Virus record (IMG/VR): IMGVR_UViG_3300042691_041718
Location: 1-64,000 of that record
Strand: one strand, 5' to 3'
Source of the DNA: a virus
Length of the DNA stretch: 64,000 nucleotides
Part shown: piece after piece, positions 1 through 64,000 of the stretch
Layout: each line of letters begins with the position of its first letter
Numbering within the stretch: the first letter of the stretch is position 1
Notes under the pieces: model-generated
Database searches by the model: none
Seen by the model: only the letters and a program-made list of their open reading frames with translations
What the model was told of the DNA's origin: nothing
Position numbers and translations under genes: made by a program

Positions 1-12
1 ATTTCACCTCCC

Positions 13-1236
13 TTAATCTTCTATTTCACCATCTTTAAAGTTTAGAGTTGGATCTATTTGAAATAAAAACGCTCTCGCATTTTGTAATCTAAAAGTTTCC
101 TTAGCTATTTGTTCAGTAACTATATCATAGACATCGTTACCTTTCGCCATAGACATCACAGCTCCAAAATTTTTAGTTTTCTTATACTTCATAGCATAAG
201 ACTTTCTCATTAGTTGATCTTTTAAATCACCAGTCCAATCTTTACCATCAGCCATAGTTTGAAACACTTTCCAATCTTCTAATATAGAATCAACTTTCAT
301 TTTAACTGCCTTAGAGACAGCCGCTATTATTTTTTCTATACGAGCGTGTGCTTCTTTTTCATCTTCTGGGATTTGACCTAAGACATCATCTATTTTATCA
401 TCTAATATGTATTTAACTAGTATGTTTTCACGATACAAGTCTTCTGTTAAAAGACCATGTCTTTCACAATACCAAACAGTTTTTATTTTAACAAATAAAC
501 CATCTAAGTCAACTACCCAACCTTCAACACCTTCAACAGTTTTAGCCAATTCAACCAATTCATCTAATGATAGATCAAAAGACTCAGCAGTTTTTAAATT
601 ACCTATAACATCTGAATAATCGTGGAGGTTTAAGTATTCACCAGTAGAGTTTCTTCTTAATCTTAATAAGATTAATTCTTCTTTATCATATTTTAAAACT
701 ATACGGTTGTGTGGAGCCACATACTCAAATACAGCAACTAAATCGTTATCTAATGACCAATCAACAAATCTTTTTATATCTGCGTTAGAGTTGTATATTT
801 TGTTCATACCATAAGCTTGGTCTGATTCAAAAGACATTTTAGATTTAGCAACAACATTTCCGTTTGGTAATTTTATGAAAGAACCAATAGAACCATCTTC
901 TTTATTGAAAACAGATTTAACAACTCGATCTTTTACTAAAGAGTATTGAGTTTCTTCAACTTGGTTTAAGTTGAAAAATTTATGTAACAATCTATATGAT
1001 TTATACACAGAACCATCTTCATTAAAGACGTAAACTAAACCTCTTAATTCAAAAGCATCGTTGTATTTAAAGTCATTGTAAGTTGCTAAACGATAGTTGA
1101 ATATAGATACATTATACCCATCAACTACAAGTTTAGCCTCGTAGAAAGCAGCGTCTAAATATTGATCTATCTCAGGTACATATCTTTTACCTTGAGTTAG
1201 TTTGACAGCTTCGTTATATGTTGGTATATTGTACAT
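13..1236 (-). CDS. rnlA: T4 RnlA-type RNA ligase 1
   Basis: ATP-dependent RNA ligase joining 5'-phosphate to 3'-OH RNA ends. The 407-residue protein is close to the T4 enzyme (374 aa) in length and pattern: ELRG at 63-66, nucleotidyl motif KEDGS with catalytic Lys112, a FEYVAPHNRIVL stretch matching T4 FEFVAPTNRIVL, motif IV EGWVV and motif V KIK. In T4 this enzyme reseals tRNA cut by host anticodon nuclease. Other repair genes (a second ligase, a kinase, a HAD phosphatase, cREC proteins) lie elsewhere in the window. Assignment by motif order is strong. Confidence 0.93.
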   Translation of the reverse strand: MYNIPTYNEAVKLTQGKRYVPEIDQYLDAAFYEAKLVVDGYNVSIFNYRLATYNDFKYNDAFELRGLVYVFNEDGSVYKSYRLLHKFFNLNQVEETQYSLVKDRVVKSVFNKEDGSIGSFIKLPNGNVVAKSKMSFESDQAYGMNKIYNSNADIKRFVDWSLDNDLVAVFEYVAPHNRIVLKYDKEELILLRLRRNSTGEYLNLHDYSDVIGNLKTAESFDLSLDELVELAKTVEGVEGWVVDLDGLFVKIKTVWYCERHGLLTEDLYRENILVKYILDDKIDDVLGQIPEDEKEAHARIEKIIAAVSKAVKMKVDSILEDWKVFQTMADGKDWTGDLKDQLMRKSYAMKYKKTKNFGAVMSMAKGNDVYDIVTEQIAKETFRLQNARAFLFQIDPTLNFKDGEIED

Positions 1237-1253
1237 CTTATTAAAATTTTAAG

Positions 1254-1355
1254 TTAAGTTAAATCATCTATATCTTTCCAATAATAGTAAATGGGAAAGA
1301 ATACCCAAATCCAATCTATTTTTTGTATGATTTTTTTAACACGTTCAAATTTCAT
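1254..1355 (-). CDS. Tiny putative membrane peptide (33 aa)
   Basis: Short ORF starting MKFERVKKII with an aromatic, hydrophobic middle (WIWVFFPIYYYW) that could insert in a membrane. A TATTTTTG box ends four bases before the ATG. The next minus-strand gene downstream is the RNA ligase. No family recognised; the promoter position is the main support. Confidence 0.4.
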   Translation of the reverse strand: MKFERVKKIIQKIDWIWVFFPIYYYWKDIDDLT

Positions 1356-1359
1356 TTTA

Positions 1360-1367
1360 CAAAAATA
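1360..1367 (-). promoter_or_regulatory. Bacteroidota-type -7 box (TATTTTTG)
   Basis: Matches TAnnTTTG on the minus strand. Only TAAA separates it from the ATG at 1355, implying a leaderless or near-leaderless transcript. Confidence 0.5.
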
Positions 1368-1389
1368 CGGAAAAATTAATAAAATAATA

Positions 1390-1806
1390 TTATTTTTTAT
1401 CACTTTTATATCTTTCGATAACTCTACCTCTTAGTTCGGTTGTTGAGAATGAATGTTTTCTAGAGTTGTAATACATTTCTATGTGTGATAGATCTTTACC
1501 TGTGAAGTCTTTATCTTTATATTCTTCTCCAACTATTCTAACATTAATCGGATAAGAATAAAGAATATCTAGTAAGTCTTTTTCAGTTGCGTAAACAACA
1601 ACTTCATCTACATATTTACAAGCCTCTAATTGAATAAATCTTTCAACAACACTTTGTATTGGTTTATTCTTTTCTGGTCTATCTATTGTAGGATCTGTTT
1701 GTAATCCAACAATTAAATAATCGCAAATTGATTTAGCTTCTTTCAACATCATAATATGACCAGCATGAAAAAGGTCAAAGCAAGAACATGTAAATCCTAC
1801 TCTCAT
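1390..1806 (-). CDS. Cytidylyltransferase-like nucleotidyltransferase
   Basis: Small (138 aa) Rossmann-like nucleotidyltransferase of the TagD/glycerol-3-phosphate cytidylyltransferase type. The CTP-binding HxGH motif is HAGH at 14-17 after the start GFTCSCFDLF. A C-terminal STTELRGRVI replaces the family RTxGISTT segment. It probably activates a sugar, polyol or lipid phosphate with CTP or ATP, possibly for the glycan genes at 26.7-35.3 kb. The substrate cannot be read from sequence. Its ATG overlaps the end of the preceding gene by 4 nt. Confidence 0.75.
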   Translation of the reverse strand: MRVGFTCSCFDLFHAGHIMMLKEAKSICDYLIVGLQTDPTIDRPEKNKPIQSVVERFIQLEACKYVDEVVVYATEKDLLDILYSYPINVRIVGEEYKDKDFTGKDLSHIEMYYNSRKHSFSTTELRGRVIERYKSDKK

Positions 1807-2000
1807 TGAAGTTCTATTGATTTTGGTAGATCTGATTGATCTATTTTATAACTACTCACTCTCTGTTTTGTATGTTTAACAACTCTAAATTCAAATGTTG
1901 TTTGTTTACCATCTTTAATTCTTACATGGTAATATTCATCTATTGAACCGTGAGAGTGTACGGTTCCTAATAATTTCATATCTTCAATATAATTTTCCAT
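1803..2000 (-). CDS. Hypothetical protein (65 aa)
   Basis: Unrecognised. The middle looks beta-rich (YYHVRIKDGKQTTFEFRVVK), and its stop overlaps the cytidylyltransferase start by 4 nt, so the two are probably translationally coupled. Confidence 0.65.
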   Translation of the reverse strand: MENYIEDMKLLGTVHSHGSIDEYYHVRIKDGKQTTFEFRVVKHTKQRVSSYKIDQSDLPKSIELQ

Positions 2001-2030
2001 ATTGATTATATACTGAGTAGAATATAATGT

Positions 2031-2213
2031 TTAGAAATTTATCTTAGCTGCTTCGTATTGTTTATCAGAAAGAATTTTAACATTCTTACCATTATGTTCT
2101 ACTTTTTGAACATAATTACCTTTCAGAGCTTTCTGTAAAGAAATGATAAATTGATTATCACCTTTATAAGATCTAATTTCTTTGTTAAGTTTAATTTTTT
2201 CTTCTATTGTCAT
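2031..2213 (-). CDS. Hypothetical protein (60 aa)
   Basis: Lys-rich small protein with predicted helix then beta strands; no family recognised. It starts directly after the stop of the RNA ligase gene (2215) and is probably cotranscribed with it. Confidence 0.6.
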   Translation of the reverse strand: MTIEEKIKLNKEIRSYKGDNQFIISLQKALKGNYVQKVEHNGKNVKILSDKQYEAAKINF

Positions 2214-2214
2214 A

Positions 2215-2859
2215 TTAATAATTTATATTTGATTTTTTCCAATTCTTGGTCCAATGTTCATCTGTCTGAACATGACCTTTTCTAACCCATTTCATTACAT
2301 TATCCGAGAAATTATCATTATGAAACACACCAGCATTTCTTACGACAATACCTTCTCTTGATCCACCTAATTCAGATTGTTCTGTTACAAAACCCATAAC
2401 TAAGTCTTTTAATTCTTTTTCGGTATTTACAATACCTTTAAATAAAACTGGTACAAGTGGTAAATCCAATAAGTAAGAATATTCTTCAACCACACTCCAA
2501 GGTGTCCAGATGTTATTATCTCTAACACCAAATAAATAAAAGTATGATTTTAAATTTGTATATTCTATTGAATGAATGCCTTCCATATTCTCACCGAATA
2601 AAAAAACATCATCTTCTAAATTACCTTTTACTTTTATTTCGTGTAGTTGTCTAACTTCATTATCCCATGGATTTTTAGAAAAATCTATATGTGATCTAGC
2701 AAAGACACCCTCATTTATCATCGATGAGTTAGATCCATCTAACTTTTCGGTTATGATAATATCAATACCCAAAATAGATTTAACACTCTCAGATATTCTA
2801 TCATCATTGGTAGTACCGGGTGAGAAAGGTAAATGATATGTTCTTGGGTATTTACTCAT
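2215..2859 (-). CDS. Rnl2-type RNA ligase
   Basis: RNA ligase/nucleotidyltransferase of 214 aa. Motif I is EKLDGSN with adenylated Lys39, a FGENMEG segment follows motif III, motif IV is SREGIVVR and motif V is VMKWVR. This is the adenylyltransferase domain without a large C-terminal domain, as in the short RNA-ligase family that also contains T4 Rnl2 relatives. It probably seals nicked RNA. A second, truncated copy of its first 18 codons lies at 3863-3928. Confidence 0.85.
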   Translation of the reverse strand: MSKYPRTYHLPFSPGTTNDDRISESVKSILGIDIIITEKLDGSNSSMINEGVFARSHIDFSKNPWDNEVRQLHEIKVKGNLEDDVFLFGENMEGIHSIEYTNLKSYFYLFGVRDNNIWTPWSVVEEYSYLLDLPLVPVLFKGIVNTEKELKDLVMGFVTEQSELGGSREGIVVRNAGVFHNDNFSDNVMKWVRKGHVQTDEHWTKNWKKSNINY

Positions 2860-2890
2860 GATAAGATATTCAAAAATATTGTTTATGTTA

Positions 2891-2898
2891 CAAATATA
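2891..2898 (-). promoter_or_regulatory. Bacteroidota-type -7 box (TATATTTG)
   Basis: TATATTTG on the minus strand, 31 nt before the ligase ATG; probable promoter for the 2859-1390 gene run. Confidence 0.5.
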
Positions 2899-2930
2899 AC
2901 TGAAAAAATGGTAAAAAACAACTTTTTCAC

Positions 2931-2941
2931 TTTAATATATA
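2931..2941 (+). promoter_or_regulatory. Late-like promoter box TTTAATATATA
   Basis: Ends four bases before the ATG of the endonuclease at 2946. It belongs to the repeated box-N4-ATG class described in the findings. Confidence 0.5.
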
Positions 2942-2945
2942 ATGT

Positions 2946-3899
2946 ATGATTAGAAAGTGTCCCTTTTGTGATGTTGTGGTTTTTAATAACCCACACATAT
3001 ATCATTGTAAATTAAAAACTACAAATGATAAAAGAGAAATAAAATTTATGTTTATTCAAAAAAATTTTCCACATATTTCAAAAAGAGAGGTTATTACATT
3101 AAATTATGTTGAGAATTTAAAAAGTCTAGTTGATATTAAAAATGATTTTAATATCGATTTTAAATCTTTTATATTTCTTTTGGAGTATTATTCAATACCT
3201 AAGAGGAGTATTTCAGAAAGTTCAAAATTAATATCATCTATTAAGTATAAAAAAACTTGTATGGAGAAGTATGGAGTTGATAATGTGTCAAAGGTATTGG
3301 ATATTAAAAATAAAAAATCAGACACATTTATGAAAAATTATGGTGTTGATAACATATTCAAAAATAATGAATTTAAAAAATGGATAATAGATAATAATTT
3401 TGCTTGGAACAATTTAACTGATGATGAAAATGAAATAAGAAAGTGTAAACAAAAAGAATCAATTAAAAAATATTGGAACAATTTAAATGATGAACAAAAA
3501 AATAAAATATTTAATTATAATGGCAAATCTAATTTAGAAACCAAAATATCAGAAGTTCTTAACAATCTATCAATATCATATACAACTCAATTCCCACTAA
3601 AGGGTAAATTATTTGATTTTAGGTTAGTGAATACTAACATTTTAATTGAAGTAAATGGTGATTATTGGCATTGTAATCCAGAGATCTATAATATAGATGA
3701 AAGTATTAAATTCCCAGGTGGTTATAAGAAAGTATCTGATATATGGGATAAAGATAGAGATAAAAGGATAAAAGCGGAAGAAATAGGTTATTTTGTGATA
3801 TACATATGGGAAAGTGAAATAAAAAAAACTAAAGATTTAACTTCTTTAGTTTTAAATAAATTATCATCATTTGTTGATCCTGGTGACCAAGGTAGATGA
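2946..3899 (+). CDS. Homing endonuclease, Vsr/PD-(D/E)XK-like
   Basis: 317 aa. N-terminal zinc-knuckle-like CPFC...HIYHC, then two related segments (MEKYGVDNVSK and MKNYGVDNIFK) of the DNA-binding repeat type found in homing endonucleases. The C-terminal nuclease core has FDFRL...ILIEVNGDYWHCNP and a later YFVIYIWE. The GDYWH signature is typical of Vsr-like phage homing nucleases. The last 12 codons overlap, antisense, a remnant of a second RNA ligase start, so the gene end was shaped by insertion into a ligase gene. Confidence 0.82.
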   Translation: MIRKCPFCDVVVFNNPHIYHCKLKTTNDKREIKFMFIQKNFPHISKREVITLNYVENLKSLVDIKNDFNIDFKSFIFLLEYYSIPKRSISESSKLISSIKYKKTCMEKYGVDNVSKVLDIKNKKSDTFMKNYGVDNIFKNNEFKKWIIDNNFAWNNLTDDENEIRKCKQKESIKKYWNNLNDEQKNKIFNYNGKSNLETKISEVLNNLSISYTTQFPLKGKLFDFRLVNTNILIEVNGDYWHCNPEIYNIDESIKFPGGYKKVSDIWDKDRDKRIKAEEIGYFVIYIWESEIKKTKDLTSLVLNKLSSFVDPGDQGR

Positions 3900-3928
3900 T
3901 ATGTCCGATTGTATTTTGTCTGTTCCAT
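3863..3928 (-). pseudogene. 5' remnant of a second RNA ligase gene
   Basis: Minus-strand translation from the ATG at 3928 gives MEQT then KYNRTYHLPWSPGSTNDD. The intact ligase at 2859 begins MS then KYPRTYHLPFSPGTTNDD. Similarity stops abruptly near 3862, inside the endonuclease ORF. The remnant keeps its own upstream TATATTTG box. It is a genuine partial duplicate, interrupted by the homing endonuclease. Confidence 0.85.
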
Positions 3929-3946
3929 TACTTTTTAAATTTTCCA

Positions 3947-3954
3947 CAAATATA
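3947..3954 (-). promoter_or_regulatory. TATATTTG box of the ligase remnant
   Basis: Minus-strand TATATTTG 18 nt before the remnant ATG, directly after the stop of the 58-aa gene upstream. It may now drive only antisense RNA across the endonuclease 3' end. Confidence 0.4.
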
Positions 3955-4131
3955 CTACTTTTCTAATTTTAATTGTGTATTTTCTAAAAAATTTTCTAAC
4001 TTATCAACATTATATGTTATAAATGATTTTGTATCAGGAAAGTAAACTCTAACCATTAAAAACCCCAATTCACTAGCGTATATTTTCTCTAGAGTTCCTA
4101 CTCCGTTTGGTGTTTTGATTTTATGCTTCAT
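3955..4131 (-). CDS. Hypothetical protein (58 aa)
   Basis: Starts MKHKIKTPNGVGTLEKIY, with alternating residues suggesting a small beta-barrel (VGTLEKIYASELGFLMVRVYF) and a charged C-terminal helix. No family recognised. It lies just upstream of the ligase remnant on the same strand. Confidence 0.6.
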   Translation of the reverse strand: MKHKIKTPNGVGTLEKIYASELGFLMVRVYFPDTKSFITYNVDKLENFLENTQLKLEK

Positions 4132-4213
4132 TCTTTAATTTTTTTGTGTTATATATTACATTATAAACTTTATATATGTATGTTTCTATAATAAAGAAAA
4201 ATATTATAATATT

Positions 4214-4702
4214 ATGACTATAAATATATATCCAGAAGATATAGTTAAAAGATGTTTATGGGACACTTACGTTTATTACATTTTAGGTGGTTCCGATAAA
4301 GAAGCTGAGAGAATTTTAAGGGAAAATACTGAAGTTTCTATCTCTGAACAAGATGCTCTTGTTATTGGACTTTTAAAAGTTATTGAAACTGATAACTTAA
4401 TTTTCAAATTTAATAATTACATCATTGAAATCTTAACAAACAAATCTTCTAAAGTGAATGAATATTTACTTATTAGAAAGAAAACATTCGATACAGCTGT
4501 TGATAAATTTTTAGATAAGTTTCCGGATTATTGGGTACCATCAGCATCTTATGCTAAATCTCTTAGAGAATTAGTTGAATATGTTGATAACTTTAAATTA
4601 GAAGTTGAAAAATTAGAAATACACAAAGTAGTTGATAAGAATGTTACTTATGAGTTTTACAACTCCGCAACAATAAAGAAAATGTTAAAATTTAATTATT
4701 AA
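4214..4702 (+). CDS. Hypothetical protein (162 aa)
   Basis: Unrecognised, mostly helical acidic protein. It starts the plus-strand GrpE-DnaJ run and ends 4 nt before grpE, so it is probably cotranscribed with the chaperone genes. Confidence 0.75.
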   Translation: MTINIYPEDIVKRCLWDTYVYYILGGSDKEAERILRENTEVSISEQDALVIGLLKVIETDNLIFKFNNYIIEILTNKSSKVNEYLLIRKKTFDTAVDKFLDKFPDYWVPSASYAKSLRELVEYVDNFKLEVEKLEIHKVVDKNVTYEFYNSATIKKMLKFNY

Positions 4703-4706
4703 TAAA

Positions 4707-5234
4707 ATGGAAGATAAAAAGATTGAAGTAGAGAGTATGAAAATTGATGATCAAAAAGTTGGTCTTGACTTAACTGGTAAGAATGAAGAAATTGTATTAG
4801 AAGATAATCCAAGACTACACGTTTCTCATTTAGAAGAACAATTAAAAGAATCAAATAATAATTATTTAAGATTAGCTGCTGAATTTGATAACTATAAAAA
4901 AAGAGTTATCAAAGAAAAAGAAGAATTAAGAAATAATACAAAAGTTTCTATGATTACTTCTATTTTGGATATGGACTCTGATATTTCTTTAGCAATCAAA
5001 AATATTAAAGATGATTCAGCTCGAGAAGGTGTTGAGTTAATCGCTTCTAAAATTGAAAAGTTTTTAAAAGGTCAAGGAATTGAAACTATTCAAACTGAAG
5101 AGTATGATACTGATTTACACGAAGTTATATCAATTTTACCAATTGGTGAAAAGAAAATTGTTGATGTTGTTAGTAAGGGATATACATTAGATGGTAAACC
5201 ATTTAGATATCCTAAAATCATATTAGGTGAATAA
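4707..5234 (+). CDS. grpE: GrpE nucleotide-exchange factor
   Basis: GrpE releases ADP from DnaK. The 175-aa protein has an acidic N-terminus, a long helix with the family signature NYLRLAAEFDNYKKR, and the C-terminal beta domain (DTDLHEVISILP...GYTLDGKPFRYPKIIL) typical of the family. The gene ends on the ATG of the next gene. With DnaJ at 6106 it forms a phage cochaperone pair. No dnaK is in the window, so the partner is probably the host DnaK. Confidence 0.9.
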   Translation: MEDKKIEVESMKIDDQKVGLDLTGKNEEIVLEDNPRLHVSHLEEQLKESNNNYLRLAAEFDNYKKRVIKEKEELRNNTKVSMITSILDMDSDISLAIKNIKDDSAREGVELIASKIEKFLKGQGIETIQTEEYDTDLHEVISILPIGEKKIVDVVSKGYTLDGKPFRYPKIILGE

Positions 5235-5770
5235 TGAACTTACCAGTAAACAAAAAAAGCTTTATAGAATTATTACAACAAGACTTATATAAACAAAGTC
5301 TTGTTGATTCTATGCTTACTGGTGTTGATGATGAATTAAAATCAAATCTTAAATCTGATTTAGAATATGTTTTAGATAATAGAATTGAGGTTTTTAGTTT
5401 ATTATCTGGTAAAATTGGTGATGATGAGGATGAACTAGAAGTACTTATCATACCAGCCATTAGAAAAACTTGGTCTATGGTTTTTATAAACAAACCAACT
5501 TTATTTAATTTCTCGGAATATGGTGATAAAAAGCTAGAATTATTTCAACTATATTGGGATGTTGATGATTTTATCAACTATTTAGTTGACTTTCTACCAA
5601 AAATTAAAAATTGTTTAATAGAGTTTAAGTATTTAGATATGGGTATAGAAACTTTAAACTTAGTTTGTCAAAACTATATAAACAAAATGATTTCTAATTG
5701 TAGAAATAAAACATATGATGAAATTAAATTAGAGATAAGAGATTTGAAACTTAAAAAGACATTAAAATGA
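5234..5770 (+). CDS. Hypothetical protein (178 aa)
   Basis: Unrecognised, helical, acidic. The start overlaps the grpE stop by one base and the end overlaps the next start, so it is part of the same operon. The C-terminus IRDLKLKKTLK resembles the RDxKLNxLL tail found in several other small proteins here. Confidence 0.75.
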   Translation: MNLPVNKKSFIELLQQDLYKQSLVDSMLTGVDDELKSNLKSDLEYVLDNRIEVFSLLSGKIGDDEDELEVLIIPAIRKTWSMVFINKPTLFNFSEYGDKKLELFQLYWDVDDFINYLVDFLPKIKNCLIEFKYLDMGIETLNLVCQNYINKMISNCRNKTYDEIKLEIRDLKLKKTLK

Positions 5771-6093
5771 ATTGGTATATCGAAAGTACTAGAACAGATA
5801 AAAACTATTTAAGAGTAGTTAATGAGACTGTTGGTGAAGTAATGGACTACTTTTGTGATGAGGTTAATAAAATAGATGAGGAAGAGTTTGATGAAGATAA
5901 AATCATTGAACTATGTAGAGATATTATGAATAAACTACCAATTTTAAGATTTCATACAAAAAAAGATTATAATTGGACTACTTATGAAAATGATTCATTT
6001 TGGTTTGATTATAATTCAAATACAAAAATAAGATTTAATGAACCTCTTAAATCTATTAAAAGAGACATATTACTAAATAATATATTAAAATAA
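5767..6093 (+). CDS. Hypothetical protein (108 aa)
   Basis: Unrecognised acidic protein lying between the grpE-side gene and dnaJ, 4-nt overlap with the gene before. The last residues are KRDILLNNILK, another instance of the recurring C-terminal motif. Confidence 0.75.
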   Translation: MNWYIESTRTDKNYLRVVNETVGEVMDYFCDEVNKIDEEEFDEDKIIELCRDIMNKLPILRFHTKKDYNWTTYENDSFWFDYNSNTKIRFNEPLKSIKRDILLNNILK

Positions 6094-6105
6094 AAAATCT
6101 AAAAA

Positions 6106-7176
6106 ATGAATAAAGACTATTATACTATTTTAGGAGTTAATAAAGGAGCAACTGATGATGAAATTAAAAAAGCTTATCGTAAGATGGCTATGCAGTTTCA
6201 TCCAGATAAAAATCCTAATAATCCAGAAGCAGAGGCTAAATTTAAAGAGGCGGCTGAAGCTTATGAAACTCTTAGCGATCCTTCTAAACGCCAGAGTTAT
6301 GATAGATTTGGTTCAACTGGTGGTAATCCATTTGGAGGAGGTAATCCATTTGGTGGTGGTCACGGATTTTCAATGGATGATATATTTTCACAGTTTGGTG
6401 ATATCTTTGGTGGTAATCCTTTTGGTGGAAGACAACAACAAAGACAAAGAACTAAAAAAGGTGGTGATTTAAGAATTAAAGTTGTTGTTAATATTGATGA
6501 GATACTTAAAGGAACAACTAAAAAATTAAAATACAGAAGACAAGTAAAATGTAATCCTTGTGATGGAAAAGGAGGTTCTGATGTAAGAGAATGTTTAGTT
6601 TGTAATGGAACAGGACAAAGAGTTGTTGTTCAAAATACACCATTTGGACAAGTAAGAACTCAAACACATTGTCCAGATTGTGGAGGTTCTGGTGAACAAA
6701 TTCACAATAAGTGTAATCATTGCCATGGAGATGGTACTACTTTACAAGAACAAGTAGTTGATATTCAAGTACCAGCAGGTGTTTCAAATGGAATGCAGTT
6801 GAAAATGAATGGTAATGGAAATGATGTTAGAAATGGAATACCAGGTGATCTTTTTATTATTATAGAAGAAGCTCAAGACTTCTCATTCAAAAGAGAAGGT
6901 AATAATATAGTTGTAGAAAAAACAATATCTGTTATAGATGCTCTTTGTGGTAATAATATAACTGTATCAACACCACATGGTGATATACCGGTTTTAGTTG
7001 AAGCTGGAACAGAACACGGGAAAACAATTAGAATTTCAGGTAAAGGTATTCCAGACTTAAATTATGGTTTAGGAGATCTTTATATAAAATTTAATTTGAA
7101 AATACCAAAAGATATTCCACTTGATGAAAGAATGATTTTAGAGAAGTTTAAAAACTCAAATACATTTAAAGTATGA
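6106..7176 (+). CDS. dnaJ: DnaJ (Hsp40) cochaperone
   Basis: Full-length type I DnaJ (356 aa). J domain with HPD at 32-34, a Gly/Phe-rich linker at about 72-108, four zinc-binding CxxCxGxG repeats starting at C149, C163, C189 and C203, then the C-terminal substrate-binding domain. It stimulates DnaK ATPase and delivers clients. Full conservation of HPD and all eight cysteines argues for activity. In the phage it may retarget host DnaK to virion assembly or replication proteins. Confidence 0.95.
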
Positions 7177-7346
7177 AAGTAGAAATAGTTGATGGTAAAT
7201 ATATTTTACACGGAGTTTTACAAAAATTTGATCGAATGAATAGGAATAATGGTAGAATATACCCAGATAATTTGTTCATTGAAGAATTGAGACGATGGAT
7301 AATTTCAAATAGACAATCTAAAATTAGAAAAATATATTCAAAATAA
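7173..7346 (+). CDS. Small protein, prohead-protease-like N-terminus (57 aa)
   Basis: ATG overlaps the dnaJ stop (ATGA). Begins [20 protein letters not shown] followed by [11 protein letters not shown]. The [10 protein letters not shown] segment resembles the opening of T4-type prohead protease and core proteins, but the ORF stops at 57 aa. It may be a degraded copy or an independent small protein. The function call is a guess. Confidence 0.45.
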
Positions 7347-7374
7347 AAGAGAGAATTAAATTCTCTCTTTTTTT
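7346..7374. terminator. Bidirectional terminator
   Basis: 12-bp stem (AAAGAGAGAATT with AATTCTCTCTTT) followed by T7 on the plus strand and T-rich on the minus strand. It ends the chaperone operon and the facing minus gene. Confidence 0.8.
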
Positions 7375-7375
7375 A

Positions 7376-7552
7376 TTATACAAAGCTAACTTTGTGTTTA
7401 TCTTTTCTTGTATAGTTCTTAGCTGATTTATGAACTTTATGTTTAGCAACCCAACCAGTAGAGTTCTCTAATTCCATCTCTCTAGACGCTTTCTTATAAA
7501 CTGTTAAGATTTGCTCTTGTGTAATTTTTCCGATTTTAATTTTCCCTTTCAT
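7376..7552 (-). CDS. Hypothetical basic protein (58 aa)
   Basis: Lys-rich (MKGKIKIGKITQEQILTVYK...), predicted helix, possibly nucleic-acid binding; no family recognised. It has its own TATATTTG promoter and ends against the shared terminator. Confidence 0.6.
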   Translation of the reverse strand: MKGKIKIGKITQEQILTVYKKASREMELENSTGWVAKHKVHKSAKNYTRKDKHKVSFV

Positions 7553-7572
7553 AACTCTCCGATTTTGTCTTA

Positions 7573-7580
7573 CAAATATA
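7573..7580 (-). promoter_or_regulatory. TATATTTG box
   Basis: Minus-strand box 20 nt before the ATG at 7552. Confidence 0.5.
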
Positions 7581-7590
7581 GTAAAATTAT

Positions 7591-7601
7591 TTTAATATAT
7601 A
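7591..7601 (+). promoter_or_regulatory. Late-like box TTTAATATATA with longer leader
   Basis: Perfect 11-mer, but 21 nt from the ATG of the structural gene at 7623, unlike the usual four. Confidence 0.4.
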
Positions 7602-7622
7602 CACTAAAATAAAATAATTTTT

Positions 7623-8423
7623 ATGGCTGATTTAAACGGTTATGGTGATGAATATGTTCCTTACCAAGGTGGCTACACAATTGAAGAAATGGTTGATTTG
7701 GTTCAAACCGAGTTAACAATTGCGTGTGCTTTACCTAAAACTTTACCAGATGCTAGTGTTAGACAAATAATAGAAAATAGAGCTCTTCCTTATTTTTACA
7801 GATGGTACCAATACGCTGTACAGAAAATGTACTTCTTAATAAGAAAAGAAGCTTTCTTCACCGAAGAATTTACGAGTTATAGATATGTTGAAGTTCCATG
7901 TGAAATTCAGTCAGTTGCTTATCTTTATGAAGTACGAGGAGATAGTTTATTTCAATTAGGTATTAATACACCAAATTTATCAGTTAACTTAGGTGTTACA
8001 AATCAACCATATCTATCATCTTATGTAACAACTATTGGTGAATTAGGTTTATATAAAACTGTATTAGATAACATGAGTGATATGTTAAATCAGTTAAATA
8101 AATATACACTTAAACACCACTTCAATCACTTAAATCACAGAATACACATATTAACTGATGTTAAATATGATGTTGTTATGGAGGCTTATGCTAACATACC
8201 AAGAGAAAATTTATTTAAAGATGATCTTTTTTATAAGTATTGTGTTGGTTGGTCTAAAGTTATGTTGGGTAATATGGTTGGTCGTTATGATTTTCAACTT
8301 CCCGGTTCGATAAAAATAAATAGCGCAGATTTAATATCTCAAGGTAAAGAAGAAGTTAAAGAAGTGGAGGATGAAATCAAGGGTCAATCAAATTCCAGTT
8401 TCTTTTTTATGGTGAAGAAATAA
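7623..8423 (+). CDS. Putative virion structural protein (neck/gp13-like)
   Basis: 266 aa. An N-terminal helical region (TIEEMVDLVQTELT...) is followed by YFYRWYQYAVQKMYFLI and YRYVEVPCEIQSVAYLYEVRG. This layout, helical bundle then beta strand with a P-x-x-IxSV segment, occurs in T4 gp13-type neck proteins, but the match is weak. The tail is acidic then hydrophobic. It has a late-like promoter and a homing gene directly downstream, as is common beside conserved phage genes. Confidence 0.5.
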   Translation: MADLNGYGDEYVPYQGGYTIEEMVDLVQTELTIACALPKTLPDASVRQIIENRALPYFYRWYQYAVQKMYFLIRKEAFFTEEFTSYRYVEVPCEIQSVAYLYEVRGDSLFQLGINTPNLSVNLGVTNQPYLSSYVTTIGELGLYKTVLDNMSDMLNQLNKYTLKHHFNHLNHRIHILTDVKYDVVMEAYANIPRENLFKDDLFYKYCVGWSKVMLGNMVGRYDFQLPGSIKINSADLISQGKEEVKEVEDEIKGQSNSSFFFMVKK

Positions 8424-8436
8424 CCAAAACGACACA

Positions 8437-8460
8437 ATTTTAACGGGGGGAGGTTAAAAT
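8437..8460. promoter_or_regulatory. Hairpin with G-rich loop before homing gene
   Basis: ATTTTAAC and GTTAAAAT flank a GGGGGGAG loop. This is the only G-run of this length noticed in the window. It may end the structural transcript or hold the endonuclease start in check. Confidence 0.5.
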
Positions 8461-8464
8461 AAAT

Positions 8465-8472
8465 TATATATA
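8465..8472 (+). promoter_or_regulatory. TATATATA box, 4 nt before ATG
   Basis: TATATATA-GTAT-ATG at the start of the GIY-YIG gene. Confidence 0.45.
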
Positions 8473-8476
8473 GTAT

Positions 8477-9378
8477 ATGGAAGAAATAAAATATACTATA
8501 TACAAGCTCATAGACCCAATATCTAATGAAATTAGATATATTGGATTAACATTTAATGATTTAAAACAAAGACTTAAATCTCATTATTCGGAAAACTCAA
8601 AATCTCATAAATCAAATTGGGTTAAAAGTTTAAAATTAAATGGTTTAAAACCTATAATTGAGTCAATTGAGGAGAATATATTATCATATAATGAGGTATG
8701 CGAAAGAGAAATATATTGGATTGATAAATTTAAAAGTGAGGGACATCCTCTGACAAATACGGACTCAGGTGGAAATAAGAATAAAAAAATGTCCGATGAA
8801 ACAAAGAAAAAAATGTCTGAATCACAGATTGAAAGGTATAAAAACTATAAACTTATTCTATCAGAGGAAACTAAGAAAGAATTGAGTATTAAAGCTAAAG
8901 AACGTTTTAGTAAAGAAGAAGAACGTGATAAATTAAGAATATCTAATAAAAGATATGAGGATTCTAAAACAGAAGAACAAAAGTTAAATGATATCTTAAT
9001 ACAAGACTGTAAATCGGTTTATCAGTATGATATTGATATGAATTTAATAAATATTTACCCCTCAATAAATAACGCTTCTAAAATAAATAACCTATCACAT
9101 GGCAATATATCAAAATGTTGTAAGAATAAAGTTAAAATGGTTGGTGGATATGTGTGGAGATTTGAAGGTGATCTAACACCGGTTAGTTTTAATAAAGGAG
9201 GTGATAAATTCAAACCGATATATCAATATGATTTAAATGGAAATTTCATAAAAGAGTATGAGAATATAAAGCAGCCTCTGTTGATTTGGGTATATTGACA
9301 CAGGGTATAAGAAGTGTTTGTACTGGTAAATCAAAATCTAGTGGTGGTTATATATGGAAATATAAATCTGATATTTAA
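8477..9378 (+). pseudogene. Frameshifted GIY-YIG homing endonuclease
   Basis: GIY-YIG core at the N-terminus (YTIYKL...RYIGLT, then a catalytic-type Glu in CEREIYWIDKF). It is followed by a NUMOD3 segment (MSDETKKKMSESQ) and NUMOD1-type DNA-binding repeats (YQYDIDMNLINIYPSI...GGYVWRF; YQYDLNGNFIKEY). The frame ends at 9298, but the rest of the second repeat (AASVDLGI...GGYIWKYKSDI) continues in another frame to 9378. Adding one A to the AAA at 9268-9270 restores it. Either a natural mutation or a homopolymer error. Confidence 0.85.
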
Positions 9379-9384
9379 TATATA
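9374..9384 (+). promoter_or_regulatory. Late-like box TTTAATATATA
   Basis: Overlaps the end of the frameshifted homing gene, 25 nt before the ATG at 9410. Confidence 0.4.
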
Positions 9385-9409
9385 AAGTAATAAAAAAATA
9401 ATATGAAGT

Positions 9410-10375
9410 ATGAAGTATTTGAAAAATATTGAAAATTTTAAAGAGAGTTTAAGAAATAATGTTAGATTGATAGAAAATGTTAACTATCACAGAACTAATG
9501 TTAAAAATCTAGGTGAAGTTATTTTACCAGATCCAGAGTTTGGAGATTTTAAATTAAGTGTTATGCCATTTGAAAATACAGGAGGTTGGGTTTCTTTACC
9601 CGAAGGATTTAAAATATGGGAGGAAGCTTTTAATGAAGTAATTAAAAATATACCTCTACAAGAAGGCGCGAATACACACTATGTTACAATTGATACTAAA
9701 TTCTTCACAACTGATGAGTTTCTTAGAAGAGAAGGAGTTCATATTGATGGTAATTTTTGTGTTGATCCTAACTTCAAAAAATTAAACGAGACAAAAGTTG
9801 ATGATGTTTTAAGTGATGATTTCTTCGATGATGTTGAAGATTACGAGGATGAATTTAAAGCTTCTTGGGGTGGTGCTGAACCAAAGCCAAGTTGGGGTGG
9901 TGCTGAACCAAAGCCAAGTTGGGGTGGTGCTAGGTACGATGATGATTTTAAAGCTTCTTGGGGTGGTGCTGAACCACAACCAAGTTGGGGAGGTGCTCGT
10001 ATAAAAGAGTATCAATATGAAGCTAAGTCTGATAACTCTCATGTTAAAATGGATTGGGTATTACCGTATAAAGATGTTATTATTCCAATTGCTGATTATG
10101 TGTCTGAAAGTAAAGGAGGTATTCTAACTGTATCAACTGAAGTTGGGTGTCAGGCTTGGAGTGGTGAGTTCTATGGTGAGATTTTAGGAGAAGGTTCATT
10201 TGAAAAAATGCAAGAACAATTGACCGATGATAGAAAAGTTGTATTTGAAAAGAATCAATTGTATTTTATGTCAAGTAATACACCACATGAAACTCTTTTG
10301 ATTAGTAAAGGTAAACGTAGAACATTTATGAGAATTACATTAAACCACAATTATGAAAATAAAAATATAAAGTAA
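9410..10375 (+). CDS. Tagged protein with dioxygenase-like residues and SWGGA repeats
   Basis: 321 aa. The N-terminal tag is MKYLKNIENFKE. A possible 2-oxoglutarate/Fe(II) dioxygenase core is suggested by H111-x-D113 (GVHIDGN), a distal H293 (TPHE) and R308 (FMRITL), in the spacing and order of that fold. Residues 152-196 insert five SWGGA units between the first two metal ligands and the third. If active it may hydroxylate a host or virion component. The start is the second nearby ATG, chosen because it gives the shared tag. Confidence 0.6.
   Translation: MKYLKNIENFKESLRNNVRLIENVNYHRTNVKNLGEVILPDPEFGDFKLSVMPFENTGGWVSLPEGFKIWEEAFNEVIKNIPLQEGANTHYVTIDTKFFTTDEFLRREGVHIDGNFCVDPNFKKLNETKVDDVLSDDFFDDVEDYEDEFKASWGGAEPKPSWGGAEPKPSWGGARYDDDFKASWGGAEPQPSWGGARIKEYQYEAKSDNSHVKMDWVLPYKDVIIPIADYVSESKGGILTVSTEVGCQAWSGEFYGEILGEGSFEKMQEQLTDDRKVVFEKNQLYFMSSNTPHETLLISKGKRRTFMRITLNHNYENKNIK
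9860..10000 (+). repeat. Coding tandem repeat SWGGAEPKP
   Basis: Five SWGGA units at a 9-residue period, broken once by RYDDDFKA. The near-identical DNA copies suggest recent expansion by slippage or recombination. Confidence 0.9.
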
Positions 10376-11001
10376 TGAAATACATAAAGAGTTATAACGA
10401 AAATAAAGTTCATTCTTATGATTCAATGGATACAGAGGATCTTGAAGAGTTATTACATTGGTCAAGAATTGAATATAACGAATTGGGTGATAAAATTAGA
10501 GATATAAATGCTGTTCTAACAAAAAGAAAAGAAGAGGGTGAAGAATCTCATTCTAAGTCATTACCGGTTAGTATATTTGATTTTAATAAAGAACAATGTG
10601 ATTGGATATTTGAACACGGTCATGGAACAACGAGTAAAAAATATAATATCTCAAATAAGTATTTTGAACAACTTAAAGGTTTTTTTACATCTGGATTTAA
10701 TCCAGATACAAACCAATTTGCTTTTAAATTAAGTAAATTCTATTTCGATAATACTGATTTAGATTTAATCATAAAAAGTATGAAATTTTTAGGTGATAAC
10801 TTAAAAAGAGTTAATTATACAATAAATGGTGAACATAAAGATATTGTTCAGTTTGGTGTTCAATATGAACATTTAGAAGATTATGATCATAAGGTTAATT
10901 ATGTTAGTGAGAATGAATTATATCTCGTTCAATATAGAACTAAAAAGTTTGATAGTATCAAATCTCTAATAGATTATATTATATCAATAGATAATGAATA
11001 A
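10375..11001 (+). CDS. Tagged protein, unknown body (208 aa)
   Basis: Start overlaps the previous stop by one base (TAATG). Tag MKYIKSYNE, then an acidic coiled-coil-like segment (DTEDLEELLHWSRIEYNELG) and an alpha/beta body of unknown family. Ends at a strong terminator. Confidence 0.75.
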   Translation: MKYIKSYNENKVHSYDSMDTEDLEELLHWSRIEYNELGDKIRDINAVLTKRKEEGEESHSKSLPVSIFDFNKEQCDWIFEHGHGTTSKKYNISNKYFEQLKGFFTSGFNPDTNQFAFKLSKFYFDNTDLDLIIKSMKFLGDNLKRVNYTINGEHKDIVQFGVQYEHLEDYDHKVNYVSENELYLVQYRTKKFDSIKSLIDYIISIDNE

Positions 11002-11028
11002 AAAAAACCAGTCATTGACTGGTTTTTT
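11002..11028. terminator. Bidirectional terminator
   Basis: AAACCAGTC-ATT-GACTGGTTTTTT hairpin between convergent genes. Confidence 0.8.
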
Positions 11029-11030
11029 GT

Positions 11031-12050
11031 TTACTTATTAAATCTATTAAAAGCGTTATCACTAATTTGAATCCACTCAACTTCTCCACAGTATTCTTCT
11101 AAAGTTCTACACCCGGTATAAGACATAGCAGACTTTAAATAATCTGTAAAGTTTTCACACCAACCAGATAATTTATATTCTACATTATTATATTTACTAA
11201 TGCCTTCTCCAGTTTTAATTACTTTTCTATTCCAAGACTTTTGAACTTCTTTTGTTGACATACCTCTATAATACTTATAGATAGTAGCACCTTCATCAAA
11301 GTATTTCTCAGCTTCTTCTTTAGATAGTTGTGTAAAGTCTCCTAATTCGTTTTTAGAAAAACTATCACTACAACTTTCTAAACATTTGTTGAAAACACCA
11401 CCCAACATAACAGCATCAGCACCCATCGCTAAAGCTTTAATTATATCTGAAAAGTTTTTAAATCCACCATCAGCGATAATCTTTGTTGGTTTATCAACAC
11501 CATAAGAAAGATCTTTACATTCTCTTATTAAAGAAGCCATTGGATAGTGAATAGCGACGTTAGCTGAAGTTGTACAAGCAGAACCACCACCAATACCAAC
11601 TCTGATCCAATCAACACCAATTTCACAAAATTCTCTATAAGTTTTTGGATTAGCGATATTACCAACCATAAGTTCAATGTTGTCTCCAAATTTTTCCTTT
11701 AATAGTTTAGAAACCTCCCAAAGTCTAAGCATATTTCCGTTTGCTACGTCAATAAGAACCTTCTTTGGTAATTTAGAATCTGAATTGTATAAATTGTAGA
11801 TTTCGTCTAATCCATAAGAGTAAAAATAGTTATCATTTTTTAAAGTATCATACTTAACATTTCTTGGTAAGCAAATGTTTATATAGTTTTTTTCAAATTC
11901 ATTTATGTTTTTCTCATCTATTACTGTATCCATAGGAGCTGTAAATAGTGGTAACTTATCATTTAAATATGGATTTATCTCACTTCTTGAAGAAATTGAA
12001 GAGATCATCGCTGGTACTATACTAATATCATTCCAATCAAGTTTTATCAT
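11031..12050 (-). CDS. IMP dehydrogenase/GMP reductase-family enzyme
   Basis: 339 aa TIM-barrel purine enzyme without CBS domains, near GMP reductase length. Catalytic loop GIGGGSACTT with Cys159, phosphate-binding DGG (IADGGF) and MLGG, and a YRGMSTK flap segment. It interconverts IMP with XMP or GMP; which reaction cannot be decided by eye. Likely role is nucleotide supply during replication, alongside nrdB nearby. A homing HNH gene sits just upstream. Confidence 0.85.
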   Translation of the reverse strand: MIKLDWNDISIVPAMISSISSRSEINPYLNDKLPLFTAPMDTVIDEKNINEFEKNYINICLPRNVKYDTLKNDNYFYSYGLDEIYNLYNSDSKLPKKVLIDVANGNMLRLWEVSKLLKEKFGDNIELMVGNIANPKTYREFCEIGVDWIRVGIGGGSACTTSANVAIHYPMASLIRECKDLSYGVDKPTKIIADGGFKNFSDIIKALAMGADAVMLGGVFNKCLESCSDSFSKNELGDFTQLSKEEAEKYFDEGATIYKYYRGMSTKEVQKSWNRKVIKTGEGISKYNNVEYKLSGWCENFTDYLKSAMSYTGCRTLEEYCGEVEWIQISDNAFNRFNK

Positions 12051-12090
12051 AAGGAAAATTTATTTTTTTATCATATGTCCATTAGCAGAC

Positions 12091-12124
12091 ATTCGTAATT
12101 TAATATATATATTAAATTACGAAT
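12091..12124. repeat. 34-bp perfect palindrome before HNH gene
   Basis: Perfect inverted repeat with arms ATTCGTAATTTAATATA, containing TTTAATATATA at 12099-12109 and ending 3 nt before the ATG at 12128. Could form a hairpin over the start region, a symmetric promoter or a protein-binding site. Confidence 0.9.
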
Positions 12125-12127
12125 CTT

Positions 12128-12775
12128 ATGTTATTAACAAAAAAGATAAAAACGACAATAGTTCCTCTAAACTATAACAGACTAAGTGAATTTTATGATG
12201 TTAAGATGTATGATATTATAGAAATTGACATAAATCATTTATCTCATAAAAGTCCAATTATAATAGATTGTTGTTGTGAAATATGTGGATCTCATAAAAA
12301 GCTACAATATAGAGCCTATTTGAGGAATAAAAGTAGATATAATTATTATTCATGTAAAGGTTGTAAAAATAAAAAGACTTCTATTACAAAAGAAAGAATA
12401 TATGGTGACTCAAAATATAATAATTCGAATAAGATGATAAAAACTAAAGAGGAAAAGGGTATTTATATACCATTTGAATCTTCTATTGATTTTAAAAAAT
12501 ATAGAAAATTAGTTAATAGAATAACCAATAGAAATAAACCTTATTTATTTGAGATTTGGGATGGTCTTGATTTTTATGATAAAGAGAACATTTTGGAAAA
12601 TATGAAATTAAACTCCAATGATATGTCATATCCGACGATAGACCATAAAATATCAATTTATCAAGGTTTTAAAGAGTCTATACCACCTTATATCATAGGT
12701 GGTATAGATAATTGTTGTATAACAAAAAGAAGAATAAATTTACTTAAAAGTAATAAATATAATTTTGAATATTAA
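12128..12775 (+). CDS. HNH-type homing endonuclease-like protein
   Basis: 215 aa. Central Cys pairs (CCCEICG and CKGC) suggest a treble-clef zinc site. The C-terminus has YPTIDHKISIYQGF and NCCITKRRINLLKSNK, the pattern of phage HNH-like nucleases where DH and the following N/K residues form the metal site. Possibly mobile beside the IMPDH-like gene. Overlaps the convergent gene by 4 nt. Confidence 0.7.
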   Translation: MLLTKKIKTTIVPLNYNRLSEFYDVKMYDIIEIDINHLSHKSPIIIDCCCEICGSHKKLQYRAYLRNKSRYNYYSCKGCKNKKTSITKERIYGDSKYNNSNKMIKTKEEKGIYIPFESSIDFKKYRKLVNRITNRNKPYLFEIWDGLDFYDKENILENMKLNSNDMSYPTIDHKISIYQGFKESIPPYIIGGIDNCCITKRRINLLKSNKYNFEY

Positions 12776-13086
12776 TAAAAGCTATACTTATCTTCTTCTT
12801 TTACACAATAAATAGATGCTGGATACATTCTCAACTCACCTTCAGTTTCCTCAACGATAAATCTCATTGAACCATCGATAATTTCTTGATTACAGATTTT
12901 AACTGTTGAGTTTTTAACTTCTTTTAAGATTTCAAATGCTTCTGGTTCTATGTCACTAGACATAACTAAGTAATTACTTTTACCAAATAATTTACCATTA
13001 GTTCCTTCCTCAAAGTAGGATTTTTCAATAATAGATTTTAAAACTTCTGAGTTTTGAAACTCAATTTTAACTTCGTGTTTTAACAT
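12772..13086 (-). CDS. Hypothetical protein (104 aa)
   Basis: Unrecognised alpha/beta protein, acidic. First of three short minus-strand genes read toward the HNH gene. Confidence 0.65.
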   Translation of the reverse strand: MLKHEVKIEFQNSEVLKSIIEKSYFEEGTNGKLFGKSNYLVMSSDIEPEAFEILKEVKNSTVKICNQEIIDGSMRFIVEETEGELRMYPASIYCVKEEDKYSFY

Positions 13087-13110
13087 TTTATGTTGTTTTA
13101 TAATTAATTA

Positions 13111-13332
13111 CTAAATATGATATGAGATATTTATTGATGTTATATCATCAACACTTATTACGGGTTCTGTGTTTAAAATTTCCACAAATAATTCCCATGA
13201 ATCATGTGATTGATAATCACTATGATTTTTATTTATCTTCTTAATAATAGGTATTAAGGAGTTTACTTGAGTATGTGTTACCTCAATTTCTTTTCTTAAA
13301 TCTTCTGTGTCTATAATCAAAAAAGCTCTCAT
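13111..13332 (-). CDS. Hypothetical protein (73 aa)
   Basis: Unrecognised. Begins MRAFLIIDTEDLRKEIEVTH with predicted strand-helix pattern; located between cREC and another orphan on the same strand. Confidence 0.6.
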   Translation of the reverse strand: MRAFLIIDTEDLRKEIEVTHTQVNSLIPIIKKINKNHSDYQSHDSWELFVEILNTEPVISVDDITSINISYHI

Positions 13333-13348
13333 ATAAACATTGTATATC

Positions 13349-13732
13349 TTACACAGCTAAAAGTTTTTTTATTTCATCACTTCCATCCGGATTTGCTGAA
13401 TGAATAATATATTCAGGAAAGTTTAAGTTTCTTTCTTTACAATAGTTAAGTAAAAAAATAACACAATCCAATCCAGTATAAACTCTATTTTCATCTAGAT
13501 TAAACCAATATTCAAATGGAAGTTCTTCTTTTAATTCTTCAACATCAGCTAAATCATAATCAAATGCTACTAAATCTGGTATACCATTTTCAATTATCCA
13601 AGATTTAAATTGACCATACGATCTTACTATATCCCATTCTTCGTGGAATACGGTACAATTCACCTTTCTTTGCCACATATAAGTAGCACAGTCTCTAGGA
13701 ATTCGCCAATCGTCTAAAAATAACCTTTTCAT
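13349..13732 (-). CDS. cREC receiver-like protein, copy 1
   Basis: 127 aa from the chosen start MKRLFLDDWRIP. The upstream in-frame ATG at 13744 lies inside the TATGTTTG promoter box, so 13732 is preferred. Conserved pattern: LFLDDxRxP, W-x-IVRSYGQF, GIPDLVAFDYDLAD, C-terminal HSANPDG. This fits the receiver-like cREC family, proposed from comparative genomics to act with RNA repair and cyclic-phosphate processing. A paralogue is at 46433. Confidence 0.7.
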   Translation of the reverse strand: MKRLFLDDWRIPRDCATYMWQRKVNCTVFHEEWDIVRSYGQFKSWIIENGIPDLVAFDYDLADVEELKEELPFEYWFNLDENRVYTGLDCVIFLLNYCKERNLNFPEYIIHSANPDGSDEIKKLLAV

Positions 13733-13737
13733 AATAG

Positions 13738-13745
13738 CAAACATA
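13738..13745 (-). promoter_or_regulatory. TATGTTTG box
   Basis: Fits TAnnTTTG and ends five bases before the preferred cREC ATG at 13732; decides that start. Confidence 0.5.
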
Positions 13746-13755
13746 CGGATAATTT

Positions 13756-13766
13756 TTTAATATATA
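13756..13766 (+). promoter_or_regulatory. TTTAATATATA box, 4 nt before ATG
   Basis: Followed by AAAT then the ATG of the HNH gene at 13771. Confidence 0.5.
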
Positions 13767-13770
13767 AAAT

Positions 13771-14334
13771 ATGATTTGTAAAAAATGTTCCATTGATAAA
13801 GAGTTGAGTGATTTTCACAAGAAGAAAAATTCTAAAACTGGATATCAAATTTATTGTAAAGATTGCTCAAAAGATATGGTTAAAAAACATTACAAATCAA
13901 ATACTAATAGAGTTTTAGAAAGAAAACGATTATATAGGAATACCGGTGATTATAAAATAAAATCAAAGAATTATGAGAGTAGTTATTCGGAGAGAAGAAA
14001 GGAACTTAGAAAAAATAATCTAAATATTAGAATCGGAAATTCAGCTAGGGATATTCTAAGAAGATGTTTAAAATATTTTGGAGTAAAAAAGAATAAAAAA
14101 ACATTTGAGATTTTAGGGTATAATAGTCTTAAATTGAAACAAAGAATAGAATGTCAATTTAAAGACGGAATGTCTTGGGATAATTATGGTGAATGGCATA
14201 TTGATCATAAAAAACCAATAAGTAAATTTAATAAAAATACAAAATTGAGTACAGTAAATTCTCTATCAAACTTACAACCACTTTGGGCAAAAGATAATTT
14301 GTCAAAAGGTAATAAATTTAAAGAAACGGCTTAG
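13771..14334 (+). CDS. HNH homing endonuclease (family copy A)
   Basis: 187 aa. N-terminal zinc pairs CKKC and CKDC, basic linker, then HNH core: GEWHIDHKKPIS, LSNLQPLWAKDNLSKGNK. Same family as the genes at 19974, 21838 and 60943. It lies immediately upstream of nrdB, a classical homing target region in T4-like phages. Confidence 0.88.
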   Translation: MICKKCSIDKELSDFHKKKNSKTGYQIYCKDCSKDMVKKHYKSNTNRVLERKRLYRNTGDYKIKSKNYESSYSERRKELRKNNLNIRIGNSARDILRRCLKYFGVKKNKKTFEILGYNSLKLKQRIECQFKDGMSWDNYGEWHIDHKKPISKFNKNTKLSTVNSLSNLQPLWAKDNLSKGNKFKETA

Positions 14335-14341
14335 GACCCGT

Positions 14342-14371
14342 TATAGTTAAAGCCCCTCTGGGTGGACTATA
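14342..14371 (+). other. GC-rich hairpin upstream of nrdB
   Basis: Outer arms TATAGT/ACTATA and inner CCC-CTCT-GGG. It lies between the HNH stop and a terminator, in sequence much richer in GC than its surroundings. May be a structured leader or leftover of the mobile element. Confidence 0.45.
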
Positions 14372-14376
14372 TTTTT

Positions 14377-14417
14377 GAAAACCACTGAATTCGCTCCTCG
14401 GTGGTTTTCTTTTTTTA
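14377..14417 (+). terminator. Terminator before nrdB
   Basis: GAAAACCAC pairs with GTGGTTTTC, followed by a T7 tract. Confidence 0.7.
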
Positions 14418-14469
14418 AAAACTAAACAAATTTCAAATTGAATATATAAAAAAAACAAAATAAATTATT

Positions 14470-15429
14470 ATGGAAGAACATATTTTAAAAGAAAACAAAA
14501 GTCGTTTTGTGATGTTTCCGTTGAAATATCATGACATTTGGGAAAAGTATAAAACTGCTGAAATGTCATTTTGGACGAGCGAAGAGATTGATTTAGCACA
14601 AGATTTAACTGACTGGAATGAAAAATTAAATGATGATGAAAAACATTATATTAAAAATGTTTTAGCATTCTTCGCTGCATCTGATGGTATCGTAAATGAA
14701 AACTTAGCTGAGAATTTCTTAAAAGAAGTTCAGTATCCAGAGGCTAAAAGTTTTTATGGTTTTCAAATAGCAATGGAGAATGTTCACTCTGAAACTTACT
14801 CTTTATTGATTGATACTTATATCAAAGATTCTAAAGAAAGAGATCATTTATTCAATGCTATTGAAACAGTACCATCTGTTAAAAAGAAAGCTGAGTGGGC
14901 ACTTAAATGGATTGAATCTGATTCATTTGCTGAAAGATTAATTGCCTTTGCTGCTGTTGAAGGTATCTTTTTCTCTGGATCATTCTGTTCTATTTTCTGG
15001 TTAAAGAAAAGAGGTTTAATGCCAGGTTTAGCATTCTCTAATGAGTTAATTTCAAGAGATGAAGGTTTACACTGTGAGTTCGCTTGTTTGTTACATAACA
15101 AATACATCACGAATAAAGTTAGTGCTGAAAGAATTACTGAGATTATTACTGAAGCAGTTGAGATTGAAAAAGAATTCGTTACTGATTCTTTACCAGTTTC
15201 TTTAATTGGTATGAACGCTAAGATGATGCAACAATACATAGAGTTCGTTGCTGACTTCTGGTTAACTGAATTAGGTTGTAAGAAAGTTTATAACTCTGAA
15301 AATCCTTTTGATTTTATGGATATGCTTTCTTTACAAAACAAATCTAACTTCTTCGAGAAAAGAGTTTCTGAATATCAAAAAGCTTCTGATAAGAATATTG
15401 ACTTTGATAGTTTAGATGATGATTTCTAA
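14470..15429 (+). CDS. nrdB: Ribonucleotide reductase small subunit (R2)
   Basis: Class I R2 of 319 aa that generates the tyrosyl radical for deoxynucleotide synthesis. The segment [19 protein letters not shown] matches the metal/radical site, with E103, H106 and radical Tyr110. The tail FDSLDDDF resembles the R1-binding peptide of eukaryotic-type R2. The nrdA partner is not in this window. Preceded by an HNH gene, a hairpin and a terminator; the next gene overlaps by 14 nt. Confidence 0.95.
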
Positions 15430-15769
15430 GATTGATTTTTTAAAGGACTTTAAATTCATTGCAAAACCAGATGAATATTATGTTGGTGGAACCGAAGTTA
15501 CAATAGAATCTGATTACACTGAATGGAATCAAAATCTATTAGTTTCAAGTGGTTGGGGATTTTTCAGAGGACTTACAATGGTTTCGTATAGAGGATATGA
15601 TGGTGAATTACCAAGAATGGATGGAGACACTGCTAGTTTTGCTGAGTTTGATATTTATTACAAAGATGAATTATTAAGTGAAGAAATTACATATGGGGAT
15701 TTACTTAATATGATTAAGTCTGAATCGAGAAATGAAATAATAGAAGAAATAATAAAACCACTCAATTGA
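15416..15769 (+). CDS. Hypothetical protein (117 aa)
   Basis: Overlaps the nrdB end by 14 nt and its last codons form half of the terminator. Acidic protein with [18 protein letters not shown]; family unknown. Probably cotranslated with NrdB. Confidence 0.7.
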
Positions 15770-15781
15770 GTGGTTTTTTTT
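15754..15781. terminator. Bidirectional terminator
   Basis: Palindrome with arm AAAACCACTCAA between convergent genes, flanked by a T-run on the plus side. Confidence 0.8.
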
Positions 15782-16086
15782 TATTTTAAGTGTTTTTTGA
15801 TTTCACTTTTAATTTTTCCTAATTGGTCGTATTTGAATTCTTCGGCTTTCTCACCTACTTTCTTAACACCAACATAATCTTTACGGAACATTACTTGAAC
15901 TTTAACATCTTCTAAGTTAACTTCTAAATCTGTACCAACAGTTTTAACTTTAGCGTCTTTCATATTTTTCAAGAAGTTCTCAATAGTTTCTCTGAATTTT
16001 TCAACTTTAACATCAGAATCAGATGATTTAGATGCTTTCATTGTTTTACCTTCGTTGAACATATCCCAAGTTTTGATATTTTTCAT
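15781..16086 (-). CDS. Tagged protein (101 aa)
   Basis: Tag MKNIKTWDMFNE then G, with Glu14 as the predicted cleavage residue. The remainder is Lys-rich with helix then beta strands (VKTVGTDLEVNLEDVKVQVMF); no family recognised. Confidence 0.75.
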   Translation of the reverse strand: MKNIKTWDMFNEGKTMKASKSSDSDVKVEKFRETIENFLKNMKDAKVKTVGTDLEVNLEDVKVQVMFRKDYVGVKKVGEKAEEFKYDQLGKIKSEIKKHLK

Positions 16087-16102
16087 CTTGTCGTTTTATT
16101 TT

Positions 16103-16113
16103 TATATATTAAA
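16103..16113 (-). promoter_or_regulatory. TTTAATATATA box (minus)
   Basis: 16 nt before the ATG at 16086, divergent from the plus-strand box at 16119. Confidence 0.35.
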
Positions 16114-16118
16114 AATTA

Positions 16119-16126
16119 AATATATA
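16119..16126 (+). promoter_or_regulatory. AATATATA box, 4 nt before ATG
   Basis: Starts the tagged-gene cluster at 16131; AATA separates box and ATG. Confidence 0.45.
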
Positions 16127-16130
16127 AATA

Positions 16131-16493
16131 ATGAAAAAACTTAAATTATTTGAGAGTTTTAACTTTGAATCCGAATTATCGGACTTAGTAAACTCTATAC
16201 CCGATTCTGATATTCCATCTCAAACAAATATCATAACTAAAATTGGAGATAAAATTATTTATACCGAAGGTTGGTGTGATAGATGTTTTTCAAACTATGA
16301 TGTTTATGATAGAGATGAAATGGTACAAATGGCTAAAGAACTTGGTGAAAAGAGATTAAAAGATATTCCAAGATTACCACAATATAAAATTAGGTTTGAA
16401 GGATATGAATTAGAAGATGTTAAGTTCTATGATTTACCGGATAACTCATATAATTATGCACTGTCGGTTGGTATTTATAGTCGTAAAAATTAA
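16131..16493 (+). CDS. Tagged protein (120 aa)
   Basis: N-terminus MKKLKLFESFNFE, with two Phe-x-Glu/Phe-Glu sites. Contains WCDRCF, a possible metal or redox CxxC. First gene of the 16.1-18.9 kb tagged cluster. Confidence 0.75.
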   Translation: MKKLKLFESFNFESELSDLVNSIPDSDIPSQTNIITKIGDKIIYTEGWCDRCFSNYDVYDRDEMVQMAKELGEKRLKDIPRLPQYKIRFEGYELEDVKFYDLPDNSYNYALSVGIYSRKN

Positions 16494-16499
16494 TATATA
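16490..16499 (+). promoter_or_regulatory. TTAATATATA box, 4 nt before ATG
   Basis: Lies just after the stop of the preceding gene; GAAT then ATG at 16504. Confidence 0.45.
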
Positions 16500-16503
16500 G
16501 AAT

Positions 16504-16794
16504 ATGAAGATATTGAAATTTGAAGAGTTTAGTATAAATGAGGCTTTACCTCGTCAACAAACAGTAGATCAGTTAAAAAAAGTTATGAAGATGTCAGCTA
16601 AAACTGATATTGGTAATCGTATTTCTGATATGAATAAACAAGGTGCTAACATTCAATATATTGAAAATCCTATTGATAGTGGTATTGAGTCATATGAAGA
16701 CTATGAAAAACACAACAAGAAGTTTGTCTCTTCTTGGAACTTAAAAGGTATGTTAGGTCCGTTTAAAGGTGAAGATAATAAACAAAATAAATAA
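16504..16794 (+). CDS. Tagged protein (96 aa)
   Basis: N-terminus MKILKFEEFSINE then A, with an INE/A cleavage-like site close to the T4 consensus. Basic, mostly helical body; no family recognised. Confidence 0.75.
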   Translation: MKILKFEEFSINEALPRQQTVDQLKKVMKMSAKTDIGNRISDMNKQGANIQYIENPIDSGIESYEDYEKHNKKFVSSWNLKGMLGPFKGEDNKQNK

Positions 16795-16797
16795 ATT

Positions 16798-17265
16798 GTG
16801 AAAAGGATAAAAAGTTTTAAGTTGTTTGAATCAACAGGTAGTAAAATGACGGCAAAAGATAGAGTTGTTGTTCTATCTGAGGTTAGAGAGGATATAGAAG
16901 GTATACTTTATGAGTTAGAAGATCATTTAGTTGATTGTAAAGTAAATATTCAATCTATTTATTTAAAAAATGAGGATAGATTTGGTCGTTCTTGTGATGA
17001 TTTTAGTTCAACCTTTCATGGTGATGATGATGGAAATGGTTTAATGCTTATGGTTACTATGGATGAAGTTGAACAAGATAAAAATAAAGATTTATTAGAA
17101 AGGTTTCTTCGTTTATTAAAAGAACATTTAGATTATGTGTGTATTGGTAATAGAATAGGAATGTCTAGTAATAGAGTTCGTGTTGCGTACACAATTGATT
17201 TGAGAGGTTATATGAATAAATTGATGGACAATCTTGAAGAAAATAAAAAAGTAAATAAAATATGA
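16798..17265 (+). CDS. Tagged protein, GTG start (155 aa)
   Basis: Starts at GTG; the following residues KRIKSFKLFES equal those of the next gene, and the two 36-nt starts are nearly identical, which fixes the start. The body is alpha/beta (VLSEVREDIEGILYELEDHL...) with family unknown. The stop overlaps the next ATG. Confidence 0.75.
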   Translation: MKRIKSFKLFESTGSKMTAKDRVVVLSEVREDIEGILYELEDHLVDCKVNIQSIYLKNEDRFGRSCDDFSSTFHGDDDGNGLMLMVTMDEVEQDKNKDLLERFLRLLKEHLDYVCIGNRIGMSSNRVRVAYTIDLRGYMNKLMDNLEENKKVNKI

Positions 17266-17606
17266 AAAGGATAAAAAGCTTTAAGTTGTTTGAATCTGTT
17301 TTAGAATTACCTGATAAGGAATATATTGAAGATGTTTTGATGGAACTACCAAGTTATTTTAAATATACTATTAGTTATTTTGATAAACCAGTTGATCAAG
17401 TTACAATCGATATCTCATCAAAGAATAAATTTACTTTAGATGAAATATCAGATGTATTTAACCATTTGGATAATTATCTTAAAGGATTTGGATTCAGATT
17501 GTATAGAAGAGGAGAAGTTGATTCTAAATCAATTAGAAATCCAGCGACATTCTCAATTGATTATATCAATTATAATTTACACATATCATATATAAGAAGA
17601 AATTAA
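17262..17606 (+). CDS. Tagged protein (114 aa)
   Basis: Tag MKRIKSFKLFES shared with the gene before, but the body (VLELPDKEYIEDVLMELPSY...) is different. Predicted alpha/beta, basic C-terminus. Overlaps its neighbour by 4 nt. Confidence 0.75.
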   Translation: MKRIKSFKLFESVLELPDKEYIEDVLMELPSYFKYTISYFDKPVDQVTIDISSKNKFTLDEISDVFNHLDNYLKGFGFRLYRRGEVDSKSIRNPATFSIDYINYNLHISYIRRN

Positions 17607-17615
17607 TAATTAAAA

Positions 17616-17625
17616 TTAATATATA
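17616..17625 (+). promoter_or_regulatory. TTAATATATA box, 4 nt before ATG
   Basis: CATT then the ATG of the metallopeptidase-like gene at 17630. Confidence 0.45.
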
Positions 17626-17629
17626 CATT

Positions 17630-18274
17630 ATGAAATATTTGAAAAGATTTAATGAGGCTGTAATTCAACCATATGATTTCACGGAAGCTCTTGAAAAAGT
17701 TAGATCAATGAGTAACATAACATTAGATAACTTAAAAGAGATATTCAATGATATGAATGTTGAGTTTGTTGATGTTGAATACTTTAAATCTAAACTACAA
17801 ACAAAAAAGGAAATCGAGTTGGTTCCGGTTGATATGCCTCCATTAATGGGTGGTATTCGATGGGGAGCTCATAATGTTTATACTAATAAAATGTATATCT
17901 GTATAGATGAGAATGAGTTTATAAAGTCTATTAATAGTCCATTAAAGAATAGGTTATTAGACTTTTTGGAAGAAGTATTAAGACACGAATCTGTACATAA
18001 ACAACAAGCTCAAAGAAGACCAGATGTAACTATAAGAAACTTAGAAAGATCACCAGTGGATCATAAGAAATATTTTAGTTCAACCGATGAAGTTATGGCT
18101 TATGCTGACTCATTTATTGTTCAATGTAGAAAAGTGGGAATGAGTGATGATGATATTTTAGATGTTTTGAGAGGTGGTAAAAAAGTATCTTGGATTCAAA
18201 ATGTTTATTCTTCTATGGATTTAGAAACTCAAAAGAGATTTAAAAAATATGTATATGAATACATTAAAAAATAA
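17630..18274 (+). CDS. Tagged putative zinc metallopeptidase
   Basis: 214 aa. Tag MKYLKRFNE then A. Zincin-type HESVH at 119-123 in the helix FLEEVLRHESVHKQQAQ, with a later TDEVMAYA that could supply the third ligand Glu. If processed and packaged it would be a protease delivered with the genome, or it could act in capsid maturation. Family beyond HExxH not recognised. Confidence 0.6.
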   Translation: MKYLKRFNEAVIQPYDFTEALEKVRSMSNITLDNLKEIFNDMNVEFVDVEYFKSKLQTKKEIELVPVDMPPLMGGIRWGAHNVYTNKMYICIDENEFIKSINSPLKNRLLDFLEEVLRHESVHKQQAQRRPDVTIRNLERSPVDHKKYFSSTDEVMAYADSFIVQCRKVGMSDDDILDVLRGGKKVSWIQNVYSSMDLETQKRFKKYVYEYIKK

Positions 18275-18284
18275 AAAATACAAT

Positions 18285-18515
18285 ATGAAATACTTAAATA
18301 AATATAATGAAAATAATAGTCAGATGAAACAATTTGTTTTAACGACTACAAGTGAAAGTTCTGATCACTACATCTATTTTATTGAGCACCCACAAATGCC
18401 TACAAGAGAAGAGTTAAATAAGTTTCTAGTTGAACAAGGTAGTGATGTTTCTGATGGTGAATCTTATGAAGATATTGATATGTGTGTTGAGATAAATAAT
18501 TTCAAGAGAATTTAA
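18285..18515 (+). CDS. Tagged protein (76 aa)
   Basis: Start chosen at MKYLNKYNE, which gives the shared tag; an upstream ATG at 18249 overlaps the preceding gene. Acidic body (FVLTTTSESSDHYIYFIEHP), family unknown. Confidence 0.7.
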   Translation: MKYLNKYNENNSQMKQFVLTTTSESSDHYIYFIEHPQMPTREELNKFLVEQGSDVSDGESYEDIDMCVEINNFKRI

Positions 18516-18530
18516 AAAATAAAAATAGAT

Positions 18531-18854
18531 ATGAAATATTTAAAAACGTTTGAAGGTTATAATGATAAGAGTTTAGCTGAAGAAATTGCTGAAGATATTC
18601 TACCAAAACTAGAAGAAATTAAAAAGGAAAAAGGTAAGTTCACAGTAGGTATGTTTGATAATTACATGGAAGAAAGAAAAGGTGATATGAAACTAACCGA
18701 TGAAGTTATGTCTGAATTGGTAAATATGGGTTTTGATTTTGATTCGGATGACGATGATGAAGATTATTATGATGAAGATGAAGACGATGATCAAGATGGA
18801 CCACCTCCAGGATTTGAAGGTTATCCTGGCCCAGGTTATTATAGTTTAAACTAA
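18531..18854 (+). CDS. Tagged acidic protein with Pro/Gly tail (107 aa)
   Basis: Tag MKYLKTFE then G. The middle is helical. Then a run of Asp/Glu (DSDDDDEDYYDEDEDDDQD) is followed by a PPPGFEGYPGPGYY tail. Such acid tracts occur in DNA-mimic and histone-like-binding proteins, but no specific function can be claimed. Confidence 0.72.
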   Translation: MKYLKTFEGYNDKSLAEEIAEDILPKLEEIKKEKGKFTVGMFDNYMEERKGDMKLTDEVMSELVNMGFDFDSDDDDEDYYDEDEDDDQDGPPPGFEGYPGPGYYSLN

Positions 18855-18856
18855 TA

Positions 18857-18890
18857 AAAAAAAAGAGTGATTATAAATCACTCTTTTTTT
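18857..18890. terminator. Bidirectional terminator
   Basis: AGAGTGATT/AATCACTCT stem flanked by A- and T-runs; ends the tagged cluster and the facing minus gene. Confidence 0.8.
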
Positions 18891-19272
18891 CTTCATTGAG
18901 ATATTTTATAAAATCAACTACTGTTCTCCAGTAGTTTTCTATTTTACTACCTTTTGAGTTTAGTCCGTTATACTCTACTTTTTTATAGACTTTACCACTA
19001 TATGGACATTTTTCTTCTATTAAACATCTATGACCAGATAAAGTAACCCAATTATAAATATCTTCTTCTAATTTATCAATCACTCTAAAGAGTGAGTCAT
19101 ATGAAATATGATATCTTAGTGTTCCATATTCTTCACTACAAAGACTCGCGGCTACCCATAAGTCTTTAGTTTCAATTCCACCCTCATAAGTATCTGATTT
19201 AAGAAGTTCCCAGTTAGGAACCATAAACTCAGCTATGATTTTATTGCCTTCTATTATTTCTTCACTAGTCAT
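18871..19272 (-). CDS. Hypothetical protein (133 aa)
   Basis: Unrecognised. Trp-rich helical protein with one CPYSGKVYKKVEY segment. Its last codons lie inside the shared terminator. Confidence 0.7.
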   Translation of the reverse strand: MTSEEIIEGNKIIAEFMVPNWELLKSDTYEGGIETKDLWVAASLCSEEYGTLRYHISYDSLFRVIDKLEEDIYNWVTLSGHRCLIEEKCPYSGKVYKKVEYNGLNSKGSKIENYWRTVVDFIKYLNEEKKSDL

Positions 19273-19442
19273 TATTTCAAAACCATATATTTAACACCAT
19301 CTACGATTTTGGTAACATATTTACCAGTTTCTTTTTTCTCAGCATTTTTAGTAGCTCTTTTGGTAGCAACTTTACCACCTTTAGATTTTTCTACTTCTCC
19401 ATACTTTTGTTTTAAAACCTCTTTCATTGAATATCTTTCCAT
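19272..19442 (-). CDS. Hypothetical Lys-rich protein (56 aa)
   Basis: MERYSMKEVLKQKYGEVEKS followed by many Lys, then a short strand (GKYVTKIVDGVKYMVLK). Stop shares bases with the next ATG. Own TATATTTG promoter upstream. Confidence 0.6.
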   Translation of the reverse strand: MERYSMKEVLKQKYGEVEKSKGGKVATKRATKNAEKKETGKYVTKIVDGVKYMVLK

Positions 19443-19463
19443 AACTCGTCTTATTTTGTTTTA

Positions 19464-19471
19464 CAAATATA
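19464..19471 (-). promoter_or_regulatory. TATATTTG box
   Basis: 21 nt before the ATG at 19442. Confidence 0.5.
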
Positions 19472-19496
19472 ATAACTTTTTTGGAATGGCGATATA

Positions 19497-19504
19497 AATA
19501 TATA
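19497..19504 (+). promoter_or_regulatory. AATATATA box, 4 nt before ATG
   Basis: GAAT precedes the ATG at 19509. Confidence 0.45.
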
Positions 19505-19508
19505 GAAT

Positions 19509-19679
19509 ATGATAAAAAAATATATTGAGTTTATAAATGAGGGGGTTTATCCATATGGATGTATTTTATTAGAAACACCTATTGAGATGTATAAAAAAAT
19601 AGTTGATTTCTTAAACCAATATAAAAATGTCGATATAATGAAATATCAAGTTGAACGTATTAAAACAATTAGAAAATGA
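19509..19679 (+). CDS. Tagged small protein (56 aa)
   Basis: N-terminus MIKKYIEFINE then G, the copy most like the T4 internal-protein signal (MKTYQEFIxE). Body is a short helix-rich domain. Stop overlaps the next ATG (ATGA). Confidence 0.65.
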   Translation: MIKKYIEFINEGVYPYGCILLETPIEMYKKIVDFLNQYKNVDIMKYQVERIKTIRK

Positions 19680-19918
19680 ACCCATATTATATAAGTGTTG
19701 ATCCATATAGAAATGATGTTGGATATAATTCTTTTTTAAGAGCTCAAAAAATCTTAAAAATTTTTAGGGGTGAAGTAATTGATAATTCACATAATAATTA
19801 TTTTGATAGTAGATGGTATAAGCCAGATTATTCTCAATACACAAAAGAGAGTTTGGGTAGTATTGCTTATACAGAATATTTATCTGAAAAGATTATGGGA
19901 ATTAACCAACAAAATTAA
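19676..19918 (+). CDS. Hypothetical protein (80 aa)
   Basis: Tyr- and Asn-rich small protein, family unknown, coupled to the preceding gene by a 4-nt overlap. In-frame sequence after its stop would continue as VEK repeats. Confidence 0.6.
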   Translation: MNPYYISVDPYRNDVGYNSFLRAQKILKIFRGEVIDNSHNNYFDSRWYKPDYSQYTKESLGSIAYTEYLSEKIMGINQQN

Positions 19919-19951
19919 GTAGAAAAGGTAGAAAAGGTAGAAAAGGTAGAA
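19919..19951 (+). repeat. 9-bp tandem repeat AGAAAAGGT x3
   Basis: Three exact units plus partial ends, directly after a stop codon and in the same frame, where it would encode repeated VEK. Confidence 0.9.
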
Positions 19952-19973
19952 GTTATATATTAATATATAACTT
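19950..19973. repeat. 24-bp perfect palindrome abutting HNH start
   Basis: Inverted repeat with arm AAGTTATATATT, ending at the base before ATG 19974 and containing TTAATATATA four bases from the start codon. Confidence 0.9.
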
Positions 19974-20561
19974 ATGAAAAAATGCAGTAAATGTGAATTA
20001 GAAAAAGATTTATCTCAATTTAAAAGATGGTCAGTTTGTATAGAATGTAATAAAATTTTAAATAAAAAATATAATGATTCTAGAAAAGAAAAAATGAAAG
20101 AATATTATATTGATAATAGAGATATTCTTATACAGAGATCTAGAGAAAATTACTCTAAAAATAAAGATTATATAATAGAGAGAAATAAAAAATATCAAGA
20201 AGAGAATAGAGAAAATAGAAATATTTATATAAATGAAAGAAAAAAATATGATAATCTATTTAAACTATCGATATCTATAAGAAAGTTGATTTACACATCG
20301 ATTAAGAAAAGAGGATTTTCAAAAAAATCAAAAGTGAATAATATACTAGGCTGTTCATTTGAAGAATTCAAAATTCACATAGAAAGTCAATTCAATGAAG
20401 GAATGACTTGGGAAAATCATGGTAAATGGCACTTAGACCACAAAACGCCGATAAGTTGGGCTAATACAGAAGATGAGATATACGAGTTAAACCATTACAC
20501 TAATTTTCAACCACTATGGGCTAAGGATAATCTATCTAAAGGAAACAAATGGTCTGATTAA
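19974..20561 (+). CDS. HNH homing endonuclease (family copy B)
   Basis: 195 aa. Cys pairs CSKC and CIEC, very basic linker, then GKWHLDHKTPISW and HYTNFQPLWAKDNLSKGNK. Sits upstream of the gp32 gene, while copy C sits downstream, so both flanks of gp32 are occupied by relatives. Confidence 0.88.
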   Translation: MKKCSKCELEKDLSQFKRWSVCIECNKILNKKYNDSRKEKMKEYYIDNRDILIQRSRENYSKNKDYIIERNKKYQEENRENRNIYINERKKYDNLFKLSISIRKLIYTSIKKRGFSKKSKVNNILGCSFEEFKIHIESQFNEGMTWENHGKWHLDHKTPISWANTEDEIYELNHYTNFQPLWAKDNLSKGNKWSD

Positions 20562-20576
20562 AATATAAAATAAAAT

Positions 20577-20726
20577 ATGAAAATTAAAACTAAAAGAAAA
20601 TTAAAAATATATTTTTCTATGGATCCAAATTTATATGAAGTTTTTGAAAAGCATATAGATGATAATCTTTTAGATAAATCAAAAGTTATAGAGAAATTAA
20701 TTGAGGAATATATGAAAAAAAATTAA
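20577..20726 (+). CDS. Small ribbon-helix-helix-like protein (49 aa)
   Basis: KLKIYFSMDPNLYEVFEKHI...KSKVIEKLIEEYMKK: a basic strand followed by two helices fits an Arc/MetJ-type DNA-binding dimer. Placed just before gp32, it could be a transcriptional regulator. Confidence 0.6.
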   Translation: MKIKTKRKLKIYFSMDPNLYEVFEKHIDDNLLDKSKVIEKLIEEYMKKN

Positions 20727-20757
20727 ACTTTCCAAATTATTTCTAATATAAATATTA

Positions 20758-20775
20758 ACTGACAACAAAGTCAGT
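20758..20775 (+). promoter_or_regulatory. Leader hairpin of gp32 gene
   Basis: ACTGAC-AACAAA-GTCAGT, 24 nt before the ATG. T4 gp32 controls its own mRNA through a leader structure; this hairpin may play a similar part (inference). Confidence 0.4.
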
Positions 20776-20799
20776 ATTAAAAATAAATAAAAAGCAATT

Positions 20800-21774
20800 A
20801 TGGCAAATGAAAACATTGATGATCTATTTAATGGAGGCTTAGACAGCAAAATGGACTTCTTAAATGAGCAAAAGACAACAACAAACAACGACGGTATTTA
20901 CCGAGTAGATCTTTCAAAAGTGAAAGACAAAAAAAGAGGATGGAGATCAGTAGTTAGACTTTTACCTAACTTAACAAAAGAAGGTAAAGTAGGTCAAATG
21001 GCTATCGAGAAAATCACACACTTCGTAGATATCAAAAACCCTAGAGAATTAGCTGGATGGTTTGATAGTCCAAAAAACTTCAATGAGAAATGTGCTTTAA
21101 CAGATTTGTATTACACAATGACAAACTCTAAAAACGCAGTTTTAATTGAAAAAGCAAGACAATTAAAATATTCTAAAAAGTATTACTCTTATGTTCTTGT
21201 AGTTGAAGATGAACAACAACCAGAATTAGTTGGTAAAATTATGATTTTCCAATACGGTAAAACTATTAAAGATAAAATCTCTCAAGAGAAAAATGGTGAA
21301 ATTTCTGGAGTACCTTGTAATGTATTTGATTTAGCAGAAGGAAAAGATTTCGTACTTATTGTTAAAGAAATTCAAACAGGTGATGAAACTTACCCAGATT
21401 ATAAAATGTCAACTTTTAAAAGTGAGACAACTTCTTTACCAGTATTCAAAAACGGTGTATTCAAAAATGTACCAACTATCGAAATTGATGGTAAAGTAAG
21501 AGTTAAACCAGAAGCTCAATCTATTGTTAAAGATTTCTTAACAGATAGAGAGCATGATTTAGAGGAATACGCACCAAAAAGATTGACTGATGAGCAAAAT
21601 GGTAAGATTAACGAAATCGTTAACTTCTTAACTGGAAAAGCTTCTTCTTCATTCTCAGCGACTAAAACTGAAACAAAACCATCTTCAGATGATTTTGAGT
21701 TCGAAGAAACGTTTACTCAAAAGACTACTACTACACAAGTAGAATCGGAAGACGATTTCTTTTCAGATTTGTAA
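20800..21774 (+). CDS. gp32-type single-strand DNA-binding protein
   Basis: 324 aa. T4-like order: short N-terminal cooperativity region, OB-type core (GWRSVVRLLPNL, KKYYSYVLVVED...GKIMIFQYGKTI), and a Ser/Thr-rich linker leading to the acidic tail EDDFFSDL that would recruit replication proteins. Core cysteines for the T4 zinc ribbon are not obvious. Strongly AT-rich leader with a hairpin, strong terminator after it. Confidence 0.88.
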   Translation: MANENIDDLFNGGLDSKMDFLNEQKTTTNNDGIYRVDLSKVKDKKRGWRSVVRLLPNLTKEGKVGQMAIEKITHFVDIKNPRELAGWFDSPKNFNEKCALTDLYYTMTNSKNAVLIEKARQLKYSKKYYSYVLVVEDEQQPELVGKIMIFQYGKTIKDKISQEKNGEISGVPCNVFDLAEGKDFVLIVKEIQTGDETYPDYKMSTFKSETTSLPVFKNGVFKNVPTIEIDGKVRVKPEAQSIVKDFLTDREHDLEEYAPKRLTDEQNGKINEIVNFLTGKASSSFSATKTETKPSSDDFEFEETFTQKTTTTQVESEDDFFSDL

Positions 21775-21790
21775 GATTTGAAAAATCAAT

Positions 21791-21826
21791 AAAAAAAGTG
21801 TCCTCAAAAAAGAGGACACTTTTTTT
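21791..21826 (+). terminator. Strong terminator after gp32
   Basis: A7GTGTCCTC-A6-GAGGACACT7. The last T and following ATATATA also form the promoter box of the HNH gene at 21838. Confidence 0.88.
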
Positions 21827-21833
21827 ATATATA
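21826..21833 (+). promoter_or_regulatory. TATATATA box, 4 nt before ATG
   Basis: Fused to the gp32 terminator; ACTT then ATG. Confidence 0.45.
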
Positions 21834-21837
21834 ACTT

Positions 21838-22518
21838 ATGACTAAAATTTGTATAAAATGTGGAATTGAAAAAGAATTGATCTTATTCGTAAAAACAAAA
21901 AATTCTTGTAAAGAATGTGAGAGTTTATATAAAAAGGAATATGCTCTTAGAAATAAAGAGAAATTAAAAGAGAAATCAAAAGAATACTATTCTAAAAATA
22001 AAGACTCTATAAAAGAAAGAGAGAAAGAAAGATATAATTTAGACAGGGAACGAAAGTTAACTTATCAAAAAGAATATTCTGAAGAAAATAGAGAAAAAAT
22101 AAAGAAATATAAGTCAGAATATTCAAGGATAAATAGAGAAAAAATAAGATCGTATAAAACAAATTATCAGCGAGAGAGGAGAAAAAATGATCCCATTTTT
22201 AAGTTAAAATCTGTTATATCTAGGATAATAAGAAACTCCATTAAATGTAAAGGTTTATCTAAGAATAAAAAGTCGATAGATATTTTGGGTTGTGATATTG
22301 AGTTTTTTAAAAATTATTTAGAGGAAAGATTTGTTGGTGATATGTCTTGGGATAATTATGGAGTAATTTGGGATATAGATCATATAATTCCGTTATCCAG
22401 TGCGATCAACGAGGACGATGTTATAAAGTTGAATCATTATACAAATCTTCAACCATTGGATTCTTATACTAATAGGTTTATTAAAAGGGATAAAATAGAT
22501 TTTGATTTAAACAAATAA
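21838..22518 (+). CDS. HNH homing endonuclease (family copy C)
   Basis: 226 aa. CIKC and CKEC pairs, long charged linker with repeated YSKN/REKIK units, HNH core IWDIDHIIPLSSA and HYTNLQPLDSYTNR. Uses the gp32 terminator as its upstream hairpin. Confidence 0.87.
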   Translation: MTKICIKCGIEKELILFVKTKNSCKECESLYKKEYALRNKEKLKEKSKEYYSKNKDSIKEREKERYNLDRERKLTYQKEYSEENREKIKKYKSEYSRINREKIRSYKTNYQRERRKNDPIFKLKSVISRIIRNSIKCKGLSKNKKSIDILGCDIEFFKNYLEERFVGDMSWDNYGVIWDIDHIIPLSSAINEDDVIKLNHYTNLQPLDSYTNRFIKRDKIDFDLNK

Positions 22519-22563
22519 GGTTTAGATATATATAATCAGAAGTTAAAAAATATATATATTTTT

Positions 22564-23475
22564 ATGAAAGGTAAAAAATTTAGAGATATTAGAACTGGAG
22601 AGGTTGTTAAGGTAATTGATTCATTTGAAAATATCGCAATTCTAGAAAACAAACAAAAAATTGATGTTCGAAGATTAGGTGATACAAATTACTTTGTAGA
22701 AGAAATTGATCCTCGTTCATTTCTTAATAATAGATCAGCTTTTGAATCATTAACTGAAACAATTAAAAACATACCAACCGATAATATGGTTGATGATGGA
22801 ACTGTAAATATGTCTAATTATAGTGGTCAAGTTAGACCAACTAGTGATGATAGTGCGGTTGTTTATTCATCAATTGAAGATGAAAGAGAGGAATTGGCTA
22901 GAAAGTATGGTGTGATTGATAATAGAGAAGCAACTGTTAGACAACAGGAAGCTTTATCTAGATTAATCGATGATGAAGAATTACCAACACCACCACAACA
23001 AACTTATATACCTCCAGTTGTTGATAATAATGTGCAAAGAGTAGAGGTTCAAAGAAATGAAGAAGGTGATGTTGTTCAAAGACCTCTTGCTAAACCAGAA
23101 GATCCAATTCACATAATGTTCAGAAATGCCAAAAAAGTAGTTGAGTTTAGTTTAGATTTAACTCTAAATAATAAAATTCCTAGATTAGACTTTATTGAAA
23201 TGATGGAGGATTCATATGAAAAAAGTATTATAGATTTCTTAGCATCTGAAATAGCTAATGATTTATTAAAAAATCCAGAAAATTTAAAATTTCAAATTTC
23301 TGAAAAGATAAAAGAAATGGTTTATAACAAATCAGTTAAAAAAACAACAACTAGAAAAAAACCAATAGCTTCAACAAAAAGAAATTTAAAACAAGAAAAA
23401 GAAGAAATTAAAGTTTCTGAAGTAAAAAAAGTCACTCGAAAACCAAGAGCCAAAAAAGAGACTGAGCAACAATGA
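22564..23475 (+). CDS. Hypothetical, probably virion-associated protein (303 aa)
   Basis: Unrecognised. N-terminal small beta domain (DIRTGEVVKVIDSFENIAIL), Pro/Gln-rich middle, helical segment, then a very basic Lys/Thr tail (KKTTTRKKP...). Leads a plus-strand run into structural genes. The basic tail could bind DNA or the acidic capsid interior. Confidence 0.65.
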   Translation: MKGKKFRDIRTGEVVKVIDSFENIAILENKQKIDVRRLGDTNYFVEEIDPRSFLNNRSAFESLTETIKNIPTDNMVDDGTVNMSNYSGQVRPTSDDSAVVYSSIEDEREELARKYGVIDNREATVRQQEALSRLIDDEELPTPPQQTYIPPVVDNNVQRVEVQRNEEGDVVQRPLAKPEDPIHIMFRNAKKVVEFSLDLTLNNKIPRLDFIEMMEDSYEKSIIDFLASEIANDLLKNPENLKFQISEKIKEMVYNKSVKKTTTRKKPIASTKRNLKQEKEEIKVSEVKKVTRKPRAKKETEQQ

Positions 23476-23873
23476 TAGACGAAAGATTCTTATTAGCAGC
23501 TGTTAATATTAGAAAAACTTATATCAATATGTTAAGTGATTTAAATAAGTATCAAGAAAAAGCAAAAGAAACGTTACAAATGTTGAATGATGCTTATAAA
23601 AAACTTGATAATTTAGAAAAGGACATGAAAAAAGAGGAAAATAAAAACAACGAAAGTTATTCTTCTTTAAATGAGTTACTAAAAATAATTGATGAAATAG
23701 AAACTGAAGGGAAAAAGTTAGAAAACTTTACTAATCCAATCAATAAAGAAATTGAAAAATTAGCTTTAGAAGAACAAGAATTATATAAACAAATTTGTTT
23801 AAATCATCCAGATTTAACCGAAGAACAAATAGTTGAATGTGTTAAAGAAAGACTATTAAAAGAAAACCTCTGA
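23472..23873 (+). CDS. Coiled-coil protein (133 aa)
   Basis: Almost entirely charged heptad-like helix, with KEENKNNESYSSLNELL in the middle. Overlaps the previous gene by 4 nt. Possible scaffold, spacer or tail chaperone; not assignable. Confidence 0.7.
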   Translation: MIDERFLLAAVNIRKTYINMLSDLNKYQEKAKETLQMLNDAYKKLDNLEKDMKKEENKNNESYSSLNELLKIIDEIETEGKKLENFTNPINKEIEKLALEEQELYKQICLNHPDLTEEQIVECVKERLLKENL

Positions 23874-23900
23874 TTGTATAAATGAGAGGTTTTCTTTTTT
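23861..23900 (+). terminator. Terminator
   Basis: AGAAAACCTCT pairs with AGAGGTTTTCT, then T6. It overlaps the end of the coiled-coil gene. Confidence 0.8.
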
Positions 23901-23908
23901 AATATATA
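23898..23908 (+). promoter_or_regulatory. Late-like box TTTAATATATA
   Basis: Merged with the terminator tail, 21 nt before the ATG of the 709-aa structural gene. Confidence 0.4.
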
Positions 23909-23929
23909 TCTAAAACATTATAGACTTAA

Positions 23930-26059
23930 ATGGCTAAGATTTCAAAATATTTAAAATTAGATAAAGATATATTATTAGAATATATTTATAATGATGGTAA
24001 TCTTATAGCTGAGAAATATCAAATATTAATTGACTCAAGAGATAGAAGAAGATCATACGTTGGTGATCCAGATGGTGTTTCTGGTAATATACCATCAAAT
24101 CAACTTTTTAGATTAGATGCAATATCAGGTAAGTTTTCAGTAGTTGATACGACTTACTATTCATATTTACAATATAAAGACTATTCAGTTGGTATACCAG
24201 TCAGACATGATACAGTTAAAATTCATATTCCAGTAAACTGGACTTTCGGTGAGCATTTAGGTTTTTATATTAAAGTTTATACATTTGATAGAACAAATAC
24301 AATAAGTTTTGATTTATCAAATTTCTTTTTTGACATGACTAATACTAGTCAATCAAATTTACTAAATTATTCAGCACCACCACTTTATTTTCAAGAAAAA
24401 CTATGGGGTAAAAATATATCAATTGATATACCAGCTGTTAGTGAAGTTGCAGCTCAACTAACTGGAGAATATCCAAAAGAAAATAGTATTAATTTTAATT
24501 TAACGGATGGTATTGGTTTAAGCTCAACATCTCCAATTTTCATAGATTTTTACTTTGTTGATGGTATTGAGACGATTAATGGTAGAACAAATTATATTTT
24601 AGGAACTAAAGTTACGACAACTTTACCACAAACACCAGAATTTGAAAGATTAGGATTAAAAATTCAACACTCATCCGATGGTGATTATTTTGAAATATTT
24701 GGAACATATAATAATAATATTGCTGAGTTTAAAAAGTTTATTGATGATTCTGTAAGAGAAGGACGTAGATACTATGTTCAGTATGATATTATTACTTATG
24801 AGCAAAATATAAGAGGTAAAAAGACAACAGTTACTATAAATGATGGTTTTAACGAAACAGTTGATTATAGACCAATTATTAAATTCTCAACAACAACCGC
24901 AATTATAGATGTTGAAATGAGACTTATAGATTCAGTTGATGATTCGTTTATATTAAGAAGAGCTTCTTATGGTATGTTACAAGATGAAATAACCAAATAT
25001 AGCATACGTTTATCTAAAATAAATTTAGATAACGCATTAAAACCAAAAGTTTATAATATTAAAAATAATATAGATGCTGCTTTATTAGGGAATACTAACT
25101 CTTTAGGTAAATCAAATTCTGTATCTGGTAGAAATTTTGGAAAACAAATAGGTGTTGGATATAAAAATGGAATAGCTATAGGAAAAGCACTATTTTCTGG
25201 ATCAAATGGAACATTTAAAGATCTATTAGCTTTACAAAATCAAGGAAACAATATTAATAATACAAATGGTTTAGGAACCGGTACTGGAAACGGAACAGGC
25301 ACTGGTACAGGTGCTGGTACAGGTGCTGGTACAGGTGTTGGTACAGGTGCTGGTACAGGAACCGGAGCGGGTGGTTCTGGTAATCCAAATGGTGGTTATC
25401 CTAATGTAAACACAGGCGCTGGTGGTGCTGGTGGCGGAAACGGAGCGGGTCTTGGTGGAGGCGGTGGTGCTGGAAATGTACAAGTCCAAGAAGTAAAAGT
25501 ACCTTTTCCAGTTTTTGTTGATAGATTTAATATTATAGCAAAATCAGAAAACTCAATAGTTAATAGCACAACTTTCTATGGTATTGGAAAATTACAAGTA
25601 TTAATATATCCATTTGATAACATAATGAAGTTTGTTATTGCAAGTGGTGTTAGTACACAACCAGACTATTTAGATTTAACATCTTTTACAGAAGTTAAAA
25701 TGGTTATAAAAAATGATACATCATCACATGATTTTAAATTGATGACTGAATCAAAAGAAGTAAACTTAAAGTTAGGACAAGTTGTATTTAAAATACCTGA
25801 ATCTAAATTTTTAAATGTTAAAAAGATTTATGATGCTAAAGTAAATATTTTTTATATTGTTGGTACAACAGGTGCTAATAGTACAGTTATTTATACTGGA
25901 TTATTTAAAATTTACGACAGTCTTGATAATATTCAAATTCTTAATAATGAAGCTCCTAAGGCACCAGATATCATTAAAGATCCTAAGATGCCAAAAGAAA
26001 CTGCTATCGTTACTAGAAAGTTAATTTCAGGTCAAACAACACCTAATAAAAAACCATAA
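23930..26059 (+). CDS. Large virion structural protein with Gly-rich linker (709 aa)
   Basis: Two beta-rich halves are joined by a low-complexity Gly/Thr/Ala hinge at about residues 450-520. The N-terminal part resembles tail or baseplate proteins in overall composition (many VTTT, FDLSNFFF segments). It is followed by a tail-type gene. The hinge implies flexible positioning of the C-terminal domain, as in baseplate or fibre connectors. Specific family not recognised. Confidence 0.6.
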   Translation: MAKISKYLKLDKDILLEYIYNDGNLIAEKYQILIDSRDRRRSYVGDPDGVSGNIPSNQLFRLDAISGKFSVVDTTYYSYLQYKDYSVGIPVRHDTVKIHIPVNWTFGEHLGFYIKVYTFDRTNTISFDLSNFFFDMTNTSQSNLLNYSAPPLYFQEKLWGKNISIDIPAVSEVAAQLTGEYPKENSINFNLTDGIGLSSTSPIFIDFYFVDGIETINGRTNYILGTKVTTTLPQTPEFERLGLKIQHSSDGDYFEIFGTYNNNIAEFKKFIDDSVREGRRYYVQYDIITYEQNIRGKKTTVTINDGFNETVDYRPIIKFSTTTAIIDVEMRLIDSVDDSFILRRASYGMLQDEITKYSIRLSKINLDNALKPKVYNIKNNIDAALLGNTNSLGKSNSVSGRNFGKQIGVGYKNGIAIGKALFSGSNGTFKDLLALQNQGNNINNTNGLGTGTGNGTGTGTGAGTGAGTGVGTGAGTGTGAGGSGNPNGGYPNVNTGAGGAGGGNGAGLGGGGGAGNVQVQEVKVPFPVFVDRFNIIAKSENSIVNSTTFYGIGKLQVLIYPFDNIMKFVIASGVSTQPDYLDLTSFTEVKMVIKNDTSSHDFKLMTESKEVNLKLGQVVFKIPESKFLNVKKIYDAKVNIFYIVGTTGANSTVIYTGLFKIYDSLDNIQILNNEAPKAPDIIKDPKMPKETAIVTRKLISGQTTPNKKP
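25304..25359 (+). repeat. 12-bp tandem repeat GGTACAGGTGCT
   Basis: Four units with one change plus a partial fifth; encodes the GTGA hinge of the structural protein. Confidence 0.9.
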
Positions 26060-26076
26060 AAATTAATAATAAATAA

Positions 26077-26721
26077 ATGAGGTTAAGTTCACAGTCCAGT
26101 CAGTTTATATTTAATTTACCGAGTAACTTTTTAAAGCCAGAGTTAGTTGAGACATATAAGCCTATTCTTGAAAAGAATTGGGTTCAATACGAAAATATAA
26201 TAGATTATATTAACTCTACTATTAAATCTGTTAACTTTCCAGGTATTTCTATTGATTTACCAAAACAAGTTCTACCAAGAGGTAAAGAAAGACAATTCAA
26301 ACCTGCTAAAAATGTTCAGGATATATCAACAACTCACGAGTTAACAATAACTTTTAGATCTGTTGACTCTGATTTAAATTATTGGCTTTTATTTGATATT
26401 GTAACAAAACACTATTTAGATTTAGATAATCAATTTCTTTATCCATTTACTATTACTTGTGTTGATATACACAGAGATGCTATCTATATAATTCGATTTT
26501 ATGAAATAATATTAAAAGCTTTAAGTGATAATACATTTAATTACTCACAACAAAAAGTAACATCTAAAGAATTTACAATGACATTTCATTTTAACTTCTA
26601 TGATATTGAGTTTCTTTATAATAAAGCAAAAATACTTGAAGACTTTGATACACCAGTTATTATTGATAATAATTTAATAGGTGATAACTACTTAGTTGCT
26701 CATTGGAGAAAAAAAAGGTGA
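26077..26721 (+). CDS. Putative tail tube/baseplate protein
   Basis: 214 aa. The segment WLLFDIVTKHYLDLDNQFLYPFTITCVD, then IRFYEIILKALSDNTFNYS and EFTMTFHFNFYDIEF, has the spacing of T4 gp19/gp54-type tube proteins. Their final strand contains a FxxxFxFxxxxxE-like signature. Directly downstream of another structural gene. Family assignment is tentative. Confidence 0.6.
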   Translation: MRLSSQSSQFIFNLPSNFLKPELVETYKPILEKNWVQYENIIDYINSTIKSVNFPGISIDLPKQVLPRGKERQFKPAKNVQDISTTHELTITFRSVDSDLNYWLLFDIVTKHYLDLDNQFLYPFTITCVDIHRDAIYIIRFYEIILKALSDNTFNYSQQKVTSKEFTMTFHFNFYDIEFLYNKAKILEDFDTPVIIDNNLIGDNYLVAHWRKKR

Positions 26722-26740
26722 TTAATTTAATCACCTTTTT
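26709..26740. terminator. Bidirectional terminator
   Basis: AAGGTGATTAA/TTAATCACCTT stem between tail gene and glycan operon. Confidence 0.82.
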
Positions 26741-26888
26741 TGTATATTTTATTAATTTTATTTCTTCTACTCATTGTTACTTTTGGAAAAAGTCTAAATA
26801 GTTCATTCATAATTTCTTTATCAATAGACTTAGCTAATTCTTGAGAAAGTAACTTCGATAACTCATCACTGGGATTAAACTGTTTCAT
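26727..26888 (-). CDS. Hypothetical protein at operon end (53 aa)
   Basis: Start chosen at MKQFNPSDELSKLL, whose ATG lies within the last codons of the glycosyltransferase upstream (overlap 14 nt). Helical, basic C-terminus, family unknown. A longer reading from 26984 is less likely. Confidence 0.55.
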   Translation of the reverse strand: MKQFNPSDELSKLLSQELAKSIDKEIMNELFRLFPKVTMSRRNKINKIYKKGD

Positions 26889-27558
26889 ATAATTCTCCTG
26901 GATATGGATTTTGGTAATGATCAACATCTGATGTATGAGCATTATAGTATTTTGATTCTGGTAATTGACAAACCCACATTTCACACATCATTCTCCATTT
27001 CAGATAATCATTATTAGGCATCCAAGTGATTGGATTACATAAATTTTTAATATGTGAAGATTTACTCCACCAAAAATTACCAGAATAATGTTTAGGGGCT
27101 TTACCATATCCCCAATACATAGGATGAAATTTGATATCTTCTGGATTACCTCTTAAATTAACACCAGTACAATCATTCTCTTTTAACTCTTCTAATCTAT
27201 CTTCCCATTTATTTATACTAAAATAAGATAAGTAATTAGTCCAATCCGTTATAAAAGGATGATTTCTACTTACTCCTTTTGTGTGTAAATAAAGAACATT
27301 GAAATCTTCGTCTTGTGAATGTTTCCAAATTAGATCTAAAGTTGGAAACTCATTATATGAAGTATCTTTATATTTATTCCAAATTTTATATTTAGGATCA
27401 TCTAAATTCACCTTTAATAAGTTTATATCACCATTAATGACTAAATTGATTACATCACAATTTTCGTATAAACTACTATCTTTAATTCTATTTAATAGGT
27501 TTGTCAAAACTTCATTAACAGAACCCATCACAGCAACATTTATATAAACTCTATTCAT
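26875..27558 (-). CDS. Glycosyltransferase-like protein (227 aa)
   Basis: Contains NVLYLHTKGVS, W-x-NYLSYFSINKW and YSGNFWWSKSSHIKNL, a pattern shared by a group of putative polysaccharide glycosyltransferases. Last enzyme of the minus-strand glycan operon; overlaps its upstream neighbour by 8 nt. Donor and acceptor unknown. Confidence 0.7.
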   Translation of the reverse strand: MNRVYINVAVMGSVNEVLTNLLNRIKDSSLYENCDVINLVINGDINLLKVNLDDPKYKIWNKYKDTSYNEFPTLDLIWKHSQDEDFNVLYLHTKGVSRNHPFITDWTNYLSYFSINKWEDRLEELKENDCTGVNLRGNPEDIKFHPMYWGYGKAPKHYSGNFWWSKSSHIKNLCNPITWMPNNDYLKWRMMCEMWVCQLPESKYYNAHTSDVDHYQNPYPGELYETV

Positions 27559-28312
27559 TTTCTAATATTAAATTTTCAAGTATATAACTTTCAACAGAAT
27601 TGTATCTATCAATATTAGTCATACCATGTACATCTTCATTACTAGACCAGTTTCTTGTATACCACATATGAATTCCTATATCTGGTGAATCTTTATCTAA
27701 TCTAGGATTTGTCGATTTAAATCTCTCATCAAAGTGTGGATATAAATAATCAAATTTACAACCTAACTTTTTCATAGTCCATAAAAATGCGTAGTAAGGC
27801 TCTTGTTCATAATTAAAATTAGAACCACCTTGAATTTCGTGTTGATATTTAAAATCTTTTTTATAATCTTCTTCAAACTTAATTCCATAGTTATTAAGCC
27901 AACCATTAACAGGATGAAACCCAAATTGTATATTTGAGAAATTAACTTTTCTCAAAAATTCAATTTTACCCATAAGTAAAAAAGCATTAATAGCCACTGG
28001 ATTAGCACCTCTAAATTGAGAATATCCATCTGATACACCAAGTATATCAACACTTTCAAGTTTCTGAACAGCTTTTAAAAACTCATCCTTTGATGTTAAA
28101 AAGAAATCTTCATCAATATGAACAAAGTATTTACAATCAGTTTTTTTAACTTCTTCAATCCAATAAAACCAAGAATTGGGCCATTCCTTTCTACCATCAA
28201 CTACTATATGTTGACTTTCAGGAAAATTACTCTTTAAAATTTTTGATTGATAATTCAAAAATTTAGTATATAGTGTTGTTGTTACAAAACAAATATCTTT
28301 TTCGTTAATCAT
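27551..28312 (-). CDS. GT-A-type glycosyltransferase (253 aa)
   Basis: Nucleotide-sugar-type DED metal motif in YFVHIDEDFFL, preceded by a Rossmann start (DICFVTTTLY...HIVVDGR). Predicted to transfer a sugar in the phage glycan pathway; overlaps the next gene by 4 nt. Confidence 0.7.
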   Translation of the reverse strand: MINEKDICFVTTTLYTKFLNYQSKILKSNFPESQHIVVDGRKEWPNSWFYWIEEVKKTDCKYFVHIDEDFFLTSKDEFLKAVQKLESVDILGVSDGYSQFRGANPVAINAFLLMGKIEFLRKVNFSNIQFGFHPVNGWLNNYGIKFEEDYKKDFKYQHEIQGGSNFNYEQEPYYAFLWTMKKLGCKFDYLYPHFDERFKSTNPRLDKDSPDIGIHMWYTRNWSSNEDVHGMTNIDRYNSVESYILENLILENE

Positions 28313-28920
28313 AATTTTAATTTATATTTTTCGTTAAATACATAGAACCAAATTCTCTCCATTATCCACGGCATTTTATTAACACCACCACCTTTATGTG
28401 GTGGAATCACTGTATCATTTATATCATCTCTATCAAACTCACTTAGTAGGTTAATATAAAATTGCTTAGGTCTCATTTTTATAAAATTTCTACTAACTAA
28501 AAATTGAGCTCCTACTATAAAATATAATTCATTTGGACTATTTTCAAAATATTTATCAAATATAATTTCTTTTATATTCAAACCAGGGTGTACAGGTCCG
28601 CCATCCAAGTTACATTTTAAAAGATGTGATAAACAAAGAAAGTCTGATCCGTTATAAGAGTCAATAGTCTCAATATTTTGACTTAAATTACCCTTTACTC
28701 CATCATATGGATTACCTTGTAGGAAACAAACATAATCAGATAAATTATCATAATTATTAACTATATGATATAGATAGGTATGAGCTTCTCTACCAAAATT
28801 TGGTAAATTTATATAACCATTATCATCACCACTTTTGTCATAAATAAAAAGTTTAGATCTCTTAAATAGTTTTGTCCAACTTATATCTTCTTTATATTTA
28901 GCTATTACAACTTCGACCAT
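28309..28920 (-). CDS. DUF3431-like putative glycosyltransferase (203 aa)
   Basis: Pattern of the family: VVIAKYKEDISW, LFIYDKSG, LPNFGREAHTYLYHI then YVCFLQGNP. Usually encoded among polysaccharide genes. 16-nt overlap with glf. Confidence 0.75.
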   Translation of the reverse strand: MVEVVIAKYKEDISWTKLFKRSKLFIYDKSGDDNGYINLPNFGREAHTYLYHIVNNYDNLSDYVCFLQGNPYDGVKGNLSQNIETIDSYNGSDFLCLSHLLKCNLDGGPVHPGLNIKEIIFDKYFENSPNELYFIVGAQFLVSRNFIKMRPKQFYINLLSEFDRDDINDTVIPPHKGGGVNKMPWIMERIWFYVFNEKYKLKL

Positions 28921-30023
28921 ATCTCATCTTTTGATTTTTTTAAAGCTTCTGCTATTACTTGGTGCATGTCATAATATTTATAATTTGCTAATCTACCACC
29001 AAAGATATATTTATCTAAAGCTTTACTTCTTTCTTTATAGAGATTATATATAGAATTGTTTAAATAATCATTAACAGGGTAGTAAGCTTCATTTTCACCA
29101 TTATACTTTTGTGGATACTCCTTGGTTATTATAGTGTATTTAGTATCATCTAATAAGTCAAAGTGTTTATGTTCTATTATACGGGTATATGATACATTCT
29201 CGCTAGTGTAATTAACACCAGCAACACCTTGATAATTTGAGATAGGTAATATTTCTTCATCAAATCTTAAACTTCTATATTCTAATTTACCAAATTCATA
29301 ATCAAAAAACTCATCAATCTTTCCAGTGTAAACAATTTTATTTGATATAGATTCATAATATTCACGTTTAGATAAAAAATCTTCACCATAAATTACTTCT
29401 ATATCACCAACTATATTTTCTATCATCTTAGTATATCCACCAATTGGTATACCTTGATATTTATCTCTATAATAGTTATTATCATATTTAAATCGAATTG
29501 GTATTCTTTTAATTATAGAAGTTGGTAATTCAGAAGGATCTTTACCCCATTGTTTTTTTGTATATTCTTTGATTAGTTTTTCATAAATATCTTTACCAAC
29601 CATAGAAAGAGCAAACTCTTCTAAATTTCTTGGATTATCAATATTTATTCTCTGAGAATCTATTTTAGATTTAACCTCTTCAGGTGTAAAAATATTCCAC
29701 ATTTTACCAAATGTATTCATGTTGAATGGTAGATTATAAATCTCACCATTATAGTTTGCTAAAGGTTCATATCTAAAATGATTAAACTTAGCATACTTAT
29801 TAACATATTCCCAAACTTTATCATCCGAAGTATGAAATATATGAGGTCCATATTTATGAACATTGATACCATGTATATTCTCAGTATAAAGGTTACCGGC
29901 AATATGTTTTCTCTTTTCAATAATTAAACAACTTTTACCAGAGTTTTTCATTTCTCTAGCAAAAACTGAGCCAAATAATCCCGATCCAACTATTAAATAA
30001 TCATACTTCATATCTTTATCCAA
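28905..30023 (-). CDS. glf: UDP-galactopyranose mutase
   Basis: Flavoenzyme converting UDP-galactopyranose to UDP-galactofuranose. 372 aa with the FAD-binding GSGLFGSVFA, then KRKHIAGNLYTE and HKYGPHIFHT, which are hallmark Glf motifs, and the C-terminal FGGRLANYKYYDMHQVI. A phage-encoded Glf points to galactofuranose in a glycan built by the neighbouring transferases. Confidence 0.95.
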   Translation of the reverse strand: MDKDMKYDYLIVGSGLFGSVFAREMKNSGKSCLIIEKRKHIAGNLYTENIHGINVHKYGPHIFHTSDDKVWEYVNKYAKFNHFRYEPLANYNGEIYNLPFNMNTFGKMWNIFTPEEVKSKIDSQRINIDNPRNLEEFALSMVGKDIYEKLIKEYTKKQWGKDPSELPTSIIKRIPIRFKYDNNYYRDKYQGIPIGGYTKMIENIVGDIEVIYGEDFLSKREYYESISNKIVYTGKIDEFFDYEFGKLEYRSLRFDEEILPISNYQGVAGVNYTSENVSYTRIIEHKHFDLLDDTKYTIITKEYPQKYNGENEAYYPVNDYLNNSIYNLYKERSKALDKYIFGGRLANYKYYDMHQVIAEALKKSKDEIWSKL

Positions 30024-30793
30024 CTTTCTGGTATAATATCAGTTGTGTTAATATTAGCCATATCACCAAACCATTTCTCAGGAGCAACTACTTTTTTATT
30101 CATATTATTATTTAACCAAGCCCCCCACCAACTGAATGAACTATTAGCAATAATATTATTCTTACAAAAAGACATCAAATATAAATCTTGAATGTCAGTA
30201 AAACCTTCCATAAATATCATATTATCAAAATGTAAATTTTCTTTACACCATTTTATATCATCAGAAAAAACAAAGATGTAATCATATTCACCAATTGTCT
30301 CAACTGCTTTATTATAATACTCAATAGATTGTACTGGATGATAACCATTTGAGGTAACATAATCAGTTCTTCTTATATGAAGTGAAATATTATTTTTATC
30401 AATCAATGGAGTTTTTAATAGTTTACTCAACATCTCATCACTTGGTTTAAAATCTTCTCTAATCAAAGATTCTATTTCTTTAAAATATTTTTCACTTTGC
30501 CAATATCCATCTAGATAATAATTTACATTCACTGGCTTTGGCACCTCTTTAAAAATAAAATTATCTTCTATTTTATAGATAGGACCAACTAATGATACTC
30601 TTAAATCTGTATTTGTTGAAATGTTTGTAAATCTATTTAATAAAAACTCTCTTTGAGTTGTACCGGGTAATCTATAATTATAGAAATTAGTATCTAATCT
30701 CAACTCGGTATCATGTTTATGAGATAAATATCTACCATAAGCCCATTGAAACATTTGATTTCCTAAACCACCTTGTATTTTACTTATAATCAT
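30008..30793 (-). CDS. GT11 alpha-1,2-fucosyltransferase-like enzyme, copy 1
   Basis: 261 aa from MIISKIQGGLGNQMFQW. That start was chosen because the longer reading overlaps the upstream gene and lacks the family opening. Motif HIRRTDY binds the GDP moiety, and IANSSFSWWGAWL is also typical. Transfers fucose or a related GDP-sugar. Overlaps glf by 16 nt. Confidence 0.88.
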   Translation of the reverse strand: MIISKIQGGLGNQMFQWAYGRYLSHKHDTELRLDTNFYNYRLPGTTQREFLLNRFTNISTNTDLRVSLVGPIYKIEDNFIFKEVPKPVNVNYYLDGYWQSEKYFKEIESLIREDFKPSDEMLSKLLKTPLIDKNNISLHIRRTDYVTSNGYHPVQSIEYYNKAVETIGEYDYIFVFSDDIKWCKENLHFDNMIFMEGFTDIQDLYLMSFCKNNIIANSSFSWWGAWLNNNMNKKVVAPEKWFGDMANINTTDIIPESWIKI

Positions 30794-30800
30794 AATCTTT

Positions 30801-31613
30801 TTATTTTTTATCAATGTATGTGAATTTATCACTTTTAATTTTAGGAGGATCAAATTCACCACCAACATTATAATTAAACCATCTTTCAGGAGCAACAGTA
30901 ATTATATTATCATCATTTAACCAACTAGCCCACCAAGAAAAAGAAGAATTTGGTATAACCGTATATTTAGATTGATAAAGTAAGCAAAAATCAATTTCCA
31001 TCTCATTACTAATAACATCAAAATCTGGGAAAAATTTCTTAGCCTCCTCAACATCATCCGTTATTACTAAAAACTTTAAATCATTTTTTACTTCTCTAAC
31101 TTTATCAATAGCATCTTGATAGTAAGTAATAGGTAAGTACCAATGATGAATATCTTTATAATCAGCTCCTCTGAAGTGTATATAACAATATTCATCAATT
31201 GGATATTTTTGAATCAAATCAATTGTTTTATCTATATTTTCTTTTCTAATAGGAATCCAAGATTTTACTAAATCTTTTTTATCTATAAAATAGTTTTCGG
31301 ATTGAAAAAAACCATTTAAAAAAGTATTATCTGATACATTATCAAGAGATCCTTCTTCTTGTTTGTGTAGTAAATCACCATCGATTTCACCAAAGTCTAT
31401 ATCAAATAGTTTATCACCAATCCAATAATGTGGATTTGATGGATTTGACATCTCATAGTATCCAAACTTTCTACAATAATTTGCTAAATTATTACCTTCT
31501 TCTTTACTTTTTGGTACAAAAAATTTAATACCACTGTTATATGATGCTAATCTAGTAGCTAAATATTGAAATATTTGATTACCTAATCTACCATTAAAAT
31601 AAACTGAAATCAT
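30801..31613 (-). CDS. GT11-like fucosyltransferase, copy 2
   Basis: 270 aa. NGRLGNQIFQYLATRLA opening, HFRGADY in place of HxRRxDY, and VIPNSSFSWWASWL. The change at the GDP-binding motif suggests a diverged donor preference. Tandem paralogue of the gene just downstream. Confidence 0.85.
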   Translation of the reverse strand: MISVYFNGRLGNQIFQYLATRLASYNSGIKFFVPKSKEEGNNLANYCRKFGYYEMSNPSNPHYWIGDKLFDIDFGEIDGDLLHKQEEGSLDNVSDNTFLNGFFQSENYFIDKKDLVKSWIPIRKENIDKTIDLIQKYPIDEYCYIHFRGADYKDIHHWYLPITYYQDAIDKVREVKNDLKFLVITDDVEEAKKFFPDFDVISNEMEIDFCLLYQSKYTVIPNSSFSWWASWLNDDNIITVAPERWFNYNVGGEFDPPKIKSDKFTYIDKK

Positions 31614-31616
31614 CTT

Positions 31617-32459
31617 TTAATTATTTTTTTGTAATATTTCTATAATAGAGTTAAAACATCCATCATAGTCAAAATATTTTTTATAAATCTCTCTACCTCT
31701 CTCAACATATCTATTTATATCCTCAGGTGTTTTAGAAGATAATATTTCATCTAATTTTGAAATATCATTAACATGAATTTGTACTCCAATCTCATCAAAA
31801 TTAAATTCAGTATTAAAAGGAACTAGTGGGTTATCATAAATATAGACTGGTATAGATTCGTTTTGAAGAGCTTCACATATTCTAAAGGATGTTTCACCAT
31901 ATCCTCTTGGACAAAGAGAAAAAATACTTCTCGACATAACATCTCTAAATTGTTCATAACCAATTGGTTGTGAAATAAAGTACTTAGAATCACCTCCTAA
32001 TGAATTTCTCATTGCGACTCTAACTGGGTGTGTATCACTACCAATAAAAGAAGCAAATATATCTTTATCAGGATTTATAAAAATATTTGGTGGTGGTAAA
32101 CAATTCAACGGAATTGGATAACATTTATCGGAATATTTACCATGACCACCCATAGCAAATATTTTAATATCTAAATCACCAAAGTTATTTAAAATATTAT
32201 CATCGTATTGAACAATTGTATAATATTTTTTATCTTTATCTAGATTATCAATAAAATTTTGAATATCGGATAAATCTCCATTACCATAGTTTCTATTAAC
32301 ATACAAACTTGTCCAAAAAATTGGAAGGTATATTCTCTCAGTTTCTATCTGGTTTTGTAAATATTTACTATAAAAAAACTCTTCAAATATTTGTGAGTTA
32401 AAAGGTGGATAGTGAACATTTATAACAACTCTTAATGAGTCAGGTGTTTGTATCATCAT
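31617..32459 (-). CDS. Exostosin-like (GT47) glycosyltransferase
   Basis: 280 aa. FASFIGSDTHPVR and FSLCPRGYGETSFRICEALQ followed by ESIPVYIYD are the characteristic exostosin-domain segments. Ends 3 nt upstream of the GT11 gene and overlaps the next upstream gene. Confidence 0.83.
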   Translation of the reverse strand: MMIQTPDSLRVVINVHYPPFNSQIFEEFFYSKYLQNQIETERIYLPIFWTSLYVNRNYGNGDLSDIQNFIDNLDKDKKYYTIVQYDDNILNNFGDLDIKIFAMGGHGKYSDKCYPIPLNCLPPPNIFINPDKDIFASFIGSDTHPVRVAMRNSLGGDSKYFISQPIGYEQFRDVMSRSIFSLCPRGYGETSFRICEALQNESIPVYIYDNPLVPFNTEFNFDEIGVQIHVNDISKLDEILSSKTPEDINRYVERGREIYKKYFDYDGCFNSIIEILQKNN

Positions 32460-33196
32460 TGTGTAAAAATATTTTTTAGTATATTAATTTGATTACCACT
32501 TTTAGAAGAATTATTCATATAGTAACTACCTTGGTGTACTCTATGTGTATATTCTAAATCAGGACAAACTTCTATATAATTGGTTTCATTTGAACTTAAA
32601 AATAAATAATTAAAAAATCCAACATCACAAATATCAACATCTCTATTAAATGTGTTTATATCAAATGATTTTATATATGATTCTTTATTAACAAAAAAAT
32701 TACCAGTATTTAATAAGACATCTAATAAGTCACCACCATCTAAAAAGTGTTTTTTACAAAATGCCTTATCAATCCTAACCCCATTAAATTTAGTATATTT
32801 TATAAAAATACCTTTTTCATTCCACATGTTATGTTCATGATGAATTAATCTTTCTGGTGATATTAGTTTATTCTTAGACCAATCAGTTTGATATATTTTA
32901 TCAATGTATGTTACATCAATAATATTATCAGAGTCTAATAAAATTATATATTCATTCTCCGCTTTTTTAACACACTCAAGTTTATTAAAAAATGTTCCTA
33001 AATTTATATCTTGTTTATATAGTTTGATTTTGTTATTAGATAATCCATCTAATGCTAATTTTATATTAGCATAATTTGATGAGTTATCATCCATTATAAC
33101 AATTTCTGATATTCTATCATCATTTAAAACTTTGATAAAAGAATCAATTAATATTTCAATTCTTTCATAATTTGGTATACATAAAGATATATTCAT
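32456..33196 (-). CDS. Family 2 glycosyltransferase (246 aa)
   Basis: GT2 pattern: SLCIPNYERIEIL, EIVIMDDNSSN, YIILLDSDN. Paralogue of the next gene (EIIICDDNSSD, WVILFDSDN), so a tandem duplication is likely. Confidence 0.85.
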   Translation of the reverse strand: MNISLCIPNYERIEILIDSFIKVLNDDRISEIVIMDDNSSNYANIKLALDGLSNNKIKLYKQDINLGTFFNKLECVKKAENEYIILLDSDNIIDVTYIDKIYQTDWSKNKLISPERLIHHEHNMWNEKGIFIKYTKFNGVRIDKAFCKKHFLDGGDLLDVLLNTGNFFVNKESYIKSFDINTFNRDVDICDVGFFNYLFLSSNETNYIEVCPDLEYTHRVHQGSYYMNNSSKSGNQINILKNIFTQ

Positions 33197-33197
33197 T

Positions 33198-33941
33198 TTA
33201 GCTCATAATTTTTTGATATAACTGTCTAGTCCACTCACCTTCATTAATCTTATTCATATGTTTTAAATAGGAAGAGTTACTATGTATTCTATGTTTATAT
33301 CCCATATCTTTTATTAAAAACAGTTTATTATCGGATGTTAGCCAATCAGATAACAATGTAATTGAATCTAAAGAAGATATTAACCTAGTGTCATAGTTTG
33401 GACTGTTTTTTTCGGAACATTTTATATAATTTTCTTTGTTGACAAAATAGTTACAAGTATTCATCATAGTTTGAAATAAACTATTAAAGTGATCTAAATT
33501 TCTGAAGTTCTCTTTAGTTATTAATCCTGAATAAATTCTATAATCAAAATAACTATCGTGATGACCATTCTCGTTTATTTTCTCGATGAAAGCTGGTGCG
33601 TATATCGTATCACTATTCCAATCATCTATTTCATATAGGTGATTGATATAATTTTCACCAATAACATTATCAGAATCAAATAAAATAACCCAATCATTAC
33701 TACAATTTTTTATAGCTCTTATCTTGTTAAGATAAACACCTAAGTTCTCACTATTTTCAATAAGTTTAACTTTATCTGAGTTTAATTCAGATATAATAAC
33801 TTTTAACTCATCTAAATCAGATGAGTTATCATCACAAATTATTATTTCAGAAACTCTATCATCCGTAATTGGATAAGATAGAGTTTCTTTCATAAATTTG
33901 CTATTATTGTAATAAGGTATAGCAATTGAAATTTTTCTCAT
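33198..33941 (-). CDS. Family 2 glycosyltransferase (247 aa)
   Basis: SIAIPYYNNSKFM, DDNSSDLDEL and DSDNVIGENYI define the nucleotide-sugar site. Its ATG overlaps the stop of the FkbM gene by one base. Confidence 0.85.
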   Translation of the reverse strand: MRKISIAIPYYNNSKFMKETLSYPITDDRVSEIIICDDNSSDLDELKVIISELNSDKVKLIENSENLGVYLNKIRAIKNCSNDWVILFDSDNVIGENYINHLYEIDDWNSDTIYAPAFIEKINENGHHDSYFDYRIYSGLITKENFRNLDHFNSLFQTMMNTCNYFVNKENYIKCSEKNSPNYDTRLISSLDSITLLSDWLTSDNKLFLIKDMGYKHRIHSNSSYLKHMNKINEGEWTRQLYQKIMS

Positions 33942-34564
33942 TATAATTTATTTTTTTTAACAAAAAGACCATCTCCCCAAGTACCACCTACCCAGTTTTG
34001 TTCTACAAATACAAAACCAAATTGACCCAAGAATTGACACAACTCATCTATTTTAGCACAGTTTTTATAAACCTCATCTCTGTTAATTTCAGCAATGATG
34101 TAATCTACATTTTTTAATGTTTCGGTAGCTCCTTTAAAAACTTCTAACTCATATCCTTGAACATCAATATTAATAAAGTTGTATTCTTTATTTGAGTTAT
34201 CAATAACATCATCTAATCTTTTCATCTGTACCATTTCCCTATCGTGAAAAACAATACCAGGATATTGTACTAAGTGTAAAGCTGGTTCTAATATAGAAGA
34301 AGATTGACCATTATTTGCTGTTTCAACAAACATTTCAATTTCTTTTTCTTCTGCTCCTAAAGCAATGTTATATAAAGTTGCATCTGAACCAACTTTTGAT
34401 TCCAATACTTGGAAGTTATTTTTCAAAGGTTCAAAATAAACAATCTTATTTATATTATTCATTTTATATAATGAATGTTCTTCACCATAGTGAGCTCCAA
34501 TATGTAGAACACCATTAATCTCCATGTTGTATTTTCTTAAAATACCGTTAAAATCTAAAAGCAT
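33941..34564 (-). CDS. FkbM-type methyltransferase
   Basis: 207 aa SAM-dependent O-methyltransferase. VLHIGAHYGEEHSLY is motif I, YFEPLKNNF follows, and INIDVQGYELEVFKGA is the FkbM signature. Likely methylates a sugar hydroxyl, capping or decorating the glycan. Confidence 0.88.
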   Translation of the reverse strand: MLLDFNGILRKYNMEINGVLHIGAHYGEEHSLYKMNNINKIVYFEPLKNNFQVLESKVGSDATLYNIALGAEEKEIEMFVETANNGQSSSILEPALHLVQYPGIVFHDREMVQMKRLDDVIDNSNKEYNFINIDVQGYELEVFKGATETLKNVDYIIAEINRDEVYKNCAKIDELCQFLGQFGFVFVEQNWVGGTWGDGLFVKKNKL

Positions 34565-34605
34565 ATTATTTTTTATTTTTTATATTTGTTTTTATAACAA
34601 AGTTT

Positions 34606-35331
34606 TTATTTCATTTCTTGAAAACTATTTTTAGCAAAAAGTTCATCAGCAACGTCTTTCTGTAATTTAGAGTCAACAAAATGATCATTTTGTTGGTGTA
34701 TTCTGTAATAATAGATAGGATTAGGATTGAATTTTATTCTATCAAACCCAGCAATTTCCATAAGTGGTGTCATTGTAGCAACATCACAACTCATAGTATA
34801 AAAATCGCCATTTTTATCTTTGAAACAATTTAATTCAGGATCTTGATTCATTAACTCCTTATATAACTTATATTTATAAGTTCTCATGTGAGAAGCCCAA
34901 TATCCGCCATTTCTAAGTTGTTTAAACTCTTCTCTTGTATATGGTTTACAATGACCAATTTGACCATTTGGCCAAACATACTGACCATAGGTAAGTAAAG
35001 TATTGTCTTGATATAAAGAATTTAAAATATCTAAAGCATCTGGTGTCACTAAAAAATCATCACCATCTAAAATACAAATGATATCCTCATCATCTAAATT
35101 AGATTCAACTATACCATAGTGTATGTTAGGTAAGGCAGTAATTCTTTCTTTATTTTTTCTTAAAGTAAATCTTTCATCTTTTGGTAAATTGAAAGAAGTA
35201 CCATCATTTGAAGCATCATCACAAAAAATAGCTATCCAATTTTGGTATTTCTGACCAATAATTGACTTAGCACAATCTTGAATATAGTTAATGACGTTTC
35301 TATATGGGATTATAAAAACAAATCTATTCAT
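34606..35331 (-). CDS. Family 2 glycosyltransferase, first gene of operon
   Basis: 241 aa. FVFIIPYRNVINYI, IFCDDASNDGT and ICILDGDDFL give an unusually clear GT2 active site. Promoter-proximal gene of the eleven-enzyme run. Confidence 0.9.
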   Translation of the reverse strand: MNRFVFIIPYRNVINYIQDCAKSIIGQKYQNWIAIFCDDASNDGTSFNLPKDERFTLRKNKERITALPNIHYGIVESNLDDEDIICILDGDDFLVTPDALDILNSLYQDNTLLTYGQYVWPNGQIGHCKPYTREEFKQLRNGGYWASHMRTYKYKLYKELMNQDPELNCFKDKNGDFYTMSCDVATMTPLMEIAGFDRIKFNPNPIYYYRIHQQNDHFVDSKLQKDVADELFAKNSFQEMK

Positions 35332-35360
35332 TATTTAATTATTTTTTATTTATATAAAAT

Positions 35361-35393
35361 AAAAAAGAGAGAGTTTAATCTCTCTCTCTTTTT
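35361..35393 (-). terminator. Terminator of the Clp gene
   Basis: AAGAGAGAG/CTCTCTCTT stem with A/T flanks, after the stop at 35399; separates it from the glycan genes. Confidence 0.75.
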
Positions 35394-35398
35394 AAAGA

Positions 35399-37588
35399 TT
35401 ATTCATCTTTCTTTTTTCTTGTTCGTTTTGGTTTCTCAACCTTAACATCATCATTCTTTACTTCTGGTAGTAAATGTTCTTGTAACTCTTTAATTTCACT
35501 TGGTGTGTGGATAGGTTTAATAAAAGATTGTTCATCCTCTTTATTATAATCACATAAGAATTTTGTTCCTTCTTCTGGATTATTTTCAATAATATAATCA
35601 GTAATTATATCATCAACCCATCTTTGAATAGCTCTCTTTAAAGGTCTAGCACCAAATTTAGGATCATAACCAACTTCAACAAGATGATCTTTTAATTCAT
35701 CTGTGATTTCAATTGGGAAACCAATGTCAGATGCTCTCTTAATTGTTTTATTTAATTCTAAATCAACAATTTTCAAGATTTCATTTTTACCTAAATCTCT
35801 AAAGTAGATAATGTCATCTAATCTATTGATAAACTCAGGAGCAAATTTATTTTTCAACTCTTTATCTAAAATCGCCTTAATGTGTTCTTCATTTTGACTT
35901 TCTCTTGTTTTAGTAGAGAAACCAACTCCAGTACCAAAATCTTTAACTTGTCTTGTACCTACGTTAGAAGTCATTAAAATAATACAATTTTTAAAACTTA
36001 CTTTTCTACCGTGTGAATCAGTCATGTGACCATCATCTAACATTTGTAAGAATAAGTTAAATACCTCAGGATTTGCTTTTTCAATCTCATCAAAAAGAAT
36101 AACAGAATAAGGTTTTCTTCTAATTCTATCAAGAACGTTACTATCTTCATAACCAACATATCCTGGAGCTGAACCTTGAATTTTAGAAATTGAAATTTTA
36201 TCCATATATTCAGACATATCCAATCTAATTAAAGAGTCCTCAGAGTCAAATAGATATTTAGCGATTTGTTTAGCCAACTCAGTTTTACCAACACCAGAGT
36301 TACCAATCAACATACCACTGAATACAGGTCTGTTAGCATCTTTCATACCAACTCTACCTCTTTGAATAGCTCTAACTACTTTCTTAACAGCTTCATCTTG
36401 ACCAACTACTTTACCAGCAATTTCTTGACCCATTTTAGCAAGTCTATTGTTTTCCTTTTCACTTACTTTTTGTAAAGGAATACCTGTAATCATTGATACA
36501 ACCTCTGCTACATTATCCTCAGTTACAATTTGACGATTTTTAGATGATTCTTCTTCCCAGTTTTTTCTAGCCTTTTCCAAAGCATCGTTCAACTTTCTCT
36601 CAGTATCTCTTAATTTAGCAGCCTCTTCGTATTTTTGAGATCTGATAACATCATGTTTTTGATCCTTAATCTCCAATATTTTGTTTTCAATATCTGTAAT
36701 TTCTTTTGGAACAACAATATTTGAAATATGAACTCTTGATCCAGCTTCATCCATAGCATCAATAGCCTTATCTGGTAAAAATCTATCAGTCATATAACGA
36801 GAAGTTAAATCAACACAAGCCTTAATTGCTTCCGGTGTGTAAGTAACATTGTGATGTGACTCATATTTATCTTTAATATTACCAATGATAATCATTGTCT
36901 CTTCTGGAGTAGCAGGTTCAACTTGAACTTTTTGAAAACGTCTTTCTAACGCTCCATCTTTTTCAATGTGTTTTCTATACTCGTCTAAAGTAGTAGCACC
37001 AATGATTTGAATTTCACCTCTTGCTAAAGCTGGTTTAAACATATTGGAAGCATCCATTGATCCAGAAGCTCCACCAGCACCAATCATAGTATGAATTTCA
37101 TCAATGAAAAGGATGACATCAGGATTTTTTTCCATTTCAGCCATTAAAGCCTTAATTCTTTCCTCAAATTGTCCACGGTATTTAGTACCAGCGACCATAG
37201 ATGCTAAGTCAAGCATAACAACTCTTTTATTAAAAAGAAGTCTAGATACTTTTCTTTGAACAATTCTAAGTGCTAATCCTTCAGCAATTGAAGATTTACC
37301 AACACCTGGTTCACCAATTAAAATTGGATTGTTTTTCTTTCTACGAGAAAGAATTTGTGAAACTCTTTCAATTTCTTTTTCACGACCTACGATAGGGTCT
37401 AATCTACCCTCTTCAGCCATTTTAGTCAAATCACGACTATATGTATCTAAAACTGGAGTTTTAGATTTAGTATCAGATTTCTTAGAAGATGAAGAGAATG
37501 TCTTATCATCATCATCATCATCTTCAATAGCCATTCTCACATCAGGTAAGTTTTTGTAATACTGATTGTCTTTATTAGTTTTTCCCAT
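35399..37588 (-). CDS. ClpC/ClpA-type AAA+ unfoldase
   Basis: 729 aa with two AAA modules: Walker A GEPGVGKS at 92-99 and GNSGVGKT at 429-436, Walker B LFIDEIH near 160 and ILFDEIE near 497. A UVR-type helix (KYEEAAKLRDTERKL, about 319-333) lies between them, as in ClpC. The N-terminal adaptor domain is missing, replaced by an acidic, Ser-rich segment. VGF at 555-557 lies where ClpP-partner unfoldases carry their [LIV]GF loop, so docking to host ClpP is possible. The tail is Lys/Arg-rich. Confidence 0.92.
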   Translation of the reverse strand: MGKTNKDNQYYKNLPDVRMAIEDDDDDDKTFSSSSKKSDTKSKTPVLDTYSRDLTKMAEEGRLDPIVGREKEIERVSQILSRRKKNNPILIGEPGVGKSSIAEGLALRIVQRKVSRLLFNKRVVMLDLASMVAGTKYRGQFEERIKALMAEMEKNPDVILFIDEIHTMIGAGGASGSMDASNMFKPALARGEIQIIGATTLDEYRKHIEKDGALERRFQKVQVEPATPEETMIIIGNIKDKYESHHNVTYTPEAIKACVDLTSRYMTDRFLPDKAIDAMDEAGSRVHISNIVVPKEITDIENKILEIKDQKHDVIRSQKYEEAAKLRDTERKLNDALEKARKNWEEESSKNRQIVTEDNVAEVVSMITGIPLQKVSEKENNRLAKMGQEIAGKVVGQDEAVKKVVRAIQRGRVGMKDANRPVFSGMLIGNSGVGKTELAKQIAKYLFDSEDSLIRLDMSEYMDKISISKIQGSAPGYVGYEDSNVLDRIRRKPYSVILFDEIEKANPEVFNLFLQMLDDGHMTDSHGRKVSFKNCIILMTSNVGTRQVKDFGTGVGFSTKTRESQNEEHIKAILDKELKNKFAPEFINRLDDIIYFRDLGKNEILKIVDLELNKTIKRASDIGFPIEITDELKDHLVEVGYDPKFGARPLKRAIQRWVDDIITDYIIENNPEEGTKFLCDYNKEDEQSFIKPIHTPSEIKELQEHLLPEVKNDDVKVEKPKRTRKKKDE

Positions 37589-37628
37589 ATTATTAAAAAA
37601 TTTTGGTTACAAAGTAATTTATTATATT

Positions 37629-37976
37629 TTATTTTTCATCAGAAGTTTTTTCTTCTGGTAGTATTTGTTCTAATCTTTCGTTTCTTTCATAAGCTTTATC
37701 CTTGATACCCCACTCTTTACTCTTTATTGTAAAAGATAAAATATTATCAAAAATATCCATCGTTTTTATACTAGCTGAAAACCCCTTTGATTTATTATCT
37801 TCCCAATCAAAAACTTTTTTACTCGAATAGTAATTAAGTATTATATCAAAATAAGTTGGATTAGATTTAGTATCTATTGAAAAAAAACTAGAAGTCCAAC
37901 TATTATCAATAGTGAATTGATGTTCAGATTTAATAATCTCGAAAATATTATCTTCTATTTTTAACCAAGTTGTCAT
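37629..37976 (-). CDS. Hypothetical protein (115 aa)
   Basis: Beta-rich unknown protein upstream of the Clp gene. The last residues RNERLEQIL plus an acidic tail resemble the recurring C-terminal motif. Confidence 0.7.
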   Translation of the reverse strand: MTTWLKIEDNIFEIIKSEHQFTIDNSWTSSFFSIDTKSNPTYFDIILNYYSSKKVFDWEDNKSKGFSASIKTMDIFDNILSFTIKSKEWGIKDKAYERNERLEQILPEEKTSDEK

Positions 37977-38566
37977 GCTAATCTAAATTTTGATAAGTAG
38001 TCTCTAAGAAATACATTCTTTTCACCACCAATGTACTCAACCCATTTTTGATAGATTTTTTGTTCTTTTGGTATCTCGGAATACTTTATTTGTTTTTCTA
38101 ATCTTGAAACATTGAATCCAAAACCATGATTATCCATAATCATATCACCATAGTTTTCAACAATCCAATCTCCAAGACCTAAGTATTTCTTATTAAAAAC
38201 TCTTTCATCCACAATAAAACAAATACCAGATAACATATCATTTAAATCTGGTTCGTAGAAAGTAGCAATCTTAACATCATTTTCTTCTAAAGTGGTTTTA
38301 ATTGTTTCCATTGATCCAACATAAGTTTCATCTTCTCTCCAACCTTTATTGAAAGCTTCTTCTCTATATCTATCAACAGAGTGGTTTGAGGTACCACCAT
38401 TAAGAATAATAAATGTTTTATTATACTTAGCCCAATTTAAGTAATCATTATCTAAATGATTTACTAATCCATATTCAACTACGGTGTGTCCAAATTGTAT
38501 TCCTTTTTGTATTTCACTAATGTTATATGGCACGAATCCATACATCCTTAATTCTAATTTTTCCAT
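37973..38566 (-). CDS. Hypothetical protein (197 aa)
   Basis: Contains ISEIQKGIQFGHTVVEYGL and KTFIILNGGTS, which loosely recalls a small nucleotide- or tRNA-hydrolase fold (GxxxxHA then KT), but not enough to name it. 4-nt overlap with the gene downstream. Confidence 0.7.
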   Translation of the reverse strand: MEKLELRMYGFVPYNISEIQKGIQFGHTVVEYGLVNHLDNDYLNWAKYNKTFIILNGGTSNHSVDRYREEAFNKGWREDETYVGSMETIKTTLEENDVKIATFYEPDLNDMLSGICFIVDERVFNKKYLGLGDWIVENYGDMIMDNHGFGFNVSRLEKQIKYSEIPKEQKIYQKWVEYIGGEKNVFLRDYLSKFRLA

Positions 38567-38585
38567 AGAGTTTATATTAGAAAAA

Positions 38586-39074
38586 TTATTTTAGTTTAAT
38601 AGAAAGACTACGATTACTAAATTGTTTTAATCCGGTGACTTCCAATAAACTCTTTTTATTTATAAATTCGGGAATATTTAATTCATAATCTTCTGATGGT
38701 ATTTCAATCTCAGCAATAATTAAGTGATAATTATCTTTAAATAAATCAACTTCCCATTTTAAGTCACCATCTGGATAAACCCATCTTTCTTTTCTTATAT
38801 GACGAGCGTTTAATTTATTTGTATAACACTTAGTTTTAAACTTATCAAACTCTTTTTTAGATATTTCTTTTTCTACTTCTTCGTTTGACATATCATTAAT
38901 TCTATATTTTATGGTATGAATCCATTTCTTACCATTTACATTAGAATCGTATTGTCTAACTCTTTCCCAAATACCTTCTTTATTTTTAAAATAAAATTGG
39001 TCTATTTTTATAATCTCACTTGGAAGAATATCAGGCATTGCCTTTAAAAGGAATTTTCTTTCAATTTCTATCAT
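38586..39074 (-). CDS. CYTH-domain phosphohydrolase
   Basis: 162 aa beginning with the signature MIEIERKFLL. Acidic/basic alternating strands (KWIHTIKYRI, LKWEVDLFKDNYHLIIAEIE) form the triphosphate tunnel. Members are triphosphatases acting on inorganic, thiamine or RNA triphosphates. An RNA 5'-end role would fit the other RNA enzymes here but is inference. Confidence 0.85.
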   Translation of the reverse strand: MIEIERKFLLKAMPDILPSEIIKIDQFYFKNKEGIWERVRQYDSNVNGKKWIHTIKYRINDMSNEEVEKEISKKEFDKFKTKCYTNKLNARHIRKERWVYPDGDLKWEVDLFKDNYHLIIAEIEIPSEDYELNIPEFINKKSLLEVTGLKQFSNRSLSIKLK

Positions 39075-39504
39075 TTCTTATATATCTTTCTACTTTTTCA
39101 AAATATCTAGTGACTATTAAAAGTCCTATTGTTAAAATTATAGGTATAAGAACTAAACCCATTCCAGCTAATATTCCAATTCCAGATATTACCCAGATAA
39201 AAGCCGCGGTTGTTATACCAATCATTTTATCATTATCTCTCATAATAACACCACCACCTAAAAATCCCATACCAGTAACTATTGTTGATAGGATACGAGT
39301 TGGGTCAACATTGTACAAAGTTCCTGCATAAAAGGAACCAATAGTAAAAATTGCTGATCCAACACAAATTAGAAGGTTTGTTCTAAGACCAGCAAATTTA
39401 TTTTTCTTTTCTCTTTCCCAACCAACTAGTGATCCACATATTGTTGCTACTAGTATTTTTATTGTTATAGGAAGTAGTAGTGATAGTTCATTATAAATAT
39501 TCAT
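39061..39504 (-). CDS. MgtC/SapB-family membrane protein
   Basis: 147 aa with four hydrophobic segments and the MgtC signature: GSLVGWERE, KFAGLRTNLL, TGMGFLGGGVIMR, GITTAAFIWV. It corresponds to the membrane part only, without the C-terminal cytosolic domain. MgtC proteins lower F-type ATPase activity and affect Mg and phosphate balance in bacteria; a phage copy could act on host membrane energetics. Confidence 0.9.
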   Translation of the reverse strand: MNIYNELSLLLPITIKILVATICGSLVGWEREKKNKFAGLRTNLLICVGSAIFTIGSFYAGTLYNVDPTRILSTIVTGMGFLGGGVIMRDNDKMIGITTAAFIWVISGIGILAGMGLVLIPIILTIGLLIVTRYFEKVERYIRNDRN

Positions 39505-39540
39505 TACTTATTTATAAAAATAATGTTTTTTCATTTACAA

Positions 39541-39580
39541 AAAAAAGAGGTCTTAAAAATAAATCTTTAAGCCTCTTTTT
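39541..39580. terminator. Hairpin terminator
   Basis: AAAAAGAGG...CCTCTTTTT outer arms with inner CTTAAA/TTTAAG, in the 184-nt gap between MgtC and the plus-strand peptide. Confidence 0.65.
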
Positions 39581-39688
39581 AATCACTATTCAAAAACTAA
39601 TTATTATAGTTTAAAAAATAAATTAAGTTTATTTTAAACTTTTATATTTTAGTTTATATATGTCATGTAACTTTTAAAATTGAATATT

Positions 39689-39775
39689 ATGGAAAATAAT
39701 TGCGACAACAGATTGGAAATTTCGGGAGATCCTGAAAATTTAAAAAGACTATCAAGAGGAAGAAGATTAATATAA
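39689..39775 (+). CDS. Short peptide, possible gene remnant (28 aa)
   Basis: MENNCDNRLEISGDPENLKR... resembles the opening of a phage NRLxIxGD-type protein family but stops after 28 residues before a terminator. Probably a relic. Confidence 0.3.
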   Translation: MENNCDNRLEISGDPENLKRLSRGRRLI

Positions 39776-39804
39776 AAAACCACTGAATTTCAGTGGTTTT
39801 TTTT
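39774..39804 (+). terminator. Terminator
   Basis: ACCACTGAA/TTCAGTGGT stem followed by T8. Confidence 0.8.
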
Positions 39805-39807
39805 ATT

Positions 39808-39815
39808 TATATATA
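39808..39815 (+). promoter_or_regulatory. TATATATA box, 4 nt before ATG
   Basis: CAAT then ATG at 39820; supports that start over the ATG at 39793. Confidence 0.45.
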
Positions 39816-39819
39816 CAAT

Positions 39820-40032
39820 ATGTATAGTTACATTGAATTTTTAGCATATGTTGGGTCAGTTATAATTTTTATATCTTTTGTTGTAAAAAATGTAAAGTGG
39901 CTTAGAATATTAAATAATATAGGATGTGTCATCTTTTTATTTTACGCCTTTTATCATGGAAGAACACCACTAATTCTTTTGAATAGTGGTGTTATATTAG
40001 TAAATACTTGGCATTTAATTAAGAAGTCTTAG
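39820..40032 (+). CDS. Small membrane protein (70 aa)
   Basis: MYSYIEFLAYVGSVIIFISF, LRILNNIGCVIFLFYAF and PLILLNSGVILVNTWHLI form two to three transmembrane helices with a sugar/solute-transporter-like half-repeat spacing, as in YgjV-type proteins. Function unknown. Confidence 0.65.
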   Translation: MYSYIEFLAYVGSVIIFISFVVKNVKWLRILNNIGCVIFLFYAFYHGRTPLILLNSGVILVNTWHLIKKS

Positions 40033-40517
40033 TTTCTCATTATAGAGAATTTATCTTCTGGTTTAACTATATTAAGTTTTTCACAAGCCATCATAAAAGA
40101 GTCCATTATAGAATAAACATCTTCCATTTCTGTTACTTCATAATCTCTAATCTCCCAATTATCTTGATCGTCATCTTCAACATCTTTCAATATTAAAGTA
40201 ATAACATAAGTATCTTCTATAAAAGCTAATCCAGCTTGAGCATAAAAAGTCATACCTTGTACTGGTTTATATGAAGTTGCATAAAAAGCTACAAATCTAT
40301 CTCCATCATGATCGACTAACTGTGACTGAAACTTAGTTAGTATTGGATATTGAATTAAAACATTCTCAACTAATTTATCTGTATTCTCATCACCAGAACT
40401 TAAAGGTATTTTTGTAAAATTTTTAGAAATCTCTTTATCCATTTCTCCCTTTAAATAAGGTATTTCAAATCTTGATTTTAAATCTTCATCATCAAAAAAC
40501 TCAAAAAACTTTTTCAT
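40029..40517 (-). CDS. Hypothetical protein (162 aa)
   Basis: Begins MKKFFEFFDDEDLKSRF, only loosely like the N-terminal tag. Alpha/beta body (FVAFYATSYKPVQGMTFYAQ). Its ATG overlaps the stop of the intein-bearing gene by one base. Confidence 0.7.
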   Translation of the reverse strand: MKKFFEFFDDEDLKSRFEIPYLKGEMDKEISKNFTKIPLSSGDENTDKLVENVLIQYPILTKFQSQLVDHDGDRFVAFYATSYKPVQGMTFYAQAGLAFIEDTYVITLILKDVEDDDQDNWEIRDYEVTEMEDVYSIMDSFMMACEKLNIVKPEDKFSIMRN

Positions 40518-42433
40518 TATATTTCTTTATTTTTTTCATCTAAATAATCTAAAAGATTATTGATTAAATTATCGGCTCTATCATAAAGTTCTTTATTCTT
40601 TAACTTATTAGCTACATAATAATTAATATTTTTATTTGTATAAAACGTTTCTATTAAATTATCAGGAACCCAAACTCCAGAATATTTAAGTTGCATTACG
40701 AATGGCATTACGACATTTTTGGCATTATTTGAAAAACCATCATCAAATACATCGGAATATGATTCTGGTAATTCTTTACCCTCATAATCATCAGCACCGT
40801 CATCACCATGTGCGTAAAATCCACCAACTTTACCTTCTAAATGATTTCTTAGAAGATTGTCATATTTACCAGACTTAGCGAACTTACCAGTAACTTCTGA
40901 TCTTTTAATATTATCAGAACCCATTAGTTTCTTGGCATCATCAATTGTAAGAGTTTGATTAACACTGACCAATCTATCAAAAAGAGTTTTAACTTGTGAT
41001 GATAAGGAGTGCCAGTGTATTGGAGAAAATACTAAAAAAGCATCAGCCTCTTGTAGTAATTCATAAACATTTAACTCTGAAAGTAAATCAGGTTCTTTCA
41101 TCCCTTTGAAATAACAACTACAAGGAAAGTGACAATTGTGAACTTCTATACCTTCACATATAAATTTATGTGATTTTGAAACAGATATATCATAAACATT
41201 TGATCTACCAATTTCTTCTATTTTTTCGACTTTACCATAATAGTCATAATTTTTAGATTTTCTATAAGAAATTTTTTTAAATTTATAATCCTTATTAAAT
41301 ATTCCTATTTTTTCCATAAAAATATTAGCATTAAGGCCACTTATAACTAACATAGATGCTCTTTTTATAAATTTATTAAACCTAAAAGTTTCTATATGAT
41401 CCAAATAGGTTATAGATGATTTTATACCAAATTTAGAAAGTAGCAATTGACAATCTCTTAAAGAATCTTTACTAACACTTGTTAGATTTATTTCATAATA
41501 ATCGTTTCCTCTATTATTTCTTTTAATAATTGATCCATCACTAGCAAACCAACCATTTAAAAAATTAGAAACTTGACTTTTTGATGAATTCATTATGGAT
41601 TCTGGAATTCTTCGATCATATATATTCTTGTTTTTTTCTTCAAATATAAGATTGTTGATAAATAAATTGGTTTCATTGTCATTAAATTTTATCCATTTAA
41701 CTTCGGTATTTTTTGATATAACTCCCTTCTCAGAAATTGAGATATTAAAATTATTAGATAGTTTTTCAATTAGAATTTCATCTCTTACATCATAACATAA
41801 TTTAAGTCTTTTATGATGAACCGCTCCATCTCCCCATAATAAGCCACATAAAAGATATTTATCTAAATTTGATTCATCTTCTTTAAATTCACCAGTAAAT
41901 TTAAATGGTATTCTATCACCGGTTTTTAGATTCTTAACATCGATCCATTCTTCAGTATATCCTTTTAGTTTTTTTTTATTATTATTTTTGTAAATAGGAT
42001 TTATTACTTTTATAGGATGATTATCAGTTAATTTTATTTTTCTTCCGTCGCTTGTTGTAACCTCATATATAATAGAATTATCACCGGTTTTCATAAAATT
42101 ATAAACGGTTCCGGTTGATAATTCATCTCCTATTAAGATATCTTCAATTTTTTTATATCCATATTTAGTCTCAACTCTCTCACCTTCTGCGATACAATGA
42201 AATCCGCCAGCAGTTGAAACACAACCCTTACAAGGTTGTATATTTGGTTTTTTAGATTTATTTACAGATAAATCAATAACTTTTATTTCTAAAAATGGAG
42301 ACCATTTTTCTATAACATACTCAATTACTTTGTGAGTTTTTGATTCCATATTAGGACAAGTATCAGGATCTCTAGGTGATCCTTGAAAAATCAATACTTT
42401 CCATTTTTTATCTCCGAGTTTTCTTATCTTCAT
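40517..42433 (-). CDS. Flavodoxin-fold NAD(P)H oxidoreductase containing an intein
   Basis: 638-aa precursor. N-extein 1-79 opens with a flavodoxin-like KVLIFQGSPR and ends PCKGCVSTAGGFH. The intein is 80-433. C-extein 434-638 starts CHFPCSCYFKG, continues with ADAFLVFSPIHWHSLSSQVKTLFDR, the FMN-binding pattern of NADPH-dependent FMN reductases, and later KVGGFYAHGDDG. Splicing gives a 284-aa enzyme with a Cys-rich strip (CKGC, CHFPCSC) at the junction. Reductase substrate unknown. Confidence 0.88.
   Translation of the reverse strand: MKIRKLGDKKWKVLIFQGSPRDPDTCPNMESKTHKVIEYVIEKWSPFLEIKVIDLSVNKSKKPNIQPCKGCVSTAGGFHCIAEGERVETKYGYKKIEDILIGDELSTGTVYNFMKTGDNSIIYEVTTSDGRKIKLTDNHPIKVINPIYKNNNKKKLKGYTEEWIDVKNLKTGDRIPFKFTGEFKEDESNLDKYLLCGLLWGDGAVHHKRLKLCYDVRDEILIEKLSNNFNISISEKGVISKNTEVKWIKFNDNETNLFINNLIFEEKNKNIYDRRIPESIMNSSKSQVSNFLNGWFASDGSIIKRNNRGNDYYEINLTSVSKDSLRDCQLLLSKFGIKSSITYLDHIETFRFNKFIKRASMLVISGLNANIFMEKIGIFNKDYKFKKISYRKSKNYDYYGKVEKIEEIGRSNVYDISVSKSHKFICEGIEVHNCHFPCSCYFKGMKEPDLLSELNVYELLQEADAFLVFSPIHWHSLSSQVKTLFDRLVSVNQTLTIDDAKKLMGSDNIKRSEVTGKFAKSGKYDNLLRNHLEGKVGGFYAHGDDGADDYEGKELPESYSDVFDDGFSNNAKNVVMPFVMQLKYSGVWVPDNLIETFYTNKNINYYVANKLKNKELYDRADNLINNLLDYLDEKNKEI
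41135..42196 (-). mobile_element. Intein with LAGLIDADG homing nuclease (354 aa)
   Basis: Starts with Cys (CIAEGERVETKYGYKKIEDI, block A). Block B is TDNHPIKV with the conserved His, and the end is VYDISVSKSHKFICEG then VHN followed by extein Cys. Two nuclease motifs, LLCGLLWGDGA and FLNGWFASDGS, carry the catalytic acids. All residues for splicing are present. Confidence 0.93.
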
Positions 42434-42437
42434 ATTT

Positions 42438-42448
42438 TATATATTAAA
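42438..42448 (-). promoter_or_regulatory. TTTAATATATA box, 4 nt before ATG
   Basis: Minus-strand promoter of the intein-bearing gene (ATG at 42433). Confidence 0.5.
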
Positions 42449-42463
42449 ATTAAGAATTCTATT

Positions 42464-42474
42464 TTTAATATATA
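42464..42474 (+). promoter_or_regulatory. TTTAATATATA box, 4 nt before ATG
   Basis: ATCT then ATG at 42479; divergent from the box at 42438. Confidence 0.5.
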
Positions 42475-42478
42475 ATCT

Positions 42479-43816
42479 ATGGACTATATAAGAGACTATA
42501 AATCATTTGTAAAATCTGTTAGAAAACAGGTTCCAATTATTGAAAAGCAGATATTTAATGACTTCTCAAATTCGATATGGGAAATGAGTTTAAGATCATC
42601 TATATTCACTAACGAAGAAAAATTATTCATTAAAGAGAATTTAATAAGTCATAAAATTGATTTATTGAAAGAAGAATTTGGAATTAAAGATTTCTTTAAA
42701 ACAGTTTATGATAATGGTAAAAAGGTTGGTGGTAAAATGTTTTCTACTATAAAAGAAAAACTTTTAAAGATTAAAGAAGGTATGAAGTCTTTAATATCAG
42801 GTGTTGTAAAGTTTTTTGAAGCAATTATAAAAGTTCTTTTAAATATTAGTCAAAACAATGTTAAGAACATAACAACTCAATTCAAACAACCAATTGACAA
42901 GAAAATAGTTGAGTTGATAACTCAGAAGAAAATAGACAAAGAAGAATTAAAAAGTGATTTATCAAACATTAAACAAACAACTGACTTTTTAAAAACAAAG
43001 TTTGTTTCATCATTCAATAAAAAAATTGAAACGGTAGATGATAAAGTTATCTCAGATGCTGAAGCTGAAGTTTCAAATATAGAAGATGAATTAAAATTAG
43101 AATCATTTGATATTCTTAAAAGTTTTTACTCAATAAATGAGGATTTTAAAGTAGGTGATAAAGTTTCTTATACAAGGGATAATGGTGAAACTGCTGAGAA
43201 AGAAATTTTTAAAATTGATGGTGATACTATAACTTTCAAAGATAAAGACGGAAATGAGTTTACTAAAAATGTTGGTGATGTTAAGGCTGTTAAAAGTGTT
43301 TCTGATAAAGTTTTAGATGCTAAAGATTGGTTTATGAAATGGTTTTTAGATATGAAACAAACCTCACCACCAGAGGAAGGAAAAACTAAATGGTGGATGA
43401 AATTAGTATTGAAAGTTATTCTTTTGTTATTAGCGCCTATGAAAGCTTTAATCTCAACTTCTATAAATTTAATATCTAAAAATGCAGCAAAAGGTCTTTC
43501 AAATTTTGTAAAAGCATTAGGTGGTCCGGGTGTGTTTGAATTCGCAGCATTAAACGCTGTTATATTAGGTATTCCTAATTTAATTGATTCACCAAGTAAA
43601 GTTATATTTACTCAGTTTGGAGTTTCTCAATTAGAGGAACCTTGGAATTTGGTATTTAAGTTATTCTCTAAGTTAATAGTAGATATTTCTGGAATGGATT
43701 CTGTTATTAAGATATTTGGTTTGATTTGTTTACTATTAGTTTTAGAAGGATTGATTTCATCTTACTTCAAAAAAGAAGGTGTTGAAATTAATTTAGAGAA
43801 GAAACCACAGAGTTAG
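42479..43816 (+). CDS. Hypothetical membrane-associated protein (445 aa)
   Basis: Helical N-terminal half with amphipathic stretches, then a KOW/SH3-like insert (FKVGDKVSYTRDNGETAEKE) and a C-terminal half with at least three hydrophobic helices (LVLKVILLLLAPMKALI, FEFAALNAVILGIPNLI, IFGLICLLLVLEGLIS). Size and layout suggest a virion membrane-penetrating or internal protein; no family recognised. Confidence 0.65.
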   Translation: MDYIRDYKSFVKSVRKQVPIIEKQIFNDFSNSIWEMSLRSSIFTNEEKLFIKENLISHKIDLLKEEFGIKDFFKTVYDNGKKVGGKMFSTIKEKLLKIKEGMKSLISGVVKFFEAIIKVLLNISQNNVKNITTQFKQPIDKKIVELITQKKIDKEELKSDLSNIKQTTDFLKTKFVSSFNKKIETVDDKVISDAEAEVSNIEDELKLESFDILKSFYSINEDFKVGDKVSYTRDNGETAEKEIFKIDGDTITFKDKDGNEFTKNVGDVKAVKSVSDKVLDAKDWFMKWFLDMKQTSPPEEGKTKWWMKLVLKVILLLLAPMKALISTSINLISKNAAKGLSNFVKALGGPGVFEFAALNAVILGIPNLIDSPSKVIFTQFGVSQLEEPWNLVFKLFSKLIVDISGMDSVIKIFGLICLLLVLEGLISSYFKKEGVEINLEKKPQS

Positions 43817-44085
43817 TCTATGGATTTCAATAAATCTTCTAGTCTTTTATCTCTCAAGTAAGGTATAAAATCTTTTTTTGTGAATTTATGATGTCCTTTT
43901 ATTTCCATTTTTATATTAGGATCTTTTCGACTTGTTAAGTTAAAATAGTAAACAGTCTCAACAACATCATTTAAAATAGCAATTTTATTTATTTTAAGAT
44001 CCTTGACATCTAAATATGGATTTTCAGATGATGATTTTTTATAACATAATTCGTGTATATACTGTTCAATAATTTCCTTGTTCAT
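43813..44085 (-). CDS. Hypothetical protein (90 aa)
   Basis: Unrecognised. Ends LRDKRLEDLLKSID, one of the recurring RDxKLNxLL-type tails. One-base overlap with the upstream gene. Confidence 0.7.
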   Translation of the reverse strand: MNKEIIEQYIHELCYKKSSSENPYLDVKDLKINKIAILNDVVETVYYFNLTSRKDPNIKMEIKGHHKFTKKDFIPYLRDKRLEDLLKSID

Positions 44086-44447
44086 TATTTAACTCCATAA
44101 ATTTTCTCTCTAACAATAGAGTTTAAAATCTCTTCGATTTCTTTAGTAAGTTCAACTTCTTCACCATCAATTTCTAAAGATAAGATATCAAAACTATCAT
44201 CTTCAATAACAGCTGAATAAGAAGCTGGTGTCCAGTAGTCTCCAGGACAACCTGTAATATAACCGGAAATATTTTGTTCGAATTTAATATCAACACAGAT
44301 ATCATCTTCATTATCTAAGTAGATATAACCCTCTTCAGAAACATACGTTGTATCTTCATCAATATAATCAGAAAAATCTTTAGATGGAATAAATTGTCCT
44401 TCTACGTATTTTAATTTTGAAATGTCGATGTTGTTGATAGTTGTCAT
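44085..44447 (-). CDS. Hypothetical acidic protein (120 aa)
   Basis: Very acidic, beta-rich (YLDNEDDICVDIKFEQNISG). Family unknown. TATATTTG promoter 20 nt upstream. Confidence 0.7.
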   Translation of the reverse strand: MTTINNIDISKLKYVEGQFIPSKDFSDYIDEDTTYVSEEGYIYLDNEDDICVDIKFEQNISGYITGCPGDYWTPASYSAVIEDDSFDILSLEIDGEEVELTKEIEEILNSIVREKIYGVK

Positions 44448-44467
44448 ATGTCTTATTATTTATATAA

Positions 44468-44475
44468 CAAATATA
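44468..44475 (-). promoter_or_regulatory. TATATTTG box
   Basis: Minus-strand box driving 44447-43813. Confidence 0.5.
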
Positions 44476-44530
44476 AGGCATAAGTTTAACTCCACCAAAT
44501 AATGATGGAGTTATTTTTAGTATTTTTTTA

Positions 44531-44878
44531 CTACCCGGCTATTTTCTTAATCTCACCAAAGACTGATTTCCTCGGAACTCTTTGTTTTTCTTGAGGTACT
44601 GGATTATTTTGAATTACACCTACTGGTCCTGATGTACCCATATTACCAGATTTTCCTGAAATTCCGGTACCCCAATCAACTTTCGACCCAACCGCAGTAA
44701 CAATTGGTTTGGTATGTAATTCAACCAACTTATTCCAAATATCATTGAAACTATCCTGGTTTATACCAGCCTGCCTCAAATATTCAAATACCGGGACTTT
44801 TCCAATTTGTTCTAATGATTTACCAGATGCTGTAACAGCATCTGATAATTCTTGTATTGCTTTTTTAACAGTTATCAT
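44531..44878 (-). CDS. Hypothetical protein (115 aa)
   Basis: Helical N-terminus and a Gly-rich C-terminal part (GTGISGKSGNMGTSGPVG). Next to the kinase gene in the same orientation; family unknown. Confidence 0.65.
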   Translation of the reverse strand: MITVKKAIQELSDAVTASGKSLEQIGKVPVFEYLRQAGINQDSFNDIWNKLVELHTKPIVTAVGSKVDWGTGISGKSGNMGTSGPVGVIQNNPVPQEKQRVPRKSVFGEIKKIAG

Positions 44879-44880
44879 AA

Positions 44881-45348
44881 TTATTTTAATACAGTTATTT
44901 TATCAAATCCTTCTTCTTTGGTTGGTGATTGATAAGAGTTAAGCATAGTTCTTAAAACTGCTAATGGTATTGATTTGTTTTCGTTAACAGTTCTTATTTT
45001 ATTTCTTCTATCATATTCTTCGTTTGATAAAACGGGGAATACAACTGCTTCTTTGTAGAAGTCAGTGAAATATTTAAGAGTTGATCTTCTTCTTTTAGAA
45101 GTCATGTTAGTCATATCTATGATAACATCTTCGTTTGATTTAGAAGCATCTAATAAGCGTTCGTCTAATATTCGATTAACTTCTTTTTGATTAACTTCAT
45201 TAAAAGCTTTATTATAATCGTTAGATCCATGTACTTCTAAAACTATATCATCTCTAGATATAACTTTAGTGTTTGGGTAGTTTTCTCTTACCCAAGTTGA
45301 TTTACCTGACATTGGTACTCCAATCAATATAAATATTTTAGCTTTCAT
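44881..45348 (-). CDS. PNK-type 5'-polynucleotide kinase domain
   Basis: 155 aa from MKAKIFILIG; the longer reading starts inside the upstream gene, and the promoter box lies just before this ATG. P-loop GVPMSGKSTW, then ISRDD, DMTNMTSKRRRS and the lid arginines in RRNKIRTVNENKSIPLAVLR, parallel to the T4 PseT kinase half. The phosphatase half is absent; a separate HAD phosphatase is at 58973. Confidence 0.85.
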   Translation of the reverse strand: MKAKIFILIGVPMSGKSTWVRENYPNTKVISRDDIVLEVHGSNDYNKAFNEVNQKEVNRILDERLLDASKSNEDVIIDMTNMTSKRRRSTLKYFTDFYKEAVVFPVLSNEEYDRRNKIRTVNENKSIPLAVLRTMLNSYQSPTKEEGFDKITVLK

Positions 45349-45352
45349 AATA

Positions 45353-45360
45353 CAAATATA
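45353..45360 (-). promoter_or_regulatory. TATATTTG box, 4 nt before ATG
   Basis: TATT separates it from the kinase ATG at 45348; it fixes the kinase start. Confidence 0.5.
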
Positions 45361-45364
45361 ATAA

Positions 45365-46135
45365 TTATTTTTTAGCAATCAAAAGTTTAACTCTGTTATT
45401 TCCGGTTGATAAACAACGATGGTATCCATCAATCAATCTATAATTATCTCCTTTTTTAATGGCAACACCTCTTATTAACTTAGTTAATACCGTGTTATAA
45501 TTTTTATCATCATAGAAATATCCTCTGTATTTTACAGATCCTTTCTCAATCTCTTTTTTACATTTTTTTACATGATGTTCACTACCAAAAATAATTTTAT
45601 CCAAATCAACAATTTCTAATGACCATTCACTTTCTTTTAATTCAGGTAGAATTTTATTATATTCTAATTTTAAGAGATACTCAACTCGTTCACCTAAAGG
45701 TTCAATTGAAAGAGCTTTAATTATCTCTGAGTTTAATTCATCACAGATATTTTGTTTAAGTAAAATATCTTCGATTTCTTGACCATAATATCCACCACAA
45801 ATATCAACATCCCAAGAATTCGGATCATATACTTTCCATTTTCTAAGAATACGATCTATCATATAAAGATCCATATCTTTTCCATAACCATTTAGCAAAA
45901 GATCTAACTTAACATTTCTCTTTATTGATAAATCATTATCACCATCATTGATAGTATCATAAATAATATTTGATATACGAGTAATATCAACATCTGTGAT
46001 ATAAACATCTGTTATCATACCACAACGACATATACCTTCATCATGGCATCCATTATTCTCACAATCATATGTGACATTGTGATCTTCACTAACACCATTA
46101 TAATAGAAGTTAATATCTCTTAAATTAAATATCAT
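45365..46135 (-). CDS. ParB/Srx-like C-terminal domain protein (256 aa)
   Basis: N-terminal half unknown, Cys-rich (CENNGCHDEGICRCGM). The C-terminus IRGVAIKKGDNYRLIDGYHRCLS has the ParB-type DGxHR phosphoryl-binding motif, known in CTPases and sulfiredoxins. Overlaps its neighbour by 11 nt. Confidence 0.65.
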   Translation of the reverse strand: MIFNLRDINFYYNGVSEDHNVTYDCENNGCHDEGICRCGMITDVYITDVDITRISNIIYDTINDGDNDLSIKRNVKLDLLLNGYGKDMDLYMIDRILRKWKVYDPNSWDVDICGGYYGQEIEDILLKQNICDELNSEIIKALSIEPLGERVEYLLKLEYNKILPELKESEWSLEIVDLDKIIFGSEHHVKKCKKEIEKGSVKYRGYFYDDKNYNTVLTKLIRGVAIKKGDNYRLIDGYHRCLSTGNNRVKLLIAKK

Positions 46136-46436
46136 CTTTTTTTCTCACTTTATAGAATTTACCACCAATGTTTTTTACAACATAGACTTTATTACTTTTA
46201 ATTTTTTGCCAAATCTCTTTTATCTCACCACCTTTTAAATCATGCCAACCACTATTTACAACTTCATCTAAAGCATATGGGTACCAAGCATTAATTCTAT
46301 TAATTTTTTTCTTAGTGGTTAATACTGGTTCATCAAGATATAAAAATTTAACACTAGGATCTAATCCTAATTTAGTTTCATAATCTTTATAAAGTCTTTT
46401 AATGTTTGCTACTAAGTGAGCCTTTAAAAAATTCAT
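46125..46436 (-). CDS. Hypothetical protein (103 aa)
   Basis: Basic protein with FLYLDEPVLTTKKK and a C-terminal VYVVKNIGGKFYKVRKK; family unknown. Between the cREC gene and the ParB-like gene with overlaps on both sides. Confidence 0.7.
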   Translation of the reverse strand: MNFLKAHLVANIKRLYKDYETKLGLDPSVKFLYLDEPVLTTKKKINRINAWYPYALDEVVNSGWHDLKGGEIKEIWQKIKSNKVYVVKNIGGKFYKVRKKDDI

Positions 46437-46810
46437 AGTAAATGTTTTTTAGCGTTATTTAAATAACTTTCAATATTTACTTTACCAACAGTATTAGCCG
46501 AATGTACAACAAAATCTGGTAATGATTTTTTGTTATCAAAACACCAATCAACTAACCATTTTGCTGCCTCATATCCAGTTTTTTCTTTATAATCATTATA
46601 GTTAACGTCACTAACATAGTGTTCGTCAGCTAAATCATGATCGAAAGAAATAAAGTCTGGTAATCCAAACTTTTGGATATAATTACAGAACTCCCAAAAG
46701 TTTCTAACGATAGTCCAGTCGTTAGCCCAATAAAATTGGTTTAAATTATCTGGAACAAATCCGATAGAGTCTTTTGGTATTCTTAAATCGTCTAAGTATA
46801 ATTTTTTCAT
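46433..46810 (-). CDS. cREC receiver-like protein, copy 2
   Basis: 125 aa. LYLDDLRIP, WTIVRNFWEF, GLPDFISFDHDLAD, AKWLVDWCF and VHSANTVGK match copy 1 at 13349 in every conserved block, including Asp pairs and the HSAN end. It lies two genes upstream of the PNK-type kinase, supporting an RNA-repair connection. Confidence 0.75.
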   Translation of the reverse strand: MKKLYLDDLRIPKDSIGFVPDNLNQFYWANDWTIVRNFWEFCNYIQKFGLPDFISFDHDLADEHYVSDVNYNDYKEKTGYEAAKWLVDWCFDNKKSLPDFVVHSANTVGKVNIESYLNNAKKHLL

Positions 46811-46977
46811 TAGTCTAAATAAATATCATAGTATTCAGTTGCACAGAAATCTAATAAAACAGCTTGTGACATATAATGTTCATATAAGTCTAAATTATCA
46901 GTTTCTAATTGTGTGATTAAGAAGTTAGCGTAAATTTGAAGAACAGGTCTTAATGCTTTAATAAAAAGTGATTTCAT
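46810..46977 (-). CDS. Hypothetical small helical protein (55 aa)
   Basis: MKSLFIKALRPVLQIYANFL...; amphipathic helix then acidic tail. Stop overlaps the cREC start by one base. Promoter TATATTTG upstream. Confidence 0.6.
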   Translation of the reverse strand: MKSLFIKALRPVLQIYANFLITQLETDNLDLYEHYMSQAVLLDFCATEYYDIYLD

Positions 46978-47001
46978 AATATTTTTTTTTAGAGTTATTT
47001 A

Positions 47002-47009
47002 CAAATATA
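47002..47009 (-). promoter_or_regulatory. TATATTTG box
   Basis: Drives the 46977-44881 run, 24 nt before the ATG. Confidence 0.5.
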
Positions 47010-47011
47010 CA

Positions 47012-47464
47012 TTAAACTTTATAATTATCCAAAAACTTTATTTCTAATTTAGTTAGATTTTCAATACCAATTTGATTTATTCTATCTAAAATAGTATCTA
47101 TGTCTAAATTTTGATTTATCCATTCTTCTAACTTCATTTTAAAGGTATTGAATCGATGTCTATTTAAAGGATTTATATAATCTTTTAAATGTTCTTGAAT
47201 GTCTAGTCCATTTAAAAGATCCTTAGTTATATTTTTTAATTTAAAACGAATAAAATTTTCATCAAGTATTTTAGCATATCTATCTAAATCTTCTTTAGTT
47301 ATTATCAAAAATAAATTAAATTGTTCTAATTTATCATTAAATTCAAAATAACCATCTGGTAAAATATTTGCAATTGTTTCTTTTTCGTGCTCAGATAATT
47401 TTGAGTACTCATTGTTCAATTCATATGAATTTTGTGTAAATATCATTTTAAATACTTGATACAT
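47012..47464 (-). CDS. Hypothetical protein (150 aa)
   Basis: Helical, Asn/Leu-rich; family unknown. A TATATATA box lies four bases before the ATG. Confidence 0.7.
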   Translation of the reverse strand: MYQVFKMIFTQNSYELNNEYSKLSEHEKETIANILPDGYFEFNDKLEQFNLFLIITKEDLDRYAKILDENFIRFKLKNITKDLLNGLDIQEHLKDYINPLNRHRFNTFKMKLEEWINQNLDIDTILDRINQIGIENLTKLEIKFLDNYKV

Positions 47465-47468
47465 AAGC

Positions 47469-47476
47469 TATATATA
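47469..47476 (-). promoter_or_regulatory. TATATATA box, 4 nt before ATG
   Basis: GCTT separates the box from the ATG at 47464. Confidence 0.45.
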
Positions 47477-47501
47477 AAAACATGTAACATCATGATATAA
47501 A

Positions 47502-47753
47502 TTAATCTAATAATTTATTAATTTTATCATCTCTTTCTTGTCTTTTTTCGTATAATTCTATTTCTTTTATGTTAAGTCTATACCACATTTTAAAATCTGA
47601 TATGTAATAAACAAATTCATCCTCACCAGAGGAATCGTCTTTGTAACAAGTTGATCCAAACATGAATTCTTGAAAGCTTTTGTAAAACTCTCTAGGAATT
47701 TCTGATTCTCTTACATCGTATTTGTTATTGTATATTTCAGTTAGTGTTCTCAT
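47502..47753 (-). CDS. Hypothetical protein (83 aa), RDxKxNxLL tail
   Basis: Unknown body; ends ERDDKINKLLD. First of three adjacent genes with the same type of C-terminus. Overlaps upstream neighbour by 17 nt. Confidence 0.7.
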   Translation of the reverse strand: MRTLTEIYNNKYDVRESEIPREFYKSFQEFMFGSTCYKDDSSGEDEFVYYISDFKMWYRLNIKEIELYEKRQERDDKINKLLD

Positions 47754-48081
47754 TGTCTAAAATTTCGTTTAGTTTTCTATCTCTATCTTCTTGTGTTGTT
47801 ACATTTAATCCACTTTCCCATTTAGATTTATAATCTAAAATGAATTTTTTACCAACTTCAATTTCATTTACTTTTAACCCATATCTTTTAATATCATCAA
47901 AAGTTGGTTTTGTATTTCCATAGGTACATATTTCAGCCGTTAATGATATTTCATTGTTTTTAGAAATATAAGATATAACAAAATATTCCCAAGTTACTTT
48001 TTTGGTATCAAAAATACCATAAACTCCTAATTTATTATGATCTTTTATATCAGAATCATAAAGAACTCTACCTTTTATCAT
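47737..48081 (-). CDS. Hypothetical protein (114 aa), RDxKxNxLL tail
   Basis: Beta-rich body (TWEYFVISYISKNNEISLTA); ends DRDRKLNEILDNENTN. 4-nt overlap with the next gene upstream. Confidence 0.7.
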   Translation of the reverse strand: MIKGRVLYDSDIKDHNKLGVYGIFDTKKVTWEYFVISYISKNNEISLTAEICTYGNTKPTFDDIKRYGLKVNEIEVGKKFILDYKSKWESGLNVTTQEDRDRKLNEILDNENTN

Positions 48082-48356
48082 TTTAATAAATCGTTTAGTT
48101 TGTTGTCTCTAATAATTGATTTTAAAAAATCATCTGGATCACCTTTGTACTCTACTCTATATTGAATAGTTGAATTTATGTTTATTGTAATTATAGGGTT
48201 AATATCTTTAAACTTCAAAGTATCGATTGAATCGTAACTTTCTATAATAACACTATCAACAAATTCAACGTATCTAGGAAATTCATCTTGTTGACTTTTT
48301 ATATTTTCTCTTGAAATTGAAACTATATTATCTTTGTTTGTTTTTAGATAAATCAT
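48078..48356 (-). CDS. Hypothetical protein (92 aa), RDxKxNxLL tail
   Basis: Beta-rich (PIITININSTIQYRVEYKG); ends IRDNKLNDLLK. The start overlaps the UVR-type peptide gene by 29 nt. Confidence 0.7.
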   Translation of the reverse strand: MIYLKTNKDNIVSISRENIKSQQDEFPRYVEFVDSVIIESYDSIDTLKFKDINPIITININSTIQYRVEYKGDPDDFLKSIIRDNKLNDLLK

Positions 48357-48501
48357 CTTCCAAAATTTTCTTTTTTTTATCGTAAAAAATAGTTAATTCA
48401 TCAATCCATCTTTTTACGATAGCAGCTCTTTCGTAATCCTCCTTCTCTAATAATTCTTGAAGCCTTCTTTCAAGAAAAATTATATCCCCATTCTTAGCCA
48501 T
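48328..48501 (-). CDS. UVR-motif small protein (57 aa)
   Basis: LERRLQELLEKEDYERAAIVKRWIDEL fits the UVR helix-turn-helix motif known from UvrB/UvrC, ClpC and McsA. Heads the four-gene run and could be a partner of the phage ClpC-like unfoldase. Confidence 0.6.
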   Translation of the reverse strand: MAKNGDIIFLERRLQELLEKEDYERAAIVKRWIDELTIFYDKKKKILEDDLSKNKQR

Positions 48502-48541
48502 ATAAAAACTTTTGTTTATATATATTATAGTATTAAAAAGT

Positions 48542-48572
48542 GAAAAAGACTGATTTTTAGATCAGTCTTTTT
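48542..48572 (-). terminator. Terminator of peptidase gene
   Basis: GAAAAAGACTGAT/ATCAGTCTTTTTC stem after the stop at 48585. Confidence 0.75.
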
Positions 48573-48584
48573 CATTAGTTATTA

Positions 48585-49820
48585 TTAGAAAGAGTCACAG
48601 TAACCACCCCAAGCTCCCCAATCATATTCATCATCAGTTTTACTTGGTAAGTTTCCACCAGGAGTAACTGTTGCTTCACCTAAATCATCACCATTTGAGT
48701 AGTCTAATTCAGGTAAGTACTCTAACAAGTCGTTACGTGTACAATCTGTTTTGTGGTTCAATTTGTAGTAAACTGTTAATTTGAAACCATCCCATTCAGT
48801 ATCAATATACTCAATATCCAATGATACAAGTAAATCTTCAATTAAGTTTTGCTCATAAGAGATACGCTCTTTACATAAATCAACTGACACAACTTTCTTA
48901 GATAAAGATTCAATCTCTACTTTAGACAAGTAGTTGTATTTTCTATCGTGGAACCAAACATTTTCTGTTTTAACTTTACTCACACTTGTAGAATTCCAAG
49001 AAGATGTGTAACTTCTACCATATCCATAACCGTAATCATCATCCCAGTAAGATCCGTAGCTTTTGTATGATTTATATTCTGTAACAGAAGGGTCACGTTT
49101 AACTGGAAGTTCAGCCCAATTTACTTTTAAACAAGCTTCAGCTAATTTTGTTAAGTGATCAATATCTTGTCTTTCGGAAAAAGTGTGTTCACTATAATAA
49201 CCAACTGAAATGTTTGTACACTCTGGATAGATTGAGATAAATTGTACAGAGTCAGTTAAAACACCAGTATCGTCATTTTTATAATCAAATGTTGATTCAA
49301 CTTCATTGAATTGTTTAGAAAGAGCTTCACCGAATTCTTCTGAACAACAACGTCTAGAAGTTTGGTGTGTGATAATTGAAGAAGTACCACGTCTATCAAA
49401 AGAAACAACTTTGTTAATACCTTCAATTTTTTCTTTCTTTTGAACTTCAGCAACTTTCTTAGAACCGATACAACCAACTTCTTCACCTAAGAAAAAGTAG
49501 TAAAGACCTGGGATGTTGTTTTTAATCATATACAACATAATAGTCACACCAGCTTTATCATCAGCACCTAAGATAGAAGTACCATCTGTTTTGATTATGT
49601 TTTCTTCAATAACGTGTTTTACTGGAGATAAAGCGGAAGTAGCAGTATCTAAGTGTGATGTAAACATCACGTCACTCTCACCTATCTTAATAAAGAGGTT
49701 ACCGAATTCATCAGTTTGTAAACCATCAACAGTAGAATGTAGAATTGGAAACAATTGTTCTTCTGTACCATTTGGATATGTTCTTGATGTTAATTCTAAA
49801 AATTTCTCTTTGATATTCAT
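48585..49820 (-). CDS. M20/M28-like zinc peptidase
   Basis: 411 aa. Metal-site motifs in order: TSHLDTA, LGADDKAGV, FLGEEVGCIGS and, further on, SFDRRG. These fit co-catalytic zinc aminopeptidases such as PepT-type M20. A Tyr/Ser/Gly-rich insert (about YKSYGSYWDDDYGYGYG) and an acidic C-terminal extension follow the core and are unusual. Might recycle peptides or process virion proteins. Confidence 0.82.
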   Translation of the reverse strand: MNIKEKFLELTSRTYPNGTEEQLFPILHSTVDGLQTDEFGNLFIKIGESDVMFTSHLDTATSALSPVKHVIEENIIKTDGTSILGADDKAGVTIMLYMIKNNIPGLYYFFLGEEVGCIGSKKVAEVQKKEKIEGINKVVSFDRRGTSSIITHQTSRRCCSEEFGEALSKQFNEVESTFDYKNDDTGVLTDSVQFISIYPECTNISVGYYSEHTFSERQDIDHLTKLAEACLKVNWAELPVKRDPSVTEYKSYKSYGSYWDDDYGYGYGRSYTSSWNSTSVSKVKTENVWFHDRKYNYLSKVEIESLSKKVVSVDLCKERISYEQNLIEDLLVSLDIEYIDTEWDGFKLTVYYKLNHKTDCTRNDLLEYLPELDYSNGDDLGEATVTPGGNLPSKTDDEYDWGAWGGYCDSF

Positions 49821-49851
49821 CGCTCTTTTTTTTAGTTTCTTATTTATAATA

Positions 49852-49859
49852 CAAATATA
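49852..49859 (-). promoter_or_regulatory. TATATTTG box
   Basis: 31 nt before the peptidase ATG. Confidence 0.5.
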
Positions 49860-49928
49860 GATATTATTTATTTATCCACAAAATTATTTAGAATTATTTT
49901 AAATAAAAAATTTAAGTAAGTTTTATAA

Positions 49929-49939
49929 TTTAATATATA
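49929..49939 (+). promoter_or_regulatory. TTTAATATATA box, 4 nt before ATG
   Basis: TGTT then ATG at 49944, in front of a large structural gene; supports a late promoter role. Confidence 0.55.
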
Positions 49940-49943
49940 TGTT

Positions 49944-52181
49944 ATGCAAATAAAATATGACGAGTTAGCTGGTAAAATATTAATATCAAATAAATTTGAT
50001 ATAACAGCTTCTGCTACAGCATCAAATGCTACTCCTATATTTACAAGTATAGATAGTGAATATATTTTATCTTTTCCAAATTTACAAAATGTTAAGAGAT
50101 TTACAAAATTTAGTTATGATACTTTAGGATTAACACCAACTAGATATTTAAAACATTATTATAGAATATCTAGAAATGGTTATGATTGGTCTGCTTGGTT
50201 AGATTTAACAAAATATTTTGAAAACTTTCCTGATTGGTCGGCTGCATTTCCGATGTATTTAGAGATTAAATGGGTTAGAACTGGTACTTCTGATATTGGA
50301 AATGTTAAGCTTTTGGAATATTCATTAGAGGGTGAATTAGAAAGAGAAGAAGTAACCGATGGTTCGACAATAAGTATTGCATCTGGTAAAACAATTATAA
50401 TGAAAGCTCCTTTTATTTATAAAGTTTTTAGAATAACTGATATAGAAATAATATCTGGTAGTAACTTAACTAATGTTGATATTAAATATAGATTTTCACA
50501 AGATAATAGTAAAACATGGTCTAACTGGGAGTTTTTAACAACACAAAACATTTCAACATTGAGAATAAATCCAATTAGATTTTTTCAAATAGAATATAGT
50601 ATAACAAATAACTCAAATTCAACAGTAACTATACAAGATATTAACTTAATTGGTGACTTTCAAAATGTTAGTAAAGATTATTTTAAAACAAATTTATTTG
50701 GAATTAGAGAATGTTGTCAGTCTAATATGTTGGGTTACACAGACGCTAACGGGAATTTTGTACCAGCTTCAAATACAACAGGTATTAATGGTCAGAATTG
50801 TGCTACGGATGGTAGTAATTTACCTCAGTTATCAACTGATGATAAAGCAAATCTATATAATCCATATCAACAAAATTCAGCAATGAATTTACTACAAAAG
50901 TTAAGTAATGATGCTCAACAAGTATTTGGTCATAAAGTAATTTATTTTGCTACAGATCCAGATAAAAAAGGTGAAGATAAAATATTTAATGAATATCAAT
51001 TATATAATGTTGTTTGTCAAGGAGATTTAAAAGTTTCTGTCGATCAAAACAACTTTCCTGACTCTCAAATAGTGATGAATCAATTTGATTTAAATCTATT
51101 TGAAACTATGCAGGTTCATATAACTAAGCAACAGTTTAAAGAAATATTTGGTCCACAAAGAAGACCAGCTAAAGAAGATTTTCTTTATTTCTGTGACATA
51201 AATAGATTATTTACAGTAGATCATGCACAGCAATTTAGAAATTTTAACAACTCTGCTGTTTATTACAAATTAATATTGAAAAAATTCAACAAATCAGCAA
51301 ATATCAATTACTCTAATAATGATGTTAAACAAACTGTTGATAAGTTAACTAAGAATAGTACAATTGATGAATTATTCGGGAATGATATTAATGAAGCTAA
51401 AAACGCTATTGCAAATAAAGAACAATTAGCACCTCTTACTAAAGATCCTATAAGACTATCTTATACAGCTGCAATAGATAAAGAGTTAATTGAAAATTCA
51501 TCAACTATTGTATCACGTTCTAATTATGACTTAGCTTCAATTACTTTTGGTGAAGTAGGTGTTCAATATTTGAATATGAGAAATTATTTAAGAGAATCCG
51601 ACAATCTATCATATTATATATGGTTTAATATACATAATTATGTAATAGATGATAATTATAATTTATTTACAAATTATAATGATGCTACAAATCAAGGTTA
51701 TAAATTTGATTTAAAGAATGATAAAATTACAGTTACTTTAAACTCTGATACTTATACTTTTGATTTAATGGGTTATGAGACAAATGATACTGTGGCTTTA
51801 GAAGAAGGAGTTTGGTATTGTTATACTATTAATATTGACCAAAGACAAAGAAAGATTGATCAATGGATTTATAAGAGAAATGTTGATGATGAATCAAGAG
51901 CAGGATCTTTAATTAGTACAATATTAAGAAAAGTGTATTATAACACAACTGATATAACACCATTTGAATATCTAATCGAAAGTGATACAATCAATACTTG
52001 TAAATTGATTGGATCAGATATGAAAGTAACTAATATTAGATTATTTAATGATATTATACCAGAAAGTTATCACAATAAGATACTTAATATGTATATAATA
52101 GGAGATGATTCTAAACACTTAATATTCGCAGATAATGCGAATTCTCGAATTTTTTTACCTAAATTCCCATCTTATGAATAA
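49944..52181 (+). CDS. Large virion protein, tail/baseplate type (745 aa)
   Basis: Beta-sandwich-rich repeats (YYRISRNGYDWSAWLDLTKYF; KYRFSQDNSKTWSNWEFLT) and a C-terminal LamG-like jelly-roll region (YYIWFNIHNYVIDDN, YKFDLKNDKITVTL, GVWYCYTINIDQRQ). Such domains bind glycans or other virion proteins in tail fibres and baseplates. Family not named. A homing gene follows. Confidence 0.65.
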   Translation: MQIKYDELAGKILISNKFDITASATASNATPIFTSIDSEYILSFPNLQNVKRFTKFSYDTLGLTPTRYLKHYYRISRNGYDWSAWLDLTKYFENFPDWSAAFPMYLEIKWVRTGTSDIGNVKLLEYSLEGELEREEVTDGSTISIASGKTIIMKAPFIYKVFRITDIEIISGSNLTNVDIKYRFSQDNSKTWSNWEFLTTQNISTLRINPIRFFQIEYSITNNSNSTVTIQDINLIGDFQNVSKDYFKTNLFGIRECCQSNMLGYTDANGNFVPASNTTGINGQNCATDGSNLPQLSTDDKANLYNPYQQNSAMNLLQKLSNDAQQVFGHKVIYFATDPDKKGEDKIFNEYQLYNVVCQGDLKVSVDQNNFPDSQIVMNQFDLNLFETMQVHITKQQFKEIFGPQRRPAKEDFLYFCDINRLFTVDHAQQFRNFNNSAVYYKLILKKFNKSANINYSNNDVKQTVDKLTKNSTIDELFGNDINEAKNAIANKEQLAPLTKDPIRLSYTAAIDKELIENSSTIVSRSNYDLASITFGEVGVQYLNMRNYLRESDNLSYYIWFNIHNYVIDDNYNLFTNYNDATNQGYKFDLKNDKITVTLNSDTYTFDLMGYETNDTVALEEGVWYCYTINIDQRQRKIDQWIYKRNVDDESRAGSLISTILRKVYYNTTDITPFEYLIESDTINTCKLIGSDMKVTNIRLFNDIIPESYHNKILNMYIIGDDSKHLIFADNANSRIFLPKFPSYE

Positions 52182-52216
52182 AGTTTTGGATAATACAAGT
52201 AGGTAGTTATACTTTT

Positions 52217-52224
52217 TATATATA
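52217..52224 (+). promoter_or_regulatory. TATATATA box, 4 nt before ATG, in small hairpin
   Basis: Box lies between TATACT (52208-52213) and AGTATA arms, so the start could be masked in longer transcripts. Confidence 0.4.
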
Positions 52225-52228
52225 GTAT

Positions 52229-52975
52229 ATGAAATATGTTACATACTTAGTCACTTATAGTGGATATAAATTGCCTAAATTTTATATAGGATCTACATCG
52301 GAAGAGAAAATAAAATCTGGAAAATATTTTGGTAGTATAAGATCAATTAAATATAGAAAAATATTCTATGATGAAATAGATAATAATATACATTTATTTA
52401 AAATACAAATATTATCATATCATGATACAAGATTAGATGCACTATCAGAAGAATTGAAACTACATATAGAGTTTGATGTAGTTAATTCAAAAGATTATAT
52501 AAATGAGTCTCTTGCAATGGTAAATGGTTTTTTTGGTAGAGATGTCTCTGGTGAAAACCATCCTATGTGGGGAAAGAAACACACGGAAGAAACTAAAAAG
52601 AAATTAAGATTGGCTAGAAAGGATAGAGTAACATCAGATGAGACTAAGAAAAAGATGTCCGAATCACAAAGAGGTAAAGTATTATCAGAAGATACCAAAG
52701 CTAAATTGAGGGATATAAATCTTGGTAAGAAATTATCAAATGAAACTAAGAATAAAATTTCGGATTCGAAAAAAGGTAAAAAATCTTGGAATTATGGAAA
52801 ATCTAAAGATATAATACTACAATTAGATATGGATAATAACCTTATTTGTGAATGGGTAAGTTTAGTTGATATTGAAAAAGCTGGATATCAAAAATCTAAT
52901 GTTATAAATGTTTGTAATGGTAAGAGAAAAACCCATTGTGGTTACAAATGGGTTTATAAATCTGATTATTTTTAA
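52229..52975 (+). CDS. GIY-YIG homing endonuclease, Seg-like
   Basis: 248 aa. N-terminal YLVTYSGYKLPKFYIGST core, catalytic-type Glu in SEELKLHIEFDVV, then NUMOD3 repeats (HPMWGKKHTEETKKKL, SDETKKKMSESQRGK, NETKNKISDSKKGK) and a NUMOD1-like C-terminus. Inserted after the 745-aa structural gene. Confidence 0.85.
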   Translation: MKYVTYLVTYSGYKLPKFYIGSTSEEKIKSGKYFGSIRSIKYRKIFYDEIDNNIHLFKIQILSYHDTRLDALSEELKLHIEFDVVNSKDYINESLAMVNGFFGRDVSGENHPMWGKKHTEETKKKLRLARKDRVTSDETKKKMSESQRGKVLSEDTKAKLRDINLGKKLSNETKNKISDSKKGKKSWNYGKSKDIILQLDMDNNLICEWVSLVDIEKAGYQKSNVINVCNGKRKTHCGYKWVYKSDYF

Positions 52976-53151
52976 TTACTATTTTTGTTATTCATTTGTT
53001 GTTTTCTAATTCTCCAAGCTTCTAAGTCCTTCTCCATGAATTTTCTAATCCTTTTAGAGATGTTTATAGAATGTTCATCACAAAATTCTTTATATTCTTC
53101 TAAAAATTTTGCTGGAAGTCTTAATGAAAACATTTTATCTTTTGCTGGCAT
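52972..53151 (-). CDS. Ribbon-helix-helix DNA-binding protein (59 aa)
   Basis: MFSLRLPAKFLEEYKEFCDE, then a second helix with SKRIRKFMEKDLEAW: strand-helix-helix of CopG/Arc type. Probably a regulator. Its stop codon overlaps the homing gene end. Confidence 0.65.
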   Translation of the reverse strand: MPAKDKMFSLRLPAKFLEEYKEFCDEHSINISKRIRKFMEKDLEAWRIRKQQMNNKNSN

Positions 53152-53192
53152 AGTATATACTTTTATTTATTAGTATATATTTAAAAGATATT

Positions 53193-53537
53193 TTAGTTTA
53201 TAAATTTTTCTACATAAGTAACTATTTCACCTGGTTCGAAACCTTTCTCTAATAGAAGAGGAAGAGAAGTATCTTTACACCAAGCATAAACAAGATATCC
53301 TTTGTAATTTTGATTTACAAAGTCCCATCTGGTGTCCCACAGAGATCTGAATATTCCTTTTCTTCGGTGATCCTCATCAACCCAAGCATCTAAGAATTTT
53401 ATCTTTTGATTATTTTCAATAGTCATGAAAATGTGTCCAATAGCCATTTTACTTTCAATGTCATATGCTATCCACATTTCTAAATTTTGTGCGTTTGGTT
53501 TTAAATGCACAACTTCAAATCCCTTTATTTCCTTCAT
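53193..53537 (-). CDS. GNAT-family acetyltransferase
   Basis: 114 aa. FLDAWVDEDHRRKGIFRSLW holds the acetyl-CoA pyrophosphate loop (R-x-x-G-I), with the C-terminal beta-bulge LLEKGFEPGE typical of GNAT. Target unknown. Confidence 0.83.
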   Translation of the reverse strand: MKEIKGFEVVHLKPNAQNLEMWIAYDIESKMAIGHIFMTIENNQKIKFLDAWVDEDHRRKGIFRSLWDTRWDFVNQNYKGYLVYAWCKDTSLPLLLEKGFEPGEIVTYVEKFIN

Positions 53538-53541
53538 ATTC

Positions 53542-53552
53542 TATATATTAAA
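53542..53552 (-). promoter_or_regulatory. TTTAATATATA box, 4 nt before ATG
   Basis: Promoter of the GNAT gene; GAAT then ATG at 53537. Confidence 0.5.
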
Positions 53553-53561
53553 GAAAATAAA

Positions 53562-53587
53562 AAAAAGTCTCTGTTTTAGAGACTTTT
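53562..53587 (-). terminator. Terminator
   Basis: AAAAGTCTCT/AGAGACTTTT stem with an A8-run that reads as T8 on the minus strand; ends the 53610 gene. Confidence 0.75.
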
Positions 53588-53609
53588 ATAAGAAAATATG
53601 AAAGTTTTT

Positions 53610-53837
53610 TTACTTATTTTTTGATTTTACTTTGTCACAAAATAAAGGTTCGTATGTTACTTTAGTTGCAAAATTCAAAGTATCTCTATCAACACTCGAT
53701 AATGGTAATGGTTTAACTTCTACTTCTTGAGCTCTCTTTGCTAAATATTCATCCATATTGAAATCTTCTGGTAAGAATTCCATATTATAACCAAACTCAT
53801 TTTGTAACTCAATTACTAAATCTTTAATTCTTCCCAT
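53610..53837 (-). CDS. Hypothetical protein (75 aa)
   Basis: Start chosen at MGRIKDLVIELQNEF because the promoter lies between it and an upstream in-frame ATG (53903). Acidic helix then basic tail; family unknown. Confidence 0.65.
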   Translation of the reverse strand: MGRIKDLVIELQNEFGYNMEFLPEDFNMDEYLAKRAQEVEVKPLPLSSVDRDTLNFATKVTYEPLFCDKVKSKNK

Positions 53838-53862
53838 GACCTTTATTTTTTTGTTTGTTTTA

Positions 53863-53870
53863 CAAATATA
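53863..53870 (-). promoter_or_regulatory. TATATTTG box
   Basis: 25 nt before the ATG at 53837. Confidence 0.5.
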
Positions 53871-53880
53871 ATAATTATAT

Positions 53881-53891
53881 TTTAATATATA
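53881..53891 (+). promoter_or_regulatory. Late-like box TTTAATATATA
   Basis: Directly abuts the ATG at 53892. With the alternative ATG at 53913 the leader would be 21 nt. Confidence 0.4.
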
Positions 53892-54377
53892 ATGTATAAT
53901 CAAAAATTATTTATGGGAAAGATAGAAAAATATAAAGACTTCGCAAGAAAGTTTCAACACAAGTGGAACCAAGACACTCCAACTGAAATAAATCTACCTA
54001 GTTATTTAGATGAAGAGGAAGAGAAAAAGAAGATTGAGATGGAACAAGAGTTAGAAAATGGAGAAGATGAAATAAGTGAAAGCTATTTAAACTCTAAAGA
54101 ACTAATTTTTACAGGAAAAAGAAATAGAAATTTACAAATAACAGTTGTATTAGATAGTTCAATGAGAATAGAATCAATTGACAATAAAGCTAATATTAGA
54201 TTTCCTTTCCATGTTGGTCAAAGAATAAATAGAAATATTGAGGTTTGGGCTTGTAATAACAACTTCTTATTAAACGGAGAAGATACTTGTCCAGAGAAAA
54301 AGATATTTGGTGTTAGAGCATCTGATGTACCACAAGGTCACGAGTGGAGAAAAATATACCCAGGTAAATTTAAATAA
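53892..54377 (+). CDS. Hypothetical protein (161 aa; start uncertain)
   Basis: Charged helix, then a beta domain (LQITVVLDSSMRIESIDN) and NIEVWACNNNFLLNGEDTCPEK. The true start may be MGKIEKYKDFARKF at 53913, slightly tag-like. The stop overlaps the first MKHLRKFNE gene. Confidence 0.7.
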   Translation: MYNQKLFMGKIEKYKDFARKFQHKWNQDTPTEINLPSYLDEEEEKKKIEMEQELENGEDEISESYLNSKELIFTGKRNRNLQITVVLDSSMRIESIDNKANIRFPFHVGQRINRNIEVWACNNNFLLNGEDTCPEKKIFGVRASDVPQGHEWRKIYPGKFK

Positions 54378-54769
54378 TGAAACACCTAAGAAAGTTTAAC
54401 GAAAGTATAAATGAGCATCTTGATATAGAATATATCAAACATTGTTTTAATGACTTATCAGATGATCCAGAATGTGATGTAGAATATGATACACATGAAG
54501 ATTATCTACGTGATAATCCAAACGATGAAATCACACTTAATGACGAATATGTTGATTTAACCATAGATATCCCTAGAATAACTAAGGGTGGAACTTTTGA
54601 AAGAATGATTGGTAATTCTGAAAGAATATCACATATTATTAAATCAATTGATATCTCAATCAAAAGATTAAAAGATGAATATCCTAATTATAATATTGAA
54701 ATAAATTACGAAGAGGATGATGATAGACCAAATGACTACTTCCAGATAAATATAAATAATAAAAAATGA
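54377..54769 (+). CDS. Tagged protein MKHLRKFNES (130 aa), paralogue 1
   Basis: After the tag comes EYIKHCFNDLSDD and, near the end, IKRLKDEYPNYNIEINYEED; the same blocks occur in the gene at 55149, so these two are true paralogues. Acidic, function unknown. Confidence 0.75.
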   Translation: MKHLRKFNESINEHLDIEYIKHCFNDLSDDPECDVEYDTHEDYLRDNPNDEITLNDEYVDLTIDIPRITKGGTFERMIGNSERISHIIKSIDISIKRLKDEYPNYNIEINYEEDDDRPNDYFQININNKK

Positions 54770-55152
54770 AACACCTAAGAAAATTTAATGAAAGTTTTGA
54801 AGATGAAACTAAATCATATCTAGAAACACTTTTTGCTGATATCTCAGAGAGTGGTTACTATAATGTTAATATTTTGATAGCAAAACCAATAAGAGTGGAA
54901 GGTGTTCAATGTGTTTATGTTGAAGTTAAATTGGAACCTGTTGAAGGTAAATTATGGAATAGATCACCATATGGAAATGCTGGTTTTTTAAAAGCGTCAA
55001 TTGAAAATGAGATGGAAATATTAAGAATTAAACAAGAAACACTTAATAGTATAAACGCCATAATTAAAGATATAGAAAGTGAAGGAAATGAAGTTAACTT
55101 CATTGTAAATAGAATTGGTGAGTTAAAAATAAATATTGAATATAAAGTATGA
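54766..55152 (+). CDS. Tagged protein MKHLRKFNES (128 aa)
   Basis: Same first ten residues as its neighbours but a different body (YNVNILIAKPIRVEGVQCVYVEVKL...). Overlaps both neighbours by 4 nt. Confidence 0.75.
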   Translation: MKHLRKFNESFEDETKSYLETLFADISESGYYNVNILIAKPIRVEGVQCVYVEVKLEPVEGKLWNRSPYGNAGFLKASIENEMEILRIKQETLNSINAIIKDIESEGNEVNFIVNRIGELKINIEYKV

Positions 55153-55571
55153 AACACCTAAGAAAATTTAACGAAAATACCGATAATTCAATTGATGTTG
55201 AGTATATCAAACATTGTTTCACTGATTTAGTGGAATATTCATATAATGAAGATAATGAATGTGGTGAATTCCGTTGGGGCAATTCAGAAACACTTGAAGA
55301 AGTAACCGAAAGTGGAAACCCAACAGATTGTAGAGTATTTATAAATTGTCCTGAGTTAGAAGTGAAATTCACAGCAGATGGATATAAAGGAGAAATATCC
55401 GACTTTATTGAATTTAATAAAATAACAAATGAATTCCTTCTTAAATTGGAAGGTGCTATAAATAACCTAAAAGACGAATATCCTAATTATAAAGTGGAAG
55501 TTTTGTATGAACAACCTTTATTAAGAGGTCATCAAGGATATGATTACTATTGTGTATGTATTAGTTTATAA
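55149..55571 (+). CDS. Tagged protein MKHLRKFNEN (140 aa), paralogue 2
   Basis: Shares VEYIKHCFTDLVEY and LKDEYPNYKVEVLYEQ with the gene at 54377. Converges with a homing gene. Confidence 0.75.
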   Translation: MKHLRKFNENTDNSIDVEYIKHCFTDLVEYSYNEDNECGEFRWGNSETLEEVTESGNPTDCRVFINCPELEVKFTADGYKGEISDFIEFNKITNEFLLKLEGAINNLKDEYPNYKVEVLYEQPLLRGHQGYDYYCVCISL

Positions 55572-56615
55572 TCTTAAACTCTCATTTAATATATAATAAA
55601 TACGATCAATCTGATCATATCTAATTCTTATTATATTAATATAATTATCCTCACAATAATCATTCTTAATCTTATCATTCACCTTTAAACGCTCATAAGC
55701 CTCTAAACCACCAAAATGTTCAATCGGCTCATAATGTTGTTTACCATCAAACTCTATTATAGTTCTGTATTTCGGTAAATAAAAATCAAATGGTAATTGA
55801 AATATATTCTTACAATCAGGAAACTTATGCTGTCTATAATATGAAATATCATTCTTATCCAAATATTTAGAAATTAACTTTTCACCACGAGATTCACTAC
55901 AACTAGGGCAACCATTACCCTGTAAATGTGAAAGTGGAGTTTGATTAAAATCACCATGTATAGGACAAGTAATTATAACCTTAATCTGATTCTTAACATA
56001 ATCAGTTTTATCATAACTAAACTTAAAATCATGAACTAAATTAGCCTCTTGTATAAACTTTTTAGTTGTCTTTCTTACTGATAATTCAATATTCTCTGGT
56101 TTAGAACCACCTATGTGATTATATGGTTTTTGTAAATAATACACACCTTTATATCCTATTAAAACAGGAATATCACCTGATATATATTTAACCATAGAAT
56201 AATCGTATTTATCACCATGTTTATTTATTGATTTTCTTATAAAATTATCTTTGGTTAAATTTTTTTCACAACATTGTCCCTGTAAATGAGAAATAGCGAC
56301 CTGTTCAAATATAAGACCATCATATATTATCTTAACCTTTTTAAGAGCTCCCTTATATTTTACTAATGAATAATCATATTTATCACCCCAAACTTCTTTA
56401 GCTTCTTTAATAAATTGCTCGGTGGTTTTTGTTGGTGTATTTTTCTCTGGACAACGACCCAATGTTATGTGCTTAACAACTTTTTGTCTATATAGTTCAC
56501 CGTTATAGATTATATCTATATCATCAGTTGATAATACTTTATCTTTCAAATTTGGATATTCATATTTATATCCATGCTTATCACGTGCTCTTTCTAAAAA
56601 TTCTTCCCTAGTCAT
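55566..56615 (-). CDS. Homing endonuclease with HGDxY repeats and Vsr-like nuclease
   Basis: 349 aa. Four repeats built on KYDYSLVKY/KYDYSMVKY followed by a strand and H-x-x-G. Only the last keeps the zinc site (CPIHGDF, HLQGNGCPSCSES); earlier copies have lost cysteines. The C-terminal nuclease part has FDFYLPKYRTIIEFDGKQHY and NIIRIRYD. Located beside uvsX, as is common for such genes. Confidence 0.82.
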   Translation of the reverse strand: MTREEFLERARDKHGYKYEYPNLKDKVLSTDDIDIIYNGELYRQKVVKHITLGRCPEKNTPTKTTEQFIKEAKEVWGDKYDYSLVKYKGALKKVKIIYDGLIFEQVAISHLQGQCCEKNLTKDNFIRKSINKHGDKYDYSMVKYISGDIPVLIGYKGVYYLQKPYNHIGGSKPENIELSVRKTTKKFIQEANLVHDFKFSYDKTDYVKNQIKVIITCPIHGDFNQTPLSHLQGNGCPSCSESRGEKLISKYLDKNDISYYRQHKFPDCKNIFQLPFDFYLPKYRTIIEFDGKQHYEPIEHFGGLEAYERLKVNDKIKNDYCEDNYINIIRIRYDQIDRIYYILNESLRL

Positions 56616-56619
56616 ATTG

Positions 56620-56627
56620 TATATATA
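56620..56627 (-). promoter_or_regulatory. TATATATA box, 4 nt before ATG
   Basis: Serves the minus-strand homing gene (ATG 56615). Confidence 0.45.
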
Positions 56628-56696
56628 AATAAATTATTCCCTCCTTGATAATTTATTTTGGAGTTTTTAAAAAAATTTATAAAGGGGGAATTATTT

Positions 56697-56707
56697 TTTA
56701 ATATATA
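56697..56707 (+). promoter_or_regulatory. Late-like box TTTAATATATA upstream of uvsX
   Basis: 25 nt before the uvsX ATG; a long imperfect hairpin (ATTCCCTCC...GGGGGAAT) spans 56632-56695 before it. Confidence 0.4.
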
Positions 56708-56732
56708 AAGTATAAAAAAGAATTTAATTAAA

Positions 56733-57956
56733 ATGGCAAAACAAGGAAAAGAAACGAAGAAATTTGAGTTTAGTAAAGTTGGATCAATATTAGATAATAT
56801 TGCAAAATCAGTTCCAATTTTAGTAGAAAAAGAAATTAAAGAAAAACAATTTATAACAACTGGTGTTTATTTATTAGATGCTGCTTTATCTGGTAGATTA
56901 TTAGGGGGTGGTATTGCTACAAATAGAATAACTGCGTTTGCTGGTGAATCAGGTGCTGGTAAGAGCTTTCTTTGTTACTCATGTGCTAAACAAGCTCAGA
57001 AATTAGGATATTCAGTAATATACATTGATACTGAACAGGCTATTGATTTAGAAGACTTACCAAAATTTGGAATTGATAACTCTTTAGATAAATTTAGATT
57101 AGTTAGATCTAATAAAGTAGAAGACGTGAACATAACTTTAACAAAATTGATAGATGAGTTAAAAGAACAAAAACTAGCTGGTTATGAGATGCCTAAATTG
57201 ATGATTGTTTTAGATTCTTTGGGACAAATGGCTTCAAATAAAGAAAAAGAAGATTTATTAAAAGGTGATATTAAACAAGATATGACTAAAGCTAAAGCAC
57301 TTGGTTCTATGTTTAGAAGTATAAATACAGACTTGGGTTACTTAGAAATTCCACTTTTGGTGGCAAACCATACATATCTAACAATGGATCTTTTTCCACA
57401 AGAGCGACTCCGCGGAGGTAATGGTCTACTTTATTCAGCATCTGTAATTGGATTTATGTCAAAAAGTAAATTAAAAACTTCTGAAGAGGATGAAATGGAT
57501 TTAGGTGCTTCCGGTATTACAGTACTTTTCAAAACTCAAAAAAATAGATTGGCAAAACCTAAGAAAATTAGATTTGATATATCTTTTATTCATGGTATGA
57601 ATCCTTACACTGGCTTAGACGCATTTTGTCGTCCAGAATTCTTTGAACAAATTGGTATCGCAAAAGGTAAAGAAGAAGTTGATAAATCAACTGGTGAGAT
57701 TAAGTTTGTTCCTGGTGGAAACCGTTGGTATATTTCTCACTTAGGGAAATCAGTTACAACAAAACAATTATTTACTCAAGAGGTGTTTACACAAGATGTT
57801 TTAGAAAAAATGGCACCAATTGTTAATGATTATTTCAGATTCAAATCATTGGATGAAATTGAAGAGGTTGAAAAACAGTTCAATGAAGTAATGGGTGGAG
57901 ATGATGATGATAATGATGGATATGTTGATAGTGATGCAGCAGATCTATTTGAATAA
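56733..57956 (+). CDS. uvsX: UvsX/RecA-type recombinase
   Basis: 407 aa. Walker A GESGAGKS at 71-78 after TTGVYLLDAALSGRLLGGGI, Walker B LMIVLDSLGQ, L1/L2 region with PLLVANHTYLTMDLFPQERLRGGNG. Acidic C-terminal tail (GGDDDDNDGY...) as in UvsX/RecA. Catalyses strand exchange for recombination-dependent replication, working with gp32 (20800). Confidence 0.94.
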   Translation: MAKQGKETKKFEFSKVGSILDNIAKSVPILVEKEIKEKQFITTGVYLLDAALSGRLLGGGIATNRITAFAGESGAGKSFLCYSCAKQAQKLGYSVIYIDTEQAIDLEDLPKFGIDNSLDKFRLVRSNKVEDVNITLTKLIDELKEQKLAGYEMPKLMIVLDSLGQMASNKEKEDLLKGDIKQDMTKAKALGSMFRSINTDLGYLEIPLLVANHTYLTMDLFPQERLRGGNGLLYSASVIGFMSKSKLKTSEEDEMDLGASGITVLFKTQKNRLAKPKKIRFDISFIHGMNPYTGLDAFCRPEFFEQIGIAKGKEEVDKSTGEIKFVPGGNRWYISHLGKSVTTKQLFTQEVFTQDVLEKMAPIVNDYFRFKSLDEIEEVEKQFNEVMGGDDDDNDGYVDSDAADLFE

Positions 57957-58000
57957 GAAAGTCGAAGGGTACTTAACCCTAAAAAATAAAATAAAATAAT

Positions 58001-58177
58001 ATGTCAAAACAAGAAGTTTATGAACAATTAAAAGATTTATGGGAAAAATTTGACGCAGCTCATAATGGTAAATTTAAGAAAAACGCTGGTGAAGCAAGAA
58101 AATTCATTGGTGAAATTAAGAAGTTAGCTACTCCTTATAGAGCGGCTTCAGTTGAAGAAGAAAAAGGTGATAAATAA
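58001..58177 (+). CDS. Histone H1-like small protein (58 aa)
   Basis: LWEKFDAAHNGKFKKNAGEARKFIGEIKKL resembles the small Hc1-like DNA-binding proteins of Bacteroidota (N/K-x-x-AG-x-x-x-RK helix). It follows uvsX with a 44-nt gap and could compact DNA or help recombination. Acidic tail. Confidence 0.55.
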   Translation: MSKQEVYEQLKDLWEKFDAAHNGKFKKNAGEARKFIGEIKKLATPYRAASVEEEKGDK

Positions 58178-58229
58178 TAAAACTTTTCTACAAAAAGAAT
58201 TTATAATTAATATCTTCTTTCATATTTTC

Positions 58230-58304
58230 CTTATTTAGAAAAATAAGGTGGTGGAGTCAAATCCAATATTGGATGGCCCAAACACAGAATAGTGTTTTTA
58301 AAAT
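58230..58304 (+). ncRNA. Possible structured RNA
   Basis: CTTATTT-AGAA-AAATAAG hairpin, a GC-richer segment (GGTGGTGGAG...), palindrome ATCCAATATTGGAT at 58261-58274, then a strong terminator. No convincing ORF on the plus strand. Could also be an mRNA 3' end. Confidence 0.3.
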
Positions 58305-58332
58305 AAAAAAGACCTCAATTTTGAGGTCTTTT
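58305..58332. terminator. Bidirectional terminator
   Basis: AAAAAAGACCTCA/TGAGGTCTTTTTT; terminates the uvsX-side RNA and the UVR-protein gene. Confidence 0.85.
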
Positions 58333-58334
58333 TT

Positions 58335-58655
58335 TTATTTCTTCAACTTCTTAATTTGGTCACGAAGTTCAGCAGCTTTTTCATATTCTTCTTTTTCAAC
58401 TGCTATTTTTAAAGCGGATTCAAGCTCTTTGACATCAATACTCTTTTTGTTTTCAGTGTATGTTTTAACATACGTTGATGTTCCATCCAGGCTAACCCAA
58501 GTTTCTTTTTTAATAGTCATTCCATTAGATTCAAATTCTTCTGTTGTTTTGGTCCAATTTTTATCACCATCTTTTGGATAATTCATTTTATTTTCAAAAA
58601 TATTTTCATTTGAAAATAAATCAACTAAATCAAATAAATAATAAATTTTTCTCAT
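58335..58655 (-). CDS. UVR-motif protein (106 aa)
   Basis: N-terminal beta-type domain (MTIKKETWVSLDGTSTYVKTY) and C-terminal UVR motif ELESALKIAVEKEEYEKAAE followed by LRDQIKKLKK. McsA-like proteins with such motifs modulate ClpC; no zinc cysteines here. Candidate adaptor for the phage Clp unfoldase. Confidence 0.7.
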   Translation of the reverse strand: MRKIYYLFDLVDLFSNENIFENKMNYPKDGDKNWTKTTEEFESNGMTIKKETWVSLDGTSTYVKTYTENKKSIDVKELESALKIAVEKEEYEKAAELRDQIKKLKK

Positions 58656-58764
58656 AACTTTTTTTTCTTTTTTTATATAAGTATCTTCAAATTATATGCC
58701 ATTAGACTAATTATGACATTTTGACATAAATATATACATATAATAGATTAAAAATAAGAAAGAT

Positions 58765-58950
58765 ATGACAATTTTTAGGTACTCAAAAGATGGAAAACTT
58801 TACTCAATCATTCAAACTGATAAGGATGGTGTTAAGAGATATACTGCGGTTCCATATGGTCATTCATCTAATCCAATTACTGATTGTGACATAAAAGATT
58901 TCTCTATACAATCAATTAAGAATAATAATAGAAATAGTAGTTTTTTATAA
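58765..58950 (+). CDS. Hypothetical protein (61 aa)
   Basis: FRYSKDGKLYSIIQTDKDGV, small beta-hairpin-like protein; family unknown. Confidence 0.6.
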   Translation: MTIFRYSKDGKLYSIIQTDKDGVKRYTAVPYGHSSNPITDCDIKDFSIQSIKNNNRNSSFL

Positions 58951-58960
58951 TTAATTTTCA

Positions 58961-58968
58961 TATATTTG
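58961..58968 (+). promoter_or_regulatory. TATATTTG box, 4 nt before ATG
   Basis: Same TAAA spacer as the box at 1360; serves the HAD gene at 58973. Confidence 0.5.
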
Positions 58969-58972
58969 TAAA

Positions 58973-59470
58973 ATGAAGGTAATATTTTTAGATCATGACG
59001 GAGTGGTTTGTTTAAGTCGTGAATGGAGTAGTCGTTTTCAGAAAAAGAAACGATTTATTCTTGAGGGTGGAGACGAAGATGATATTCCTGCTTACATTCG
59101 TTTAGACAATTTCAATAAGATGGCAGTTGATGTTTTAAATGATATAATATTAACATCTGGTGCTGAGATAGTTTGTTCTAGTGATTGGCGTTTACATGCT
59201 ACGTTAGATGAAATGAAAGATTTATTTCACCGATATGGTGTTATAAAAGGTCCTATTGATTTCACACCAGAACTTCAAACAATCACTAAGAAAGCTGATA
59301 TACGAGTAGATGAAATTAACTTATGGTTAAGTAATCATCCAGAGGTAACACATTGGGTTGCTATTGATGATATGGATTTAAGTGAATTAGATAATTTCGT
59401 TAAAACTCGTGAGCGAGAAGGTTTAAAACAATGTAACATATCAAGTAAGATTTTAAAGTTTTTAGAATGA
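58973..59470 (+). CDS. HAD-superfamily phosphatase, RNA-repair type
   Basis: 165 aa. DxD nucleophile FLDHDGVVC (D7, D9), motif II IVCSSDWRLH and later WVAIDDMDL acids. The SSDWR form and short cap are like HAD domains of RNA-repair proteins and the T4 PseT phosphatase half. Would remove 3'-phosphates while the separate kinase (44881) phosphorylates 5' ends. Substrate is inferred. Confidence 0.75.
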   Translation: MKVIFLDHDGVVCLSREWSSRFQKKKRFILEGGDEDDIPAYIRLDNFNKMAVDVLNDIILTSGAEIVCSSDWRLHATLDEMKDLFHRYGVIKGPIDFTPELQTITKKADIRVDEINLWLSNHPEVTHWVAIDDMDLSELDNFVKTREREGLKQCNISSKILKFLE

Positions 59471-59994
59471 CATTAGAAGAATATAACTCATTATATGATA
59501 GTTTAATCAAGACTAAAATAACCGAAGATAATTTAGTCGATTTTCATAAGTTTACTAGATTTAGTCCTGAGAAGTTTGCTAAACGATTAGGTATTGATGA
59601 ATTAGAGTTCATCAAAAAGTGTAATAATGATAAAAAAGAAATACACAATAAAATACTTGGTTGGAAAAGAGTTAAAAAATTAAAGGGATATAACCCGAAA
59701 TCAAAACAAGAAATAAAGCGACATTGGGATAGAAAAAGTGGAGAAAATATAAAAGTAACTTATAACTTTCTTGTTTGTATTTGTACAAAATATTGTAAGT
59801 TAGACTATAATTATGGTAGTCGAAAATATAGATTTTACGAAGATATTAAGTATCTTTATTGTTGGGATCCTATTTATCATGGAATGATAATAATTTTAAA
59901 TGATAGGAATGAAGAATTCCGAGTAGGTGTTGAAGAATTCAATAAATATTTTAATGATTATAGAGATCATATAATTAACGATTTGTTAAATTAA
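59467..59994 (+). CDS. Hypothetical protein (175 aa)
   Basis: Helix-turn-helix-looking start (FAKRLGIDELEFIKKC), basic middle, CICTKYCKLDYNYGSRKYRFYED. Ends YRDHIINDLLN, a form of the recurring C-terminal motif. Overlaps the HAD gene by 4 nt, so probably coexpressed. Confidence 0.7.
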   Translation: MTLEEYNSLYDSLIKTKITEDNLVDFHKFTRFSPEKFAKRLGIDELEFIKKCNNDKKEIHNKILGWKRVKKLKGYNPKSKQEIKRHWDRKSGENIKVTYNFLVCICTKYCKLDYNYGSRKYRFYEDIKYLYCWDPIYHGMIIILNDRNEEFRVGVEEFNKYFNDYRDHIINDLLN

Positions 59995-60005
59995 TATATA
60001 CATTT

Positions 60006-60335
60006 ATGGAGTATATATTTGTTTATGGTATGTTTAGAGACTCTGCTAGAGATCTTTTAGGTAAGACTACATTTTGTGGTAAATCTACAATTAAGGGGAA
60101 ATTATATAGAGTTGATAACTTTTATCCAGGCTTTGTTAGTGGTGAAGGTAAAGTTGTTGGTGATGTTTATTTAATAGATCCTGTTGTATTTGATAAATTA
60201 GATGAATTTGAAGGTGATGAATATATTAGAAAAAAGGTTAGAACATCTTCTGATTTAGATTGTTGGGTTTATGAATATAAACATGATGTTTCAAACTTCA
60301 AAGAAATAAAGTCTGGTGACTGGATGTTAAGATAA
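60006..60335 (+). CDS. Gamma-glutamylcyclotransferase-like protein
   Basis: 109 aa. IFVYGMFRDSARDLLG is the nucleotide-like VYGTLR loop, and KLDEFEGDEYIRKKV supplies the catalytic Glu of the AIG2/GGCT fold. Substrate unknown; some members act on gamma-glutamyl compounds. Confidence 0.82.
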   Translation: MEYIFVYGMFRDSARDLLGKTTFCGKSTIKGKLYRVDNFYPGFVSGEGKVVGDVYLIDPVVFDKLDEFEGDEYIRKKVRTSSDLDCWVYEYKHDVSNFKEIKSGDWMLR

Positions 60336-60336
60336 T

Positions 60337-60678
60337 TTAACCAGTTGAATCTATAAATTTCATTTCTTTAGCTGTGATACCACTAGGTTTATCATGACTT
60401 TTGCTACGCGCTCTATGAGTATGAATAAAATACCCATCTTTATCAATACCCATATCATATCCATTTGGATATCCACCTTCTTTAATTTTCCTTTTTAATT
60501 CTGGGTGTAATTCTAGTCCAAAAACTTTACCTTTTTTAACACTTGTCACATATTTAACGAGTTCATAAGCAACTTCTTTTAATTCTTTTGGTAAACCGTG
60601 TAGGTTTTTAATAGATTTAATCTTATCTTCTTTATTAAAAGAAAATTGGAATTCCTCAAACAACTTTATTCTTTTCAT
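60337..60678 (-). CDS. Tagged protein MKRIKLFEE (113 aa)
   Basis: After the tag, a helical region and LHPELKRKIKEGGYPNGYDM...GYFIHTHRARSKS. His-rich HTHRARS end could be catalytic (nuclease or lyase) but no family is recognised. Confidence 0.7.
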   Translation of the reverse strand: MKRIKLFEEFQFSFNKEDKIKSIKNLHGLPKELKEVAYELVKYVTSVKKGKVFGLELHPELKRKIKEGGYPNGYDMGIDKDGYFIHTHRARSKSHDKPSGITAKEMKFIDSTG

Positions 60679-60682
60679 AGAG

Positions 60683-60690
60683 TATATATA
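60683..60690 (-). promoter_or_regulatory. TATATATA box, 4 nt before ATG
   Basis: CTCT lies between box and ATG at 60678. Confidence 0.45.
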
Positions 60691-60706
60691 AAAATAATAA
60701 ATTAGA

Positions 60707-60898
60707 ATGATAGATATATTTTTTATAGAATTTTACATACAGAAAAGATATAATCAAAAATTAGAAGAGTATTTCGAAGTTACTAAATCCGTATCATCTA
60801 AATGGAGAAATTCTAATTTCCCTGAAAGAAGGTTAAAGGAGTTTTCATATAGAGAGGGTACTTTAGATGTATTAGAATTAATAAAAAAAGTATACTAG
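60707..60898 (+). CDS. Putative helix-turn-helix protein (63 aa)
   Basis: LEEYFEVTKSVSSKWRNSNF followed by PERRLKEFSYREGT resembles a phage CI-type HTH with recognition helix SVSSKWR. Possibly a regulator. Confidence 0.55.
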   Translation: MIDIFFIEFYIQKRYNQKLEEYFEVTKSVSSKWRNSNFPERRLKEFSYREGTLDVLELIKKVY

Positions 60899-60904
60899 GA
60901 AAGA

Positions 60905-60937
60905 GAAACTTTTTTATATATAAAATAAAAAAGTTTC
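60905..60937. repeat. Inverted repeat before HNH gene
   Basis: 12-bp arms GAAACTTTTTTA/TAAAAAAGTTTC enclosing TATATAAAA, 5 nt before ATG 60943. Confidence 0.8.
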
Positions 60938-60942
60938 ATAAA

Positions 60943-61677
60943 ATGAAAATTTGTAGTATTTGTAATATTGAAAAGGATGAGATAAATTTCTATAAAAGAA
61001 AATCCTCTAAGGATGGATTGCGTAAAGATTGTAAAGATTGTTGTTATAGTAGAAATAAAAAATGGATTAGTAATAATATTGAAGTGGTTAAATCTATCAA
61101 GGATAAATATTATCAAAATAATAAACAAGATGTTATAGACCGTTCATATGAATGGGTAAAAAATAACAAAGATAAACGTTCGAAAATATTAAAAAAATAT
61201 AACTCAAAAGAGGAGGTTATTGAAAGAATTAAAAATAGATATTTGGAGAATAAACATACTATAAAAATTAAGAGTAGGAAATATAAGTTCGAAAATAGAG
61301 AAAAATTAAATGAGAAACTTAGATATAAGTATAACAATGATTTTCAATATAAATTTAAAGTTTTGGTGAAAAACTTAATTACTAAATCCTTTAAAAGATG
61401 TGGTTATACTAAAATTAGTAAAACATATGACATATTAGGATGTTCATTTGAGGAGTTTAAAACCTATTTAGAATCTAAATTTGAAGATTGGATGTCTTGG
61501 GATAATAGAGGTTTATATAATGGTGAATTAAATTATGGATGGGATATAGATCATATAGTACCATTATCATCTGCAATTAATATTGATGAAGTTTTAAAAC
61601 TAAATCATTATACCAATTTACAACCTCTATGTAGTAAAGTGAATAGAGATATTAAAAAAGATAAATTAAATTATTAA
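60943..61677 (+). CDS. HNH homing endonuclease (family copy D)
   Basis: 244 aa. CSIC and CKDC zinc pairs, charged repeats, HNH core WDIDHIVPLSSA and HYTNLQPLCSKVNRD. Closest in its core to copy C (21838). Inserted upstream of the exonuclease gene, 2 nt gap. Confidence 0.87.
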   Translation: MKICSICNIEKDEINFYKRKSSKDGLRKDCKDCCYSRNKKWISNNIEVVKSIKDKYYQNNKQDVIDRSYEWVKNNKDKRSKILKKYNSKEEVIERIKNRYLENKHTIKIKSRKYKFENREKLNEKLRYKYNNDFQYKFKVLVKNLITKSFKRCGYTKISKTYDILGCSFEEFKTYLESKFEDWMSWDNRGLYNGELNYGWDIDHIVPLSSAINIDEVLKLNHYTNLQPLCSKVNRDIKKDKLNY

Positions 61678-61679
61678 CT

Positions 61680-62339
61680 ATGGAGTTATTCTATTTTGAC
61701 ATAGAGTGTGTTGGATCATATAAAGATTATGAAACCTTTTGTTTAGAAGATGAGAGAGGTTCTAAACTATTTAGTGAGAAATATAAAAGAATGAGTTGGG
61801 ATCAAAAATACGACTCTGTTGATGATGCTTATATAAAGCAAAGTGGTATTATAACCACTTATGGTAAGATATGTTGTATATCATTTGGTTATGTTAGTGA
61901 ATCAGGTGAGAAACAAATAAGAAGTTTTTATGGCGAAAATGAGAAGGAAATTGTAAATAACTTTAATGAATTACTTAAAAAAGTAGAATTAAAAAATTTA
62001 AAATTATGTGGATATAGAATTTTATATTATGATTTAATTTTCATTTTACATAAACTTCATAAGTATGGTATTAAACCTGCTAATATTATTTACTTATATG
62101 ATAAAAAACCTTGGGATGCTAGAATAGTCGATATAGCAGATGATTGGAAACAAAAATTTGCCTGGGCTTTTTCTTTTGATGAAGTTTGTTATGAATTAGG
62201 TGTTAAGTCACCTAAAGAGAATATGAATGGTTCTGAAGTACATAAATACTATCATAAAGGTAAATTAGAAGATATAAAAAGATATTGTGAAATGGATGTT
62301 AGTTCATCTATTGATGTTGGTAACATTCTTTATAATTAA
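61680..62339 (+). CDS. DnaQ-like 3'-5' exonuclease (B-family type)
   Basis: 219 aa. Exo I FDIECVG, Exo III YCEMDVSS. The Exo II region reads LCGYRILYYDLIFIL, where relatives usually have GHNxxxFDxPF, so the Asp is kept but the Asn is replaced. Family relative of the predicted DNA polymerase B exonuclease 2. Proofreading or nuclease role in DNA metabolism. Confidence 0.75.
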   Translation: MELFYFDIECVGSYKDYETFCLEDERGSKLFSEKYKRMSWDQKYDSVDDAYIKQSGIITTYGKICCISFGYVSESGEKQIRSFYGENEKEIVNNFNELLKKVELKNLKLCGYRILYYDLIFILHKLHKYGIKPANIIYLYDKKPWDARIVDIADDWKQKFAWAFSFDEVCYELGVKSPKENMNGSEVHKYYHKGKLEDIKRYCEMDVSSSIDVGNILYN

Positions 62340-63871
62340 ATCTTATTTATAATTCTAATTGTTTTATCTATATTCTCGTTGAAAAATTTTAATTCATCAT
62401 CATTTGATGGTGTTGAATCAGTTAATATATCTTTTAATGTTTTTATTTGATCTAGATAACCAACTTCTTTAACAACATCTAAAATCATATTCATTCTTTT
62501 TCTTATAACAAAAAGATCATCTAAATCTTCTATTATATTAGGTTTTATCTTCTTTGTAACTAGTTCACCTAATTGGAATATTTTATTTAGGACTTCTTTT
62601 CCTAATTCACTATTCATTCCCTTAGTTAAACTATCGAATTTTGATTTTTTAGTATGTAGTCTCTGAATTATTTCAAAAATCAACTTAACTTTTAAATCAG
62701 TATCTAAATTTGTACTAATTTGATTAAAATTTATTAAAGTTAATTTAGCAGCCAAATCTCTAACGTTATCACTAGATTTATGATCTCCTATTTCATTTGA
62801 AATTCTATCTGTTTGTGATGAAAAATATTTAGTTACTTCAGTTTTAGAATCACCATTTAAAGTTGAGTACCATTTACGTAATTTATCCATATAAAAGTTA
62901 GGTCTTTCTTCTTCTTCTTCTATATTTTTATCTTCTTTAATTTTAATTAGTTTATCTAAATCTAAAGCTGAGTTTGATATATCAAACATAATCCATTTAT
63001 TGAAAAGTACCTTATCAAATAATGAGTTGAAATTATCAGTATTAGCCATTTTCAATATTCTATTATTAAAATTAGTCTTTCTAATTTCTTCATTTGAAAG
63101 TAATGCTGTTGCACCACTTCTCATTTCTTCTCTACTTGATTTAATATTCTTTCTATTTTTAGAAGTGTCTAATTTAGAAGTATTAAAAACGATAGCAAAT
63201 TGTGATTCACTTAAACTCTTTTTAGTAAATGCGTCATTTGAATCTATTTTTTTATTCCATAACTCTTCTCCATTATTTTCGGGTTTTAATGACCATATAG
63301 TCCAATCACTATCAACTAAACTCCAAGATCTATTACCCCAATCTGTCCAATCTTCATTATCTGGTTCTGAGCCTTCTAAATAACAATCTTCATCACTATA
63401 AATGGCATACATCCTTACTCGATCACCATTAGGTTCAATATAAAGTGTGGCACGTGTTTTAACATCATCATCAAATTCGTCAAAATTAATGAATATCTTA
63501 TCTAAGTGGTTTATCAATCCACTCCTAAAATCATCTCTTAATTCACTAAAATAGCTATATTCTTTGTCTTCTGTGTAACCAGTTCTGGATTTCAACGCTA
63601 CTCCATCAGTTAAAGATATATTTATCAAATTAGCATTGGTATCTAACCAAAACTTATAGATTTTATCATTACCTTCTACTTTATCAAAAGCTTTATTGAA
63701 TGTTAAATACTCAAAATATTCATCTTTTAGTTCTGAATATGGAAAATCAATTTCATCACAAATACTCTTAACTTTATTTAAGAAAAGTATTTTAGATTCC
63801 TTTGATAAATATCTTAATGTTTTAGATAATAATTGTGATTTAAATGCCTCGAATAACTTTATGTGTTTCAT
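62336..63871 (-). CDS. Largest tagged protein (511 aa)
   Basis: Tag MKHIKLFE then A. N-terminal alpha/beta part with WTDWGNRSWSLVDSDWTIW, a long helical C-terminal half (LAAKLTLINF..., IEDLDDLFVIRKRMNMILDVV). No catalytic motif recognised. T4 packages one large tagged protein (Alt) along with small ones; this might be a counterpart in size only. Confidence 0.72.
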   Translation of the reverse strand: MKHIKLFEAFKSQLLSKTLRYLSKESKILFLNKVKSICDEIDFPYSELKDEYFEYLTFNKAFDKVEGNDKIYKFWLDTNANLINISLTDGVALKSRTGYTEDKEYSYFSELRDDFRSGLINHLDKIFINFDEFDDDVKTRATLYIEPNGDRVRMYAIYSDEDCYLEGSEPDNEDWTDWGNRSWSLVDSDWTIWSLKPENNGEELWNKKIDSNDAFTKKSLSESQFAIVFNTSKLDTSKNRKNIKSSREEMRSGATALLSNEEIRKTNFNNRILKMANTDNFNSLFDKVLFNKWIMFDISNSALDLDKLIKIKEDKNIEEEEERPNFYMDKLRKWYSTLNGDSKTEVTKYFSSQTDRISNEIGDHKSSDNVRDLAAKLTLINFNQISTNLDTDLKVKLIFEIIQRLHTKKSKFDSLTKGMNSELGKEVLNKIFQLGELVTKKIKPNIIEDLDDLFVIRKRMNMILDVVKEVGYLDQIKTLKDILTDSTPSNDDELKFFNENIDKTIRIINKI

Positions 63872-63876
63872 ATTTG

Positions 63877-63887
63877 TATATATTAAA
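63877..63887 (-). promoter_or_regulatory. TTTAATATATA box, 5 nt before ATG
   Basis: Serves the 511-aa tagged gene at 63871. Confidence 0.45.
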
Positions 63888-63919
63888 TAATTTTTTTATT
63901 TTTGTGAAAAAGACTGATT

Positions 63920-64000
63920 ATGTTCTTACAAACTGAAATGACAATGAAAGCTTTTGATATAGTTTCAAAAGAATTTGATGGTAAAACCGATAAAGCTGGA
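63920..64000 (+). CDS. Partial gene, HD-hydrolase-like N-terminus
   Basis: 27 residues before the window ends: MFLQTEMTMKAFDIVSKEF followed by GKTDKAG. The A-x-x-x-A/S-x-x-x-x-G-x-x-DKAG pattern resembles the start of (p)ppGpp hydrolase HD domains (A..H.GQ.DK.G.PY..H). Too short to be sure. Confidence 0.35.
   Translation, partial: MFLQTEMTMKAFDIVSKEFDGKTDKAG

Follow-up and report, generated by a model that had tools for sequence, protein, structure and literature searches.

A short N-terminal tag on mostly unrelated proteins of a phage genome fragment resembles T4-type capsid-targeting signals

In phage T4 the internal proteins IPI, IPII and IPIII and the protein Alt carry a capsid-targeting sequence (CTS) and are processed by gp21. 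IPI counters a restriction enzyme. The T-even internal proteins are described in the available part of one source as highly diverse defence proteins in which only the CTS is conserved (PMC3012670). The Dar antirestriction proteins of phage P1 are also anti-defence proteins packaged in the head, and the first 30 residues of DarB are enough to package a reporter; in the available part of that article, however, BLAST found no consensus in the Dar N-termini and there is no family-wide tag (PMC9024508). In phiKZ and SPN3US a set of head proteins, the ejection proteins, is cut by a gp21-related protease, but several propeptides exceed 100 residues and the accessible text describes no short shared tag; in SPN3US, gp45 alone has a propeptide of about T4 CTS length (PMC5694885). 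Sphingomonas (Sphingobacterium) phage PAU combines a gp23-type capsid protein and a gp21-type protease with a tag of the class MKT[LI]xxLYEAxLNEA on many different bodies. It differs from the phage described here in its 219-kb genome, its own tag consensus and the location of its 19 tagged genes, mostly beside head genes.

The window analysed here is a 64,000-nucleotide stretch (27% GC), positions 1 to 64,000 of the 186,465-base IMG/VR virus record IMGVR_UViG_3300042691_041718 (247 ORFs). In a preliminary description, 16 genes of the window were said to share a T4-like capsid-targeting N-terminus. All 16 ORFs were found with the coordinates and starts given there, with the caveat that a longer ORF, 18249, contains the one at 18285, whose start is an internal ATG. 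A tag profile was trained on the relative LR745206 alone and then applied to the record; an early regular expression was dropped in its favour because the controls of the expression were noisier. The features are as follows, with a slash at the predicted cut and profile scores in bits.

9410..10375, + strand: tagged protein, 321 aa, MKYLKNIENFKE/S, 14.3 bits; body matches PHROG 8970 (a family without assigned function), with a 60% identical homologue in LR756504
10375..11001, + strand: tagged protein, 208 aa, MKYIKSYNE/N, 16.0 bits; tagged orthologue LR745206 456842 (44%)
15781..16086, - strand: tagged protein, 101 aa, MKNIKTWDMFNE/G, 10.6 bits; orthologue LR745206 549015 scores 7.9 bits, slightly below the 8-bit threshold
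16131..16493, + strand: tagged protein, 120 aa, MKKLKLFE/S, 14.1 bits
16504..16794, + strand: weakly tagged protein, 96 aa, MKILKFEEFSINE/A, 6.7 bits, below threshold; body equivalent to the C-terminal domain of LR745206 451902, itself tagged (72% identity over 87 aa)
16798..17265, + strand: tagged protein, 155 aa, GTG start, MKRIKSFKLFE/S, 13.8 bits
17262..17606, + strand: tagged protein, 114 aa, MKRIKSFKLFE/S, 13.5 bits; tag identical to that of neighbour 16798 on a different body, with no body match between the two at E 1
17630..18274, + strand: tagged protein, 214 aa, MKYLKRFNE/A, HESVH (HExxH), 15.4 bits
18285..18515, + strand: tagged protein, 76 aa from the internal ATG, MKYLNKYNE/N, 15.7 bits
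18531..18854, + strand: tagged protein, 107 aa, MKYLKTFE/G, 15.1 bits; tagged orthologue LR745206 450900 (73% over 70 aa)
19509..19679, + strand: tagged 56-aa protein, MIKKYIEFINE/G, 12.2 bits; residues 25-56 align with 406-437 of LR745206 448257 (2_5_RNA_ligase2 and RNase_T domains); a short protein, probably a remnant, related to a tagged 2H phosphoesterase/exonuclease
54377..54769, + strand: tagged protein, 130 aa, MKHLRKFNE/S, 18.7 bits
54766..55152, + strand: tagged protein, 128 aa, MKHLRKFNE/S, 16.9 bits
55149..55571, + strand: tagged protein, 140 aa, MKHLRKFNE/N, 16.4 bits; tagged orthologue LR745206 455887 (37%)
60337..60678, - strand: tagged protein, 113 aa, MKRIKLFE/E, 8.2 bits
62336..63871, - strand: tagged protein, 511 aa, MKHIKLFE/A, 17.7 bits
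13..1236, - strand: untagged RNA ligase of the RNA_lig_T4_1 type (PF09511, E=4.8e-20)
53892..54377, + strand: ORF without tag (4.2 bits), upstream of the 54-kb tagged cluster

With a probability of roughly 80%, judging from the sequences, the tag is a T4-type capsid (prohead) targeting propeptide that would be cut by a gp21-type protease, its bodies being packaged and injected. As in T4, a short N-terminal sequence (10-20 aa) is common to otherwise unrelated, variable bodies, and the predicted cut site ends in x-E. T4 has three internal proteins and Alt, whereas the tag opens 20-22 ORFs in the 186 kb of this record and, in the 635-kb LR745206, 118 of 985 ORFs at 10 bits and 137 of 985 at 8 bits. 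The tags here are of the MKxLKxFNE/S, MKxIKLFE/A and MIKKYxxFIxE/A types, often with F or Y at P3. The T4 set is packaged; for the tagged set here packaging is a prediction.

Fifteen of the 16 listed ORFs scored 8.2-18.7 bits, 14 of them at least 10 bits; 16504 was the lowest. The search of the whole record that the preliminary description had proposed brought seven further ORFs of at least 8 bits (64905(-), 66662(-), 81052, 95764, 122048(-), 152939 and 175989(-)), giving 22 of 247. At 10 bits the profile matched 20/247 real N-termini, 1/780 internal-Met windows (Fisher p = 4e-12) and 0/1235 shuffles. Some Pfam families, of secretion-tail type, suggest false positives within the sets taken at 8 bits. 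All 20 tags at 10 bits contain a [FYLIMVW]xE site, and Glu is followed by S, A, N or G in 18, a preference partly built into the profile. A seed test used the first five residues only and did not presuppose the cleavage motif. In this record, a [hydrophobic]-x-Glu site was commoner in seed-matching N-termini (23/28) than in the others (55/219), and so was S, A, N or G after that site (16/23 vs 14/55). The P3 residue is L or I in 11 of the 20 tags and F or Y in 9; the latter fall outside the T4 rule (I/L), which was counted against the capsid-targeting reading.

The tag is enriched over internal-Met and shuffled controls in this record, LR745206, LR756500 and LR756501. Two results were counted against the capsid-targeting reading: the seed test on five residues fell short of significance in LR756501, and pT24 has a gp21-type protease but tags at no more than control level. 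Of 124 matches in a collection scan that left the residue after Glu free, 78 had S, A, N or G there, and the start of 107 coincided with the first start codon of an ORF. Among the literature matches listed, the accessible text on huge phages contained no report of such tags, and no virion or infection data, including proteomics, were found for these huge phages. The "N-terminal motif" of RaK2 was considered as a similar tag and rejected, being a tail-spike motif.

Several observations were taken as evidence for prohead targeting. Among 284 T4 ORFs, the LR745206-trained profile ranked IPIII, IPII and IPI 3rd, 4th and 7th. The likeness to T4 proposed earlier stands for IPII and IPIII (MKTYQEFIAEA); Alt, a packaged protein, is cut after ITE-6 and was missed by the profile (1.2 bits, 121st of 284). 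This counts against the reading, as do ranks 1, 5 and 6, which are not known packaged proteins. In PAU, a sister tag was found on 19/313 N-termini and 0/1243 internal-Met windows, using a pattern (MKT[LI]xxLYE type) picked after ten such N-termini had been seen. Fourteen of the 19 tagged genes lie inside a 22-kb portal-protease-capsid block (p = 2e-10). In the whole PAU record, the depositor note "internal capsid protein" falls on tagged genes in 4 of 5 cases (p = 6e-5), or 4 of 7 (p = 4e-4) when two untagged genes with the note "internal capsid vertex protein" (gp1 and gp10) are included; these counts rest on the depositor's annotation. The exception among the five, gp70, has no tag and was counted against the reading, as were gp1 and gp10. 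By N-terminal sequencing, the PAU capsid protein comprises 520 of 585 residues (PMC5646251). This published N-terminus is one residue off the predicted LME64/N65, which was counted both for and against, and no PDB relative of the protein was found.

The capsid proteins themselves provide a further link. In two megaphages, 84-aa ORFs (LR745206 93266 and LR756501 730457) carry the tag and, behind it, a segment resembling the N-arm of the phage's own mature major capsid protein (E values of 4e-7 and 4e-9, computed without composition correction). The junction is inexact, which was counted against the reading: measured from Glu, the GMG arm lies 2 residues (93266) or 5 residues (730457) off its spacing in the capsid protein. 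Conversely, a capsid-protein propeptide opens 121616 of this record and LR745206 291407. The candidate sites in five huge-phage capsid proteins, found by eye, are INE/N, INE/N, MNE/N, IHE/N and LYE/N. The gp21-type (S77) protease of LR745206 is fused to a repeat scaffold and scores 20.1 bits, under the 27-bit Pfam cut-off. By similarity, it has homologues in 6/6 other relatives searched; 529 phage records match, and among the 40 matches listed several are named head maturation protease. The gp21-type protease that the preliminary description suggested looking for is found in LR745206 and these six relatives and was not found in this fragment: Pfam models gave no S77, gp23 or T4 portal match in the record, and the LR745206 protease as query gave no protease. 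This lack of any head gene on the fragment was counted against the reading. The head module is probably elsewhere in the genome.

The bodies are mostly unrelated, as described earlier, with two exceptions. Unmasked clustering placed 159 proteins in 140 families; low-complexity masking gave 141 and missed the paralogues 54377 and 55149 (29% over 125 aa). The second exception is 62336, which has four tagged paralogues elsewhere in the record (64905, 66662, 81052 and 175989). In seven members of this family, 24-32% identical to the first, tag columns L6, E8, F10 and S12 are invariant. The HExxH gene mentioned earlier is 17630, and H/E/H is kept in its single aligned homologue, LR745206 372795. 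The suggestion that 9410 is dioxygenase-like gained no support from Pfam or PDB. No function was obtained from Pfam for the 16 listed proteins, from PHROG for 9410, 17630 and 62336, or from PDB for 9410 and 17630; the one PDB row for 17630 was weak and judged to be a chance match. The single-sequence AlphaFold model of 17630 (mean pLDDT 69.8; 30 for residues 1-10) matched no PDB fold at E 0.001. For the five-copy family (62336 type) the model pLDDT is 46.9.

The tag sits on exchangeable bodies. The RNA ligase is 52% identical to a tagged LR745206 orthologue, and the alignment starts at orthologue residue 18; by this comparison, the tag extension present in LR745206 and absent here is a natural tag gain or loss. 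Other bodies also occur with and without the tag: the LR745206 counterpart of 53892, 242588, carries it (56% identity, residues 62-161 against 8-106). Tagged cargo in LR745206 and LR756502 includes a 2H/Acb1-like phosphoesterase, an RNA ligase, methyltransferases, NUDIX and an exonuclease. One tagged LR756502 ORF reaches 28.4 bits with the Acb1 model (cut-off 27), yet 2_5_RNA_ligase2 fits better (44.6); LR745206 448257 stays under that cut-off (23.1 bits). Pfam matched only 17 families among 112 LR745206 cargos, so few effector functions can be assigned, which was counted against the capsid-targeting reading. It is unlikely that the tagged proteins are instead scaffold or core parts for a very large head that are then degraded, with no host delivery. 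Such a role would suit the tag on the annotated PAU scaffolding protein gp152, the repeat scaffold fused to the protease, which is rich in LxE sites, and the majority of cargos, which match no known domain. However, because the bodies include RNA ligase, 2H phosphoesterase, methyltransferase and NUDIX enzymes, are highly diverse, and in the RNA ligase gain or lose the tag, accessory cargo fits better than structure.

It is very improbable that the tag directs proteins to a phage nucleus, a replication compartment or some other structure of the phage instead. Nucleus-forming jumbo phages have a tubulin-type spindle protein and a chimallin shell protein. A tubulin-family gene (PF00091) was found in 0/6 relatives, in a search that was positive in 13/14 control genomes; on this marker the nucleus alternative raised earlier found no support. 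The tag by itself does not name its destination and several cargo enzymes could work in a replication compartment, but the surroundings of the PAU tag genes, the small ORFs joining tag to capsid N-arm and the high scores of T4 internal proteins all point to the head. That the shared N-terminus only reflects composition or translation in AT-rich phages, for instance through K-rich starts, can practically be dismissed: the window is AT-rich with many MK starts, but the shuffled N-termini, the free residue after Glu and start-codon positions in the collection scan, and pT24 all speak against it.

Capsid targeting with cleavage after Glu, as first proposed, is the best supported reading, given the retrieval of T4 internal proteins, the clustering and depositor notes in PAU, the arm-joined ORFs and the protease in relatives. 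The tag would dock each protein into the scaffold core during head building, and a gp21-type prohead protease would remove it after the Glu of an [I/L/F/Y]-x-E/[S/A/N/G] site. The mature bodies would remain with the DNA and accompany it into the host, where they would act immediately against defence and on host functions; injection of effectors is suggested by the cargo types and the T4 precedent. The tagged set may best be read as the strategy of the T4 internal proteins, expanded about 30-fold in LR745206. At about even odds, Bacteroidetes megaphages carry more than 100 different proteins per virion through one interchangeable address of 10-15 residues. About a tenth of their genes would then form a pre-made effector arsenal acting before phage gene expression, and the tag would be a general loading code that new genes pick up much as they would a secretion signal, each phage lineage having a single consensus.

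If this is true, the proteins carried in the virions of some of the largest known phages could be catalogued by the tag, using sequence only and without regard to function. Over a hundred mostly uncharacterised genes per genome would become candidate first-strike anti-defence proteins, and the tag could serve as a ready address for loading very large capsids with proteins. The use that huge phages make of their extra genes would also become easier to explain.

All 16 window genes said in the preliminary description to share a short N-terminal tag (MKxLKxFxE type, then S, A, G, N or E) were found at their places with the N-termini as claimed. One start, 18285, is an internal ATG of an ORF opening at 18249. 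Eighty N-termini of the huge-phage relative LR745206, chosen by regular expression, served to train a tag profile, which was scored on the first 24 residues of crudely called ORFs. Run over the whole record (G000), whose bases 1-64000 form the window, it detected 20/247 N-termini at 10 bits or more, far over the controls (internal-Met windows 1/780; shuffles 0/1235). At this threshold LR745206 gave 118/985 N-termini (62 of these in the training set) against 11/3188 internal-Met windows, LR756500 34/723 against 4/1817, and LR756501 25/1094 against 3/3891 (66 against 12 at 8 bits). The counts were 1/313 against 0/1243 in the cultured phage PAU, 1/321 against 2/1390 in the cultured phage pT24, and 2/284 against 0/949 in T4. 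A half-trained profile found 86/945 held-out LR745206 N-termini and 12/3188 decoys; its count in G000 was likewise 20.

Because the training expression had required a residue class after the glutamate, a seed test was made in which the first five residues alone defined the tag. In G000, 23/28 seeded and 55/219 other N-termini had a [hydrophobic]xE site, with S/A/N/G next in 16/23 and 14/55. The corresponding figures were 82/105 vs 292/880 (next residue 49/82 vs 89/292) in LR745206, 23/33 vs 78/280 (18/23 vs 18/78) in PAU, and 25/45 vs 220/678 (14/25 vs 45/220) in LR756500. The test was not significant in LR756501, pT24 and T4. The exact pattern MK[HY][LF]KxFNE occurs in at least 112 stretches of public viral contigs; among the matches listed, 107/124 begin at their ORF's first start codon, the next residue, free in the pattern, is S/A/N/G in 78/124, and 122 bodies form 71 families.

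The tag is modular. After removal of the first 20 residues, the 159 tagged proteins of G000 and LR745206 (at least 8 bits) fell into 140 BLAST families at 1e-4, of which 127 have a single member. The claim that the bodies are mostly unrelated therefore holds, but two window proteins, 54377 and 55149, are paralogous to each other (29% over 125 aa). The largest family has seven members, five in G000 including window 62336; its members, 24-32% identical to the first, all share tag columns L6, E8, F10 and S12. Tagged genes are often adjacent: 9 pairs in G000 vs 1.9 expected (maximum 8 over 2000 shuffles), and 50 in LR745206 vs 19 expected (shuffle maximum 31). The RNA ligase at 13-1236 (minus strand) has no tag, whereas its LR745206 orthologue, 52% identical from residue 18 on, begins MKLFKYIEFINE/NSKNE (a slash marks a proposed protease cut). 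A longer tagged LR745206 protein has the body of 16504 as its C-terminal domain, and the counterpart of the window 53892 body in LR745206 bears the tag. Among 107 reciprocal best pairs between the two genomes, both members are tagged in 8, one in 3 and neither in 96. A tagged LR745206 protein with 2H phosphoesterase and exonuclease domains has a relative of 56 residues in the window (19509), probably a remnant.

The HExxH of 17630 is the sole enzyme hint among the window's own tagged proteins. Pfam at 1e-4 found 17 families among 112 of the 113 tagged LR745206 proteins of at least 100 aa (all but the longest): methyltransferases, NIF phosphatase, NFACT-R, peptidase M15, NUDIX, 2H phosphoesterase, RNase T, winged helix, a weak Acb1 and others. 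The RNA ligase (470485) was scanned separately. A tagged protein of LR756502 scores above the Acb1 cut-off, yet the general 2H model fits it better. In LR756500 and LR756501, 98 tagged proteins yielded 32 families; among the 25 listed, leucine-rich repeats are foremost, and helicase, polynucleotide-kinase phosphatase and methyltransferase domains also occur. A few of these 98 look like false tags.

Kinship was assessed with one window gene:
7623-8423, head-tail adaptor protein (PHROG 211)
Its product is 79% identical to that of LR745206 (634,780 bases), 75% to LR756502 (642,428), 42% to LR756504 (636,363), 40% to LR756501/3 (735,411), 31% to LR756500 (462,018) and 24% to PAU and pT24. By eye, the 25 bases 5' of the 16 tagged starts are A/T-rich and contain no Shine-Dalgarno sequence. 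This is a trait of Bacteroidetes, so a host in that phylum fits. We take the LR accessions used here to be the huge-phage genomes of PMC7162821. That paper places all huge-phage genomes above 634 kb in the Mahaphage clade, with predicted replication in Bacteroidetes.

Other window features were also seen. A stand-alone 57-aa ORF at 7173-7346 (plus strand), between the DnaJ and head-tail adaptor genes, resembles a prohead protease N-terminus (RNNGRIYP) and weakly matches the Atu_ph04 head maturation protease (E 0.1); a similar 60-aa ORF lies at L028:26479. By eye, the minus strand carries a gene run resembling glycosyltransferases and sugar-modifying enzymes (26875-35331) and an intein-like insertion within a flavodoxin/NADPH-reductase-like protein (40517-42433).

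Several observations link the tag to the head. The small ORF LR745206 93266 places it before a stretch like the mature N-arm of the capsid protein, MRYLKPYKKFIE/NADGSSTSGMGAVSSAQP, and matches its own capsid protein at E 4e-7; LR756501 730457, MKRVITFTEYLNE/SDGGG...NGMGNIVAP, does so at E 4e-9 (both without composition correction or masking). The Glu-to-GMG spacing is 2 residues off that of the capsid protein in 93266 and 5 off in 730457. The arm also occurs without an above-threshold tag in LR745206 554784 (7.1 bits) and LR756500 265261 (0.8 bits). The 130-aa product of G000 121616-122008 (minus strand, stretch L003) has the capsid propeptide at its N-terminus on a different body; its orthologue LR745206 291407 has the propeptide too and retains a piece of the capsid body. 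pT24, without tag enrichment, encodes a 61-aa protein (71192-71377, minus strand), MKKISIYLEEKISE/NEFASTPDGIDGMGSV, in which a possible site is followed by a GMG stretch resembling the capsid arm.

A sister tag in PAU (MKT[LI]xxLYE type, a pattern composed after ten of its genes had been seen) is found at 19/313 ORF starts vs 0/1243 internal-Met windows. Fourteen of these 19 genes lie at 99.5-122 kb with the portal, protease, scaffolding and capsid genes (40/313 ORFs; p = 2e-10). Four of five PAU proteins with the depositors' note 'internal capsid protein' are tagged (gp142, gp154, gp199 and gp270, not gp70; p = 6e-5); with the untagged gp1 and gp10 ('internal capsid vertex protein') counted in, this becomes 4/7 (p = 4e-4).

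The gp21-type protease proposed as a companion of the tag is present in LR745206 and six other relatives searched. Model searches and the LR745206 protease query found no portal, gp23-type capsid protein or gp21-type protease in the 186,465 bases of G000, which would be explained by G000 being probably less than one third of its full genome. The LR745206 protease (PF03420 20.1 bits, E 1e-4, below the 27-bit cut-off) has matches in 529 phage records; among the 40 listed, several bear the name head maturation protease. Its fusion partner is a scaffold containing ten YSEY[LIV][AS]E[NH] units, and its gene adjoins that of a gp23-type capsid protein (E 7e-26; E 0.001 to T4 gp23 chains); both proteins were found in 6/6 other relatives searched. 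The fusion (L017:48546-50000 on into L018) also occurs in LR756502, LR756501 and LR756504, and each YSEY[LIV]AEN-type unit has a potential x-E/N cut site. By eye, five huge-phage capsid proteins show INE/N, INE/N, MNE/N, IHE/N and LYE/N before a conserved GMG arm. N-terminal sequencing put the mature PAU capsid protein at 520 of 585 residues (PMC5646251); a cut at LME64/N65 would leave 521, one residue off.

The suggested likeness to T4 packaged-protein signals is borne out for IPIII, IPII and IPI, which rank 3, 4 and 7 of 284 T4 ORFs with the profile (T4 was not in training), but not for Alt, only 121st. Rank 1 is a homing endonuclease, 2 is gp61.1, and 5 and 6 are other ORFs. gp61.1 (MKTFKEFIKED...; L141:18966-19130, minus strand) scores 10.7 bits, above IPII and IPIII, and may be an overlooked packaged protein. 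According to PMC3012670, T-even internal proteins are diverse defence proteins with the capsid targeting sequence (CTS) as their sole common part; according to PMC9391042, IPIII is required on one E. coli strain, and cytoplasmic IPIII without CTS still works. The kind of signal is already known from T4; the scale here, about a tenth of LR745206 ORFs, differs. Within its coverage, the literature search brought up no description of tags like these for huge phages; as far as it shows, what is new is the scale, the joining of tag to capsid arm and the presence of the tag in PAU as well as five huge phages.

Part of the tagged set could have a scaffold-only role. The idea that the tag is an address for a phage nucleus and not for the head lacks support: a search of six relatives for tubulin genes found none. 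By analogy with T4, the tagged proteins most likely follow a T4-like course. The tag would dock each protein into the scaffold core, the prohead protease would then cut after the tag glutamate, and the mature body would be packaged with the DNA and delivered first, along with it.
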